A stretch of 64,000 nucleotides of DNA, taken from assembly GCA_013368315.1 (NCBI GenBank), contig JAACJM010000176.1, forward strand, positions 116,650 through 180,649, read 5' to 3'. A model generated the notes under the pieces. The model was given only the letters and a program-made list of their open reading frames with translations. It made no database searches and had not been told where the DNA came from. The translations under genes were made by a program, and so were the position numbers. Shown here piece after piece: positions 1 through 64,000 of this stretch. Every line of letters starts with the position of its first letter. The first letter of the stretch is position 1. The DNA comes from Tetrapyrgos nigripes. Its lineage: Eukaryota > Basidiomycota > Agaricomycetes > Agaricales > Campanellaceae.

Positions 1-3662
<3,662 letters not shown>

Positions 3663-4691
3663 GAGTAGGGTACTCTATTCCTATTGCTCGGAGGCGTTGT
3701 ACATACATATTGTCAACAACACATACTTACATTTCCCTACACCTTTCCTTTCCTTTCCTTCTCTTTCTATTCTACTGTTGCCGTCTCTACTCACCTGCAT
3801 CTAGCTATTTATCTTTTCTCCTTTTCTCCTTTTCGCGCCACCACCAACCTGGGTATGGTATGCCTGGCTAGCACAGAGGTTCTATTCGTACAGGATTCTA
3901 GTTACAGACATCATCAATTCTATAGATACCATTCATCTAAGTATTATACTAGCTTACTTTTTCCATTTTTCTTCCGCGCTCTGCATTGTCGACGTTTACC
4001 TTTCTTTCTGAATTCTTCTCATGCACGCTACATACTTACACTCAACACTCAATACTCAAACCGGACACGGACATTCAGACCATGCGAGACAAAATGATAA
4101 TAGACACGTACTACATAACTCGCTATAAGGAAAGAGAAAGGCCATGGGAGCTTCAAGCTGCTGGTGGAACTTTTGGTGGAAGTGTTAGCGCGATAATGAT
4201 GCGATTTGCCAACTCACTTTGCCGGCACATTGTCTACAACCTTTGACTATTATCCTCTCGGAATGCCGGCTAGCATTTTCAATTCGACCGGCAGCGGTGC
4301 ATACGAGGACGAGCACGGTCACTTTTCTTCTTGCCATACATCGAAGCCAGCTTGCAGGCGTTCATGTGTTCAGGGCCTGGCTGTATCCGAAAAGAAGCAC
4401 ACTCTTTTCTCAAACTCTCAAACTGCTGCAAATCCGTAGTTCCAACACACCCAAAATCTGCCATCCTATCCGTCGCGCATTCTCGAATCATGTAACAGCA
4501 TGCTACACAGCGAACAGTAAGGCATGCTTAGATGCATCCTGTCAAATTGTTGTATGTACTTAGACCGAGGCGCCTTCCTTCATTGATGATCTTGTCAAGC
4601 TACGACTTGTGGGAAGGGGTACAACAGGAACACTTATTACCGTGGTCTTATTAAACGTCTTGTCTCTGCCCTCTACACTCCGATTCACGAC
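3663..4691. other. 3' flank of kinase gene and intergenic DNA
   Basis: Pyrimidine-rich DNA after the kinase stop, consistent with a 3' UTR and spacer. The short open frames here show no domain, no codon regularity and no intron signals. I see no gene. Confidence 0.5.
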
Positions 4692-6501
4692 ATGGACCAG
4701 AACACTTCAACCATCGCAAAACTACGTGCCGAACAAGTTGACCAGATTTCGGACAACCTATCCAGGTCTTTATACCAACTAGCACCACTGGACGCTTCTG
4801 CTGATGCAGATTCATCGTCACCATCTCCGCTCCCTCAGCAATTGCAATGGGCAGTGGAGAGATTGAAGGAATTATTCAACGAGCTCGAGCCGGAGCAACT
4901 TCTTGTTGTACTACCAGAGATAAGGAAGCTGATGGATTTGGGACGCTATAATCAAAGCAATGGTCTCGGGCTGGGTCTCAGGGAATTTGACGAGTTCGGG
5001 CAACTCTTGGGCAGACTAATGACTGTTAAAGAGAGAAGAAGTGGGGATTCATTGACTATCTTACTCGGGAGTTTACTGACATCCTCATTGTTATCATTTA
5101 TCATTTTTCCAAGGTAAAATACCAGTTGTTCGTTATCTGCCCTGTATATCCGACTTTCCCCCTTCCGAACTCAACGGACCTGCTTCATCTGAATGGCTGG
5201 CAATGTTAGTGCATCCCGTCCAAAGCCTCCACCTTGTCTGACGTCCCATCTAGGTTTGTCCATTCAGACGTACCATCTGTTTGTATCGAAGACTATAACG
5301 CATGCTGCAATATCTGTCTCGAAGATTTTGAAGAACCAGCACTGGCACTAGAGCTTCTTCAAGTTGACGGTGATGATGTGGACCTGATGGCAAAGGATGA
5401 CAGGACTCAAGCGAGTCCTAAACCATTGAGGCAGTTGATATGTGGGCATGTTTTGCACGTCAGTTTACCCCCATTGCTCTCAGTTGTCCGTTGTGATTGT
5501 CAATCTCTTCAGGAAGACTGCCTGCTATGTTTCAAGGCGATAACTATGACGAAATGTTCGAGTGCCCTGTATGCCGCGCAGAAGTCTGGACCTCCCTGCC
5601 TGACCCACAGCAATTTTCGCTGTTACCGCCAAAAATTCCTCTCGAAATTGCACGTAGCAGCGTCTCCTCGGACCAACGGCAGACTTATGACGATTACTAC
5701 AACAGTCTCCGACCATGGCAGAAGATACACGAGAACCTGTTGAACTGGGCTACCTCGACATTGCGTATGAGCGACTTTGACCAAGCTCTGAATAGTACTA
5801 CTCATGGACATCCGGTCAACGAGATAGCGTTGTTTATTTGGATTATGCAGACTTACAGGAGATACGTCTATTCCAGGATGACAGATAGCTCTGATCATGA
5901 GGGACTTGTGGATTGCTTAGTTCTTGATCACGTAGAGGCATGGTCTATTGGCTCCTTCATCTCCGAAGGCGAACATAGGGCCGCAAGTAGGGGGTTGAGG
6001 GAGTTTTGGGATGTCTCGGGTCTGCAAGATGCGCCTCGGTTATTAGCGGTGTTAGCCGAGCACAGTCGCCCAGATGGCTCGTGCCATTGGGTGGTGCACA
6101 GATTCTCGCTACCTGATGGTGCCCTGACAACGTACCATTTTTACCCTGAGCTTCCTGCTTGTCCTGATTGTCGTCCTGCGTCATGGTGGCCCGCCATCCA
6201 TCTCGCGTGGCCTGATGCTGTCATCTGTCCAGACCCCAGCATGCCAACGCTGATCCATCTTCACCGACCAGTGCAACTGGCCGAAGTTGACAACTTTGTT
6301 GCTGCGGTTGGTATATGGTACAACATCCTCATGGGTTTACCGGCTGAATGTGTGGATCTCGAACGTGTTAGGGATGTTATAGGTACCGAGGTCGAAAGTC
6401 TTCGTGAAAGATATAACTCATGGGCAAGTTATCTGTCAACATTCTTCGGTGACCTGTACAGAAGATGTGAGAGAGTTGAAGGTGACAGGGTGGATCTCTA
6501 G
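4692..6501 (+). CDS. RING-H2 finger protein, probable E3 ubiquitin ligase
   Basis: Spliced gene. Exon 1 starts at the ATG at 4692. An intron ends at 5113 with a CTGAC branch site about 30 bases upstream. The next exon (5114-5204, motif SELNGPASSEW) joins exon 5254-5458 across a GTTAGT-TAG intron. This holds the first RING half CNICLEDF and, after an acidic insert, CGHVLH. After an intron from 5459, EDC and then CPVC complete a C3H2C3 RING-H2 pattern. RING-H2 proteins generally bind an E2 and promote ubiquitin transfer. The roughly 300 residues after the RING have no domain I recognise. The frame changes by one base around 5513-5524, inside the RING, so one base is probably missing there. Confidence 0.7.
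5205..5253 (+). other. Intron in RING gene
   Basis: GTTAGT donor and CTAG acceptor, 49 bases, phase 2. It joins two in-frame coding stretches upstream of the RING. Confidence 0.65.
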
Positions 6502-7059
6502 ACTTCAACAATTGTAGTACTCTAGACTGCATTATGATTATATGCTAAGGAATGGCTTAAATCTGATGTTTCTGCTAGCTAGAAAAGATAAAAAAGTTTG
6601 ACTCGAAGGTGTGCACTCGCAAGGCAACGGTGCTCTTATCAACATGAAAATCCACAAACTTGTTCCCTCAGACCAAATTTCCAAGGTGTTTGACCGTGCT
6701 ACTAGCCTACTAGTAGTTTTCAAGCCTGTTCCTTGTACCATCTTCCACAGTGGCACGTAGCAAGTAGAAGTTACATAGTTGTTATTCAAGTAAGCGGGTA
6801 TGAGTACGAGTGTCTAGTCGATACAGTGATAGAGGATTGTGGTACTGGCACTGGTTCACTGTCTTTGTGCTCGGGCCCTTCTGCTAATCCCATCCTCCCC
6901 AACGTCTCCAACTCCAACACACTTCTCATCACCCTTCCTATGCATAATCATTTTCATAACCACGTCTTCAGACCCATCCCCATTCCCATCAATCGTAACC
7001 TCCTACCCCTTCAACTCGGGAACCAACACCCCCGACGTCTCGTACGAAAGTGGGTCGTA
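6502..7059. other. Intergenic DNA
   Basis: No coding pattern, repeat or RNA gene recognised between the RING gene and the decayed minus-strand remnant. Confidence 0.4.
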
Positions 7060-8240
7060 TATCAAGTGTTAAGGTAGAAGGCGCAGGTGCCTATTCGGCG
7101 CGTCGTCTTCATCTTCGTCGTCCTGTTACAACCTCCTAGACCATGACCATGACCCGTGCCCCCGCCCAAACCTTGACCCCCACTACCACTAGGCAGAGGC
7201 ATCGTAGAATCCAAATCTGAATTCCCTAATGAAAAATCAATAGTACAATACAGCACAACCAACTGCAACATCAGCATAGCCCTCAACACTGCTAACAAAT
7301 CTCCTCGGACCTCATCGAGATGTTGGAGAGTTCCAATTTGTTTAGCTGGAAACCCCCAACCCCAATCCCTTTCCCCAAACGTGAGCGCGCGCGCGACGCA
7401 AACTCCAACTTAACGCCTCCGAATCCCACTTTGCACGAACATACAACGGGAGCCGATAACTAAACTTCCTACTATGTCTCCTCGAATAAATCTTCAACAC
7501 TCTCAAATTCGGTATTCTAATCGGGATGGGTGGAAATAGTGTCTTGGGTGTGTTGCACTATAAGCAGTGACGAGCGCAAGAGTCTTGATAGGTAATATAG
7601 GTTCAAAGAGGGAGAGTTCGGGGTTAACAGAGCCTGAGACGAAAGTGTAGGGGGCTTCGTATGGAGAAAAGCGATTTATTTGGAAGGAGGTAAGTTGATG
7701 AAAAGTTAGAAGTAACACGGTATCTCCGTAGGGAAGGTTAGAGGGAAGGTCCTGAGTCTGAGGGAACAATGGCAGAATAACCCAACGGTTCGGAGCGTTG
7801 GAGAGAAAGTGTCTGTGGTCAGCCAAGGGAATAGTGAGATTGAGAGTGTGTAAGAGGGGCAGATTTCTCTTCAGCAAGGTAAGAAGGGAAGGGTTAGAAG
7901 ACATATATCGTAAACGGTTAATTTGGTGGATTTATACGTTGTTCAGAGGTCTTTGACAGTGAGATTGATATCCAGGGGAGCAACCGAGCGGGATAACCAT
8001 AGTCTGAGTAGGGAAGTGACGTAGGGGAGTTTAGGTTTCGACCGGCGAGCATCTGCAATCGAAATCGTATTGTTGGAAGTTGATAATGATTTTAGACCAG
8101 CTTGGAGGACGACGGAACGCTAATGAGAGCAAACTGCGGAGAGACGAAGAGATGGTGTCATTTGGAGGGGTCTCGGACGGAGGTGATGTTCAAGGCAGCG
8201 GTGAGACAGACGGAAAAGTAATTCATGGAAGACGTTTATG
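7060..8240 (-). pseudogene. Decayed F-box/LRR-like protein remnant
   Basis: On the minus strand short stretches resemble fungal F-box proteins. One near 8100 reads SLLSLAFRRPPSWS, another near 7960 reads LWLSRSVAPLDINLTV, followed by a leucine-rich 133-codon frame (7503-7904) beginning MSSNPSLLTLLKRNLPLLH. The pieces lie in different frames with stops between them and no splice sites that join them. It therefore looks like a broken member of the large basidiomycete F-box family. The family call rests on weak motifs; a short expressed gene at 7503-7904 is not excluded. Confidence 0.4.
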
Positions 8241-8355
8241 AAAACGCGACTCCAAAGTTCTGGAGGCACGTGACGGATGGGTCAGGTGAGGGCCGGAAAT
8301 TCGTCTTGGATCCTTCGGATAGTTTCGGAGATGGTGCAATTTCCCACCTTCTACC

Positions 8356-10433
8356 ATGGCATCCACCATTTACCTGAAGGGATACGCATTGTGCAATCCA
8401 CCTCTCTCCCAGGCTCACTTTCTTCTAGAGGCTGATTCGTCAGAAAATCTATTGCAGCTCAATAAAAAAGTCCAAGCAAAGACCAAACTGAGTCGGTCGG
8501 AATTTACCTTTTACAAGGTAGTGTCGTTTCAGTGGCCTTCAAGTTCATTTAGACTCATTCTTTATAGGCCTTGGGGATAAATATATGGCCAAAGGAAAAT
8601 CTTCCTGAGAGGGTGAATGGTTGGCTTGATCACAACCTTGAGGAAGCCTTGGATCCTATGTATGCCGGTCAAATCCAGACAATCTGGACAGACAATGACA
8701 TGGAATATGATAATATGCTTCATTTTATTGCTGTGGACGAGAATGGTGTGTGTAAATCTTGCGTTACGACTACCTCCTTCTGACCAAGACGTGCAGCCCT
8801 AGCAGGTTCGTTTTGTTACCCCTCTTCTAATGCGCGCAACCGACAGTGCAGACCTCCAACTCATTCATGCTCTATCGGATCCTGCCCTTTATGCTCGAGT
8901 TCTTGACATTCAAGGTACTCACTCTGGTTCTCTTCACTGTGCAGATCTGACGTGTAGTCTCGCGGTCTAGAACATGCTTCCACACTAAACGGCTTTGAAC
9001 AATTTCCTCCTCCTTCACAAGGCGCGGCGTCCCCTCAAGATGTTCATACTCGCGCCAATGGTATCCGTGCTGGGAGACCAGCGACTTACCACGGACCCTC
9101 GAATGCGCTGTTTGACCGGCATCTTGCCATCCTCTCCGATAAATTGCGCAACCTCGAAATTGTCCATCCCACCACCGACATGCTTGATTTCGCCAATCGA
9201 CTTGTTGACACCTGCGCCAAGTTCTATGAAACTGAAAATGCACGAGAGCAGCCTGTGTTCCAGCTTCTCAATGAACACTTTCCAAATGCACGCCATCAAC
9301 AGTCGATAACCAATAACAGGGCGAAGCCGGAGGCATTTTGGTTTCTCGCGCTGATCTGGGAGCTGAAGAACGAGCAAGGAAACGGAGGAAATGTGGTTGT
9401 CCGGGCTGCTATTGACTATGCAAAGATTCTTGCTGACAATAATCTGGTTCTTGTCCATTCTTCTCCGTCATTGTTTGCTTTAACCGATTGTCTTCTAGTC
9501 TGGGCACATTCGAGACAGGTCAAATTGCCCGTGTGTTCTGCTCACACTTGCTGGGACGGACTTGAATATATCCACTGCAATCTCCACCGATGCTGTCTAC
9601 ATTGACACTCTCTATCTCCAGCATCTCCGTGGTAGCTTTGATCGGGAGACTCTGGTGCTCAGTGTTGCTCGTGCTATGCAAGCGCTGAAGGAGACGTTTA
9701 AGAAGCTCTCCAATTTCTATGCTGCCATGGAAGCAAACCCAGCTCAGTCACCGCGCGACGGCAGCTATCTATTCCCTAACCCTGTACACGCGGGACGTCA
9801 CGACGAAAACCTGCTAGAGACCTTGGGGTTGAGATTCCTCCACAAACTCTCGCGCAACGAGGAGATGTTTGGCAATTCCCGAAAGCAACGCGAGGAGAAC
9901 ATGTCTTATACCGTTTATGTGGCGTTGAGCTCCGGCAATTGCGAGTCAGTTCCTGCTGGACAAGTGGTGGTCAAATTTGCACAACGCTACAATCTAGATG
10001 CACACGAGCTCCTTGCAGGCGCCGACCTCGCACCTAAACTATATTATCACTGCCCTGTCCTTGGGGTTACACTATGATCGTAATGGAGCGTGTCCAGGGA
10101 AGCATGGCTTGGGCTTGGGATCTACGGGGGCTGAAGATGCCGCCAACTGTATTTCAAGACGTCGAGCGGGCCATCAACCTTTTGCATGAAAACAACATTG
10201 TTTTCGGTGACCTCCACTTACCAAACATCATGGTAAAAGACAGCCAAGCTGTTTCGCATGGTGCCTTGATTGATTTTGACTGGGCCGCAAAGGAAGATGA
10301 AGGGAGGTATCCCGCGACACTATCGACGGCAAATGAATGGGCGCCAGGCGTAGAGAGATATGGGTTGATGAAAAAGGCACATGATCTGCATATGCTGGAG
10401 ATGTTGAGGAACAAGTTTGCACCGGTCGTTTAG
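8356..10433 (+). CDS. Crinkler-like N-domain plus degenerate protein-kinase domain
   Basis: Exon 1 (8356-8517) and exon 2 (from 8568) join across a 50-base intron. They give an N-terminal domain with the layout of Crinkler (CRN) ubiquitin-like domains, with a NIWPKENLPE strand where CRN proteins have an LxLWKV motif. More introns follow; one near 9440-9500 ends in TTCTAG and leads to an RSNCPCVLLTLAG stretch. The C-terminus is a kinase fold: HENNIVFGDLHLPNIMV matches the catalytic loop with G replacing the usual R before D, and LIDFDWA replaces DFG. Similar kinases are common in mushrooms, some fused to CRN or HET modules, and their substrates are unknown. A one-base loss in the GGGG run at 10061-10065 splits the kinase part into two frames. 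Confidence 0.6.
8518..8567 (+). other. Intron in Crinkler-like kinase gene
   Basis: GTAGTG donor and TATAG acceptor, 50 bases, phase 0, joining FYK to ALGINIW. Confidence 0.65.
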
Positions 10434-11013
10434 CTGTTTTATATTTTTATTTACCTAATGTGAGTTGTACCAGCTGTAGCTGTAACTACTACACATAGTA
10501 TACTGATAGTACTCTGCTGGGCACAATGCGTAGTATGTAGAGGCTTATCTGTTATGAGTCCGAATGAAATGAAGGACAAGTCTTATTTGTCCATTTTTCA
10601 TGGTGGGGTTCAGCGCCCCCATTAACCGCTCCCTCTTTGTTTGTAATTGTTTGCTACATCCATGTGACACAGCCACCCTCAGCCCTTGTATAAGCTAGTC
10701 TACCGCTATGTGAGGTCTTGTCACAGAAAGGAGAATAAATACTCTAATGGCTATAGAGTATATATTCTAGAAAGAAGAAGAAGATAAAACAGAGACTGTG
10801 CTTAATGCTAGTCTCTGAGTTTTGTCTGAGGGCTCGGCCTGAAAAGGCTATCGGCAAAGCTGGCAGGTCATGTGATTGGCAAATGCAACGCATTCATAAA
10901 CACGTACGAAAAAGGAAAGAGAACCCGTGGCTATAAGATGCCAAAACTTTCGGAGCTGAGACCTGAGCTTCTAGGGAACCAGTGAACAAGGGAATCTCAA
11001 CACCTGGAACACC
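10434..11013. other. 3' flank of kinase gene and distal end of DIRS region
   Basis: A-rich flank, then around 10610-10700 a stretch (ccgctccctctttg, gacacagccaccctcagccc) that resembles the repeat block at 17640-18120. It may mark the far end of the DIRS-like element. No gene seen. Confidence 0.4.
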
Positions 11014-11544
11014 TGTCAAGGTTGTCGATACACTCGATAACCACCCAAGTCACACAATACGAGAAAAACCAGTTTACAAGAGAATAGATTGATCAAGAGA
11101 GATAAAGAGGTCGAGAGATAGAGAGAAAGTGGGTTGACTAGGCTCTACACTGCGTAGTAAAAGTACGGAGCGGAGACAAAGTGAACGAACTAAGGAATAG
11201 GTTACAAAGATCACCGGTATATAAGTAAAATATGAACAGATGGGAAAGAGTAAGTAATAATAGATGGTATCATGTGGAAATGTCGAGGGCGAGAGAATAA
11301 TGAGTCAAATATGGATAGATGAAGGTACTGGATCATACGGAGTGATTGACAGTGAGAATGTCCATGGAGATAGGAACAGGAGATAGGAATCGGAGGAGAT
11401 AAGAGTGTGAGTCACAGATCTATGGAGATGGTAACTATAGACGATGATGAGAAATGGTTAGTATTTATGGGGTTAAAGTGGGGAATAGGTAGTAAAAGGA
11501 AAAGAATAGAAAGGAAATGAATAGGCGGAAGGCGATTCATGACA
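11014..11544. repeat. Solo LTR of the Ty3 chromovirus family
   Basis: Starts TGTCAAGG and ends TTCATGACA. It aligns by eye with the LTRs at 51024-51497 and 58244-58722 (shared cacccaagtcacacaat near the start and ggcgattcatgaca at the end). It is flanked by the 5-base duplication ACACC at 11009-11013 and 11545-11549. It is longer and more diverged than the two intact LTRs, so it is an older insertion reduced to one LTR by recombination. Confidence 0.85.
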
Positions 11545-11671
11545 ACACCCAAACTGAGCAAGGCTCCAACTGACAGGTGCTGAGGTGACGAGGTAACTGG
11601 AACCCCCAAACAGAGCAGAGCGAGGTAGAAAATGAACATTCTTTATAAATATAGATCCGTACCAATACATA

Positions 11672-13459
11672 TTAAGATGAATCCGGTAGAAAATCATCAG
11701 TTGTACAATTAAACCCAGAAGCAGCTGCATCTAACAATGCATTCGAAATGGAATTCTTTTTATGGAATTCCTCTACAGTCCGTTTGACCTTGTCCAAGTC
11801 CAAAGCCTTATGAATAGCAGCCGGGACGATATCAATAAGTTGGTGCCAGTAAAGTAGAAATGCGAGAGAAGTCCATCTGCCTAGAGCTGCGACATATTCT
11901 GGAGCGACACCCAGCGAGAGAAGGTGAACTGCACTCCCAATCCTGAAACTATGACCCTGAACATTGTTAATACCCACGTTTTTCCAAACATTGAAGCAGA
12001 AATCCAAAAACTTGCTCTTAACCATGTGATGTGGCTTTCCATCATCTCCAATATAAGCAAATAACGAGAAGTTATCAGGTACATCTTTGTTAACCTGGAG
12101 ATGATTGGATAGAGTGGCCAGACCACAGATACCATCTGGATCATCAAGGAGACCGGAAACTGTGATGTCAGCCCCATTGCTGTGAGTGGTTTTAGTCCAG
12201 GGGATACGGAAAGACACAGCTTTGGCACCATTGTCCAGCTGGTGCCAGCGAAAAGCGAATTTGGGATCAAATTTTGATTTGGAAGGGACAGTAGTCTCAC
12301 CAAGATGTCAGCAAGCCCAGAAGGTGGTAAGAGCAGCTGCCCATATGGCAGCATGGAAGGGAATTGATAAGTCCAGTGCTTTCCGCAAGGCAATCAAATG
12401 TCTGATAGTGATGGGGTACCTGGGTTCACGTTTGAGATGAACAACGTCTTTAGTGGCAGCTATCTGAGCCTGTTGTATCAAACGCTTGTTACCGCACCAT
12501 GGGGCCAGCTTCGTATCATGCCAGGCCTTCAAACCTGAGAGCCAGTTGGAGGCAGTTTTACCTGAAATAGTACCCAAATGAGATCCAATGAATGCAGACA
12601 CCAGGTACTTGTCTGCTGGCATGCGATCCTCCTTGTTGATATTGTATTTATTGCAGAATTGCGTGAAGCAAGTCAGGCCTGCCCCATAAGTCTCTTTCGT
12701 GACCTCAACTGTCGCATCACGAATAACCTTATTGTTGAATTTGCTAAATTCTGCTGGGAATTTGGACTGATAGTATTCCTTGTTCCTCAAAGACCAAGGT
12801 GTCTCCCAGTCTTCAATCCGGTGCTTTGCAAAAATGGTAGGGCGTAAGTCAGAAGGTGTAATTCCGTTATCCTTATGAGGGTGTTGAGAACTCAAGTGAC
12901 TAGGGTCCACGGGAGAATGTTGGGTAGAGCCAGATGGATAAGAGGAATCAGGGGAATCTATTTGTGCAGGGAGAGGTGGCAATACATGGGATACCACAGA
13001 AGTAGGCTTTGCCGAGGATACAGAGGAGACAGGTGAGTCCGAACGAGAAGAGGAAATACAGGACGAAGAAGACACCTGTGGAAATTGACTAGGGTGTGTG
13101 TCTGAAATTGAAGAAGTACAAGGAACATGTGGGGTACCAAGAGAATGATCTGAAGAAAGCGAAGGGGGTCTAAAGGTCAAAAAGGGGTTACGAACATGTC
13201 CATTAGAGGGTGGAGATATTGTAGGTGTATTAACTGAGGAAAGAGAGGACGGGCTCAAGAAACAGAAAGGATTACTGCATGGTGATTAAGAAGAGAAAGA
13301 GAAGTATAGACAGTAAACGTACAGTGCCAGTCCATTACGAGGTGGCGAAGACGACGACGAAGAAGAGTCCATATTAGGATGATGCATACGAAATGGTAAA
13401 GGTTTTTGAGGTGATGATGGGCGCGGAACATCATCCCTCCGGGCAATGCTAGCAGCCAT
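11672..13459 (-). pseudogene. DIRS tyrosine recombinase
   Basis: Starts at the minus-strand ATG at 13459. A 48-base intron (13275-13322, GTACGT donor, GCAG acceptor) joins a Ser/Pro-rich leader to the recombinase. The catalytic C-domain shows GHSFRIGSA (the H-x-x-R pair) and GRWTSLAFLLYW, whose Tyr fits the nucleophile. A TGA at 12308-12310 interrupts the frame exactly where the first catalytic Arg is expected (FWAC-stop-HLGE instead of CRLGE). The same frame resumes immediately. The enzyme would integrate the circular cDNA; this copy should be inactive unless TGA is read through. Confidence 0.75.
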
Positions 13460-13529
13460 TGACCAGATGTGGAAAGGGTTGCTAAAAGAAGATCAGATGT
13501 GAATGCAGGTAAGACTAAAAGCAACTGAC

Positions 13530-16000
13530 TCAGGCATAATATAAAATAGCCTTCAGTTCCTCTGGTAATTCAAAGGACAGGAGGAGTTTGTCCTGAAAGA
13601 GTAGGTCACCCATTTCTCTGTGCGAGATAGGGTCAGCAGGGTTATCAGCAGAAGCGACATATTGCAATATAGGCGTGATATGGAGTGGGTTCAGAACCTC
13701 ATAAATGCGACGAACAGAAAAATTAATCCATGGATTGGGGCTGCGTCCCTTGCCCAATGCACCTATAGTGCCCTGATTGTCTGAGTGTATAAGAAGGTTC
13801 ACATCTCGGTAATCAAAGTGTTCTAGGAAATACACCAGCAATTCCACAGTGACAGTCTCCAGGTAGCAGATGTCCTGACCAGGACAACAAGCTTTCCAGT
13901 CACCACGGAGATGAAAGCGAGCCCATTGTTTGCCAATGACAATCCCTATACCCCAAGAAGTCGAGGCATCTACATATAATTGCAGATCTTTGGGAGTTGT
14001 CTTCGGGAGCAAAAGACATGAGAAGGAGGGCTGAGAGAGCACCTCCAGCCACCACTCCAAATCCTCGATAAGTCTATGAGGAGGAGTACGGCAGATGAAG
14101 TAGTCAGTTTTGAAGGTAGCTGTGAAATTGGAGAGGGATGGGAGATGAGAGCGGCCATCAACATACACAAAAGCACAGTGGCATAAGGTGCCACGTACCT
14201 TTTCCACTGGTTTGAGATCACAAAGCTGGCTTCTAAAGGCGTCTAGGAAATGGTGTATGCGAAAAATGTATTTGAGATGCTTGTTCTCAGGTAGAGAAAC
14301 AAGTTTGCGAGGAAGGTTCCAAAGGAAGCCAATGAAAGTTGTTTCAAAAACGAACTTAGCGTCTCCTTTATCTTCAGCCGAGTGCCAAGGTGTACCCAAG
14401 TGCTCAATGGAGGAGAGCATACTAGCCTTATCATAAGCATATGTGAAGTGCTTGGGACTCTTGACTCCAGGTATGATACCTGTCGGCATGTGAAGAGGTT
14501 TGAAGTCATCCTCACAATGCTTGACAGGTGTAATACCTTTTGCTGCCCAAATCACAAGGATAGCATTGGTGATCATGCCTGCATTACTGCTGGCAGAGGC
14601 GCAACCAAAAGGGATGCAGTGGTCTATCCAGAAGGCACCTTGAAGGTCCTGGACCACCAGATACGGCTTGTGATGGGGAAGGGCAGGGACAGTGCGGTGG
14701 AATTTCTTGATGTCAAGAGTGCACACCTGGGTACCTTCCAGAGCGGAAGCAATCTGTACCAACGAGAAACATAAGACCGCAAATTACGACATAATTGTGA
14801 AGAGAGGAGAGGAACGAGCAGAAAGGACTTCAAAATCTCGTCTCTGGGCACGTGATAGATACTCAGTGTCCCAATATTCCCGAACGGGAGTGTTCAAGGG
14901 AAATCATGGGTGATGAGAAAGAAAATCATCATCACCCAAAGGCATGGAGACGCAATAGGTACTCGATGTCTCTGGGCACGCAATAAATACTCAGCGTCCC
15001 AATATTCCTGAACGAGAGTGTTCAAGGGAAAGAACGTGGGTGATGAGAGAGAGAGTCATCATCACCTGAATGTACAGAGACACGATAAATACTTGACATC
15101 TCTGGGCATGCAATAGATACTCAGTGTCCCAATCTTCCTGAATGGGAGTGTTCAAGGGAAAGAACATGGGTAATGAGAGAGAGAGTCATCATCACCTGAA
15201 AGCATGGAGACATGATAAATACTCGATGTGTCCAGCATAAGACCAAGGACGTGACAGATACTCAACATCCCGGCGAAGAAAGGAATGAAATATGAAAGGG
15301 AGAAAGGAAGGGGTAAAGGGAAAAATGAAAAAGAAGAATGAGAGGGAAAACACTCACCAATTCAGCCACTGTCACGGCAGTGTCAAACTTTGTAGGGAAA
15401 TCACCTTTATCAATAAAGGAGTTGATGGAGGCATGCTCAGGGACCGTTCTCGAAAGATTATGGCAAACCCTATACTTGATAAGGTCAGGTCCTTGGAGAG
15501 AAGAGGTGACGATGAGAGGAGACACAATAAAAGGTCCCTGAAGAATGGTCTCTGCGTCTTCTTGTGTGTATGGGCTGGCAAAATGACTGGCGTCCTTCTT
15601 GCCCTGGATATATTCTCTGACTACTCTGGGTCCTTCATCCTTGAAACAAGAAGAGTCATTATGCATGATGACCGTCTCTGGGATGGGTGGAAGTTGACCA
15701 ATGGGGAAACCTTCTCATAAATTACGAGTAAGGAAAGGGAAGTCGCCATTGAGGGAGAAATGGTTTAATTCTTTCTTGAAAGCATCAGTGTCGTAAGGCG
15801 TGACTATTTTTTCGTAGATAGTGACATGAGTAGGGTCAGCAGAAGGTGGGCAAGGTTGGGGATGTATGAAGGAATAAAGATTTGCATAAGGGAGTGGAAT
15901 GGGGGAGGATGAAGCAGAAAGGAAAATATCTGCGATCTCCATAGGTGACGTGCTTTTGGTCAGGTCGAAGGCCGTAGTGGAAGGTGGTTCAGTTCCTAGA
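13530..16000 (-). pseudogene. DIRS reverse transcriptase / RNase H
   Basis: The frame runs from about 16000 with a TGA at 15715-15717 (TRNL-stop-EGFPIGQ, probably an Arg codon). It then gives RT motifs SPLIVTSSLQGPDLIKYR and, after the intron at 14754-15357, CTLDIKKFHRTVP, FWIDHCIPFGCA and a CEDDF box in place of YxDD. RNase H motifs follow: LYVDASTSWGIG, ETVTVELL, HSDNQGTIGALGKG and YVASADNPADPIS. Apart from the TGA and intron the frame is clean. Confidence 0.75.
14754..15357 (-). other. 604-base intron in DIRS RT filled with tandem repeats
   Basis: Minus-strand donor GTGAGT at 15357 and acceptor TACAG ending at 14754 join VAEL to IASALEG in phase 0 and restore the RT palm. Inside are three good copies and one poor copy of a unit of about 129 bases (starting near 14853, 14981, 15111, 15240). 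Each good copy contains a GGTGATGA / TCATCACC inverted repeat around a GA-rich loop. Confidence 0.65.
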
Positions 16001-17191
16001 AGAGCTGGGCCTGGAATGACAAGTCCAGGAGAAAGCATGGTGGTCCGATTTTCCACAGAAGGAACAGACATGTTCCTTATCGCAGCTCTTGCAAGGTTGC
16101 TGGTACTTGCCTCTACCTCCTCGATCACCCCACAAGTTCCAATGGATGCAAACAAATTTTGAGGTTTTCGGGTTCTGGATCTCCTGCCCAACGAGCTCGC
16201 CCCATAGTGATGGTCTATCACGAGGGTGGGTGGCAAGTTTGTGCCCCTCTTCCACACATGCGAGGCAAGAAGTGGGGCCCTTCCTGTCACTCTTGGGAAA
16301 GGGCTGGAAACACCCTTCAGTAGAGGAACTGCCACTATTTCTATCCACCCCATATGGGCGGCCAGAATGAGAACCCAGAGCGCCATGTCCAGATGTTGAC
16401 GAAGTCCCGAATCTAGAATCCATATGGCACTTTTGCATCTCGTTCGTGTAGGTGGTTGCATCAAATTTGAAACCTTGTGTACGCCGTTCCTCATGTAATC
16501 TCTTCTCGATTGGCTTCCAGTAAGTATACAACTCAGCGTAGTCAGGGTTTTTGAAAAAGGCGGAGTGGTAGTAAATGAATTTGGAATGTTTCCTGTCGGC
16601 CTTATCAGCATCCCACTCCACTACAAACCTGATAAAGTTCTCGATGGCATCAAGGAATTCGACGTAAGAGTCGCATCCCTCAAAGTCAGAGTCCTTGATA
16701 CTAAGGGCCTTAGCTATAGCTGCCATATCCCAGATCTTGAGCTTTTTGGGTTTGGACTTGTTGTCATCATCTACGTTGAGGTATGTCTGTTTGAAGGGAA
16801 TGCTGACTGCCATGGAGTGTAGGATGCGCAGATTCATCTTCTTGAAGATACTGAGAGGAATGGGGTCAAAATTTGTGGTGATGAATAATTCCTTCAGAAA
16901 CTTGATGTCCATAAAAGCATCCATCTCTCTGGGAACCTCCGCAATGTCTTTTGCCACTGTCAGATCCCTGCTCGGTGTGTTTTCTGTCTTCTCCTTCTTT
17001 TCCACTGCCCTCGTCTTCACTACCCAGGTAAACCAACAATCAGGCATGTTGTTCTTGACCTGATCAAATAGCTCTGGGTTATCCTTGATGGTAACCAGAT
17101 CTCCTTCGTCGACGGACCAGAGTGATGCTGTGTCTGACAGCACTTCTCCTTCCTCTAATGCAGCCCCTGCCTCTATCAAGACCCGTTTCAT
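15989..17191 (-). CDS. DIRS gag-like protein
   Basis: A 400-codon frame with no recognisable enzyme domain. It is charged in the N-terminal half and ends in Cys/His-rich stretches, including CSFCGKSDHHAFSWTC near 16030, a zinc-knuckle-like pattern expected of a nucleic-acid-binding Gag. It overlaps the start of the RT frame in a different phase. The true start may lie upstream, since an in-frame coding-like stretch reaches about 17290 before a stop. Confidence 0.65.
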   Translation of the reverse strand: MKRVLIEAGAALEEGEVLSDTASLWSVDEGDLVTIKDNPELFDQVKNNMPDCWFTWVVKTRAVEKKEKTENTPSRDLTVAKDIAEVPREMDAFMDIKFLKELFITTNFDPIPLSIFKKMNLRILHSMAVSIPFKQTYLNVDDDNKSKPKKLKIWDMAAIAKALSIKDSDFEGCDSYVEFLDAIENFIRFVVEWDADKADRKHSKFIYYHSAFFKNPDYAELYTYWKPIEKRLHEERRTQGFKFDATTYTNEMQKCHMDSRFGTSSTSGHGALGSHSGRPYGVDRNSGSSSTEGCFQPFPKSDRKGPTSCLACVEEGHKLATHPRDRPSLWGELVGQEIQNPKTSKFVCIHWNLWGDRGGRGKYQQPCKSCDKEHVCSFCGKSDHHAFSWTCHSRPSSSRN

Positions 17192-17640
17192 CCTGATCTC
17201 TTGATTCTTGTCATCAATATGTTTGTTGAGCTTTAGGCGTTGTTCCGTGGTAAGCTTTGCTACTGCGGTGACAGCGGCCGGCTTGTGTGTTTTTCATCCT
17301 TGCTCAGGGAAGTCTGGGGCTCTAAGCAAAGTATTACGGGGGATAGCGTGAGGACCGGATGTAGTCGACATTGGTTGGCGGGATGGAGAGTTGAGCAGAG
17401 GAACAAATCCTTTCTGCGAAAAAAACGTAGCAGAAGAAGCAAATTCTGTCTGCTATACACCAAAATATATTCAGGTGTAAAGAAAGATGTGGAAAGGAAT
17501 GTATTTGGAAGGGAGAAAAGTGCTTGAAAAAACTTCTACAGACTTGTAGGGAGCGTTGTGGACTGTTGAGGAGAAGACGTGATGAGTAACGTGCTGTTAT
17601 GATTCGTGTCAAAGTGACAGTCACAACACTCCACTAGCTT
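17192..17640. other. DIRS 5' leader
   Basis: Upstream of the gag-like frame on the minus strand. No further gene or clear terminal repeat recognised. Confidence 0.35.
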
Positions 17641-18125
17641 ATCCTAAAATAAGCCCTTGTACCTTGGGCTTATCATGGACTTCATGGCACCGTTAAATGC
17701 TCCCTCTTAATTTGGCTTTGTGTGTGGCTGTGTCTTGTGGCACCCTCAGCCCTTGTCTTCATGGCACTGTTAAACGCTCCCTCTTATTTGGCTTTGTGTG
17801 ACACAGCCACCTCAACCCAACCTTGGCTTCATGGCACCGTTAAATGCTCCCTCTTAGTTTGGCTTAGTCTGTCACCTCTGTGTGGCTGTGTCACGTGGCA
17901 CCCTCAGCCCTTGTCTTCATGGCACTGTTAAATGCTCCCTCTTAGTTTGGCTTTGTGTGTGGCATCCACATGACACAGCCACCTCAACCCAACCTTGGCT
18001 TCATGGCACCATTAAATGCTCCCTCTTAGTTTGGCTTAGTTTGTCACCTCTGTGTCGCTTCTGCAAGACACAGCTACCTACATCCTTAACTCTTTGGCTT
18101 CATGGTGTTAAACACCCATGGCCAT
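17640..18125. repeat. Degenerate tandem repeat block
   Basis: A phrase ttcatggcaccgttaaatgc followed by a tccctcttagtttggct-like stretch recurs five times, near 17682, 17758, 17827, 17914 and 17998. It alternates with two spacer types (ccctcagcccttgtc and acctcaacccaaccttgg), giving a higher-order period of about 160 bases. A single diverged piece lies at 10610-10700. Confidence 0.75.
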
Positions 18126-18518
18126 TTCTTGACAGCCACTCTTCAACTTCAGGGTGCGTTCCGAAACTCCCAACCTCTTTTTGTACAAAACATGACAACT
18201 AACTCTTGCCTGCTCATACTTTCTGAAGTGACTCAATGCTGCTGCTATAGGTCTAGGCCACAGGTCTAGTTTGCTTTAGTTTAGGTTGGTTTAGAGATAT
18301 GGTTTAGAGATACTTTCATGTTGGCATATATATATGAGTATTAACTGTTTTGCTTTGATATCAAGTTTAGAACAAACACGGGAAACAGGCACTTGTCAAG
18401 AAAAAGTATGTCAAAGTATGTCTTCAAGAAGAAACAAAAAAAAAGAGCGAGAGTTGAGCCGAAGGATAAAGCACTGGAGAGGAGGAGAGGGCTGCTATCC
18501 CTAGCTGTCATTATGTCA
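18126..18518. other. Intergenic DNA
   Basis: AT-rich spacer with gtttag repeats near 18270-18310. No gene recognised. Confidence 0.35.
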
Positions 18519-20560
18519 TTACGGGTCCTTGTCCTGTCCCAAAACAGTCATAGCCCCAAGCCTTTTCCTTGTGTCATTTTCCTCCTGGTCCCCATCCCCG
18601 TTCGATACGTTCATAGCCCCTAGCTTTTCCCTTGCTTCGCTTTCCTCTTCTTCACTGTAATCTATGGGTTTTCTTTTCCCTCCCAGCATACTCCACGATC
18701 CTGTGTTCGATGTTGCTGTGTTTGCTTTGTCCAATGCATCCTGTTGTTTGGTGTTGGAGGAGAAGGGCATGGTCCAGTTAGTATAAGAGCATAGTCCAGG
18801 TAGTTGGATGAGGAAGATGGTTAGGAGAAGAACATAGTCCAGGTGGTTCGTTAGTCAGTTGCTATACACAGGAGATGCAAGATACTGACCTGGACGAATT
18901 TGTTGTTTAGTCTGCTTACGCATCTCAGGGTGCCATATGTCCTGCCCATAGGTATGGTTTTCGCCCTTTTCCCCATTGCACTGACTGAGACAACAGACAG
19001 GTTGATGCTGAATGCAACCTCAACTATGTCACCGGTCCTGAAGCATACTGGATTAATAGCTTTATACCTTTCCAGACGAATCAAAATTCATTGTTACTCA
19101 AATCAAAATTCTGTGGTTACTCACTTTGTTCCTGTCGTTTTGGTTCTTCGTTCATAATATGTCACTTCATTCTCCACCAAGTGCACCCATTTGTCGCCCA
19201 TCATTTTTGCAAGCGCTCTGGATGGATCAATCAAGGGATTCATTGCAATAGGCTGCTCGTTTTTGGCCAAACTCGATGATGTCACATACCGGTTGTCTAA
19301 TGCGACAGTGGAAAACCCTTGGACGGTGGTGAGAACAAGTACCTCGCATTTTATGCCCTCAGCTACATTCTCCGACAGTAGGTGATTTATGGTCTTGATA
19401 CTAGTGATGGCCTCTTCAAATAGCAGGCTGCCAAAACCAGTAACGACAACACGCTGACGAAGGAACGCTGGGTTGACTTTTGGGCCATGTTGGGTGTTTG
19501 AGTCGTGTTGATATCGTTTGATGGATCTGTGTTGCTCTTGAGTAACGGTATTCAACGAGTGTTCCAGATTGCTTACCTTGTGTTGTCTCCTTTGTAGGGT
19601 GGGAGCTTGTTCTCCCATAAAATACCTTGCATGGAGAACGCAACTTCCCCAGCTTTGTCCGGTCGGTTTTCTCTGTCAATAGTAACCCTCCACGCTTAAG
19701 GAATTCCACCTTCACGCATCTTGAAGTTATCTGCCCAGTCTGGTTGCTGTTATGAGTTGGTGAGATTACAATATGTATGTGTTGATACAATGCTTACTTT
19801 GGTTAAACTGGACAGTTGATATTGCGTGTGTTTTGATGTACTCCGCTCTTGTATGATGTTTTCCAATTCAGTTTCTGTTATACAATTCGTAAGCAGGGTC
19901 TCTTTCCGTTTGGACAGTTGGTGCTTACTTGCAGCTTCTATGTTGTATTGAGGCAGTAGCATGTCTGTGTTTGGCTATTGACTCGAGAAAAGAGGAGGAC
20001 ACTTGATACAATATGGATACAGGTCTGTTTTTACTTTGGATTTAGGTCGGCCCTGCTCTTACCTGCTGCCGAATATCCAAAGATATGAGCTCACTGCATT
20101 CTGTTTGAGCCTCAGCAACGTTTTCTCTGATTGATACCAGGCACACCTGTAGGTCCATCAGTCCATCGATATATTGCTCCTGTACGACCATTTGACGCTT
20201 CCTGAGTCAGTGAATCAAAAACTGACCTCATTCAGACGATCTTCTAAGTCCTTCTTTGGACATCTTCTAGGACCTTAGGTTCTCGATATATTGCTCCTGA
20301 GCTGACCATATCCAGGTGTTTCTGCATGACAATTTTATGCTCCCTGAATCGAAAACTGACCTCATTCAGATGTTCTTCTTCCTTCTAGGACCTTAGATTT
20401 TCAATATATTGCTCCTGATACATTGCTCCTGAGTTGGCGAATCAAAAGCTGACCATATCCTGGCGTTTTCAGTATCTTCTAGAACCTCCTTCCTCTTTTG
20501 GGGCACTGGTTTGCTGTGTCAACCGGCCCCCATTTTCGAGGTCAATTGTCTTCATTATAA
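18519..20560 (-). CDS. Multi-exon conserved basidiomycete protein of unknown function
   Basis: Minus-strand exons can be followed by protein-like stretches and splice sites. An exon near 20062-20178 (QEQYIDGLMDLQVCLVS, donor GTAAGAGC) comes first, then small Lys/Glu-rich exons around 19750-19960. The core exon near 19150-19520 contains VVVTGFGSLLFEEAITSIKT and NRYVTSSSLAK, the exon at 18890-19084 has FRTGDIVEVAFSINL, and the last exon ends acidic at 18519. The FRxGDIVEV stretch is familiar from a repetitive family in mushroom genomes whose function I do not know. Start and exact exon borders are uncertain. It is divergent to the gene at 21157. Confidence 0.5.
20180..20520 (-). repeat. Repeated exon/intron segment in the 5' part of the minus-strand gene
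   Basis: The phrase gagcaatatat, with flanking aaggtcctagaag and gaatgaggtcag, recurs near 20165, 20285, 20405 and 20420. A short coding segment (EQYIENL-like) with its donor seems to have been duplicated in tandem. Confidence 0.4.
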
Positions 20561-21156
20561 CTGATCAATCCCTTTCAGAGGCATTTGCACATGCTGGAAA
20601 CTGTATCTCCCTAGTATATTCTTTATGTACAGGATGATCACCGTTATTTTTTATTTCCCCTCATTTTTATCAGTCTGTTTTGTAGGTGGTGATTGGATCA
20701 GGCACACATGGTCATGTAGTCTTAGCCTGGTGGATGTAGAGGGGAGGGGAGGATCTGTTACTGCCCTCCACCATCGAATGTCTGTGGTGTTTGCACCTCC
20801 TTTTTTTTGGGGGGGAGCTTATTGAAAGTCTTTTTATGGTAGGTGCCCATCGATGGTCAATGGTCGGTGGTGTTTGCACTTTTTTTTTTTTTTGGAAGGC
20901 TATCAGTGTCATTTGCCTGGATTGCACTTCTTGTCCTGATTTGCACCTATTCTACTCTTCTTTTCTTCTGTTCTGGTTGTCATCCTGATTGCACCCATAG
21001 GATGCTTTCTAGACCCCCATTTACGTTCGCTTTTTCTATATATACCGTTACCTTTCTTGTTCTCAGCCTCATTTCTTAAACCTGCTTTTTGCCCTTTGCT
21101 TCAACCACATCTATCCTCATTTACCTCTACTCATTCTTGATATCTTTTTACATTGA
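20561..21156. promoter_or_regulatory. Putative shared promoter region of a divergent gene pair
   Basis: Lies between the minus-strand gene ending upstream of 20560 and the plus-strand ATG at 21157. It holds poly-T and poly-G runs (20800-20895), two copies of a gatggtcaatggtcggtggtg-like phrase and a tatatatacc stretch at 21036-21046. Its role is inferred from position only. Confidence 0.3.
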
Positions 21157-24108
21157 TATGTCCAGCAGACCTGCCAGGAAAAGAACAGTCTCGTCTGTTA
21201 CACAATCGTATGTGTGTTTAAGTCACTTCGGATACCATTATTGTCTGACATGCCATTCTCTAGTTCTCCTCCAGGCAACGGTGCCCTATCCCAAAAATGC
21301 TCCAAATTGGCAGCTGCCCCATCCTGTTCTGTGTCACCAGAACTGTCTTATGCCTCTGTAGCGAAGTCAGTCACTGAGTGTTCAGTTTCACCAGTCGTGG
21401 AAAGTGGTTCCATTTCTCCAGTGGTCGATTATGAAAAGTAAGTGTTTATATGTTTTTGTTGTTGAGGATTGTGTGTAACAGTATCTAGTGTTGGCAATGG
21501 CGTGTTCATGGACGCCTTGTCCAATGACAATGCTCCTGCCACTGCTAGTTCTACTCCCGCAACAACCCCGTCTTTCATTTTGACTCAATCTGGCAGGAAG
21601 TGAGTCGATTTTGTCGTTATGATACACTTTGTGGCCAGAGCTTTTGACTGAACAGTCACTTATGTATCTCTTTCAGATCTTTCCTGACCTCAAAGAAGTT
21701 ACAGTTTGACGCTGCAGATAGCAAGCCCCTGACTGAGCTAAGGTGGGATCTTTACATATATATATTATTTTTTGTTTCTTTATTCATGACCTGATACATA
21801 GTTCCGATGAGGAGAGTGTCAGGCCCTCTGTCAAGTGAGTTTCTGTTTTTTATTCTCTTTTGTTATATCGGTTGTTGACACTCGGCTCTTCATATCTTTC
21901 AGTGATTCCAAACTTCACAACAACGCTCCTGCTGCTGCCAAGCCCGCCTCTTCTAAATTGACCATACTGCAATCAGAGTTCTCGGTCTCTTTGAACAAGC
22001 ACAAGACATCCAAGGCAATGTCCTCACCCTCTTCAAACAAGTCCAAACCATCCAAGGCAGTTGCAACTGGATCTGAGGCTCTGTCCATGCGTCCCCGTCC
22101 CCGTCTGGTGCCTAAGCCAGTTGTTGTCAAGTCTCTGGGTTCTGGCACTTCCAAATCTGCCACCAAAGCTACTAAAACAGAAGGTGTCAAAAGACTAATT
22201 GCTCATGCTATGGAGTTGGATTCTTCTGTAGAGGTTGGTGTTGACGACAATGACAATGTGTTGGAGTGAGTTTTTTTCTTCTTCTTTTTTTCATCAGTCA
22301 CTGTTGCTTATTTCAATCAAATAGCCTCTGTTCCAATTCTGACAGTTCCTTTCCTGACCTGTCTGAGGTGACAAAGGACATACTTCATAAAAAGACCATT
22401 GCCACAGCTGGACGTGGTGAGAAGGCGGCGGGTGAAAGAGTGAAAGTGAGTAGACGTTTTCGGTATATAATGGCCACATTTAATATGTTCATGTTCAGAT
22501 TAAGGATGTCATCCCTCCATGCCATGTGGCAAAAGCTGGGTGAGTTTGCTGACATGTCATAACAACTGTTATAGCAGGTTCTTATGTGTTATTGTGTTCT
22601 ATCAGGACATCTGCCCCTCTCCAACCAGCTCTGTTTCCCTCGCCTACAAATAAGGAGCCGGTTGATGCTATTCACAATCCTGTATCAGATCTTGAGAGCC
22701 CCATTGCTTCTGCTGACGTTTCTGGATTTGAGATTGGGGGGAACGGTGATGTTACTGCTTCCAAAGACAGTGATGGTGGTGACGGCAGTGAAGCCAATAC
22801 TGTAGAGTGAGTATATGCTACATTTTGGCCTGTTATCTTGACCCACGGTTTCCCCCTTAGTATGTTCGACTACAAATCTTTGAAACCTCTATTTGAGAGG
22901 GGTTCAGTTCCCCTTGTCAAGCTCTATGATGTGTATGGTTGGAGTAAAATGTGAGTCTTTATTTTCCATGTGTATATTGGGGCCAACCTTGTCATGGATA
23001 GAGTTCTCCGTCTTCATCCCAAAGCCTATGGACTTTTCCAAGATCCCTCCTATGTATAGTCAATGAACTCAAGCATATGCAGCCATTTACTATCGTTCTG
23101 TTCAATACATGCTGACTGTGTTTTTAGGCATTCCAGTCCTATTCTAATGTGGTGCCCCTCTCCCATATTAAACCAGGCTATGTGGCGCACAATGCCGATG
23201 GCAACATTCGCAAGGCCAAGCTGGTCATACCCTCAGTGTCTGGCTTGCCTCCTCCTGTATTCGTTGCTTTTGGTCGTGTTGATTTCTCTGAGTTGGATAA
23301 GCTTACCGTCAGCTACAACAATCAGAGTGCTGGTGTGCAGGGGTACTCCAAAATGCTGTCTCTTTCTCTGTTTTTGCATGACTATCCATTCATGCAGGCC
23401 TCTATTGGGACATTGATCAAGAAACCAGCTTTTCATGGTTTGCTTGACCCAGTTGGGAACTTACAGTTTAGAATCAAGTCAAAAACCCCAACTGGAGATG
23501 GTGAGCATTGTCTTTCCTTTTTTTTACATGGTATTTATACTTGTCTTCTCCTAGATCCTATGTCACTGGGCTCATCCAACCCCGTTGTTGCGTCTCCATT
23601 GTTTGCTGAGGAGTTCACTTCTCCTTCGAAACGCTCAGCTATTGCTCGCACTGTGTCTTCTGCCTCCATAAGGTTGGAACCTAATCGTCCATTTGTCTAC
23701 AACGTTCAATTGAGGCCCTCTGAAGTCAGTGAGGTTTTGCATATTTGAATGATTGATGTATTTCTTTTACTTACTCTTTGTCTTTTACTCTTCCCTTGTC
23801 TTCTAGTTCCAATATACGATGGTCGTGCAGGGAGGGGTGATTTCAACAGAACTCCTACTGACTGGGAACGACTACAAGCTCGCTCTCTCCCGCTTTATGG
23901 GAGACAGCCTGAAAAGAATTCAGTTGTTCTTGTCAGTACCTGTCTCGTTCATTGGCCCAATCTCGTACAGTCTACCGGTTTCGAGTCCACTGGTTTCAAT
24001 ATTCTTTGGGTAATTGTGCTAGCAAAGGGTAAGAAGGATGAGGAGATTGAGGCCTTCCAGAAAAGGGCCGACTTGTTAGCTCAGACTCAGAATTCTAATG
24101 CCAGTTAG
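21157..24108 (+). CDS. Multi-exon protein of unknown function, divergent partner
   Basis: Starts MSSRPARKRTVSSV at 21157. Many short introns follow, for example donor GTATGT near 21208 and donor GTAAGT near 21439. Ser/Lys-rich exons (21430-22270 and 22320-22810) precede a conserved C-terminal half: FDYKSLKPLFERGSVPLVKL (22863), SHIKPGYVAHNADGNIRKAK (23155), FVAFGRVDFSELDKL, and a final exon with VPIYDGRAGRGDF and STGFNILWVIVLA, ending at 24108. I do not recognise an enzyme domain. The low-complexity basic N-terminus and conserved C-terminus, with no frame damage, suggest a functional gene. It may belong to a repetitive mushroom gene pair with its minus-strand neighbour. Confidence 0.55.
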
Positions 24109-25021
24109 TTATATTCTTTACTGTTGTTGTGCATTTGTTTGGTATGCAGTTTCACATGTAGAGGTTGGTAGGGGTCAGTAAACTTACTGCTGAATACACG
24201 TTGTATACTGCCTTCATGTGCGAACCAAATAAGGTAAATGTCTGTGCCCGTTTTGGATCAAGTCAACATATGCTTAGTCACACTTACACCTTGTGTCTTT
24301 CTCTTTTTTTTATTTATTTTATTTTTAACATGTGTGTCTGCCCCCATTTTTCGTGCAAACCTGCATGAGATCTCTGTACTACTATGCCAACTTGTATTTT
24401 TTATACAAGAGTGGCGTCCTTAAGTATCCCATTTGTTTCTTGTCTAACATATATAGTGATGGGAATTTGTTTGCCAAAACTGGTATGGTCTTATCTATAA
24501 ATCGAGTATTTCCTTGCTCATCCTGATACTGATACCTATCTAACCTCTTCTCTTTTATTTCTGCATGCATATGCGTACATCTCCCTCCACTATGGGTCTC
24601 TTGGTGCTCCATTTGACTGTTGTTCTTCCAGCGTTCCACATGGCTTAAAAGGATTCAGATGCATTGAAGCCTGATAATAACCTTTCATGTAAGTCCTGTA
24701 TGAGATTCTTGGTGCCCTGCACCATCCCTACTCCCTTTCACTGTCTGCCATTCCACATTGCTCTGGAGGCTTAGACACCATATTAATCACCTTCTCAACT
24801 AGCTGTCATTACCGGTTGCTTCAGACGTATGATCAGTTTATTGCTGTCGGTGTTTCCTCTATCTCCTTTATAATCAGAGCTCATGCACTCCTTGTAAACT
24901 CACAACTCACTGCATCCAGGTATTCCGTCTCACTAATTTGCCTCGGCGTGCTTCTACCATTGCCTTCTGCTCTCTACCATTGCCTTCTTCCCTCTACCAT
25001 TGACTTCTACCACTGCTCTTT
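24109..25021. other. Intergenic DNA
   Basis: AT- and pyrimidine-rich. ttctaccattgc-like phrases recur near 24950-25010. No gene recognised. Confidence 0.35.
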
Positions 25022-25675
25022 ATGTCATCGTCATCCAACCCTTTCGCTATACCATACACACCTGCATTGGCGTTGTCCAACTCTTTAACTCTGCCTCTCA
25101 ATTCCTCCCTTGTTCCTAAAAGTGACGGTGACAGTGCCCTGCAACGAGCCCTAAAGGTTCAAGAGTTGGTCGATGAATGTGTTGACTGGCTGTCATTGTC
25201 TCCTGATCCACTACCTCTCCTCAAAACCTGTGCACTTATCTCCAAGTGTTGGTCTATCAGAACGAGACACTATATATTGGAGTGCATGTGTATCGGTAGT
25301 TGATTCACAGTGGATTTGATGATGGACAGTCATACCATTCAACTGCACGGTGACCAGTGGTCTGTCATGGAAAAGTGGGTATTGCTCAGACAGCATATTT
25401 CTTGGGTGGTCAACACCAAACGATGGGGACTCCGCAAGCTTGGTTGTGTCAGACACCTTTCCATTGATGGGTCCGTGATGAACGATACAGTGAAGTTCTG
25501 GTCTGGACTCTTTGGGCTCGACTTCGGAAATCTTCAATCCATCTCCCTCTCCACTTTTGATCCCATGAATCCCAATATTACCTACCCACTATGTTCAAGC
25601 ACCTTATCACATCCAACAAGGAAATTTGCGATATCACTGTACAATCAGATGTTCCAGGACCTGTATCACCTGTAG
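25022..25675 (+). pseudogene. F-box-like protein fragment
   Basis: The frame begins MSSSSNPFAIPYTPALALSN and contains ELVDECVDWLSLSPDPLPLL then LKTCALISKCWSIRTRHYI, the layout of the N-terminal F-box helix region in basidiomycetes. An in-frame stop after CMCIGS near 25300 is followed in the same frame by 120 more codons with a plausible continuation. No intron clearly removes the stop. The piece is much shorter than usual for the family and lacks the repeat region. Confidence 0.45.
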
Positions 25676-25689
25676 TTGTGGAAATAATG

Positions 25690-26410
25690 CATTGTTATAG
25701 AGAATAGCCCTACCTATGTATTGCATTGTGTATGGAGTATTGTCCAGCTGTGCCATTTATGAGCACTGGGTCTATACTATGCATTGTATGCTCTCCTGTA
25801 TCAATATACAATGCATAGTATAACACTGTACACTCTCAGATCTGCAATGGTTCGCTAATCGGCCTGCTCAGCAGCTCGGCAGCTCTCGGACTTAATTCAG
25901 GTATTTCCGAAACAGACCTAATATTTGTATTTCTGTCACATACCATACTATGTGTTGTATCAGTGCATACTCCCTTGTATGCATATATTTACAATGCATA
26001 GTAACATGCACGGCAGCTCGGCAGTTCTCAGACTTAATTCAGGTATTTCCAAAACGGACAATGCGTACATAGTAACACGCACAGCAGCTCGGCAGCTCTC
26101 GGACTTAATTCAGGTATTTCTGTCACAAATCATACTATGCATTGTATCATTGTATACTCCCCTGTATGCATATACAATGCATAGTAACACGCATGGCAGC
26201 TCAGCAGCTCTCAGACTTAATATAGATATTTCCGTCACCTCAGTCATGCCAACAGTCTGGACCTTAAAGGAGTTGCACAGCACATACAAATAACATACCA
26301 GTGGGCCTACTATGCATTGTACTGCAAATACAATGCATAGTAACACACTGTACATTTGCTAATCGGCCTCTGGAGCTCTTGAACTTAATATCTGTATTTC
26401 CATTGACTCG
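25690..26410. repeat. Palindrome-rich tandem repeat block
   Basis: Repeated units combine a gcagctcggcagctctcgg phrase followed by acttaattcaggtatttc with an inverted repeat ACTATGCATTGTA ... TACAATGCATAGT. Inverted-repeat arms appear near 25775/25805, 25950/25993, 26125/26170 and 26310/26330. Loop length differs between copies. No coding pattern. Confidence 0.75.
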
Positions 26411-26506
26411 GAGTCTGGACCATAAAGAATTTGCGCAGCACATGCAGACAATACAAGAGGTACTTGACGTTGGCTACTGACAGTGGCTACCACATTCTAG
26501 GGCACT

Positions 26507-28140
26507 CTATACACGACGATGTAGGGTTCGGGACTCCTGTGGGGGTTCTGCAGGTGCAGCCTTTCGCTTTTTGCTACGTTTAAAGCACTGGTTCATAGCT
26601 TGTAGCACCCACAGCATGTCTTCAGTCGCCTTCTCCCAATCCTTTCTCTGCCCATCATCTATTGTCCTCATTCTCCAGTAGAACAAGCAAATGATAACGG
26701 TTAAGAACCCACATTGTCCAGGCCGTTTCATCTCATCCCATCTCTCCTTACTGATGTCCTCTACCTGTTCTCCAACAATGTGCCCTAGCTCATCGCGTTT
26801 CTGCCAGACCGGATTGATGGCTGACCACCATGACCACCAATCCTTCGAAAACTCTCCAGCATTAGGTATCTCATCTGGTGGAGTGGCTGGAATAGCTTTA
26901 TGGTTTTTACTCCACCATTGGAGCAACTGGGGACGGAATACACTTGGGAGAAACGCGTTCTTACCATGTGGATTCATGAAATCATATGCCGACTCCAATG
27001 CAACCCACTCCTTCAACAATCCCTTCCATAACTGATCACCTCTCAAACCTGGGTCCACTGCAAACGTGTCATATGCTACTGTCAACCATCTGGGCCATCC
27101 TTCTCTATTGATCTCAACAGCAACCCCACCATCTGTAATAACCAATTTGCTGGATACCTCAGTCGTGGCAGATACATTATCTGCAGCTCCATTGGCCGTA
27201 GGAGGTGTGCTGGCACGTTGAGTGTTGTCAGCAAAAGGTTGGATGTTGAGAGGTTGGGTGTCATCGAGCTGTTCTTTGACTGGCATGGATGGATATGGCT
27301 GCCCTCCAGAGGATTCTATTAGTGCTGGAGTGGGTAGTTCTTGGGATATAGGGGTTGAGGAGTCAGCAACTGTTGGTGGCGGGTTGACTGTAGGCATAGT
27401 ATCAGGTGTCGCCGATGTACCGAGGAGGTAGTCCATGATGCTAGCATCGCCAGCAGTAGCGTTGGGACTGAGCTGCTTGTGGACCACCTTCTCAAGGAGG
27501 AGTCTATTACGCAATATGTTGTGAGTCCAGATGAAATCATTCCAGTTTCCCTTTTGCAACTTCTTCAGCTCGGCTTGGTGCTCTCCATCTGGGAGAGAAC
27601 TCAAGTGTTTCTTCACATCAGGATGAAGTTCTGCTTCACAATCCTTGTCAAGCCTAGGACTCTGCCCCTTGGGACTTCCTTCCACACTGCCTTCCTTTTC
27701 ATCTCGTGTTTCCACTGGACCCGCAGCCTTGGCATCAGTCTTGGCCTTGGTTTTCGGCTTACGCTTCGGCTTCGGACCAGATCCCTTCTCTTTGCCTGAT
27801 GACTTCGGTTCTGCCTTGCCATTCATTTGCAACAGGTCATCATCGAGGATGATATTTTGGGATGCCTTGTAGGAGGCTATGTTAACCTGAGAAGCAGCCT
27901 CTGGATGCACATCTGTATGCAACCAAACGTTGACATGTGAGTATGCCATATGCTACATCAAGACTTGTTTTATGACTTACCAGCTGTTGTATGCAACAGG
28001 AAATCCATGTAATGACCAATCACATTCTTTGTGAAGTGGTCACGTTTCCAAAACTCCCACTTCATTGGATTTGCGCCTACAGTCTCCCCAGAACTGATGC
28101 TACCCATTGATTTCATCAGACGCACCTCAAAAATATCAAA
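26507..28140 (-). CDS. Basidiomycete-specific protein of unknown function
   Basis: Main exon 26507 to about 27920. An upstream exon near 27982-28140 (NPMKWEFWKRDHFTKNVIGH) ends at a GTAAGT donor. The protein has a Lys/Pro-rich basic stretch, a Pro/Thr-rich middle, and a conserved C-terminal half with WPRWLTVAYDTFA, WWSWWSAINPVWQKRDELG and GFLTVIICLFYWRMR, then a basic tail. I know similar proteins only as hypothetical, often multicopy. The start lies in sequence next to a transposon fragment and may be truncated. Confidence 0.5.
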
Positions 28141-29345
28141 TGGGAACGTACATCATACACGTGAAATCATCGGGCTCTGCCCCTGCAGCTGGAGGAGCTC
28201 TGCCGATCAAGGTGAATGACATTCTGGTGAGTTTGCTCAGCATCTGAAGTTGCGGACTCATAAATTTAATGAACCAAACTTGCCGATCCAAGTAGGGTGG
28301 TTGACTGACTCTGTAATTGACATCCTAAAACCCTCAATCGTACACACTGGCTCTCAACTTCGAACCATTCCTTGACAACCTACGGATCCGACCCCCACTG
28401 GAATATCATTACAGGATCAAGGATTCAGACCCAAACAGCTTCAAGGACCACTCACAACAGGTTAAAGATGCAGTACAAAAACATGCCATCGCACTCAATA
28501 ACCATTGGATTAAACTAAACAAGAGAACATGGTTCAAAGGTGAAGTAGCCATCTTTGAATATCTTTGAATAAAGATATCCCCTGAGAACGCATCCCCATG
28601 CTATGTGGCAATCACAGACACTTGTTATTTCGTCCAATTTGGAAACGCCCCTATTCCTTGTTGGTTCAACCACGACAACTACGAAGACAGTGACATCTTG
28701 GAACACTGCCAAATAGAACACGAAGAATACTTCCAAACTCGAATCCCCAGAATAAACGACTACTATTGACAAGGATTCTATTGGGAGGACGTCTCCACTG
28801 ATCAGTGGAACCACCTGTTTTCAGGACCTGAAGACACCAACTAGTGTATGTCTGGAAGCAGAATTCCTAGAGCAACTCGATCACGATCACACGTTGCCTC
28901 ACGAGCTCCCAGTCGTACCTCATCACTTCACATTCCCCTTGCCTGCATCCATCGACCTCACACATATCATCTCCGAAACCAAAAGGACTGTTATTTTTCA
29001 GCCAATAACCAGTGGGACGTCTGTCTAAACAATCCGTGTCCAAACTGACTTTCCATACACAATTGAGTACTCACACAAGCAGAACTAAATTATGGATTCG
29101 GACCCATACTACCACTTGGACAATACGTTCAGTCAGAACCAACTTCAGAAACCTGAACCCCAATAACCGAACCCATATCACATTCTCGACTTGAAGAATC
29201 AGACCCTAACAACGAGACTGTCCCTGAACCACAACCTCCCCTTAACAGATCCCCATCTGACAGCACCCCCAGTGCAATCCAAGAACCTATATCTGTTCAC
29301 CCCCAACAAACAATCGATTTCCACACTCTCTATTCTTCCCTTGAA

Positions 29346-30476
29346 ATGTCCGAACATGGTGAACCTACCTCAGCTACTGCCGCTGCAGGAAGAACAAATA
29401 GGGCTCCCACTGATATCTCTTCCGACGATGAGTGTCTCTCCACCCCTTCTAATAGAACCACAAAGGAAAGAGGGGCAAAACCAGAGAAGTTCGCAAAAGA
29501 TTGGCTAGCCGAGTTTAACAACTATCTTTGGCTCAATGATAGAGTCTACCCTACAGAGGATGAGAAAATATCACTATTTCTCACTCTCTTCACAGGAGAC
29601 GAAGCAGGGCGATGGGCTCACGACATGATGGCGAAAATCTACGCAGAAGACGATGACTATAGTGACAGTGATGAAGAATCGACTAGTGAAGACGAAGACT
29701 CGTCGTAGACACTACGAGAAGTGAAACGAGAGTTCCTGTGAGACTTTAAACCAGCATCCCGGGAATCTCAAGCACAAACAAAAATAGAAACCATAAGGAT
29801 GGAGGGAGCTTTAGCAGATATAGATAAGTACAACTCCCAATTCAAACTATACACTAAAGATACTGGTTACAACGACAAGGCATTAATGAAGCACTATCAA
29901 AAGGGACTTCTGAGAGGATTGGTAGACTGAATTTCCTTTCTATCATCCCAACCCAAGAACCTTGCAGCACTACAGAAGGTCGCGGTTAAACAACACATGG
30001 TTTGGGTGGAAAGACAAACAGAAAAAGCCTTATGGAATAAACAACGAGGAGAAGGAGGGCAACAGACCAAGGGATCACAAAGCACAGGAGGAAGCTGAAC
30101 GAGGAGCATGGAAGTGAATGCCTTCCAAAGTAATACCCCAGGTGCATCTCCGAACACTAAGTATCCACCTAAGCTGACAAATGAAGAAAGAGAAAAAATG
30201 AAAAAGGAAGGAAGATGTTTCAGCTGTCACAAAAAGGGACACACCACATGGAACTGCCCTACCTTTCCCAGGTTGACCACAACAACCACCAACAACACAG
30301 CCTCGAGACCTTTGATAAGAACAACTACAACCACCACAGAACCCTCATCCTTCAGGACAAACACTACGATGGAGGACATCTCGAAATTGACCACCAAAAT
30401 CAGGTCACTATCAGGAGAAGAGAAGGAGAAGGCAGCAGGATACCTAAAGGATCTTGTAACACAAATGGATTTTTAA
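29346..30476 (+). pseudogene. Chromovirus gag (broken)
   Basis: Begins MSEHGEPTSATAAAGRTNRA. Matches the gag of the intact copy through [20 protein letters not shown] and ends with zinc knuckle CFSCHKKGHTTWNCP near 30213. TAG and TGA stops occur near 29706, 29740 and 29930 and frame changes are needed, so no full Gag can be made. Confidence 0.75.
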
Positions 30477-30479
30477 ATA

Positions 30480-31499
30480 CCTCCCCTGTCATGTCGTCAG
30501 GAGGAGGAGTATGGACATATATACCAGTAAAAAACAGGCAATACACGAGCCTCATACCCTTTCGTAAGCCACAATTCCCATCTGAGCTAAGAATCACGGC
30601 AATCACTCAAAATCAACAGATTCCCTCGATAGAATTGAAAACAGAACTAATTGGTAAAATAACTGGACAAAAAGTCAATGCAATGGCTCTGCTAGACAGT
30701 GGAGCAGAAGGAATCATTATCAACAATACCTTCACTCAAAAACATCACCTTAATTGAATCCCCATAGAAAAAACCCTTCCCAGTACGAAATGTCGATGGG
30801 TCCGAAAATGTGATGGGATGGGTAACGCACTATACCATTCAGAAATTACGGATCTATGCACAAGATCAAAGGTCCCATCATGAAGAAACTGCCGAATTCT
30901 ATATTACGGACATCGGCGACCACGATATCATTCTAGGTAACGATTGGTTAGAACACCACAATCCAGAGATCGATTGGGTGATCTCGGAAGTTAACCTGAT
31001 GCGTTGCACTGATACCTGGTGAAAATCAAAGCTAAGTCGAATATACATTCTACAAAACCAAGACAACCTGAAATAGTTGACCCTAGGATGTACCATCAGG
31101 ACTACCAAGTATCATACAAAGAACCCATAGGACACTATAAACCAGTGGTGCAGCCAAAGGTAGCGGGACAACGTCAAAGATCACGATCTCAAAACATCCG
31201 CTTGAAACAGATCAAAGTGGGGGCACTGTTACCCTCAGAAGATACAACTGGACAATGGAGTCAACTCACCATGGAATATATTGATTCCCCAAAGGATCAA
31301 GACGAAGAATTATCAAATACCGAGCTGAGTATCCGTACAGTTTTTACAAAAACACAACAAACCATTGAAAACAAATCGACAACAGATCAACTGACATCAC
31401 TAGAAGAACAGATACCCAAGCAATACCACAATTACTTGTCGGTATTCGACAAGAAAACCTCAGAACGCCTACCCCAACGAAGTAGTTGGGATCACGCCA
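30480..31499 (+). pseudogene. Chromovirus protease and RT N-terminus (broken, truncated)
   Basis: Aspartic protease motif [11 protein letters not shown] near 30690-30720, then the linker with [19 protein letters not shown], and finally the start of the RT region cut off at 31499. A stop follows KHHLN near 30756 and another follows near 31020. Confidence 0.7.
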
Positions 31500-31745
31500 G
31501 CTGATGCTGTAATACTTTTGTATAGTACCCCAATACCTTATCCGGTAGGCTTTTGTAAATGATGTGGACAATAGATATACTGGGCCAAATCCCTCCGGGG
31601 GCTCGCCTAGCCTTCCTAATTAGGAAGGCGAGCCTGGAAGCCATTGGAATGCCGTTGGTTAGGAAGCGGCTACTCGGCATCATGACTTCGGGTCGTAAAT
31701 TACGGCCTTTGTAAAATATGGTCAGGGAGTGCGAATATATACATC
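31500..31745. other. Junction segment between chromovirus fragment and KDZ gene
   Basis: Non-coding. Contains three ttttgta-type motifs and an imperfect 35-base hairpin at 31600-31634. Possibly the 3' end of the KDZ transposon. Confidence 0.4.
31600..31634. repeat. Imperfect inverted repeat
   Basis: Arms GGCTCGCC and GGCGAGCC enclose CCTTCCTAA/TTAGGAAGG, with one 5-base asymmetry. It lies just inside the breakpoint with the chromovirus fragment. Confidence 0.7.
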
Positions 31746-34700
31746 TTAGTACTGCTCATCCTCTAGCTCTTTCAGCATGAGCGTGATATTGACAGCCTCC
31801 TTCTCTGTCTCCTCCTCCTCCTCATCAGAACCATCATCCTCCATCGCTCTGCTCTCAAACTCTTCCCCTTCCAGCATTTCTTCCTCGGCCTCATGTTCTT
31901 CTTCGTCCTTGTCCTCTTCTTCATCCAGATCTTCATTGTCAGCCTCAGCTAATCCTAATGATTCATTTCCCATCTCCTCATCTCCAGGTTTGTTCTCCTC
32001 CTCCTCCTCCTCGTCTTCGTCATTTCAGCTGGTAGTGTGACTTGTGTTGAATAGATCTTCGAGGCTAAGATTTCCAGTGTCGAATTACAGGCAGGCCTTT
32101 GTGGCCAAGGTATCCCAGATGCTCTTGAACCTCTCTGCAATAGATCAGCAAACAGCCACTTGTTGATATGCATAAGCACTCGAACCATCCAATCTTTCTC
32201 CCTCAAAGTTGGGTAAATTGGCTCTGGACTCCCATTGTTTGGCTTGCCATTCAAGGGAAACCAGGCAGCGGCACATCTCTTCTCCCTCCACTGTTTGACT
32301 CGTGCATAGGCCTTGCACCACTCCACGCGTAGCCCTTTTGTTTTTGTAAATGTGGCCGATAGGTGTAGCCAGATTTGTAAATTGAGTTGGTCAAATGGAA
32401 TTCCAAGAAATCCCATGATCAAAGCCAGATTTTTGCGGAGGGAAAGAGGAGACCAATAGGTTTGTAAGGTGGGCAGGCATCCAGAAGAAAGAGCATGAGA
32501 GTTGTAGAACGGGTAAAGGATTCAGGGCGGGTGTTTTGTAAAAGATAACATTCAAGAGATAGGTGGTTTTGTAAATGGGTTGGTGACCAGATATGTCAGG
32601 ACAGTTTCGTTAAATGATAGATTTATGTTAAAGGCCAATCGCCATTGGCAGATGGAAGGATTTATAAATGTGGATGATGGGAGTTTGAGAGTGCATTTTG
32701 TAAAACGATGGGATAGAGAATCAGCAAGTTTGTAAAAGTCAGTGACAGGCAAATGCACTCACTGTGATATAGAACTTGGTCAGTTACAAGTTCACCAGTA
32801 CTGACCCCATGCCAGATCCAGGAAAATTTCCTGTGCTTCTCCCATGCCCCTTCAACTGCATTCTCACCACGTAAGCTTTGTCGAGCAGCCTCAGCTCTCT
32901 TCACTTTTGCTGCCTTGATGTTCTTCTTTTCAACCTCCTGCAAGTCCTCCATACAGATAATATCCTCGTTCCTCAATGGATTCCATTTCACCAGCGTTAT
33001 ATCACCCACCAGTGATAGCTTCACCTGCCATGCATTTTGATAGGTCAATGCCACAATTTTCACCTTCTTATCTTGTCGTATAAGAAGTGAACGAGAACGA
33101 GTGGTAGCACCTTGATTCCTTGCATTGGTTTTCTTGTAGCGAAGCAGCCGTTGCTTCACCAGCAGATGATTTCGGAGATGATTCAGGGATTCATTGAGCT
33201 GACCCTCACAAAGTCGGAGCTCGAAATCAGTGAGCTGTGAATGATAGTTGTCAGAGGAACTACGGTCCTCAACAGAGAGTTTGGAAGGCAGAAGAAGGGG
33301 TAGATCTTCAGCATTAAGAGACACTTTTGAAGGGGGCAGTGTAGCAAGTCGTTGGAGGGATACAGGTGAGTAAACTAGCTGGAGAGCACAAAATTGTTTG
33401 ATCTGCTTTGTTATCTTTGTCCTTCGATCAACGAGGTGAGTTAGTTGTTTATTGGTTGGGTTACTAATTGATTTAATATCCTTGTGAAAGTCTTGTCTGT
33501 AAAAGGAAATGTATCTTAGATGCAGACTTTTTTTGGAAAATAATAGTTACCACTTACTGGAGCTGCTCAATCTCCAAACCAAGGAAGAGGAATTCCCCTG
33601 GACTAATTTCAAAGTCTGGAAGGTCATTGACCTCCTCATCACTGCTATCCTTTCCTCTGACTTCATCTCCTTCCAAGCCTTCTTCTCTTCTTCTCGGGCT
33701 AGTTCCAGGTGGGCACTTTGAAGAGTCTTGCCTAGTATTTATAGATGAGGTCATGATGAATTTACAAAAATGTGGGGTAAACTTACCACTGATCGGTAAA
33801 GCATATGGATTCATTTCAGTTTGCTGAGTCTCATAATCATCGACCATCTGTTTCCATTGTGGAGCATGTTCCATTTGCTTTTCTGTGAAATCCTTCCAGA
33901 CTTGAAACTGGATCTGAAACTGTGCAACAGCATTTATGAGATGCTTTTTCAAAAGTGCACCTGAGTTGTTTTGTAAAAACATAAGTCAAGCCCCAGCTTT
34001 TGCAAAAGCGACACATACCAAGACCGCAAACTTTTTGCCAGTTCCAATGGCCAATGTGATCGTCCAGGGTGTCATGATGTGAGCCAGGACCCATTTCCTT
34101 CAGACTGCTTGCAAGACCACCCAGCCCTGACCACACTCTTTCAATTCCCTCTGCATCAGTTTGACCTGCACCATGCATGTAATTGGTGGAGAACTTTTCC
34201 TGACATTTTAGAAGGTGACCAAGAATGTGAAGCTTAGGAATCACAAAGCAAAGGATGCGAAGAGTAAGGTTCAATCGAACTAATGCCAGGAGTTTCTTGA
34301 ATCGTTCAACGAGTTTCTTTGACCATTGACAAACAATATCATAACAGATGATTAGAATAAGGGTGGCAGCAATGTGACGCAGAAGAGAAGCCTTGATGTA
34401 ATCCATATTAGCATATCTGCAAAAAGATTAGCTAAGTCCTAAAATTTGAATATTGTTGATTGCTTTTGTAAATGAGCTTTGGATTTTTTGAGCACATTTA
34501 CAAAAGCAGTTGACAAAAGAAATAATAAACCTACCTCTCTCCAATCTGTGTTGGTCCCATCCCATTCCTACAAATCAACTCATGCCGAGCACAGGATCCA
34601 GCACCCTCTCCACTATTGTCATAACCTTCATGGAATTTTGTGTTTGCATGGTCAAGTGCGGCCAGCCCAGTACAAGTGCTCATCTGGAGCACAGGAGTTA

Positions 34701-36241
34701 GTATTAGTGATTTTAAATGTTGATCACGTTCTCACCTCCTTCTGGTCCTCCATCATTCAGCACCATTTCAAATAAGGTCCTGATTCAACAAAATAAGCCA
34801 TGCCATCCTGCAAGCTAGGGTCTCTATCCCAGCTTGAAACCTTCTTTCTTTTCAACTGGAAGCAAGCATCAAAAGAGAGGAACATGTAATATATAAAACT
34901 GTTTGTTTTGTAAAAGTGAATATCAAATTTACAAAAGTCATGTAGGAATTCAGACTCACCTCTTTACAAGTGGGGTCTGGTCCCAGTTAGGAGGAAGGTT
35001 GACTGCTGGATCTGGACAAGCTGGACAAACGACGCCAAGCTCTCCAGGCTTCATTTCCTCGATATTCCTTATCCCATCATTTCCTCGACCACCACGCCTA
35101 AGCATCCTCAAATTTCTCCACTGTCAAACAGTCCGTAGCAAGGTTGGATAACAATTCTGCAAGAATGTACTGTTGGTCAGACATTGGTGGAGTGAGGTAC
35201 AGAATTGACTCACAGGTATTTTTGTACCAGTGTTATCTGTGAGCTTCTCCATTGACTTATAGTAATCAAAAGGTGTTGTCTTTCCACATAGATTCAACAT
35301 TTGAAATTGGGTCATCGTCTTGAATGTAAATGCAGTACCCGGTCTTGTGTGAGTCCCGGGAAACCAATGAGCATGCATGAGTTGCTCCCATTTTTGATGT
35401 TGCATGCTGGTTGAAAGTGACCTTGACCTTGTACATCCACAGTAGTTAAGGCGAACGCAATGACATCCATTGGTGTGGAACACTACAAATTTGGAGGGGC
35501 CTTTCATGGGAAGGTCACATTTTGACCCATCTGGATGACCGAGCTGAATGGTGAGACCCAACTGTTTTAAGGAGACCTTTTCAAAATATTTCCCATTCCA
35601 AAACTTCGAGCGCTTTTACAAAAACTAAAAGCCCACCTCTATGTTGTGCAGCGGATTGGAAAGGTGACTCTCCATGCAGCAGTCCTGGCACACCAATTCA
35701 CCATGGGAACAGTCAACACATCAGAATGTTGGTTCCATTGGTACACAGTCTTCTGGGCAGCTAGGACAGGTCGCTGGTACACAATCACCCCGACCCTTCA
35801 AGATCATCAGAATGTTGAGGTATTCCTCTCTATGCTTCAGGAAGATTTGCATTGGTCTGTCCTGAATAGGTTTAGGTTAGGGTAAAGCCACACAGAACCA
35901 GGATAAAATTCACCGATGCGTATAGCTTTCTCCTTTGCCCAACTTTGGTGACACGACCATTCTTAACTTGGTAGAGAAACCCATGATACATCCTCTGTGG
36001 AAAATCCTCATCCCCTAAATCCGACCAATCCGGATCTGCCTCAATGGGAGTATACACATGTGCTCAATGGCTAGGAACTGTGGTCGTGGATTTGTATGCC
36101 CTCCTTCCATCAGCGGAAACGTGCGAGACTTCTGTCATTGGGATCATTGTAGTTGACTCCAAGTGCCGCTAAGGAAGTGATCCCCTTGAGTGCATTGATA
36201 TCAGCTTTTCTGGGACGCTTTGCTGGCATGGACGTTGACAT
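31746..36241 (-). pseudogene. KDZ-family transposase with CxC2-like cysteine domain
   Basis: Minus-strand ATG at 36241 begins MSTSMPAKRPRK. Near 35740-35850 a cysteine cluster (CPSCPEDC, then CVDC, CQDCC and H..NPLH) matches the CxC2 domain known from KDZ proteins. Exon 35190-35600 gives GLTIQLGHPD and HTNGCHCVRLNYCGC. Then GELGVVCPACPDPAVNLPP (about 35000), YDIVCQW (34330), IPKLHILGH, DAEGIERVW and GPGSHHDTLDDH follow, all hallmarks of the KDZ catalytic domain. The C-terminus has VEWCKAYARVKQW and an acidic tail ending at 31746. TGA codons at 36064-36066, 35721-35723 and 34757-34759 and frame slips near 36130 and 31990 mean this copy is probably dead. Its introns carry a recurrent TTTTGTAAA-type motif. 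Confidence 0.75.
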
Positions 36242-36425
36242 GGAGGCAAGTGAGAAACAGAATTTAAGCGAGGATGACGTGGAACTCTGATGACAAGGGC
36301 TGAGGTAGCACAAAGACCTGTTGACTTTACAAAAGTGAGCCATACAGACCACTTTACTTTACAAAAAATCTGATCATAACTGACCACTTTTACAAACGCT
36401 GATATAAAATGACCTAAGATGTACA
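36242..36425. other. Short spacer between KDZ gene and next minus-strand gene
   Basis: Contains three tttacaaa-type motifs (near 36326, 36357 and 36390). No gene. Confidence 0.4.
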
Positions 36426-37265
36426 TAGACAGACGACTTCAAACGGCAGCAATAAACTCTTCAATGAGGAAATGATCAACAGTGGCACACATATCAGGCT
36501 CAAGCTCTCTATCCAATAAATCCCAGAACGCAGCAATAGCACTATCCCTGAGAAAGGTATGAGATCACAGAAAAGGGCTGACTTTGGAAAGATACCTTGA
36601 ACTATAGAAATCTATGCCACCAAAATAACGAATGACGAAAACAACAGCTTTGCCCTTACTAGAACTGGTAAGGGTTGATGCTGAGGTGGTGTTGAGCCGG
36701 GCCTTGGATGGACTAATGCTTCGGGATCTGGGTTTTGTGGGAGACTGGGGTGGAGTCTGAATAGCTGAAGGTGCCAGGAACGGATGAAGATACGAGACGC
36801 TGAGGTTAGGTTGAGCCTCACGATTGAGAATAGAAGCGTTGACCAGATTCACTGGAAAGCCCTGCCTTCTGGGAGAAGCCTGTGTCTTGGCTTCAACCTT
36901 GAGCTCTGAGTCAAATGGGCTGACAAGAGGTTGAGCTTCTGAGGCTGAATGTTGGTGAAGGTTGGAGCAATTGAACATCCAAGTAGACAGAATGGTGTCT
37001 TTCTTGGACTCATGGTAACCTTTTGGCTCAGGCTGTTGTGGTTTGGAGAGGCGGGCTAGGTTTGAGGCCAGTTTTCTTGAGGAAAAATGAGCTGAAGTTT
37101 GTGTGAAAAAAGAATGCTTACTCACTGATCCAAGTAAATACCAGCAGAAGAACCACAGGGAATAAGGTAATATTTGAAGTTCTGATGAGCAGTAGCAAAA
37201 TAAGGCCCAACAGTCTGTATGAGCTTTGGAGAGCATCCACGAAAGTCTGCTTGAGTTGTTGACAT
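36426..37265 (-). CDS. Unknown gene in the KDZ-TET cassette
   Basis: Minus-strand ATG at about 37265 begins MSTTQADFRGCSPKLIQTVG and runs to GSSAGIYLDQ, then a GTGAGT donor near 37127. A second exon (about 36600-37080) is Ser/Pro-rich with a PPQSPTKPRSRSISPSKARL stretch and ends VIRYFGGIDFYSSR. A last exon (about 36437-36560) gives DSAIAAFWDLLDREL and ends at EEFIAAV-stop. No enzyme motif. The GIYLxx stretch faintly resembles viroplasmin-type RNA-binding modules, too weak to name. Exon borders are approximate. Confidence 0.4.
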
Positions 37266-37329
37266 GAGTGTAGAAGGTGGAGGTTGGATTTGTTGGAGCT
37301 GGAAAATCACATATGTTTGAACATGCACG

Positions 37330-37842
37330 TGGGTCCTGAGAAGCAATCGATAGCTTTTACAAAAGCTCCACTCCAAGTCCATGTAGATTAGAGCTAAGAC
37401 GGAGCATGGAAAGAAAACAAGCACAACTGATACAATATTTCAATCTTGCAGTGCCAGATTGAGTTGTCATTGTCGAAATCAATGAATAGCCATTTTGAGT
37501 TGAAACAATGATTCCAAAATGCTTCAAATAGACTTAATCGTGAGGAGCTGAGATTGATTGTTGAACATTCAATGTTTGCCTGATCCAATCTTTGATTTGA
37601 TTAGAAGGAAGATTTGACTTGGAACAGACTCAGAGTTAAGTTGTAAGTTCACTTCTGATAGGAGTGGAATAGATCATATAGATGCATCTATGGTTCATTC
37701 CACTAAACAAGTCATTGGTTTAATGTGGAAGATAGATCAGATACACTATATGTCTCTATCTATCTTTGCTTCGCCTCAGTTTCCTCAGAGGAACCTATGT
37801 ATCTCAGAATCGAGCAAGAACAACTTGAAATCAACATATCAT
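37330..37842. other. Spacer in KDZ-TET cassette
   Basis: AT-rich; holds one cttttacaaaag palindrome near 37355. No gene recognised. Confidence 0.35.
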
Positions 37843-39420
37843 CTATTTAGTTTCATACCTCTCTCTAAGCTGCTGCAATGTAGAGTATTTATTTAAGTCA
37901 TCTTTAATCCTATCCTTCTGCCTCTTTTCAGCTTCTTCCACTTCTAAATCAGACATCTGACTTCTCATTTTAAATCCATCCTCAACATACCGAAACAGGT
38001 CTCCTGCAGTATACTGTGTAAATGAATAACGTGTTTCATCAGAGCCAATAGCAGTGTTGCAATGCTCGAGATAAGCTGAGGGTAAGAAAAAGGTCCATCC
38101 AGGGGGAAATTCAATGACGAGCTTGAGCTTCCACAAAACAATATGCCCTCCTTTCCTAAAGTTGAAATCTCCGAAGGCAGTGATAGCACACCATCCAGCA
38201 ATGTAATTCTTGTGATAAATGTGGCTGATACATTCTGTCTTTGGTCCAAAATTGTATGTGACACAACAGAACACGGATTTCATGAAAGTAAACACCAATG
38301 AAGGGTCGTTTGTCTTCAACTTGGTCCTTATTTCACCATAGTATTCATAAAGGTTTGGGGACCAATGAGCAAAGCAAGCGGATGCATGTCCAGCCATATG
38401 GACAAAGCATTGCTCGTGTCGAAGGTGATTCAATGCAGCAGCAGTCTTCTTTGAGTGATACAGTCTTTTGGGGAACTTTTACAAAAGTGCAGTTATCACA
38501 TTTATTATTTTGATTTTACTAAAAAGGTTGGGTCTTACAGTTTGACCACCCCCAGCAGAAACACCATCCGCCTTGACTCTATAAGTGCCTTGTCTATGAA
38601 ATACCTGCTCAGGTGGAAACGAAAGCCCTGGCTTCATAACAACAAGAACACCTTTCCTTTTCTTCTTTCCACCCTGCTTAACAACCTCTCTAGGGTTGCA
38701 TTCTCACTCCAGTGCTTTAGCTGCTGGCTCAGCAACCTCCTTGATCCAATCAGCCTTCTTGACATCCTGGGGGGGAGGTACCAAGTATCCAAATACTATG
38801 TTGTTGGAATCAAGGAGTGGTCGGGGTGTGTTACTTTTGTAAATGCACGGTATAAGCAAGCTGAGACATTTGTAAAAGTAAAGGATAAAACTTGCCTTTT
38901 CACTTGCACTAGAGTAAAACCTAGACCTCCCTCTCCACAGAGCTGCTCCATTGTCCAGACTTCATTCTTCAATCCCTCAATACCGTTTGCCCGACCAATA
39001 TAGCCCGATGTTGAATTTACCATTCCACCTATACTATAACCATTTAGAACCTCAGTTTCGACACTCTTCAGCATTTGTTGGCCAGCAGGGCTGCGGGGCT
39101 GATACGAGCTTGGAGATGCGAGAGACATCTGTTTGTGGATGGTTGACTTTTTGGACATGTTAGAGACGGTAGCTTCTGGTAAGTTTGATCCGGCTTTCTT
39201 GGGCTTGGAACAATGAGTCCTTCTCTTGCATTTACCAGTTGTTGGGGTTGATGCAGATGGCTTGGACTCCGATGTCGCATCTGATTCCTGTCTCAGGATC
39301 CGATTTGTCTGAGGAGAGGGCGTGGGTGGCATCGAGGGGTGGGTTGTCCTGAACCTTGTCTAATTCTGAGGGGTGAGGCTCCCCATGAAGCAGCATGGCC
39401 GGGTCAAAGTCAAAAGGCAT
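37843..39420 (-). pseudogene. TET/JBP-like 2-oxoglutarate/Fe(II) dioxygenase
   Basis: The minus-strand frame from the ATG at 39420 (MPFDFDPAMLL) has a Ser/Pro/Lys-rich leader, then PPEQVFHRQGTYRVKADGVS (38600), and the double-stranded beta-helix core at 37950-38290. Core motifs are AGWCAITAFGDF, KGGHIVLWKLKLVIEFPPGW, EHCNTAIG (distal His) and ETRYSFTQYTAG (the 2-oxoglutarate Arg). This matches the expanded basidiomycete TET/JBP family, which oxidises 5-methylcytosine in characterised members and is known to travel with KDZ transposons. Here the iron-binding HxD appears as H-I-Y (SHIYHKN, near 38218-38230). A TGA sits at 38704-38706 and the frame slips near 39320, so the copy is probably inactive. 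An upstream exon near 39540 is possible. Confidence 0.6.
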
Positions 39421-40001
39421 AGATGGTTGAATATAACTGCTGTCCCAGACCAGGTCTGGATGGAAGCAGCATAAGACATACCGGGGAAGTAAAAAAACGT
39501 GTACCTTTCTTATCATGAGTAGGTGGGGACTGAGCGAGGATGCTGAGTCCAAGAAAACTGGGAACCGGTCTAAAAAAACATTAAAATAAGCATATAAGAG
39601 AATGAAAGAAAACACATACCTTTATTATCACGAGCCTTGTGGATCCTAGAAGAAAAAATATCAGCATGCTGCATGTGGCAAGTAGGAGAAGAGTAGTGAA
39701 CTGTGAGGTCAACATAGATGCTCACAGGATGTGCCCAGGATTGAGAACAGAGCAGAGCTATCAAGTTGACACCCACAGTTCACTACTCAAGAGATTTGGG
39801 CTGTAAATGGGACTTACTGATCTATGGTTGTAGTTCGTGTTCATGTTCACGTTGGCAGCAGAGAGGTTCTTTGAGGTCACATGACACCTGTTCAAACGCT
39901 GTCAAAAACCTTCAGCCCATTGCCACTCAGAAGCACGCTTCTTCAAACTTCTTCAAAGTTCCACGTCCACATTTACAAACCAAGCCCTATCAGTATACCG
40001 G
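39421..40001. other. 5' flank of TET/JBP-like gene
   Basis: May hold an upstream exon of the dioxygenase gene (FPVFLDSASSLSPHLLMIRK frame near 39500-39570). The last five bases, ACCGG, are the target duplication of the LTR element. Confidence 0.4.
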
Positions 40002-41435
40002 TGATACGCCTGCCAAAAACTCGACTAGAACGAGTTAAAAAGCGTACATATATCAAGTATACGGATATATTATGTCTGTTTACTAGGGAATAAGGACTGA
40101 AGCGAGCCCAATCTATCAGTTAAAGTGATTCTAGAGGCAACGTTCGCGAGCGCGATACGAAATAAGGATAAGTAGCCTCGAGAGGATGGTACATAAGTCC
40201 CTCAAGCTACTAAGTTCGATGTTCGAGTACTAGACTGCTCGTATACGTTTATACGTACATACCCAAGGCACTTGTTCACGAGTAGCCACCTCACGAGCAG
40301 TATAAGTACGTGTTACCTCTATTCACGATCCATGGGATTACCAATGTGACATAGACTCAAGAAGATAAGATACAAGACTAAAGGAGATGAATGATAACAA
40401 GGAGAAACCTCGGATAGGTGCCTTCGCGAAGTATCCCGGAGACATTCCGATAGTTCGCGAACCTGGTTAGATCTACTCAAGCTAAAGCTAAGATCGTCAT
40501 GATGTTGCCAAATGATCAAGATCTACCTCACCCCTCCTAAAGACACCAAAGAAGATAGTTCCGACGGATCTAGAGACTTACTGAGGCCCTCTAGAGGACT
40601 CTAGTAGGGATGGAGATATCGGAACCTATGAAAGACCACTCGCGAGCATTGGAAGAGGTTCGCATGTGATACCCAATGAGGTTACCAGTACAAGTACCGC
40701 TCTAGACCTCCATTACCAAGAAGCTAGCATGTGCTACATATACCCTGGCCCTCTCGCGAGGACTCTGTACATATTCTGATTGGACGATTCATGTAAATAC
40801 TGTTCGCGTATCTCTCTCCTTAGTTACTTTCATTCAATCTCTCGTGTTTCACTATATAATATTGTGGACTTTAAATAATATTAGCTACTGTACAGTTCTA
40901 GGACCTCTAGAGTATAAAAGGACGAAGTACTCATAGCTAGAAAACCAGATTAGTACTCGCGTGTATTGCTGCAGATTCTGGATAACTCTCGAGAGAAGAT
41001 TAGGTCTCTCGCTTGCCCAGGCCAGCTTTATATCAATAGGAATTTCTACAAAAACCCAAAACTTTAAAGACTCGAACATTAGTTCACCCTAAGACAAAGA
41101 TTGTTGTGATTGCATTGGCATATTGGCCCCATATTGTGTTTATTGAACTTAGGCATATTGGCCTCATTGTGTTATTGAAGATCTAGGCAATTGGCCTCTT
41201 ATTGTGTTTATCTCGAAGTCAAGAAGACTGTCAATTGTGACCATTGTTATTGTTGAACCCCTATTGTTCCCCAATCGGTTCTAGAGCCGTTTACCTTTAA
41301 GCTACACAAGTTATACGAGTGTTCTGCCACTTTTGATCACCTCACATTATATAGCAGGATTGGTGTTTGTGTGTTTTTGGTGTTGTTAGCTTCGATCTTC
41401 GAAGCTATTAGCATTATCCACTAGCCAGCCTATTA
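40002..41435 (+). repeat. 5' LTR of the large Ty3-type element
   Basis: Begins TGATACGCCTGCC, ends AGCCTATTA. Nearly identical to 62002-63433. Contains a ctctagagtataaaagg TATA-like site near 40904-40920, suitable for the sense promoter. Confidence 0.85.
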
Positions 41436-41438
41436 TAT

Positions 41439-41456
41439 TGGAGCCCACCGCAAGGG
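41439..41456 (+). other. Putative primer binding site
   Basis: TGGAGCCCACCGC begins three bases after the LTR end. The leading TGG fits a tRNA 3' CCA end. The tRNA was not identified. Confidence 0.5.
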
Positions 41457-41935
41457 GGTATCCATATAACTTAAGCTTACAAGCTCAAGAACTATAAAAG
41501 AAGCAACGTGCTTCAACCACCTTGGTGATACTTTGGATTGTGAAGTATTACTGCTACGTTTTGGATTACGCGAAGTAGTTATCCGGCAAGATTATCCCAA
41601 CAGATAAGCTTAACGGTGGCCATTGGACGAATCCATCAAAAAGAAGGACAGTACAAAGACTAGAGCGAGTTCCTGAACCAGAACCGGCTACGTCTTCACC
41701 TATCTTTCAACCTTATCCAAAGAACCCTCAAAGAACGCAGCTTGTCTCCAGAAGACAACGAGCGAACAGCTCTATTGAAAGTTTATCTCTTGAACCAGTT
41801 CCAAGTCAGGCTACTGAACCTAGTACGTCTGCGAACCTTCAAGAAGTAGAAGAACAAGAACAAGAAAGTTTATCTTCGTTATCACCCTCGATAGACTTAG
41901 ATTTCGCACTCCTTCAACCAGATTCACCCTCTACC

Positions 41936-43456
41936 ATGTCAGGTCAAAGAGCTCAATCTGAACCAGCAGGAGAGGAGGAAGTTGGATTGAATAATACGAC
42001 GATTCTGAACTTCAAAGTGACTAATGAAGTCTTGAGACAAGTACAAGACGATAAGCTGCCCAAGCGAAAAGATGGTCCTTACTTTACTGTTGATCGTGCG
42101 CCAGACCTAATGAAGTTCCTAGACGAACTGGAAGAACTATTCCAGAATAGAAAGGTTACGGAGGCTGACGCAAAGATCCTCATTGCTGTTAAGTACATGG
42201 AGTACGAAACCAAGAAGTTGCACTATGACTTGGCAGTGGAATGTAAAGGAGACTACGAGAAATTCACCGAGAAGCTGAAAGACTGCTATCCGGAGTCTGT
42301 AGATAATGGGAAAGGAAGTCTGATACGACTTCGCGACATAGTGAACAAGTATCAACTGATTCCATTAGGGCAACGCGAGAAGGTCCTGAAGTTCACTTGT
42401 GAGTTCAAGCTTGAAGCAAACAAGCTTATGGGTGATGAACCCATTCTCTCGAATGCAGAAGCAGTTGCCCTCTACATGATAGCATTCGCGGACGAGTTCA
42501 TAATGTCCATGCGAACCGTTATGCCGAGACCTAGCGAGAAGAGAAGGATTGAAGATCCTTACCCTATAGACACCATTTACGAAGTGTCTATATATACAGC
42601 GAGCTTTCAATTGGCCACAGCATTTGGTCTAGGAATGAACCCCTTGACCATGGGAGCTACTAGTCCTGAGCAATTAGGAGGAAGAGCTTCGCTGAACCCT
42701 TTGAGTTGGTTGCAGCCAAGTGCTAAAGTGACTGTAGGAGAAAGCTCTCGAACCATTACTTATCCTGCCAATAGGACAGGTATCAAACTAGAAGGAGACG
42801 AACTAAGTAGTCGACTTCTAGCAACCATGGACAAGAATGAAGCTACCTTGAAGGAGCTGAATACCCATTTGTCTAGCAGAGTTCTAGCTAGCTTAGCAAA
42901 GGCTCTCGCGAACAATCAAGGGAGTACCCCTAGAGCTATAGGCTCTGGTGGGTATAACAGTAATCATCAAGACAGGCATCGTTTTGAACCTCGTTCTAGA
43001 GACTTTAAGTGTTATTTTTGTGGGTCCCCCGAGCATGGTGTTCAAGATTGTCCTATACAGGACGAGTACATCAACGTGAGGAAATGGATTCGCAAGGATT
43101 CTAACACTGGAAAGTTTGTCCTCAAAGATGGTACACCTGCTCCACTAGGAGATGATAGAGAGTCTCGCGCTGTGAAAGTCGAGAGGATTGCCAAAGCTCG
43201 TGGATGGGATGTTGCCATCACTAAGGCAGTCATGTTTATGACGGAAGAAGAGTATGAGGATGTGTATGCTAAACCAATGGATTACTCTGTTAATGATCTT
43301 ATGGAGACTCTGAATGGCTTTATGACGAAGGTTACCACATCAAATAGTCAGTTAGGAGAAAGAATGGAAGCCCTAGAGGCTACGCGAAGGGATGATTTGA
43401 GCATCTACAATACTACAGTCAACTCGTGTAGTACTTCAGAAGGGCCGGGAAACTGA
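41936..43456 (+). CDS. Gag of the large Ty3-type element
   Basis: 506 codons from the ATG at 41936, though the same frame is open back to about 41580 (QPYPKNPQRTQ stretch), so the product may be longer. The capsid-like middle is followed by the zinc knuckle CYFCGSPEHGVQDCP near 43009. The frame ends at TGA and continues one frame lower in the next segment. Confidence 0.75.
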   Translation: MSGQRAQSEPAGEEEVGLNNTTILNFKVTNEVLRQVQDDKLPKRKDGPYFTVDRAPDLMKFLDELEELFQNRKVTEADAKILIAVKYMEYETKKLHYDLAVECKGDYEKFTEKLKDCYPESVDNGKGSLIRLRDIVNKYQLIPLGQREKVLKFTCEFKLEANKLMGDEPILSNAEAVALYMIAFADEFIMSMRTVMPRPSEKRRIEDPYPIDTIYEVSIYTASFQLATAFGLGMNPLTMGATSPEQLGGRASLNPLSWLQPSAKVTVGESSRTITYPANRTGIKLEGDELSSRLLATMDKNEATLKELNTHLSSRVLASLAKALANNQGSTPRAIGSGGYNSNHQDRHRFEPRSRDFKCYFCGSPEHGVQDCPIQDEYINVRKWIRKDSNTGKFVLKDGTPAPLGDDRESRAVKVERIAKARGWDVAITKAVMFMTEEEYEDVYAKPMDYSVNDLMETLNGFMTKVTTSNSQLGERMEALEATRRDDLSIYNTTVNSCSTSEGPGN

Positions 43457-43464
43457 AGACTCTG

Positions 43465-44847
43465 ATGATCGGGCCTACAACGACTCAATCAGTTCTCGTT
43501 GCGAACAAAAAGGCCCCTGAGGAGAAACGAATTCGACTCCCACCTGTTCCATCCGTAGTAATCCCTGTTCTGTCAAAGAAGAACAGAGAAGTATACCAAC
43601 CACCGCAAGTAAGAGAGAGGAAAGATAAAGAGACAGAAGATGCGTCGAGACCAAGAAATGAAGACTCGCAAAGCAACAAGAATCAAGAAGAAACAAAAGT
43701 GACCAAACCTACTACAACTGTTCGACCTGCTCTACCGCTAGGAAGACCTTTTGATGGACTTATACCCATAAACCAGGACAGGATAACAAACACGATTCGT
43801 CCTGCGATACCCAAACGTTCATCGAGAGCATCGATAGAGGAAGAAGAGGAATGGGTCAGTGTAGCAGATTTGATCGCGAAAGAAGAACTAGATACCAAAA
43901 TGGCTCATCATAAGAGCGCTGGTGATGAAGGGATAGCGGAAAAGATTCTTAGAGGAGAACTAAACCTTACTGCTCGAGAGATATTATCTGTTTCCCCATC
44001 AGTGCGAAGGATTCTTGCTCGCAAGGTAAGGAACCTAGCTATGAAACCGTCAAAAATGGCCACACATGTGAAGAAAGGTCCTGCCATAAGTATGAAGTCT
44101 ATGCCAGCATCTCAACCTGAGGAAGTACAATACTTTAACGTTGAAGACATGAGTAGCTATACTTATGAAGTCCTCATTAATAGTTGAGAGTTAGTCCATC
44201 GAGATCCTGTCGAACAGTTCTTAAAGGATAGACCTCGCGAGGACAGGGATAAGAAGCTTGTTCTAGCAAGTCGCCCTAGCGAGATGTTGAGAGTAACCTG
44301 CCCCAAGATCAACGGTAAACGACAAGTAGAGTGTGTAATGGATAGTGGTTCTCAAATCATATCCATGAACAGTGATGTTGGCGTGAAATTGGACTTACAT
44401 TGGGATCCTGACATTGTGATCCATATGCAAAGTGCCAATGGTGATCTTAACCCCACGCGAGGCCTCACGAAGAATGTACCTGTAATTTTTGGAGAGATTT
44501 TGATTTATCTTCAGATTCACATCATAGATGATACCCCTTATGAAGTTCTTATAGGGAGACCCTTTGATGTTCTTTGTGGAACGCAAATCAACAACGACGT
44601 AGATGGAGGTCAAGTTATCACGCTAACTGACCCCAACTCCGGTAGAAGATGTTGTATGGGAACATATCCTCGAGGAGGATCTCCTGTAGCGGCCCTCAGG
44701 AAGCAGAATGTACCTACTACCTCTGTAGTTGAGCCTGATACAGCCTCGAACGAAGAGAAGAAGACTAGGTCTGAATCTGCTGAACCTGAAGAGAAAGATA
44801 GCGCATCTCGAGAAACAAATTTTCTTCAGACCTCGATGAACTCTTGA
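43465..44847 (+). pseudogene. Gag-Pol linker and aspartic protease, one TGA
   Basis: The same frame runs across a TGA at 44185-44187 (LINS-stop-ELVHRD, probably Arg). Protease motif VMDSGSQIISM at 44336-44370 and a YEVLIGRPF strand match retropepsins. Near 44815-44825 the reading moves one frame lower to SSDLDELLNQEG, consistent with one T lost from the TTTT run. Confidence 0.7.
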
Positions 44848-47800
44848 ATCAAGAGGGAGAGGTGGCCATAAGTTTTCATTTTGACGAGAATGGTGATATC
44901 CTAATTGATGGATATTCAGTGCCAGAGAAGGATCGAACGTTCAGAAAAGAAGAAATATGTGAGTCGTACACGTACGCGAGCATGGCTCACATCGAGAAGA
45001 CAGACACTAAAGCAGCGCAATTGCTACAAAGTCTTTTACAAGAAAGACAAAGTGGTGATGCGAGTTCGTATACTCTACATCGAGTCGGAATAGATGAGTT
45101 CCCTGCGTGAGGAGTCTCGCAGACAGAAGGAACCTCGCGTTTTGACACCGGAGTGGTAGAAGTATATGGTAAGTATAAGCCAGTCGCTATAAAGGTTCGA
45201 CCAGTCAAAGATACCTTACCTGAAGAATTCAGAATCACTAGGGACATCACTGGCAACCCTCTCGAAGGTATGCCAGTACTTAATCCCAACCCGCCCGAGT
45301 TTGTGCCTGGTGAAAGGTACACTCTCGAACATAAAGAAATCATAGACGCGAACCATCCGGAAGGATTTCTACAACCAGAGGAACGAAAACTGTTGCATGA
45401 TTTCATGTTGAAACACAAACCAGGCTTTGCGTGGCAGACTAGCGAAGCAGGGAACTTCAAACGAGAATTCTTCCCTCCAATTCGTATTCCTACAGCTCCA
45501 CATGTTCCCTGGAATGAAAGACCTATTCCAGTTACTCCTGGCAAGCATAAAGAGGTCTACGACCTCATTCGCAAAAAGATTGCAGCTGGTACTTATGAAC
45601 CCTCGAATGGTTCATACAGGGGTACATGGTTCTGCGTACTTAAGAAAGATGGCAAGGTTCGAATTGTACATAGTCTAGAGCCCTTGAACAAAGTAACTAT
45701 TCAGCACGCAGGTATTCCACCTGCCACTGCTGATGTTGCTAGGAACTTCATGGGTGCCTCTTGTCTAGGGCTATTCGATATATTTGTTGGTTATGATCAC
45801 AGGTATCTCGCTCCTGAGTCGCGAGACATGACAGCGTTCCAAACACCCTTTGGATTGCATAGACTTGTCAAGCTACCTATGGGTTGGACGAATTCGGTCC
45901 CAATATTCCATGATGATGTTACCCACATCTTCAAGGATGAGATACCTCATCTAACTATACCTTATATTGACGATGTACCTGTTCGAGGACCACCTACTAG
46001 GTACGAGTTAACTGGAGGCGGCTACGAGACTATACCAGAGAACCCAGGCATAAGAAAATTCGTTTGGGAACACTTCCAAGGCTTAAATAGGATCGTTCAA
46101 CGACTGACCTATGCTGGAGAAACATTCTCAGGCAAGAAGAGTTTCTTGTGTGTACCACAAGCTACTGTGGTAGGAAACTTATGCTCTTATGAAGGACGCG
46201 AGATAGATCCTAAAAAGTTGGAGACCTTGATATCATGGCCTACACCTTTAAATCTACCCGAACTAAGAAGTTTTCTAGGGACATCGGGTCAGCTGCGAAT
46301 GTTTGTTAGAGATTACGCAAAGATAACAGCGGCGTTAAACAAGCTTACGGGAAAAGTCCCATGGACTTGGGGTCCAGAGCAGCAGAGCGCCTTTGATAAA
46401 GTAAAGGTTGCGCTCGCGATAGCCCCACCACTATGAGCAGTGAATTACAATGATAAAGAAGGAATTTGTGTGGGAGTAGATACTTCCTATATGGCTGTCA
46501 GTTATTACTTGTACCAGGTTGATCCTCACAATCCTAAGAAGAAGAACTACATTTACTTTGGTTCAATAACTCTTAACGAGAGGGAAGCTAGATTCTCTCA
46601 ACCTAAACGAGAGTTGTATAGTTTGAAGCTAGCACTCGAAGATTCATATTATACGACTTATGGATGTAGGAAACTGAAAGTATATACCGACGTGAGCTAT
46701 ATCAAAGGCATGCTCGACAACCCTAGTTGTGGTCCGAACGCTACAATTAATAGGTGGATTGAGGATGTTAGAAAGTATCACTTCGAGCTCATTCATGTCA
46801 AAGGAACAAGTCACGCGTTGGCTGATGGCCTCTTGCGAAGACCTCCCACGATAAGTTCGCAGCGTCGTACACTGCCCTCTGAAGAAGAACTGATGGATGT
46901 TGACGATTGTGCACCCATTCCCTTCATGAAGGATGATGAGAATGACGATGACACCTTCGACTTCGAGGATTTCAAAAAGTCTATTGATAATAGAGGAGGA
47001 TACTTGAATCAAGTAGCTAGAAGCTTCGAAGAGATTGAAGACAACATTCAAGAAGTTCTAGATGAAGAAAGAATGATCAAGAAAAGAACAGATGAAGTAC
47101 AGCATCTCTCTCTAGCTACTGTAGCTCAGTTCGCGCAGACAACCCTGCTGCCTGAAACTATGGAAGAACATGTTGTGAAGCATCCCTATAGTGAAACACA
47201 TAGGTCTTCAGCTGCGAAAGAGATGGATGGCTTACTTTTAGATATTAAAGAATATCTAATAGATCCTACAGAACGAAGATGGAAAACAAAGAAGAAAAGA
47301 CAACAGTTCGAGAAGCTACTATCAAAGTTCTTCGTAGATACTGAAGGACGACTCTACAGGAAAAGTCCGGTTGGGGGGAATCAACCCCTTCTAGTCGCAC
47401 CACAAGGAAAGAGAATGTATATGATGCAAGCTGCGCACGACCACCTTGGTCATAAAGGTGTCTACGCAACCACAGCTATGCTCGAGAAGCGATTCTGGTG
47501 GCCTGAGCTCGAGAAGGATGTCAACTGGTTTGTATCCTCTTGTCAGACATGCCAAGATCGACTGCTACAACATGTAAGGATACCTCCTACTGTAACATAT
47601 ACACCTTCTCTATTCCAAAAAGTTCATGTAGACGTCTTCAAAGTATCTCCAGCTAGTAATGGCTGTAAACATGTAGTACATGGTAGATGTGCTTTGTCTA
47701 GATGGTCAGAAGCACGAGCCTTATGACAAGACAATGCGAAAGGTATCGCTGATTGGCTCTTCGAAGACATTATTTGCAGATGGGGTTGTCCAGAAGAGAT

Positions 47801-48788
47801 AGTGACGGATAATGCACCTCAAATGATAGCAGTACTTAAGTGGTTAGAAACTAAGTATGGTATCAGGGGTATAACCATTTCTGCCTACAGCTCGCAGGCA
47901 AATGGTATCATCGAAAGGGCACACTTTGACATAAGACAAGCTCTAGTGAAAGCAACTGGTGGGGATCTAGCGAAGTGGTACTGGTTCTTGAAACCTGTAC
48001 TTTGGTCAGATCGAGTGACAGTAAGAAAGGGACTTGGTTGTTCACCTTACTTCATAACACTAGGAGCTGAACCGATACTACCTCTAGACATAGTTGAGTC
48101 TACGTGGTTGGTAAAACTACCAAATCGCGTGCTTACTACAGAAGAGTTAGTTGGTTATCGAGCTCAAGCTTTAGCTAAACATCGTGTACATATAGAAGAT
48201 ATGATAGCCCGTGTAGATGAACGCAAAAGAAGAGAATTAAGAAGATTCGAGAGGGAATACAGACATGTAATCAAAGATTGGGATTTCAAACCTGGAACTC
48301 TAGTACAACTACGCAATACGCGAATTGAAAAGAATCTAGACCGGAAGATGTATCCTAGATACTTAGGTCCAATGATAGTCATTCGTAGGACGCGTGGTGG
48401 TGCGTATATACTAGCAGAAATGGATGGATCAGTACTTCGCGAGAAGGTAGCAGCCTTCCGCCTACTTCCCCACAAAGCTAGATATAAACTGATAGAGTTA
48501 CCAGAGAATATCCACTCTCTAATAGATCTGAGTCCTGAACAACTAAATAAGATGGTACAGGAAGAAGAACTTTGAGATGAGGATTGGACACCTGATAGGG
48601 ATTATATATTTGATGCTATTCCTAACCTTCGAGTTCCACAGTTTGACGACAACGACGAATTAGTTGAGCTTGAACCTTCAACTGCGCAGGAAGAACCACG
48701 CGAGGTTGAACCAGAAGAAGAAAACCCGGATGAAGAAGTCGGAGTACGCACGCGTGCTCAAAGAAGGGCACAGAATGTCACCAAGTAG
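44848..48788 (+). pseudogene. Pol: reverse transcriptase, RNase H, integrase (four TGA codons)
   Basis: One continuous frame to the TAG at 48786-48788, broken only by TGA at 45108-45110, 46434-46436, 47724-47726 and 48573-48575. RT has PYIDDVP in place of YxDD, KLPMGWTNSVPIFHDDV and LRSFLGTSGQLR. RNase H has VDTSYMAVSYYLYQ and a YTDVSYIKGM strand. Integrase has the HDHLGHKG / CQTC zinc finger, core residues in VDVFKVS, TDNAPQM and NGIIERAH, and a C-terminal YPRYLGPMIVIRR module. At two of the TGA sites (PPL-x-AVNY and RAL-x-QDNA) an Arg fits what I know of related elements. Confidence 0.8.
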
Positions 48789-48814
48789 GGAAAGTCTAAA
48801 AAGATAGACTTCCC
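48788..48814. repeat. Hairpin after pol
   Basis: GGGAAAGTCTA and TAGACTTCCC form an inverted repeat with an AAAAAG loop, directly at the pol stop. It may be the end of the SINE-like segment that follows. Confidence 0.6.
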
Positions 48815-48902
48815 TGCCCCAGGTAAATGTGTTGTAGACCGGATGCCAGCTACACGCTGCACAACAGGCCAACTTCCACAATACCCGGGGCGAGGGAAGC
48901 CA

Positions 48903-48988
48903 GAGCTAACCCGGATTCGAACCAGGGATTGCTGCGATTGAAGTATGAGCCTCATGTCACAGCTGTGTTACCACTACACCATCAGCAC
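48903..48988 (-). tRNA. tRNA-like sequence, possibly a tRNA-derived SINE head
   Basis: On the minus strand an A box TGGTGTAGTGG (48971-48981) and a perfect B box GGTTCGAATCC (48913-48923) sit at normal spacing. Acceptor arms GTGCTGA/TTAGCTC pair in six of seven positions, the T stem pairs, and an anticodon stem GCTGT/GCAGC encloses a 23-base loop, too long without an intron. No U33 is in place, so the anticodon cannot be assigned. A pseudo-tRNA or SINE head is more likely than a working tRNA gene. Confidence 0.4.
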
Positions 48989-49150
48989 GTATAAACACAA
49001 AGGCAGTGACATATGGTTGTACTCCGTTGGCGACATTACTCAAAATCGAAAGCCTGAGTCGTGTAGACGTTGTGTTACTTAGTTCACCCAAAAAGAAATG
49101 AAGTACTAGGCATGTATTGCAATAACTACTACTTCGCGAAGACAAGTATA
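48989..49150. other. Spacer inside the large LTR element
   Basis: No gene recognised. Confidence 0.35.
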
Positions 49151-49477
49151 CCTAGGACAAAGTACCAAGACCAGTGTAAAGACCGAAGAAGACCCATCTA
49201 ACGGGTTAAAGTTGCATAACGAAAGAACTATGCCTTTGCTCCACTACCACTCGCAACCTTGTCCGCTGGCGAATCAGATTCGCGAACAACAGAATCCTCG
49301 AGTTGAGTACGTGCCTAGGACGAAGTACCAAGACCAGTGTAAAGACCGAAGAAGACCCATCTAACGGGTTAAAGTTGCATAACGAAAGAACTATGCCTTC
49401 GCTCCACTACCACTCGCAACCTTGTCCGCTGGCGAATCAGATTCACGGAACAACAGAATCCTCGAGTTGAGTACGCG
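49151..49477. repeat. Tandem duplication, unit about 163 bases
   Basis: Copy 1 starts at cctaggac (49151), copy 2 at cctaggac (49314). Both end in a gagttgagtac phrase. Copy 2 has one extra G near 49446. The duplicated unit carries the 3' end of antisense gene B. Confidence 0.85.
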
Positions 49478-50301
49478 CCAAATGTATGCGAACGACCTCC
49501 TGGTAAGACGAGTGTAAACTCTGATAGGACTGCGTGTGGAACTGGATTTGGTGGCGAACAGAAAGGATTTCGTTCGCAAGAAAGTTCTTGATAGCATTAA
49601 GAACCTCAGGAGGGAGTTCGTCGAAAACCACGAAAGGAAGCAGGTTGACATCCTGCAAAAGCTCGGAAGGGTCGACGGTGAGAAGCTTCTCTTGTTCTGC
49701 GTACGCAAAGTCAGTTCAACCTTCGCGAAGGCAACAGGCTTAACACACACCTGAAGTTAGCAGGTTAAAGTTGGAAGAGGTACCTCCAATTCGTCCTCGA
49801 CGAGCGGTATCCGACTTAGCAATATAGAAATTAGCTTTTCTGTATTCGCGAGATGTCATATCGACACCAGGCACCAATGTGATAGGGAATACACACCGTA
49901 GTAGCCCTAGCAGGGGTCGCACTGGCTCGGGAAGGTGTCTATAAAGAGTCCGGATACTAAGTATAAAAGAAGAATGAAATGTGAACAGTACTCATGGAAC
50001 TAGCTGAGTTCTTAGGAATCTTCGCAAGCTTAGCCTTAGGGGGAGCATGAACAGAGGCCTTGATACCAGGTTCAACCATCTGGGTGAACAAACTCGGTAA
50101 AAGGGACCAGACGCGAACATGCTCTCTAGACTTACCTCAACATTGCCAGTGTGACATCCTCAATATCATCATCGGTGATAATCTGCCTAGACTAAAGAAG
50201 GCATTACTTGAGGGATCCAGCGAGGTTGCTCTCGAGAAAAGCTGCTCGGTCCTCCAGCTGGAAGCATCGAACAGTTCAGAAGTTTTTGAGTTTTGGGACA
50301 T
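49391..50301 (-). CDS. Antisense gene B in the large LTR element (unknown function)
   Basis: Minus-strand ATG at 50301 (MSQNSKTSELFDASSWRTEQ) lies about 80 bases after a TATAAAAA box at 50377-50384. Coding-like pieces continue with QIITDDDIEDVTLAML, then LPEPVRPLLGLLRCVFPITL and REYRKANFYIAKSDTARRGR. A 54-base intron with GTGTGT donor, CTGAC branch site and CGCAG acceptor leads to EKLLTVDPSELLQDVNLLPF and PPEVLNAIKNFLANEILS. A one-base slip is needed near 50190, and one extra G in the tandem repeat ends the frame early at about 49440; the other repeat copy keeps it open. No known domain. Opposite orientation to gag-pol. Confidence 0.5.
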
Positions 50302-50376
50302 AGCAAAAGAGCGACGGATATGAAGCTCTGAGTAATAAGAAGACGGTTGGAAAGAAAGTGCGAGTTTGAATGCCCT

Positions 50377-50384
50377 TTTTTATA
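50377..50384 (-). promoter_or_regulatory. TATA box of antisense gene B
   Basis: TATAAAAA on the minus strand in a GGC...GGGC context, about 80 bases upstream of the ATG. Confidence 0.5.
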
Positions 50385-50490
50385 GCCTTCGTGAACCTGA
50401 GAGCTAGGGAGACGACCACATAAAGTGTGTTTGCGAACCTCGGCCAGGGAGCCTCACGATACCGCTATCATCGGGACGATGATTCAATTT

Positions 50491-50503
50491 AGTTGGGGGG
50501 AGA
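50491..50503 (+). other. Internal polypurine-tract-like site
   Basis: AGTTGGGGGGAGA, identical to the terminal tract before the 3' LTR at 61989-62001; 17 bases are shared if flanks are included. Here it is followed by TGGTGGTGTCAAG, not by the LTR. Confidence 0.6.
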
Positions 50504-50875
50504 TGGTGGTGTCAAGATAACACAAAGATCCGGAATAATCAGAAAGATTTCGATTTTCTCCATGTGTACATCAGGGTAACACCATGCCTCATTTCAACTA
50601 CTATAGCACCAGTATTACAACCCTGAAGAATCTTAAGATTGACTTAGATCTTAAAAACACACAAAAGAAAGAAGGTACAAAGATCGATTTATTCAGTGCA
50701 TCTATGTACAGAAAGCAACCAGACAGCAAGAAAACAAGCAGGATAGTAGTGATACAACTCAGAAGCGACAGGAATAAGTAGTAATACTACGCGAAGTCGT
50801 TCGAGTGACAAGAAAGTATGCAGATAAAGTAAGATGACTATAAAAGAATAGTTAGAAGAAAATAAAAGAAGAATA
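50504..50875. other. Spacer downstream of antisense gene A
   Basis: AT-rich. A 65-codon plus-strand frame (50584-50781) shows no domain. The segment may hold the terminator of gene A. Confidence 0.35.
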
Positions 50876-53800
50876 TCAAGGACTTACAGGCTTCAAAACT
50901 TCGTCCTCATCGTTGGAGAAGGAAGGGATGGGTTTACTGAAAGTGACCCTGGGAGACAGCGCATTACGCGAACGGGAACGAGCCGGAGGAGAACCTTCGT
51001 GACGACGCGAATGGCTACGCGTGTGTCAAGAACGTTGTCACTTAGCAAACCACCCAAGTCACACAATGAAAAGATAGATTCGGCGAGTTACAATGAAATG
51101 AGATAGAGAAAGAGAGATAGAGACGAGAAGAGAGCGAGTAGCTGACTATGCTCGACACTGCACTGTTCTAGGAGCGGAGTGGAGACGAAGTGAACAGACT
51201 AAGGAATCTAGCTACGAGATCTATGATATATATAAAAGAGAATGAATATGTGAGAAAGTCCATGGAGCCTAGGGATCGGAGATAAGAATGTGAGTCAAGT
51301 AAAGAAGTATATATGTGAGAATGTCCATGGAGATAAAGGGAACGGAGAAGTGAGTCATAAATTGGAATGGACGATGATGAGAAGTAATTAGTGTTTATGG
51401 GTTTATGGAAGATGGTGATAGAACGGAGAACGGGAAGCAGATAGGTAATAGAAGAAAATGAAGAAGAGATGAAGGAGGTGAGAGGCGATTCATGACACTA
51501 CCCCCCTTTTAGGTCGAGCTTTCACCGGAGCTTGGAAACCGATTGTTCCACTGTTTTGTCCATTGCTTCCTGATCCTTTTGTCTAATCCCGTATAGTCGG
51601 CCAAGTTTCTGGTGAATCGTTGGGGAAGGTTCCCCACCCTGTTAGATCTGACTCACGTCCCCCCCATCCGATTCCTTCCCATGTACCCAGCCGTCGGTGT
51701 TGTTGACAGTACCCCATCCGGTGTTGTTGTCGACATAGTTCAAGTGAATGTTTCCCCCCCATACGCTTGCATCTCCCCATCCCAAGTTGTTTCGTTCATT
51801 TGACCGGAGGCTAGATGGATAGGTAGTGCATCTCGCCCGGTGTCCCGCCCCTAATCTGCATCGTTTTGATGACTCATGTCCTGGCCAGATGCATTGATTA
51901 CACCCGTTGTGCCTCCCCGTGTGTCCCTCGTCTAGTCTGCAACGCCGGCCTGAACATAGACCGTATCTGCAGCGTCCGGTGTTGTCTGTTAATGGGTCGA
52001 TCGTCGTTGTGGTGGTAGTCGAGACTGTGATAGCGATGGGTGTAGACATGATAGAGGTGTAGTGTGAGGGTCGAGACTGATAGGATGTGATTGAGCTTTT
52101 GTTCTGTCGTTCTGGGTTGGATGTGGCCGCCTTTTAACGAGTTTTTTCCGTGGTAATGGAAGGCGGCCAAGTTGCTGTCCGTTGGTGGTGACAGTAGTAA
52201 GCTCGGGGATGTTTCTGATGGAATTCTTTGATCATGTCTTTTACCTTGGTTAGGTTTGACGTGGGTACCCAAGTATTTTCCGAGTCGGGGTAGTCCAACC
52301 ACTTTGATAAGGTACTGGGTCCCTTTTCTGTTCCGGGTCGGTTTCGAGTCTAGTATCATCTCGACATCGTATTCTTTGTCCGCGTCCAATAGCTCCGCGG
52401 GGGTTCAGGGTAGTTTGGTCCATGAGCGTTCGTTTCGACGTACGGTGTTAATAGGGATGCGTGAAAGACGGGGTGTATACGCCAGGTTGTTGGTAGTTTC
52501 AATTTGTAGTTAACCTGACTGATCACTTCAATGATTTCGAATGGACCATGACGACGATCGACAACTTAGCTTTTGGTTGTGTTGTTTTAGGTTCTTTCCA
52601 TCGAGTAGTACCTTATCTCCGACCTTGTACCCTGTCCAGGACATGGAATGGTTTCCATGCTGTGTTTTCATCGTTTCGGCAGCTGATGTCAGGCTCGCCT
52701 TGAGTTTGTCCCTGAGTTGGTTGAGGTTTTCGAGTCGTTGTTCTACCGTTGGTAGGTTAGAGGTTGGATTGAATGATGGAAAGAATCGTGGTTGATATCC
52801 GTGTAAGAGTTCGAATGGGGATTTTCCTGTTGCCGAGTGGATTCTGGTGTTATGACTGAACTCGGCGTAAGGTAGATAGTCTACCCAGTCTTCTTGTCGA
52901 TAGTTACAGAAGATGCGTAGGAATTGCTCGAGTTCTTGGTTGTATCGCTCCGATTCTCCGTCGGTCTGTGGATGGTAAGCGGTACTGAGGGCTGAAGTTA
53001 TGCCTAATTTTCTCATGGACCGCGGCCATGACTTTGCTAGCGAACTGCGGTCCTCGGTCGGATATCATTTTGTCCCATAGTCCGTAACGTCGCCAAGTGT
53101 TGTCGAGTAAAGGTTCACTGTACCATCACTGTCAATCGTTTTTGTACACGGTGATATGATGACCGTTTTGGTTGACTTGTCGACTGTGACGTGAATCGCA
53201 TTGAACCCTTTACATTCGGGGAGATCGGTGATGAAGTCGGTAGTGATAGTTCCAAAAGGACGTTCTGGGATTTCGGTGGGAATTAGGGGAATCCGAGTAG
53301 GATGATTGTTAGTTTTCGTCGCCTGGCATTTGGCGCAGCCAGTTACGTAGTCCCTGACAAAAACCGACATTCCGGGCCACCAGAATTCTCTGCTGACTAG
53401 TTCGTAAGTTTTGTATCGTCCAGGGTGTCCTGCGCTAAGGAATCGTGATGTAATTTTACGATATCCCGTCGGAGGTCGTTGTCCGCCGGCACGTAGATTT
53501 TCCTCGGAATAAGATGATTCCATCTTCGTAGTTCCATTCCTGTAGATTCTTCGCCAGCGAACGTGGTCCGTTCCGTAGAATGACATCTAAGGCACTTACT
53601 ACCTCTAGGTCCCTCTTGGGGCATTCCTTGATTCTCCGTCGGAGTTCTACGTCCCCTATAGCGGTTACTGCTCCTTGTCTAGTTGCTCGGATTCGGAAGA
53701 ATTGGGGTCCAGGAGGATCCTGTCGGCGTTGTTTTCTCGGTTCCAATTCGTGATCTGGCCGTCTAGACAGTGGATCAGCTTTGTTGAGGCTTCCTGGTTT

Positions 53801-56800
53801 ATGTAGAAGGGAAAACTCAAATCGTGTGAGGAATAGCGCCCATCGTGCTTGTCGTCGACTAGTTTCTGGTTAGTCTGGAAGTATTCCAGTTCCTGTGGTC
53901 TGTAAAGATTTCGATAGTATGGGGGCTCCTTCCAAATAATGCCTCCATGTTTTAACGCTCGTATGATTGCCAGTAGTTCTTTGTCATGGATGTCGTAGTT
54001 TCGTTCGGTTTCAGAGAGGGATTTAGAGATGTAGGCGACTGGATGCCATCGGTTGTCCTCCCCTGTTTGCATAAGTATTCCCCCGTTGCGTAGTCTGATG
54101 CGTCCACCTCTACTCGGTATGGTTTCGTGTGATCCGGCATTAAGAACAGGTTTGGAAGTGAAGGCCGTTTTGAGGGCTTGGAAGGCTTTCTCGGCCTCTG
54201 TACTCCAGTACCACTGGTTGTCCTTCTTCGTCAGATCGAAGAGAGGTCGTGCGATTTTCGAAAAATCTTTGATGAAGCGTCTGTAGAAGTTCCCGAACCC
54301 CAAGAAGGCCTGTACTTCCTTCACTGTTTTGGGTGTTGGCCATTCAACTACTCCTGCTACCTTGGTCGATCCATCGCCAAGGTGTCATGAGAGACAATCA
54401 GTCCTAGGAAGTCGACCTTGTCTGCTTCGAATACGCATTTTTCGGGTTTGGCGTACAGGTCGTTATCCCGTAGTCGTTGTAGAACTGTTCGGATCAGTTC
54501 CGATGTTCTTCTATGTCATGGGTGAATATTAAAATGTCATCCATATAAATGACGATCTTCCCTTGGTCAATGAGATCCTTGAAAATAGTGTTCATCATCG
54601 CTTGGAAGGTCGCTGGCGAGTTCATTAATCCAAAGAACATGACCGTCGGTTCGAATAGTCCTCGGTTGGTTTTGAAGGCGGCTTTCCATTCGTCCCCCTC
54701 TTTGATACGAATGTTATTGTATCCCCACCGTAGGTCGATTTTGCTGAATACGTATGCGTTTTTGAGTTTGTCGATTAGTTCTGGGATGAGGGTAGTGGAT
54801 ACGCGTTCTTCACAGTCCCTTTATTGAGTGCTCTGTAATCCTGTACGGGACGTAGCTTTCCGTCCTTTTTTTTAACAAAAGAAGGGACTTGCCATTGGAG
54901 ATTTTGATGGTTTAATATATCCCTTTTCGAGATTCTCATTCAGGAAGGTGTCGAGTTCGGATTGTTCGTTTGGGGAAAGGGGTATGTTTTACATGTGCGT
55001 GGTAGGAAACCGTCTTGTAACTCGATTGCGTGGTCCCAGTCACTTCGTTGGGGTAAGCGTTCTGAAGTCTTTTTGTCGAATACCGACAAGTATTCGTGGT
55101 AATGTTTGGGTATCTGCCCCTCTAATGGGGCAGGTGAGTTCGTGGATTCGTCTTCAGTGCCTCGACGTGCTTTGGAAAAGGCAGCTCGGATACTTAGCTT
55201 GGTTTCTGATGGGTCTTCGTCGGGGTCGCTCGGGTATCCAAGTATTCCATAACGAGTTCACTCCATTGTCCTGGCACCTCCCATTGTCCGGTTGTATCTT
55301 CTGAGGTAAGCACTGCTCCTAAGTCGATTCGTTGCAGTCGGATGTTTCTAGACTGTTGTGATCGGCGTTGTCCGGCTATCTTTGATTGTGGTGTAATTTT
55401 ATGAGGTCCTACGATGTCCCTGAATGTCACTTGGTAATCTCGTGGTACGTTCTGGGATCGACTATTTCAGGTTGTTTCGTTTTCGTAGATAGGGTGTCGA
55501 CTTAGCTTTGGTTCGTATGGAACTTTTCTGTTGTACAAGCGTCGGGGCATCGTGTCAGGTTGATTTCTGATGTTGCCCAATCGATTTCCGGATTATGATG
55601 TCGTAACCAATCGGTTCCCAAGATGATATCGTGGTCTCCTATGTCTGTGATGTAAAACTCGGCGGTTTCCTCATGGTGAGATTGATGGTTTGGTTGTAGA
55701 TTCGTAGTTTTTGAACGGTGTAGTGTTTTACCCATCCCATTACGTTTTCTGATCCGTCGACATTCCGAACTGGAAATGGTTTTTCTAGGGGAGTACGTTT
55801 GGTGATGTTTTTGGGCAAAGGCGTCGTTGATGATGATTCCTTCCGCTCCACTGTCTAGCAAGGCGGTTGCGTCGATTTTTCGTCCAGTTATTTTCCCGAT
55901 CAATTCAACTTTCAACTCTATTGAAGGGGTCTGTTGGTTTCGAGTGATTGCCGTGATTCTTAATTCAGATGGGATCGTGGCTTACGAAAGGGTATAGGCT
56001 CGTGTATTGCCTGTGTTTTACTGGTATGTATGTCCATGTCCTCCTCCCACGACGTGGCAGGGGAGGTATTCAAAAATCCGATTCCGTTACGAACTTCTTT
56101 AGTAGTCCTTCTTTCTCTTCTCCCGACAATGCTCCGATTCTGGCAGTGAGTTCTGAGATATTATCCGTGGTAGTGTTGACCTTGGGTCCGAGGTCTCTGT
56201 GACGACTGCGGTTTTCTTTATGGAGGGTCTCCAGGTCGTGTTGTTGGGGTGGTCGGAGGCGTGCTAGGGAACGTAGGGCAATCGTTACCCATATGTCCCT
56301 GTCCTCGACATCTGAAGCATCGCCCTTCCTTCCTCATTTTTCCCTTTCTTGGGGGGTCAGTTTCGGTGGATATTTAGTGATTGAAGATGCACCTGGGACG
56401 TTGTCTTGGAAGGCGTTTACTTCCATACTTCTTGCTCGACCACTTCTCGTGCCCTGTGACCCCTTCCGGTGTCCTTCTCCTTCGAGTTTACTCCATGAGG
56501 TTTTCTCTTCCTGCTTTCTAACCAAATCATGTGTTGTTTTACCGCCGCCTTTTGTAATGCCGCGAGACTTTTGGGTTGAGTGGACAGGTAGGAGATCCGG
56601 TCGACTAGTCCTCGGGGAGTCCTTTTCGATAGTACTTCATTAACGCCTTGTCGTTATAGCCAGTATCGTCAGTGTATCGTTTAAATTGAGAGTTGTACTT
56701 ATCGATGTCAGCCAGGGTCCCTTCCATTCTAATATGTTCTATCTTGGTTTGGGCCTGGGTTTCTCGAGCTGAGGGTTTGAAGTCTCGTAGGAATTCTCGT

Positions 56801-59800
56801 TTCACCTCGTGTAGAGTCCAGGATTTCTTTTTCGTTTTTGAGGCGGAAGAGTCTTCATCGGTACTCGTATATTCTTCATCACTATCACTGAAGTCATCTT
56901 CCTCCTCAAGACCTTCGCCATCATATTTCGTGCCCATCGTTTCGCTTCATCTCCTGAGAATAGTGTGAGGAAGAATGATATCTTTTCGTCTTCGGTAGGA
57001 TAGATTTGGTCGTTGAGACAGAGATAGTTGTTAAATTCGGCCATCCAATCTTTCATTTGGTTCCGATCTCCTGTGAACTTCTCTGGTTTTACTCCTCGCT
57101 CTTTGGTAGTCATGTTAGGGAAGGCTGAAGACTGCGCGTCATCGTCAGGTGGTGCGACGTCATGGGGTGCTTGGGTTCCTCCCGCAGCGGCTGTGGCGGG
57201 ATTTTCGGACATTTCGAGGGCGGCGTGAAGGGAGTGGAAGTCGATTGGTTGTGAGGGGTTGACTGAGATGGGTTCTTGGACTGCACTAGGAGTACTGTCT
57301 GTTGGGGACCTGTTGAGAGGGTTTTGGGGTTCTAGAGGAGTTTCGTTGTCTGGGTTCGGTTCGTGAGAAGGAGTTGGTGATGGGGTTCTGACAGGATTCG
57401 GGTTTTCTGTGGTAGATTCTGATAGAAGTGATTGGAAGAGTAAAACTGGTTCGATACCGACTGTTTGTTCTTCGGTTGAGAGGGGTCATTGTTTACGGAG
57501 AGTCGATTGGGACACAGATGGGTTGTACAAAATTCCCACCGGTTTTCGTGTGAGAAGTAGCAGTCTTGTTGATTTCGGGGGAAATGTGCGTGAGGATGTC
57601 GGAGACAAACGATGTGGGGAGAGGAAGTGCGACTGGGATTTTGTGAGGCTGTACGAGATCTAGTGCTTCTAGGGATTCCACTTCCGCTCATTCACTCGTT
57701 TTCGGATTCCGGAAACAAGTGATCCCACTGTTCACCTGAGACGTCTTCCCAAGAGGTTAGTGACCTGTAGTAGTTGTTTACTCTAGGGATTCGAGTTTGG
57801 AGATATTTGTGGTATTCTTCTCGGTTGAATTCCGAGATAGCGCTATCTTCGTAGTCGGCGTGACTGAACCAATATGGAAGAGTTGTGTTTCCTAGTTGAA
57901 CGAAGTAACAAGTGTCTGCAATTGTAACGTGGCGTGGGGGTGTTTTCAGGTGATATCTTTATTCGGAGGTATTCGAGGATGGCAACTTCACCTGAGGTCC
58001 ACGATCTTTTGTTGAGTACGATCCAACAATTGTCGAATGCGATAGTGTGTTCATGTATTGCTGTTTTAACTTCTTCTAGGTAGTTTATGAAGCCGTCCGA
58101 TGCTTTGATGGGGAAAGGATATATCGGTGGGGGTCGGGTTCGTAGGTTGTTAAGGAAGGGTTCGAAGTTAAGAGCCAGAGTATTTGTCAGAGATTTCTGT
58201 GCGAGGTTTGTCTGTGAGGTGGGTGTAAGAGAGTCTGTTCAAGTGTCAAGAACGTTGTCACTTAGCAAGCCACCCAAGTCACACAATGAACAAGATAGAT
58301 TCGGCGAGTTACAATGAAATGAGATAGAGAAAGAGAGATAGAGACGAGAAGAGAGCGAGTAGCTGACTATGCTCGACACTGCACTGTACTAGGAGCGGAG
58401 TGGAGACGAAGTGAACAGACTAAGGAATCTAGCTACGAGATCTATGATATATATAAAAGAGAAATGAATATGTGAGAAAGTCCATGGAGCCTAGGGATCG
58501 GAGGAGATAAGAATGTGAGTCAAGTAAAGAAGTATATATGTGAGAATGTCCATGGAGATAAAGGGAACGGAGAAGTGAGTCATAAATTGGAATGGACGAT
58601 GATGAGAAGTAATTAGTGTTTATGGGTTTATGGAAGATGGTGATAGAACGGAGAACGGGAAGCAGATAGGTAATAGAAGAAAATGAAGAAGAGATGAAGG
58701 AGGCGAGAGGCGATTCATGACAGCGTGGACACTGGGGAAGCGGTTTCCTCATCCTCTTCCGTTCCTGGGTCCCTCTCACCAGCCAATGCGATCTGCTGCA
58801 TCGCCTCCTTCTTCTTCCTTGAGAATGTGGGAGACTTGGTCGAGACTCCAGACGAAGATTTTGAAGGGGTGGACTTCTTCGTGCGAGGTGGCGTAGAATC
58901 TGGAGTGGTAACAGTAGCAGCAGGAGTCTGGGGAGAAGTATCAACTCCAGAACCTGCTCGTGAAGCCACATCACCCTCGGAAACCTCGTCGTCTTGACTA
59001 ACACCGTCACCAACTCGAGGATGGGAAGGTCCAGCAATATGACTCAACGACGGAGAGGTGACCATGAGGTCAGCGAAGGAAGGATCTGGGAGAGAGGGCT
59101 GAGCAAGAGGCATAGAAGCTACGTGCGAAGCCCAAAGTGGCAAACCAAGAGAAGACGAGGGGACCATGGAGAAAGCCCCAGTGACCTCGTCTCGGATAAG
59201 GGTGTTGGGTTCGGCCAGGGTATTGACTTCCCAGCCGCCGACCACTGCGAGCTGCTGAAGACGCTCGCTGGTCACCTCCAGCCTACCTCCTTCTCCTCTA
59301 GCCAAGATCTCCATGATCAAAGCAGGGTCACGAGCCTGTTCGTGCATCTTCGCCTGCTCAAAGGCGATCATCTCGTCTAGCTCTAAGACGGTCGCGCAAA
59401 GACCGTTGGCCTGAGCCTGAGTAGCTGACCGAATACGCATAAGCTCGAGGACTCGAGACACCGAAGTCTGTACCTCTAAAGAAAGAATAAAAGTAAGTAA
59501 GAGATAAAAAGACAAAGAAAAGAAAGACTCACGATGCGGGCTGTTACGTGCGAAGTAACTCGCCATGTCCTTGAGCAGGAGCACCTTAACGGTGTCAAAC
59601 GTGTTGGAACACATCTGACCCGCCTTCTGGCAGCACTGGCATTTAGCAATGTGCACCGTACCGTCAGATCCAACGCTCTGGACACCCTGCACGTCGCAAG
59701 TATGGTCCATCCGTTCCATACACCGGAAACAGGTGTCGGACGACTAAGAAATAAGATTAGAATAAGAAAAGACAGAAACGCAATAAGAAGAGAAACTTAC

Positions 59801-61463
59801 ATGGCAGAAGTTGGCATTGGCGCGAAGCCAAGTATCCAGGTTGATGGTTATAGGTACTCGCGTACCATAACCGACCCGAATGTTGGCCTTCGCAGCTTCT
59901 AGAAAATACAAGAAAGAACTGTAAGAAGAAGGACAAGAAAAGAACGAAATACATACCGGGAGTCAGCGTATAAATGGCCTTATTCTGATTTCCGAAAGTA
60001 TACTCGCTCTAGACGGGAAAGGCAGGTCAGCAAGGTGTTCGCGAAGGGAAAAGAAAGGAAAAACATACCTTGTACCCGTACTTCTTAATGTCGAAGTCGG
60101 TGAGACCCTTGGCAGAGGCAAAGACTTCGGAAATAGGATCGGTCCCATACTTGAAATTGAGATGCCCATCGTGGTCCTCCTCTGCCTCCTCCTTGACGAC
60201 AATCGCCTTGGCCTTGCCTTTCGCCTTCGCCGACTTTGGCTTGACCACCACCACCTCCTCTTCTTCTTCCTCTTCTTCCTCTTCTTCCTCTACCACCGGA
60301 GTCTTTGCCCGTCTTGAAGCTGGAGTATCCTTTGCAATCTTCCGACCAGACCGGGAAGGCTTCGCGAGCAGCGGTAACACGTCGTCACCGTCGTCCATAT
60401 CATCATCGGAGACTGGGGGCAACGTTTGGGACTGGGTCCTGCGAGAAGAAGTGGTGGAAGGAGTTTTCAAGATGGATTTAGGCTTGGGAACGGGCCTAGC
60501 CTTCACAGATTTCTATTAATGAAGATATAGTCAGTAAAAAGAAAGATCAAATAAGAAAAGAAGTATTAGAACTTACGGAGGTATCGGTCTTATGAGCTTT
60601 AGCTGGAGGCTCGCTATCTCCAGACAGTTCCTTGCGCTTACGTGTAGCACGCGAAGGCGGAACCGCTACCACTGGCTTGATGGGAGCCGGTGTGATAGGA
60701 AGGAAGTGAGGAGGTGTAGGTACCAAGGTACCAGGCACTGCAACTTCCTTCCTCGAATCTGGAACCGTCGAGGTAGAAGCCTTGGTAACCGTTCGAGCCG
60801 GTTTCGTGGCAGGAGCACCCTCACGAGCTGGACGGGAACTACTCGCGAGCCTCGAGTCCGAAGTAGGCTCATCCAGAAATGTCGGCTCATTCTAAAAAGA
60901 AAGGAAAATCAGTAAGGAATAGCAAAAGAGAACTAAAACACGTACTTTCAGATTTCTAGGCTTAAATGCAGCCTCCAAAGAGAAATCCTGGTACAAAAAG
61001 AAGAAAACGTTAGTTCACAAAAGGCATAAGACATAAGGAAATATCTAGACTCACCGGGAAGTCCTCCCAAAGACGACAAGAAGCCTCCGAGGCCTCGATC
61101 GCCCAGTCAAGCTCTACCTTGGCACGAGCAGCTGCGGTCTCCCAGAAAGAGTCCACAGACGCGCAGGCTTTTGCGTAAAGACCCCTGAGACGTTTGGAAG
61201 TCTGGTCACCGCAAACCTCTACGGAATACTGGAGGTGGCGCTAGCTAAGGGATTAGGATGATCAAGAACCGAGAGAAGAATATAAGAAGACACACCAAGA
61301 AAGGAAACAGTTTCCGAAAACTGTCCTGCTCCTCTCACGAAGCACTGACCATCTCGTCCTCACAGGTGTCCGCCTGTACCAACATTACGCGAAGTAATTC
61401 GCAGCGTTGAAGGTTGGCATCGTTCTTGGGATTGATGAGTCTGGGTTCGAAGGTCGAAGGCAT
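50876..61463 (-). CDS. Antisense gene A in the large LTR element, nine exons, split by nested chromovirus
   Basis: Exons on the minus strand: 61350-61463, 61055-61240, 60946-60987, 60577-60891, 60069-60512, 59957-60008, 59801-59898, 59533-59743 and 58723-59475 continued at 50876-51018. All eight introns are GT-AG, 54-109 bases. After removing the insert 51024-58722 and one copy of its GCGTG target repeat, the sum is 2358 bases, an exact 785-codon frame plus stop with no internal stop. The protein starts [15 protein letters not shown]. It has a basic Pro/Ser region, an acidic run, then a Cys-rich module ([12 protein letters not shown] ... [11 protein letters not shown], exon 8), a helical segment and a Ser/Arg-rich tail. 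No known enzyme; the Cys module may bind zinc. The intact frame suggests selection until the recent insertion. Confidence 0.75.
51024..51497 (-). repeat. 3' LTR of the nested chromovirus
   Basis: 474 bases, TGTCAAGAACG to TTCATGACA. Only a few substitutions and small gaps separate it from the partner LTR. Confidence 0.9.
51642..52049 (-). CDS. Extra Cys/His-rich frame downstream of pol
   Basis: 135 codons, [20 protein letters not shown] start. Two related modules, [14 protein letters not shown] and [13 protein letters not shown], then an Asn/Trp/Gly-rich tail. It overlaps the end of the chromodomain frame and precedes the polypurine tract. I do not know it from other chromoviruses. Confidence 0.45.
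   Translation of the reverse strand: MSTPIAITVSTTTTTTIDPLTDNTGRCRYGLCSGRRCRLDEGHTGRHNGCNQCIWPGHESSKRCRLGAGHRARCTTYPSSLRSNERNNLGWGDASVWGGNIHLNYVDNNTGWGTVNNTDGWVHGKESDGGDVSQI
51898..52389 (-). pseudogene. Chromodomain region of the chromovirus
   Basis: [20 protein letters not shown] followed by YLIKVVGL fits a chromodomain, which in this clade guides integration toward modified chromatin. The usual Trp of the KWKGY motif is absent in the visible frame. Confidence 0.6.
52528..53586 (-). pseudogene. Chromovirus integrase
   Basis: Zinc-finger part with [20 protein letters not shown] and CAKCQ; core with TDFITDLP and HVTVDKSTK, then [20 protein letters not shown] near 52980. Frame breaks occur near 53060 and 52540. 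Confidence 0.75.
53665..55110 (-). pseudogene. Chromovirus reverse transcriptase and RNase H
   Basis: IYMDDILIF (catalytic YMDD) near 54530-54560. [20 protein letters not shown] (thumb) near 54270, and RNase H motifs including [11 protein letters not shown] and [11 protein letters not shown] near 54000-54120. Several one-base slips split the domain among frames. Confidence 0.75.
55502..55915 (-). pseudogene. Chromovirus protease
   Basis: [16 protein letters not shown] near 55860 is the retropepsin active site; [19 protein letters not shown] follows. The frame shifts after about 55800. Confidence 0.7.
56334..57212 (-). pseudogene. Chromovirus gag
   Basis: Starts [18 protein letters not shown] and shares [20 protein letters not shown] and LKRYTDD-like stretches with the truncated copy at 28.3-31.5 kb. 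The zinc knuckle falls near 56300-56330. At least one frame change is needed near 56930. Confidence 0.7.
57213..58243 (-). other. Chromovirus leader with pre-gag coding-like sequence
   Basis: Stretches such as [14 protein letters not shown] (57332-57691) and [14 protein letters not shown] (near 57970) are conserved in the truncated copy at 28.5-29.1 kb, suggesting a coding leader, but no single frame is intact. Confidence 0.45.
58244..58722 (-). repeat. 5' LTR of the nested chromovirus
   Basis: 479 bases, same ends as the partner at 51024-51497. Confidence 0.9.
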
Positions 61464-61558
61464 TGTTGATATATGCACTCTGGAGAGGTGGCGAGAACTA
61501 AAGAAGTGGTGGTTGGATGAAAAGAAGGGACTTGTAAATATTTGGCGTTGGTTGAAGT

Positions 61559-61566
61559 TTTATATA
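61559..61566 (-). promoter_or_regulatory. TATA box of antisense gene A
   Basis: TATATAAA on the minus strand, 97 bases upstream of the ATG at 61463. Confidence 0.55.
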
Positions 61567-61988
61567 CACGCGAACTTCAACCAAAGCGTGATTCGAAGCT
61601 TAAATGAACTCTATGCTCATTCAGAAGCGGGAACTCATACAAGAACGCCGCGTTTCTAATTTTGGAAACCGGTATTGAATGAAACGATGTCATATCGGTT
61701 ACGGAATTAACCAAGGACTGTCTCCGGTCTAGAGAGCGACAAAGCACAAGTCCTGGGGTTATCCCCTTTATGAATTCGGATTCTAGAGGTCGATATCTAT
61801 CAAGAACAAGTCCCCATATGTCTATACTCCTCGAGTGAACTCAACTCGAGACCCAAAATAAGTAGAGTTTGTGGCTTCGCGAAGCAGAGTCTTGAATGTG
61901 TGTCAAGACTGATTTCTGGTCTGAACTTTACCTCACGACTCTTTGCTTATACCACGCGAATGCTTGACCAAGGACGGTCAACTCTTTT
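61567..61988. other. Spacer between antisense gene A promoter and 3' LTR
   Basis: No gene recognised. Ends in the terminal polypurine tract. Confidence 0.4.
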
Positions 61989-62001
61989 AGTTGGGGGGAG
62001 A
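61989..62001 (+). other. Polypurine tract of the large Ty3-type element
   Basis: AGTTGGGGGGAGA directly before the LTR start TGATACG, the expected place for plus-strand priming. Confidence 0.75.
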
Positions 62002-63433
62002 TGATACGCCTGCCAAAAACTCGACTAGAACAAGTTAAAAAGCGTACATATATCAAGTATACGGATATATTATGTCTGTTTACTAGGGAATAAGGACTGA
62101 AGCGAGCCCAATCTATCAGTTAAAGTGATTCTAGAGGCAACGTTCGCGAGCGCGATACGAAATAAGGATAAGTAGCCTCGAGAGGATGGTACATAAGTCC
62201 CTCAAGCTACTAAGTTCGATGTTCGAGTACTAGACTGCTCGTATACGTTTATACGTACATACCCAAGGCACTTGTTCACGAGTAGCCACCTCGCGAGCAT
62301 TAAGTACGCGTTACCTCTATTCACGATCCATGGGATTACCAATGTGACATAGACTCAAGAAGATAAGATACAAGACTAAAGGAGATGAATGATAACAAGG
62401 AGAAACCTCGGATAGGTGCCTTCGCGAAGTATCCCGGAGACATTCCGATAGTTCGCGAACCTGGTTAGATCTACTCAAGCTAAAGCTAAGATCGTCGTGA
62501 TGTTGCCAAATGATCAAGATCTACCTCACCCCTCCTAAAGACACCAAAGAAGATAGTTCCGACGGATCTAGAGACTTACTGAGGCCCTCTAGAGGACTCT
62601 AGTAGGGATGGAGATATCGGAACCTATGAAAGACCGCTCGCGAGCATTGGAAGAGGTTCGCATGTGATACCCAATGAGGTTACCAGTACGAGTACTGCTC
62701 TAGACCTCCATTACCAAGAAGCTAGCATGTGCTACATATACCCTGGCCCTCTCGCGAGGACTCTGTACATATTCTGATTGGACGATTCATGTAAATACTG
62801 TTCGCGTATCTCTCTCCTTAGTTACTTTCATTCAATCTCTCGTGTTTCACTATATAATATTGTGGACTTTAAATAATATTAGCTACTGTACAGTTCTAGG
62901 ACCTCTAGAGTATAAAAGGACGAAGTACTCATAGCTAGAAAACCAGATTAGTACTCGCGTGTATTGCTGCAGATTCTGGATAACTCTCGAGAGAAGATTA
63001 GGTCTCTCGCTTGCCCAGGCCAGCTTTATATCAATAGGAATTTCTACAAAAACCCAAAACTTTAAAGACTCGAACATTAGTTCACCCTAAGACAAAGATT
63101 GTTGTGATTGCATTGGCATATTGGCCCCATATTGTGTTTATTGAACTTAGGCATATTGGCCTCATTGTGTTATTGAAGATCTAGGCAATTGGCCTCTTAT
63201 TGTGTTTATCTCGAAGTCAAGAAGACTGTCAATTGTGACCATTGTTATTGTTGAACCCCTATTGTTCCCCAATCGGTTCTAGAGCCGTTTACCTTTAAGC
63301 TACACAAGTTATACGAGTGTTCTGCCACTTTTGATCACCTCGCATTATATAGCAGGATTGGTGTTTGTGTGTTTTTGGTGTTGTTAGCTTCGATCTTCGA
63401 AGCTATTAGCATTATCCACTAGCCAGCCTATTA
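62002..63433 (+). repeat. 3' LTR of the large Ty3-type element
   Basis: Nearly identical to 40002-41435. Differences seen by eye include CG/CA and CG/TG pairs, for example cctcgcgagc here against cctcacgagc, and a short deletion near 62300. Confidence 0.85.
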
Positions 63434-63442
63434 CCGGTTACA

Positions 63443-64000
63443 ATGGGAAAACGAAGCAAGTCCAAAAAGGCTACTAGCAAGAGGGCCAAACACACTAAAC
63501 TGCCCAAAAAGCGTGGCAACCCTGGATACTTTGCTGGGGATGCGCTTGAGTTTCTCGAGTCAAATCTCCAGAAGTACATCGACTCAAAAGATTCACGCGA
63601 ATCGTTTTGGAACGACTTCTTTCAGGAGTATTGTGAGAAGTTTCTGGATGATTTGACTGCTGATGAGAAGTTGGAGGTGAAGAAGTTGATCCAAAAATAC
63701 AATTTGAATCGTGATCGTGGAAGGAAGGATGAGGATAAAGAAGAAGACAGTGAAGGGGATAGCAATGACGGAAATGAAGATAGGGAAGAAGGAGCAAGGA
63801 AAAAGGGAGCGTGGCCTCCTCGACAGTGCCTGACACGTCCAAAGCTAGTCCAGCACCCGAGTCCAATACCGCTGTCCCTTCCCAAACTGTCAGTCAAGTG
63901 TCCAAAGCTGGTCCAGCACCCGAGTCCGATACCACCGTCCCCGTCACTCAAGCGCAACTCAGCAATTGAATGCTGGTGTTGCCGTCACTACCAACATTGT
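63443..64000 (+). CDS. Basidiomycete transposon-associated protein of unknown function (3' partial)
   Basis: ATG at 63443, five bases after the target duplication of the large LTR element. It begins MGKRSKSKKATSKRAK, then FAGDALEFLESNLQKYIDSK and SFWNDFFQEYCEKFLDDL, a helical pattern found in multicopy mushroom proteins near DNA transposons. An acidic stretch follows. Near 63799-63807 (AAAAAGGG) the better reading moves to another frame (SVASSTVPDTSKASPAPESN), so one base may be missing. The gene has lost its promoter to the LTR element. Confidence 0.5.
   Translation, partial: MGKRSKSKKATSKRAKHTKLPKKRGNPGYFAGDALEFLESNLQKYIDSKDSRESFWNDFFQEYCEKFLDDLTADEKLEVKKLIQKYNLNRDRGRKDEDKEEDSEGDSNDGNEDREEGARKKGAWPPRQCLTRPKLVQHPSPIPLSLPKLSVKCPKLVQHPSPIPPSPSLKRNSAIECWCCRHYQHC

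Follow-up and report, generated by a model that had tools for sequence, protein, structure and literature searches.

Structure of the element and its antisense genes

The window, by which we mean the whole 64,000-nucleotide stretch of Tetrapyrgos nigripes DNA that was analyzed, contains a Ty3/Gypsy-type LTR retrotransposon interrupted by a second, nested Ty3-type element (Table 1). The outer LTRs are 99.3% identical over 1,432 aligned positions, end in TG...TA, and are flanked on both sides by the 4-bp target site duplication (TSD) CCGG, with TGGAGCCC... directly 3' of the 5' LTR. Once the nested insert and one copy of its TSD are subtracted, 15,728 bases remain, in agreement with the original prediction of about 15.7 kb. 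Sense-strand domains detected with Pfam follow the Ty3 order of protease, reverse transcriptase, RNase H, and integrase (zinc domain), with protease and reverse transcriptase below cutoff. The nested element has LTR pieces that are 98.3% alike, and its protease, RNase H, and integrase zinc domains are encoded on the minus strand of the window.

Table 1. Features of the outer element and its nested insert (window positions)
Feature	Positions	Strand	Remarks
5' LTR (TGATAC...CTATTA)	40002..41433	+	TSD CCGG at 39998-40001
gag-like ORF	41579..43456	+	CX2CX4HX4C knuckle by eye; no Pfam match
Aspartic protease ORF	44188..44847	+	PF13975, E 2.1e-05, below curated cutoff
Reverse transcriptase ORF	45111..46436	+	PF00078, E 0.0023, below curated cutoff
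RNase H and integrase ORFs	46437..48575	+	PF17917, PF17921; split by in-frame stops in window copy
tRNA-like gene within element	48902..48988	-	RF00005, 38.3 bits vs gathering 29
Gene B, broken copy	49391..50301	-	Whole in C25 and C4 (six exons, 326 aa)
TATA-like box, gene B	50378..50385	-	
Internal polypurine tract TTAGTTGGGGGGAG, between genes B and A	50489..50502	+	
Gene A last exon, 3' end, severed by nested insert	50876..51018	-	
Nested Ty3-type element	51024..58722	-	TSD GCGTG at 51019-51023 and 58723-58727
Gene A exon 9, first part	58728..59475	-	
Gene A exon 8, Cys motif CX2CX7CX18CX2CX6C	59533..59743	-	Identical spacing in C200
Gene A exon 7	59801..59898	-	
Gene A exon 6	59957..60008	-	
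Gene A exon 5, basic and acidic runs	60069..60512	-	
Gene A exon 4	60577..60891	-	
Gene A exon 3	60946..60987	-	
Gene A exon 2	61055..61240	-	
Gene A exon 1	61296..61463	-	ATG 61463-61461; one nonsense codon in window copy
TATA-like box, gene A	61559..61566	-	
3' polypurine tract, 14 bases identical to those at 50489	61987..62000	+	
3' LTR	62002..63433	+	TSD CCGG at 63434-63437

The original claim that two minus-strand genes lie between pol and the 3' LTR of a recent Ty3-type element was confirmed. As predicted, gene A has eight introns; they are GT-AG introns of 54 to 67 nt, and the whole copy (C154) has nine exons encoding 799 amino acids. Gene B, originally credited with at least one intron, has five in its whole copies (GT-AG, 54 to 61 nt). 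Both genes are broken in the window, a point the original prediction had missed. The nested insert cuts the last exon of gene A, and exon 1 of this gene has a nonsense codon; gene B is about 355 bases short and frameshifted. TATA-like boxes were present as claimed, starting about 95 to 105 (gene A) and 75 to 85 (gene B) bases before the ATG. The promoters and splicing of both genes are predictions.

When gene A was read from end to end in four non-nested copies (C154, C4, C25, and C431), it was open throughout only in C154. Gene B is open in C25 and C4 and interrupted in C154, C431, and C205. Lesions in most fully read copies of each gene would be expected if the gene models were spurious and only an antisense noncoding RNA mattered, for example in self-silencing. 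However, the 800 codons of gene A (C154, stop included) and 327 codons of gene B contain 0 premature stops, versus 31.0 and 14.7 expected by base composition, and dN/dS between subfamilies is low (see below), making chance open frames a highly improbable explanation.

Database searches gave few leads to function. Gene A had no Pfam family at an E value of ≤1, part of it had no match among PDB sequences, its exon 8 fold (one AlphaFold model without alignment, mean pLDDT 63.6) had no Foldseek hit at E ≤ 0.001, and parts of the protein used as queries had no match at E ≤ 0.001 in 5.8 billion proteins. Assignment of gene A to the fungal Zn(II)2Cys6 regulators was rejected: a match to their Pfam family, PF00172, was absent, and the cysteine spacing only resembles their motif. 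Pfam returned no match above cutoff for gene B (two unrelated subthreshold ones only), and a search of PDB sequences was likewise without a match. For gene B exon 6, a plasmid search gave no match and an IMG/VR search none that was confirmed; one metagenome protein is 71% identical to this exon.

Distribution within the family and its clade

Other copies were sought in the 98.5-Mb assembly, with the family defined as pol copies at ≥94%. The original prediction had proposed asking whether other copies hold both antisense genes or whether these are single-copy host loci. Both genes were found in 11/11 family copies as assembled, a count that includes C213 with only 267 bp of gene A, rests partly on chimeric-looking contigs, and falls to seven distinct copies if four gene A copies (right halves in C168, C58, C3, and C22) are, as they may be, assembly duplicates of one sequence. 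No single-copy host locus emerged; among the matches listed (56 of 73 candidates scored), those to gene A at E ≤ 0.001 were confined to the 11 family copies and C200, a diverged relative. Neither of the two outcomes named in advance as refuting the original interpretation was thus observed. C200 has an intron at the position equivalent to gene A intron 1, and exon 8 differs between C154 and C200 with a pS of 0.815 and a dN of 0.197. The tRNA-like gene was also present in 11/11 family copies, and the genome search gave no match beyond them; it was rejected as a primer source since by eye its 3' end mismatches the bases after the 5' LTR.

Gene B is far more widespread. In an integrase search with 138 of 683 candidates scored, it lay within 8 kb at 24/34 diverged integrase loci of the same clade, in each of these 24 downstream of integrase on the opposite strand, versus 0/60 other integrase loci. 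A second gene B query added C96, read by eye (25/34), leaving 9 rather than 10 of the 34 clade loci without gene B, and gave six exon-wise matches at C19:712766-714087. Conversely, 6/30 diverged gene B loci had no nearby integrase, as did C178 and C368 (second query only). Decay and contig ends may account for unpaired loci of either kind. For these counts, the clade was defined as integrase rows at ≥57% plus C187, whose integrase scores 38 to 44% because its frame is broken (68 to 72% by DNA), and all remaining rows were classed as other. Family-copy rows were excluded from the hand-entered match lists (11 of 49, 49 of 97, and 15 of 140), as were nine integrase rows that were second pieces at contigs listed (three at C19, two at C433, one of them 5 kb off, and one each at C7, C6, C81, and C308).

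Two further candidates were set aside. C17 (integrase 57%) was considered as an ancestral one-gene form, and its antisense frame resembles the end of gene B (E 0.020, 3.5-kb target), but C17 has no LTR-like second copy of the sequence after its polypurine tract (PPT); it is kept as a lead. Five nested copies were not accepted as a mobile composite.

Conserved introns and purifying selection

Across the clade, gene B proteins are mostly 33 to 42% identical. Introns 1 and 5 have corresponding positions in C7, C365, and C128, all three, and intron 4 does, to within about three residues, in C365 and C128. Only in C7 were introns 2 and 3 placed; automatic placement failed for two introns in C365 and C128. 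Precise intron loss in C7 was considered and rejected, because the intron 4 deletion there is imprecise.

Most subfamily pairs gave dN/dS values of 0.06 to 0.24. For example, gene B exon 6 compared among C365, C128, C29, C7, and C19 had values of 0.06 to 0.14 in 9/10 pairs (C365-C128, dS 0.33 and dN 0.019; C365-C7, dS 1.33 and dN 0.133), the outlier being C29-C7 at 0.42, and comparisons with C25 gave 0.25 to 0.57 near saturation, with one pair saturated. Gene B is thus under purifying selection between subfamilies. Recent copies compared with one another had dN/dS values of 0.30 to 0.92.

The C365/C128 subfamily carries another antisense gene between gene B and the 3' LTR. This A-like gene had dN/dS values of 0.18, 0.24, and 0.24 between C365 and C128 in three exons (478 codons), and 0.86 in exon 1, where the frame is uncertain. 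Homology to gene A was not accepted, since the hhalign probability for exon 2 (0.52) did not exceed that of 30 shuffled controls (highest, 0.68). Its likeness to gene A is limited to where it lies, its orientation, the selection on it, and a start that looks similar, and kinship is unproven.

Element genes or passengers

Because of the association with the family and clade, the fixed orientation, the low dN/dS, and the kept intron places, genes A and B are genes of the element and not the result of a local rearrangement. Intron-rich genes with their own TATA boxes do resemble host genes, and the weak constraint among recent copies would suit a pair acquired once from the host by transduction and useless to the element. 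Against such passengers, gene B tracks the clade at its considerable divergence with position and orientation fixed, it is under purifying selection between subfamilies, and gene A has no match outside elements among the matches listed, so that we regard this origin as quite improbable. As gene B is kept across a branch of the element's relatives, it probably serves the element rather than being a mere stowaway.

We therefore favor, with good though incomplete confidence, a Ty3/Gypsy-type clade with antisense accessory genes between pol and the 3' LTR that have their own minus-strand promoters, are spliced by the host, and encode likely nuclear proteins. Gene B would be the widespread antisense gene, and a second, either gene A or the A-like gene, would lie between it and the 3' LTR, each being transcribed from its own minus-strand promoter and spliced by the host. 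The element itself would move via sense RNA, in which introns exist only as their complement and would be copied rather than removed, so that a retroelement could retain all 13 introns. The original argument, by which introns in antisense orientation persist because splicing cannot remove them from the sense genomic RNA, is valid in principle. The most likely site of action of the gene A and B proteins is the nucleus, where they would affect expression, silencing, or integration of the element; as neither a domain nor a fold match was obtained, this suggestion draws on composition and analogy.

Polypurine tracts and the origin of the antisense block

An identical 14-base PPT is present at both 50489 and 61987, and C365 has three PPTs: one follows pol, one separates gene B from the A-like gene, and one adjoins the LTR. 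These repeats would also fit an antisense block made of relics of other mobile elements inserted backwards, with repeated PPTs as old ends. However, no Pfam match above cutoff was obtained for either protein, positions 38000 to 64000 contain no inverted repeats of ≥60 bases and, as direct repeats, only a tandem and the two pairs of LTRs, and integrase and gene B share a long joint history; we consider element fusion unlikely. Of the three origins first offered, an accessory element gene fits best, with the PPT motif at module borders leaving fusion a small chance as the source of the block.

More tentatively, the accessory genes may have been gained stepwise by this fungal Ty3/Gypsy clade, each intron-bearing unit being added as a module at the PPT/3' LTR junction and former 3' PPTs being left as internal PPTs. 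The proteins would then be element regulators in a host-spliced, HBZ-like minus-strand program, and internal PPTs might serve as extra plus-strand starts for a long DNA. We see this as a speculative extension that may well be wrong. A spliced form of HBZ exists.

Since introns should be lost when an element passes through RNA, retroelements are regarded as ill suited to carrying intron-rich genes. In this case an LTR element has taken along two such genes, with eight and five introns, and gene B has been carried long enough to diverge as described while keeping several intron places. Antisense placement offers a testable route for intron retention by retroelements, and the clade provides a fungal system in which to study the role of antisense accessory genes in LTR elements.

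Comparison with known systems

By position and presence in most copies, the antisense coding genes appear to be aORF-3Rs. Boty-like elements of Botrytis cinerea carry the antisense gene brtn (Zhao et al. 2011, as cited in PMC7264820, PMC8365987, and PMC4227169). The review PMC7264820 lists this fungal LTR element among those in which an antisense ORF lies between pol and the 3' LTR. In contrast to the present element, one gene is named there, and the relevant passages of the three citing papers do not mention introns. The original statement that no fungal example with a nine-exon gene was known thus holds, in the accounts consulted, only for the intron-rich form, since Boty has an antisense gene (PMC7264820).

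In plants, Retand, Grande, and RIRE2 likewise have lineage-conserved antisense aORFs between pol and the 3' LTR (PMC7264820, PMC11963269). The Grande ORF is described as having its own promoter and a nuclear product, and that of Retand is predicted to bind DNA, with TRP28 in 97% of Retand clusters (PMC7264820, PMC11963269). Unlike genes A and B, these are described as ORFs, and the term "intron" occurs 0 times in the main texts of PMC7264820 and PMC11963269. The TRP28 domain (PF04195) of the Retand lineage was not among the Pfam matches of gene A or gene B. Antisense extra ORFs are therefore already known (Grande, Retand, Boty); in the accounts consulted, none was described as this intron-rich.

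Bdelloid LTR elements also carry an extra gene, ORF3, although "intron" appears 0 times in the main text describing it (PMC5408684). Penelope elements do carry intron-containing genes, and their ends frame intron-containing host genes, but they fall outside the LTR retrotransposons and follow a different route (PMC3846280). A role in expression, silencing, or integration has been suggested for the Grande and Retand antisense proteins and reported for HTLV. HBZ of HTLV is, like the genes proposed here, an antisense gene, with a nuclear product important to the element's own cycle (PMC11963269); it differs in belonging to an infectious virus and in having its promoter in the 3' LTR (PMC7264820), whereas the TATA-like boxes of the T. 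nigripes element are internal and its antisense genes have up to eight introns.

Element structure and family copies

The original prediction of a recent Ty3-type element agrees with the near-identical LTRs, the matching target duplication, and the sense ORFs, which run from protease through RT and RNase H to integrase in Ty3 order (see the table). In the window copy, pol is split by in-frame stops; of the five covered by comparison with the copy in contig C4, four are absent from C4, which has one in-frame stop of its own. The two copies differ at 76 bases over 43611-49315; 55 of the changes are transitions at CpG-type sites, which suggests a RIP-like process or decay at methylated CpG.

Features of the element in window coordinates
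Feature	Position	Strand	Remarks
Ty3-type LTR element	40002-63433		LTRs 99.3% alike; CCGG duplication
Nested second Ty3 element	51024-58722	minus	inside the 40002-63433 element; GCGTG duplications
tRNA-like gene	48902-48988	minus	extra bases in anticodon arm; in 11/11 copies
TATA-like box, gene B	50378-50385		upstream of ATG at 50301
Polypurine tract (PPT) TTAGTTGGGGGGAG	50489		between genes B and A; exact
TATA-like box, gene A	61559-61566		upstream of ATG at 61463
PPT TTAGTTGGGGGGAG	61987		ahead of 3' LTR; exact

A DNA query with the window's pol found 11 places at 94 to 100% identity, the next reaching at most 79% (40 of 72 candidates scored). Gene B DNA lies in the same 11 places, as does gene A DNA, represented in C213 by 267 bases only. 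Examining other family copies, as originally proposed, thus places both antisense genes in all 11 pol copies as assembled. Where the nested insert is absent, the antisense block runs uninterrupted.

The window lies at the end of contig C172 in an assembly of 98.5 Mb and 587 contigs. Over the stretches compared (50975-52540, 57226-63490, and 567 flank bases), C172, C168, C58, and C3 carry an identical right part of the element, and all four stop at the same base beyond the LTR. C22 (C22:309937-311370) is 99.8% identical over 57230-63488 and has its flank in common with this set. Left duplications in the set are CCGG, CCGC, TCGT, ACGT, and CCGC, and the right one is CCGG; because left and right are consistent in the window alone, the right parts of the other four are probably assembly chimeras of one nested copy. 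Gene A in these five contigs may therefore be one sequence repeated by assembly, leaving as distinct copies C172, C4, C25, C154, C431, C205, and the C213 piece. The 5' LTR flanks of C154 and C431 are equal at all 12 bases compared (C25, 11/12), and by coordinates both contigs end 1219 bases beyond the LTR; these three are likely a second group of chimeric joins.

The LTR query matched at least 40 places (40 of 65 candidates scored). Among 30 loci fetched, 11 look like solo LTRs, since the same four flanking bases occur on both sides. Target duplications at LTR loci L006 to L030 are 4 bp, and CG is central in 21 of 22 typed 5' flanks (those of C154, C431, and C25 being probably one flank), against a window CG frequency of 3.6%; insertion of the element seems to occur at CpG.

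Gene models and intron positions

The eight introns first claimed for gene A are borne out by a nine-exon model with eight GT-AG introns of 54 to 67 nt, open from ATG to stop in C154 (799 amino acids), where base composition predicts 31.0 stops. Lesions are present in C25, C4, and C431. Gene B, for which at least one intron had been claimed, has six exons and five GT-AG introns of 54 to 61 nt and is open in C25 and C4 (326 amino acids; 14.7 stops expected). It carries one stop each in C154 and C431, and in C205 is frameshifted, with one intron of 57 nt versus 56 elsewhere. The TATA boxes claimed before each ATG were found as TATA-like boxes. In the window, the nested insert splits the last exon of gene A, whose exon 1 also carries a nonsense codon, and gene B is about 355 bases short of C25 and frameshifted. 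A tandem duplication of about 163 bases, 97% alike, spans the end of window gene B (49151-49479); gene B DNA matches suggest that among other copies it is common only to C168.

Sense genomic RNA would hold these introns only as their complement, so they should not be removed during copying and, by this reasoning, would stay through to new copies. Diverged gene B loci of the same clade have introns 1 and 5 at C25-equivalent places in C7, C365, and C128. Intron 4 is within about three residues of its C25 place in C365 and C128 and was removed by imprecise deletion in C7, the only one of the three in which introns 2 and 3 could be placed. Some donors in these diverged introns are of an uncommon form. 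For gene A, C200 has intron 1 at the matching place.

Gene B across an integrase clade, and constraint

Gene B protein matched 30 further loci, mostly at 33 to 42% identity (range, 32 to 55%). With 138 of 683 integrase candidates scored, a gene B match lay within 8 kb at 24 of 34 same-clade integrase loci outside the 11 copies and at 0 of 60 loci of other lineages. All 24 are downstream on the opposite strand, 0.8 to 2.8 kb away in 22, 5.8 kb in one, and touching in one; 6 of the 30 gene B loci had no integrase nearby. An earlier count from pol DNA matches gave 17 of 23. Read by eye, a search with the C7 protein added C96 to the clade loci and two further gene B loci, C178 and C368, without a listed integrase. 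At C19:712766-714087, six separate matches follow exon order. Exon 6 also has a match in a 123-amino-acid protein from JGI metagenomes, at 71% identity with 79% of the query covered. By these sequence comparisons, gene B is a marker of an integrase clade. A sister-lineage element, L065 (C17:38900-42390), has an antisense intron-like gene that is preceded by a PPT-like run and weakly resembles gene B (E, 0.020).

Gene A protein matched, at E≤0.001 among the matches listed (56 of 73 candidates scored), the 11 copies and C200 alone. In C200, an LTR with 91% identity to that of the window is followed by a diverged gene A (exon 8, 69 to 72% protein identity; exon 9, 48 to 49%). Directly beyond gene A in C200 (L043, L057) is a relative of the nested element, 71% by DNA.

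Constraint is visible between subfamilies, where dN/dS is low, and weak among recent copies. For gene B exon 6 (68 codons), 9 of 10 pairs among C365, C128, C29, C7, and C19 had ratios of 0.06 to 0.14, including C365-C128 (dS 0.33, dN 0.019), C365-C19 (0.18, 0.025), and C365-C7 (1.33, 0.133); C29-C7 gave 0.42 (0.123, 0.052). Five pairs with C25 were near or at saturation (dN 0.63 to 0.65; ratio 0.25 to 0.57 where finite). For gene A, C154-C200 gave pS 0.815 and dN 0.197 in exon 8, and dS 1.48 and dN 0.457 in exon 9. The second antisense gene of C365 and C128 had ratios of 0.18 in exon 2 and 0.24 and 0.24 in two later exons; exon 1 gave 0.86, its reading frame being uncertain. Ratios among C154, C4, C25, and C431 (gene A, 0.36 to 0.92; gene B, 0.30 to 0.81) are in line with expectation for copies that are young and in part decaying.

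A repeated polypurine tract

Allowing up to two mismatches, chance would give 0.48 PPT matches across the window, and two were reached in 10 of 100 shuffles; both found are exact. In the window and in C365, C128, C29, and C7, the core precedes the gene B ATG by about 150 to 190 bases; a copy also follows pol in C365, C128, and C19. One more copy in C365 sits in a stretch of 47 bases with 87% identity to the PPT and the beginning of the LTR in the window. This pattern would fit stepwise module addition before the 3' LTR, extra plus-strand primers, or both.

Gene products and comparison with known elements

Gene A protein contains runs of basic residues, one long acidic run, terminal arginine-serine stretches, and a CX2CX7CX18CX2CX6C motif, identically spaced in C200, that resembles fungal Zn2Cys6 clusters. 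It has no Pfam match; exons 8 and 9 had none among PDB sequences, and exon 8 modeled alone gave a predicted structure too poor for use. Gene B has two sub-threshold Pfam matches only and no match among PDB sequences. The tRNA-like gene was not called by ARAGORN (bacterial setting), and a genome search gave no match beyond the 11 copies.

Our best guess, because antisense proteins of Grande, Retand, and HTLV described in PMC7264820 and PMC11963269 offer an analogy, is that the predicted proteins would act in nuclear regulation of the element. Searches of the open PMC literature found no LTR element described with an intron-rich antisense gene pair, which does not establish absence in print. Plant LTR elements and Boty (gene brtn) also have antisense ORFs; the intron-rich pair is real and would be a new variant among antisense accessory genes.
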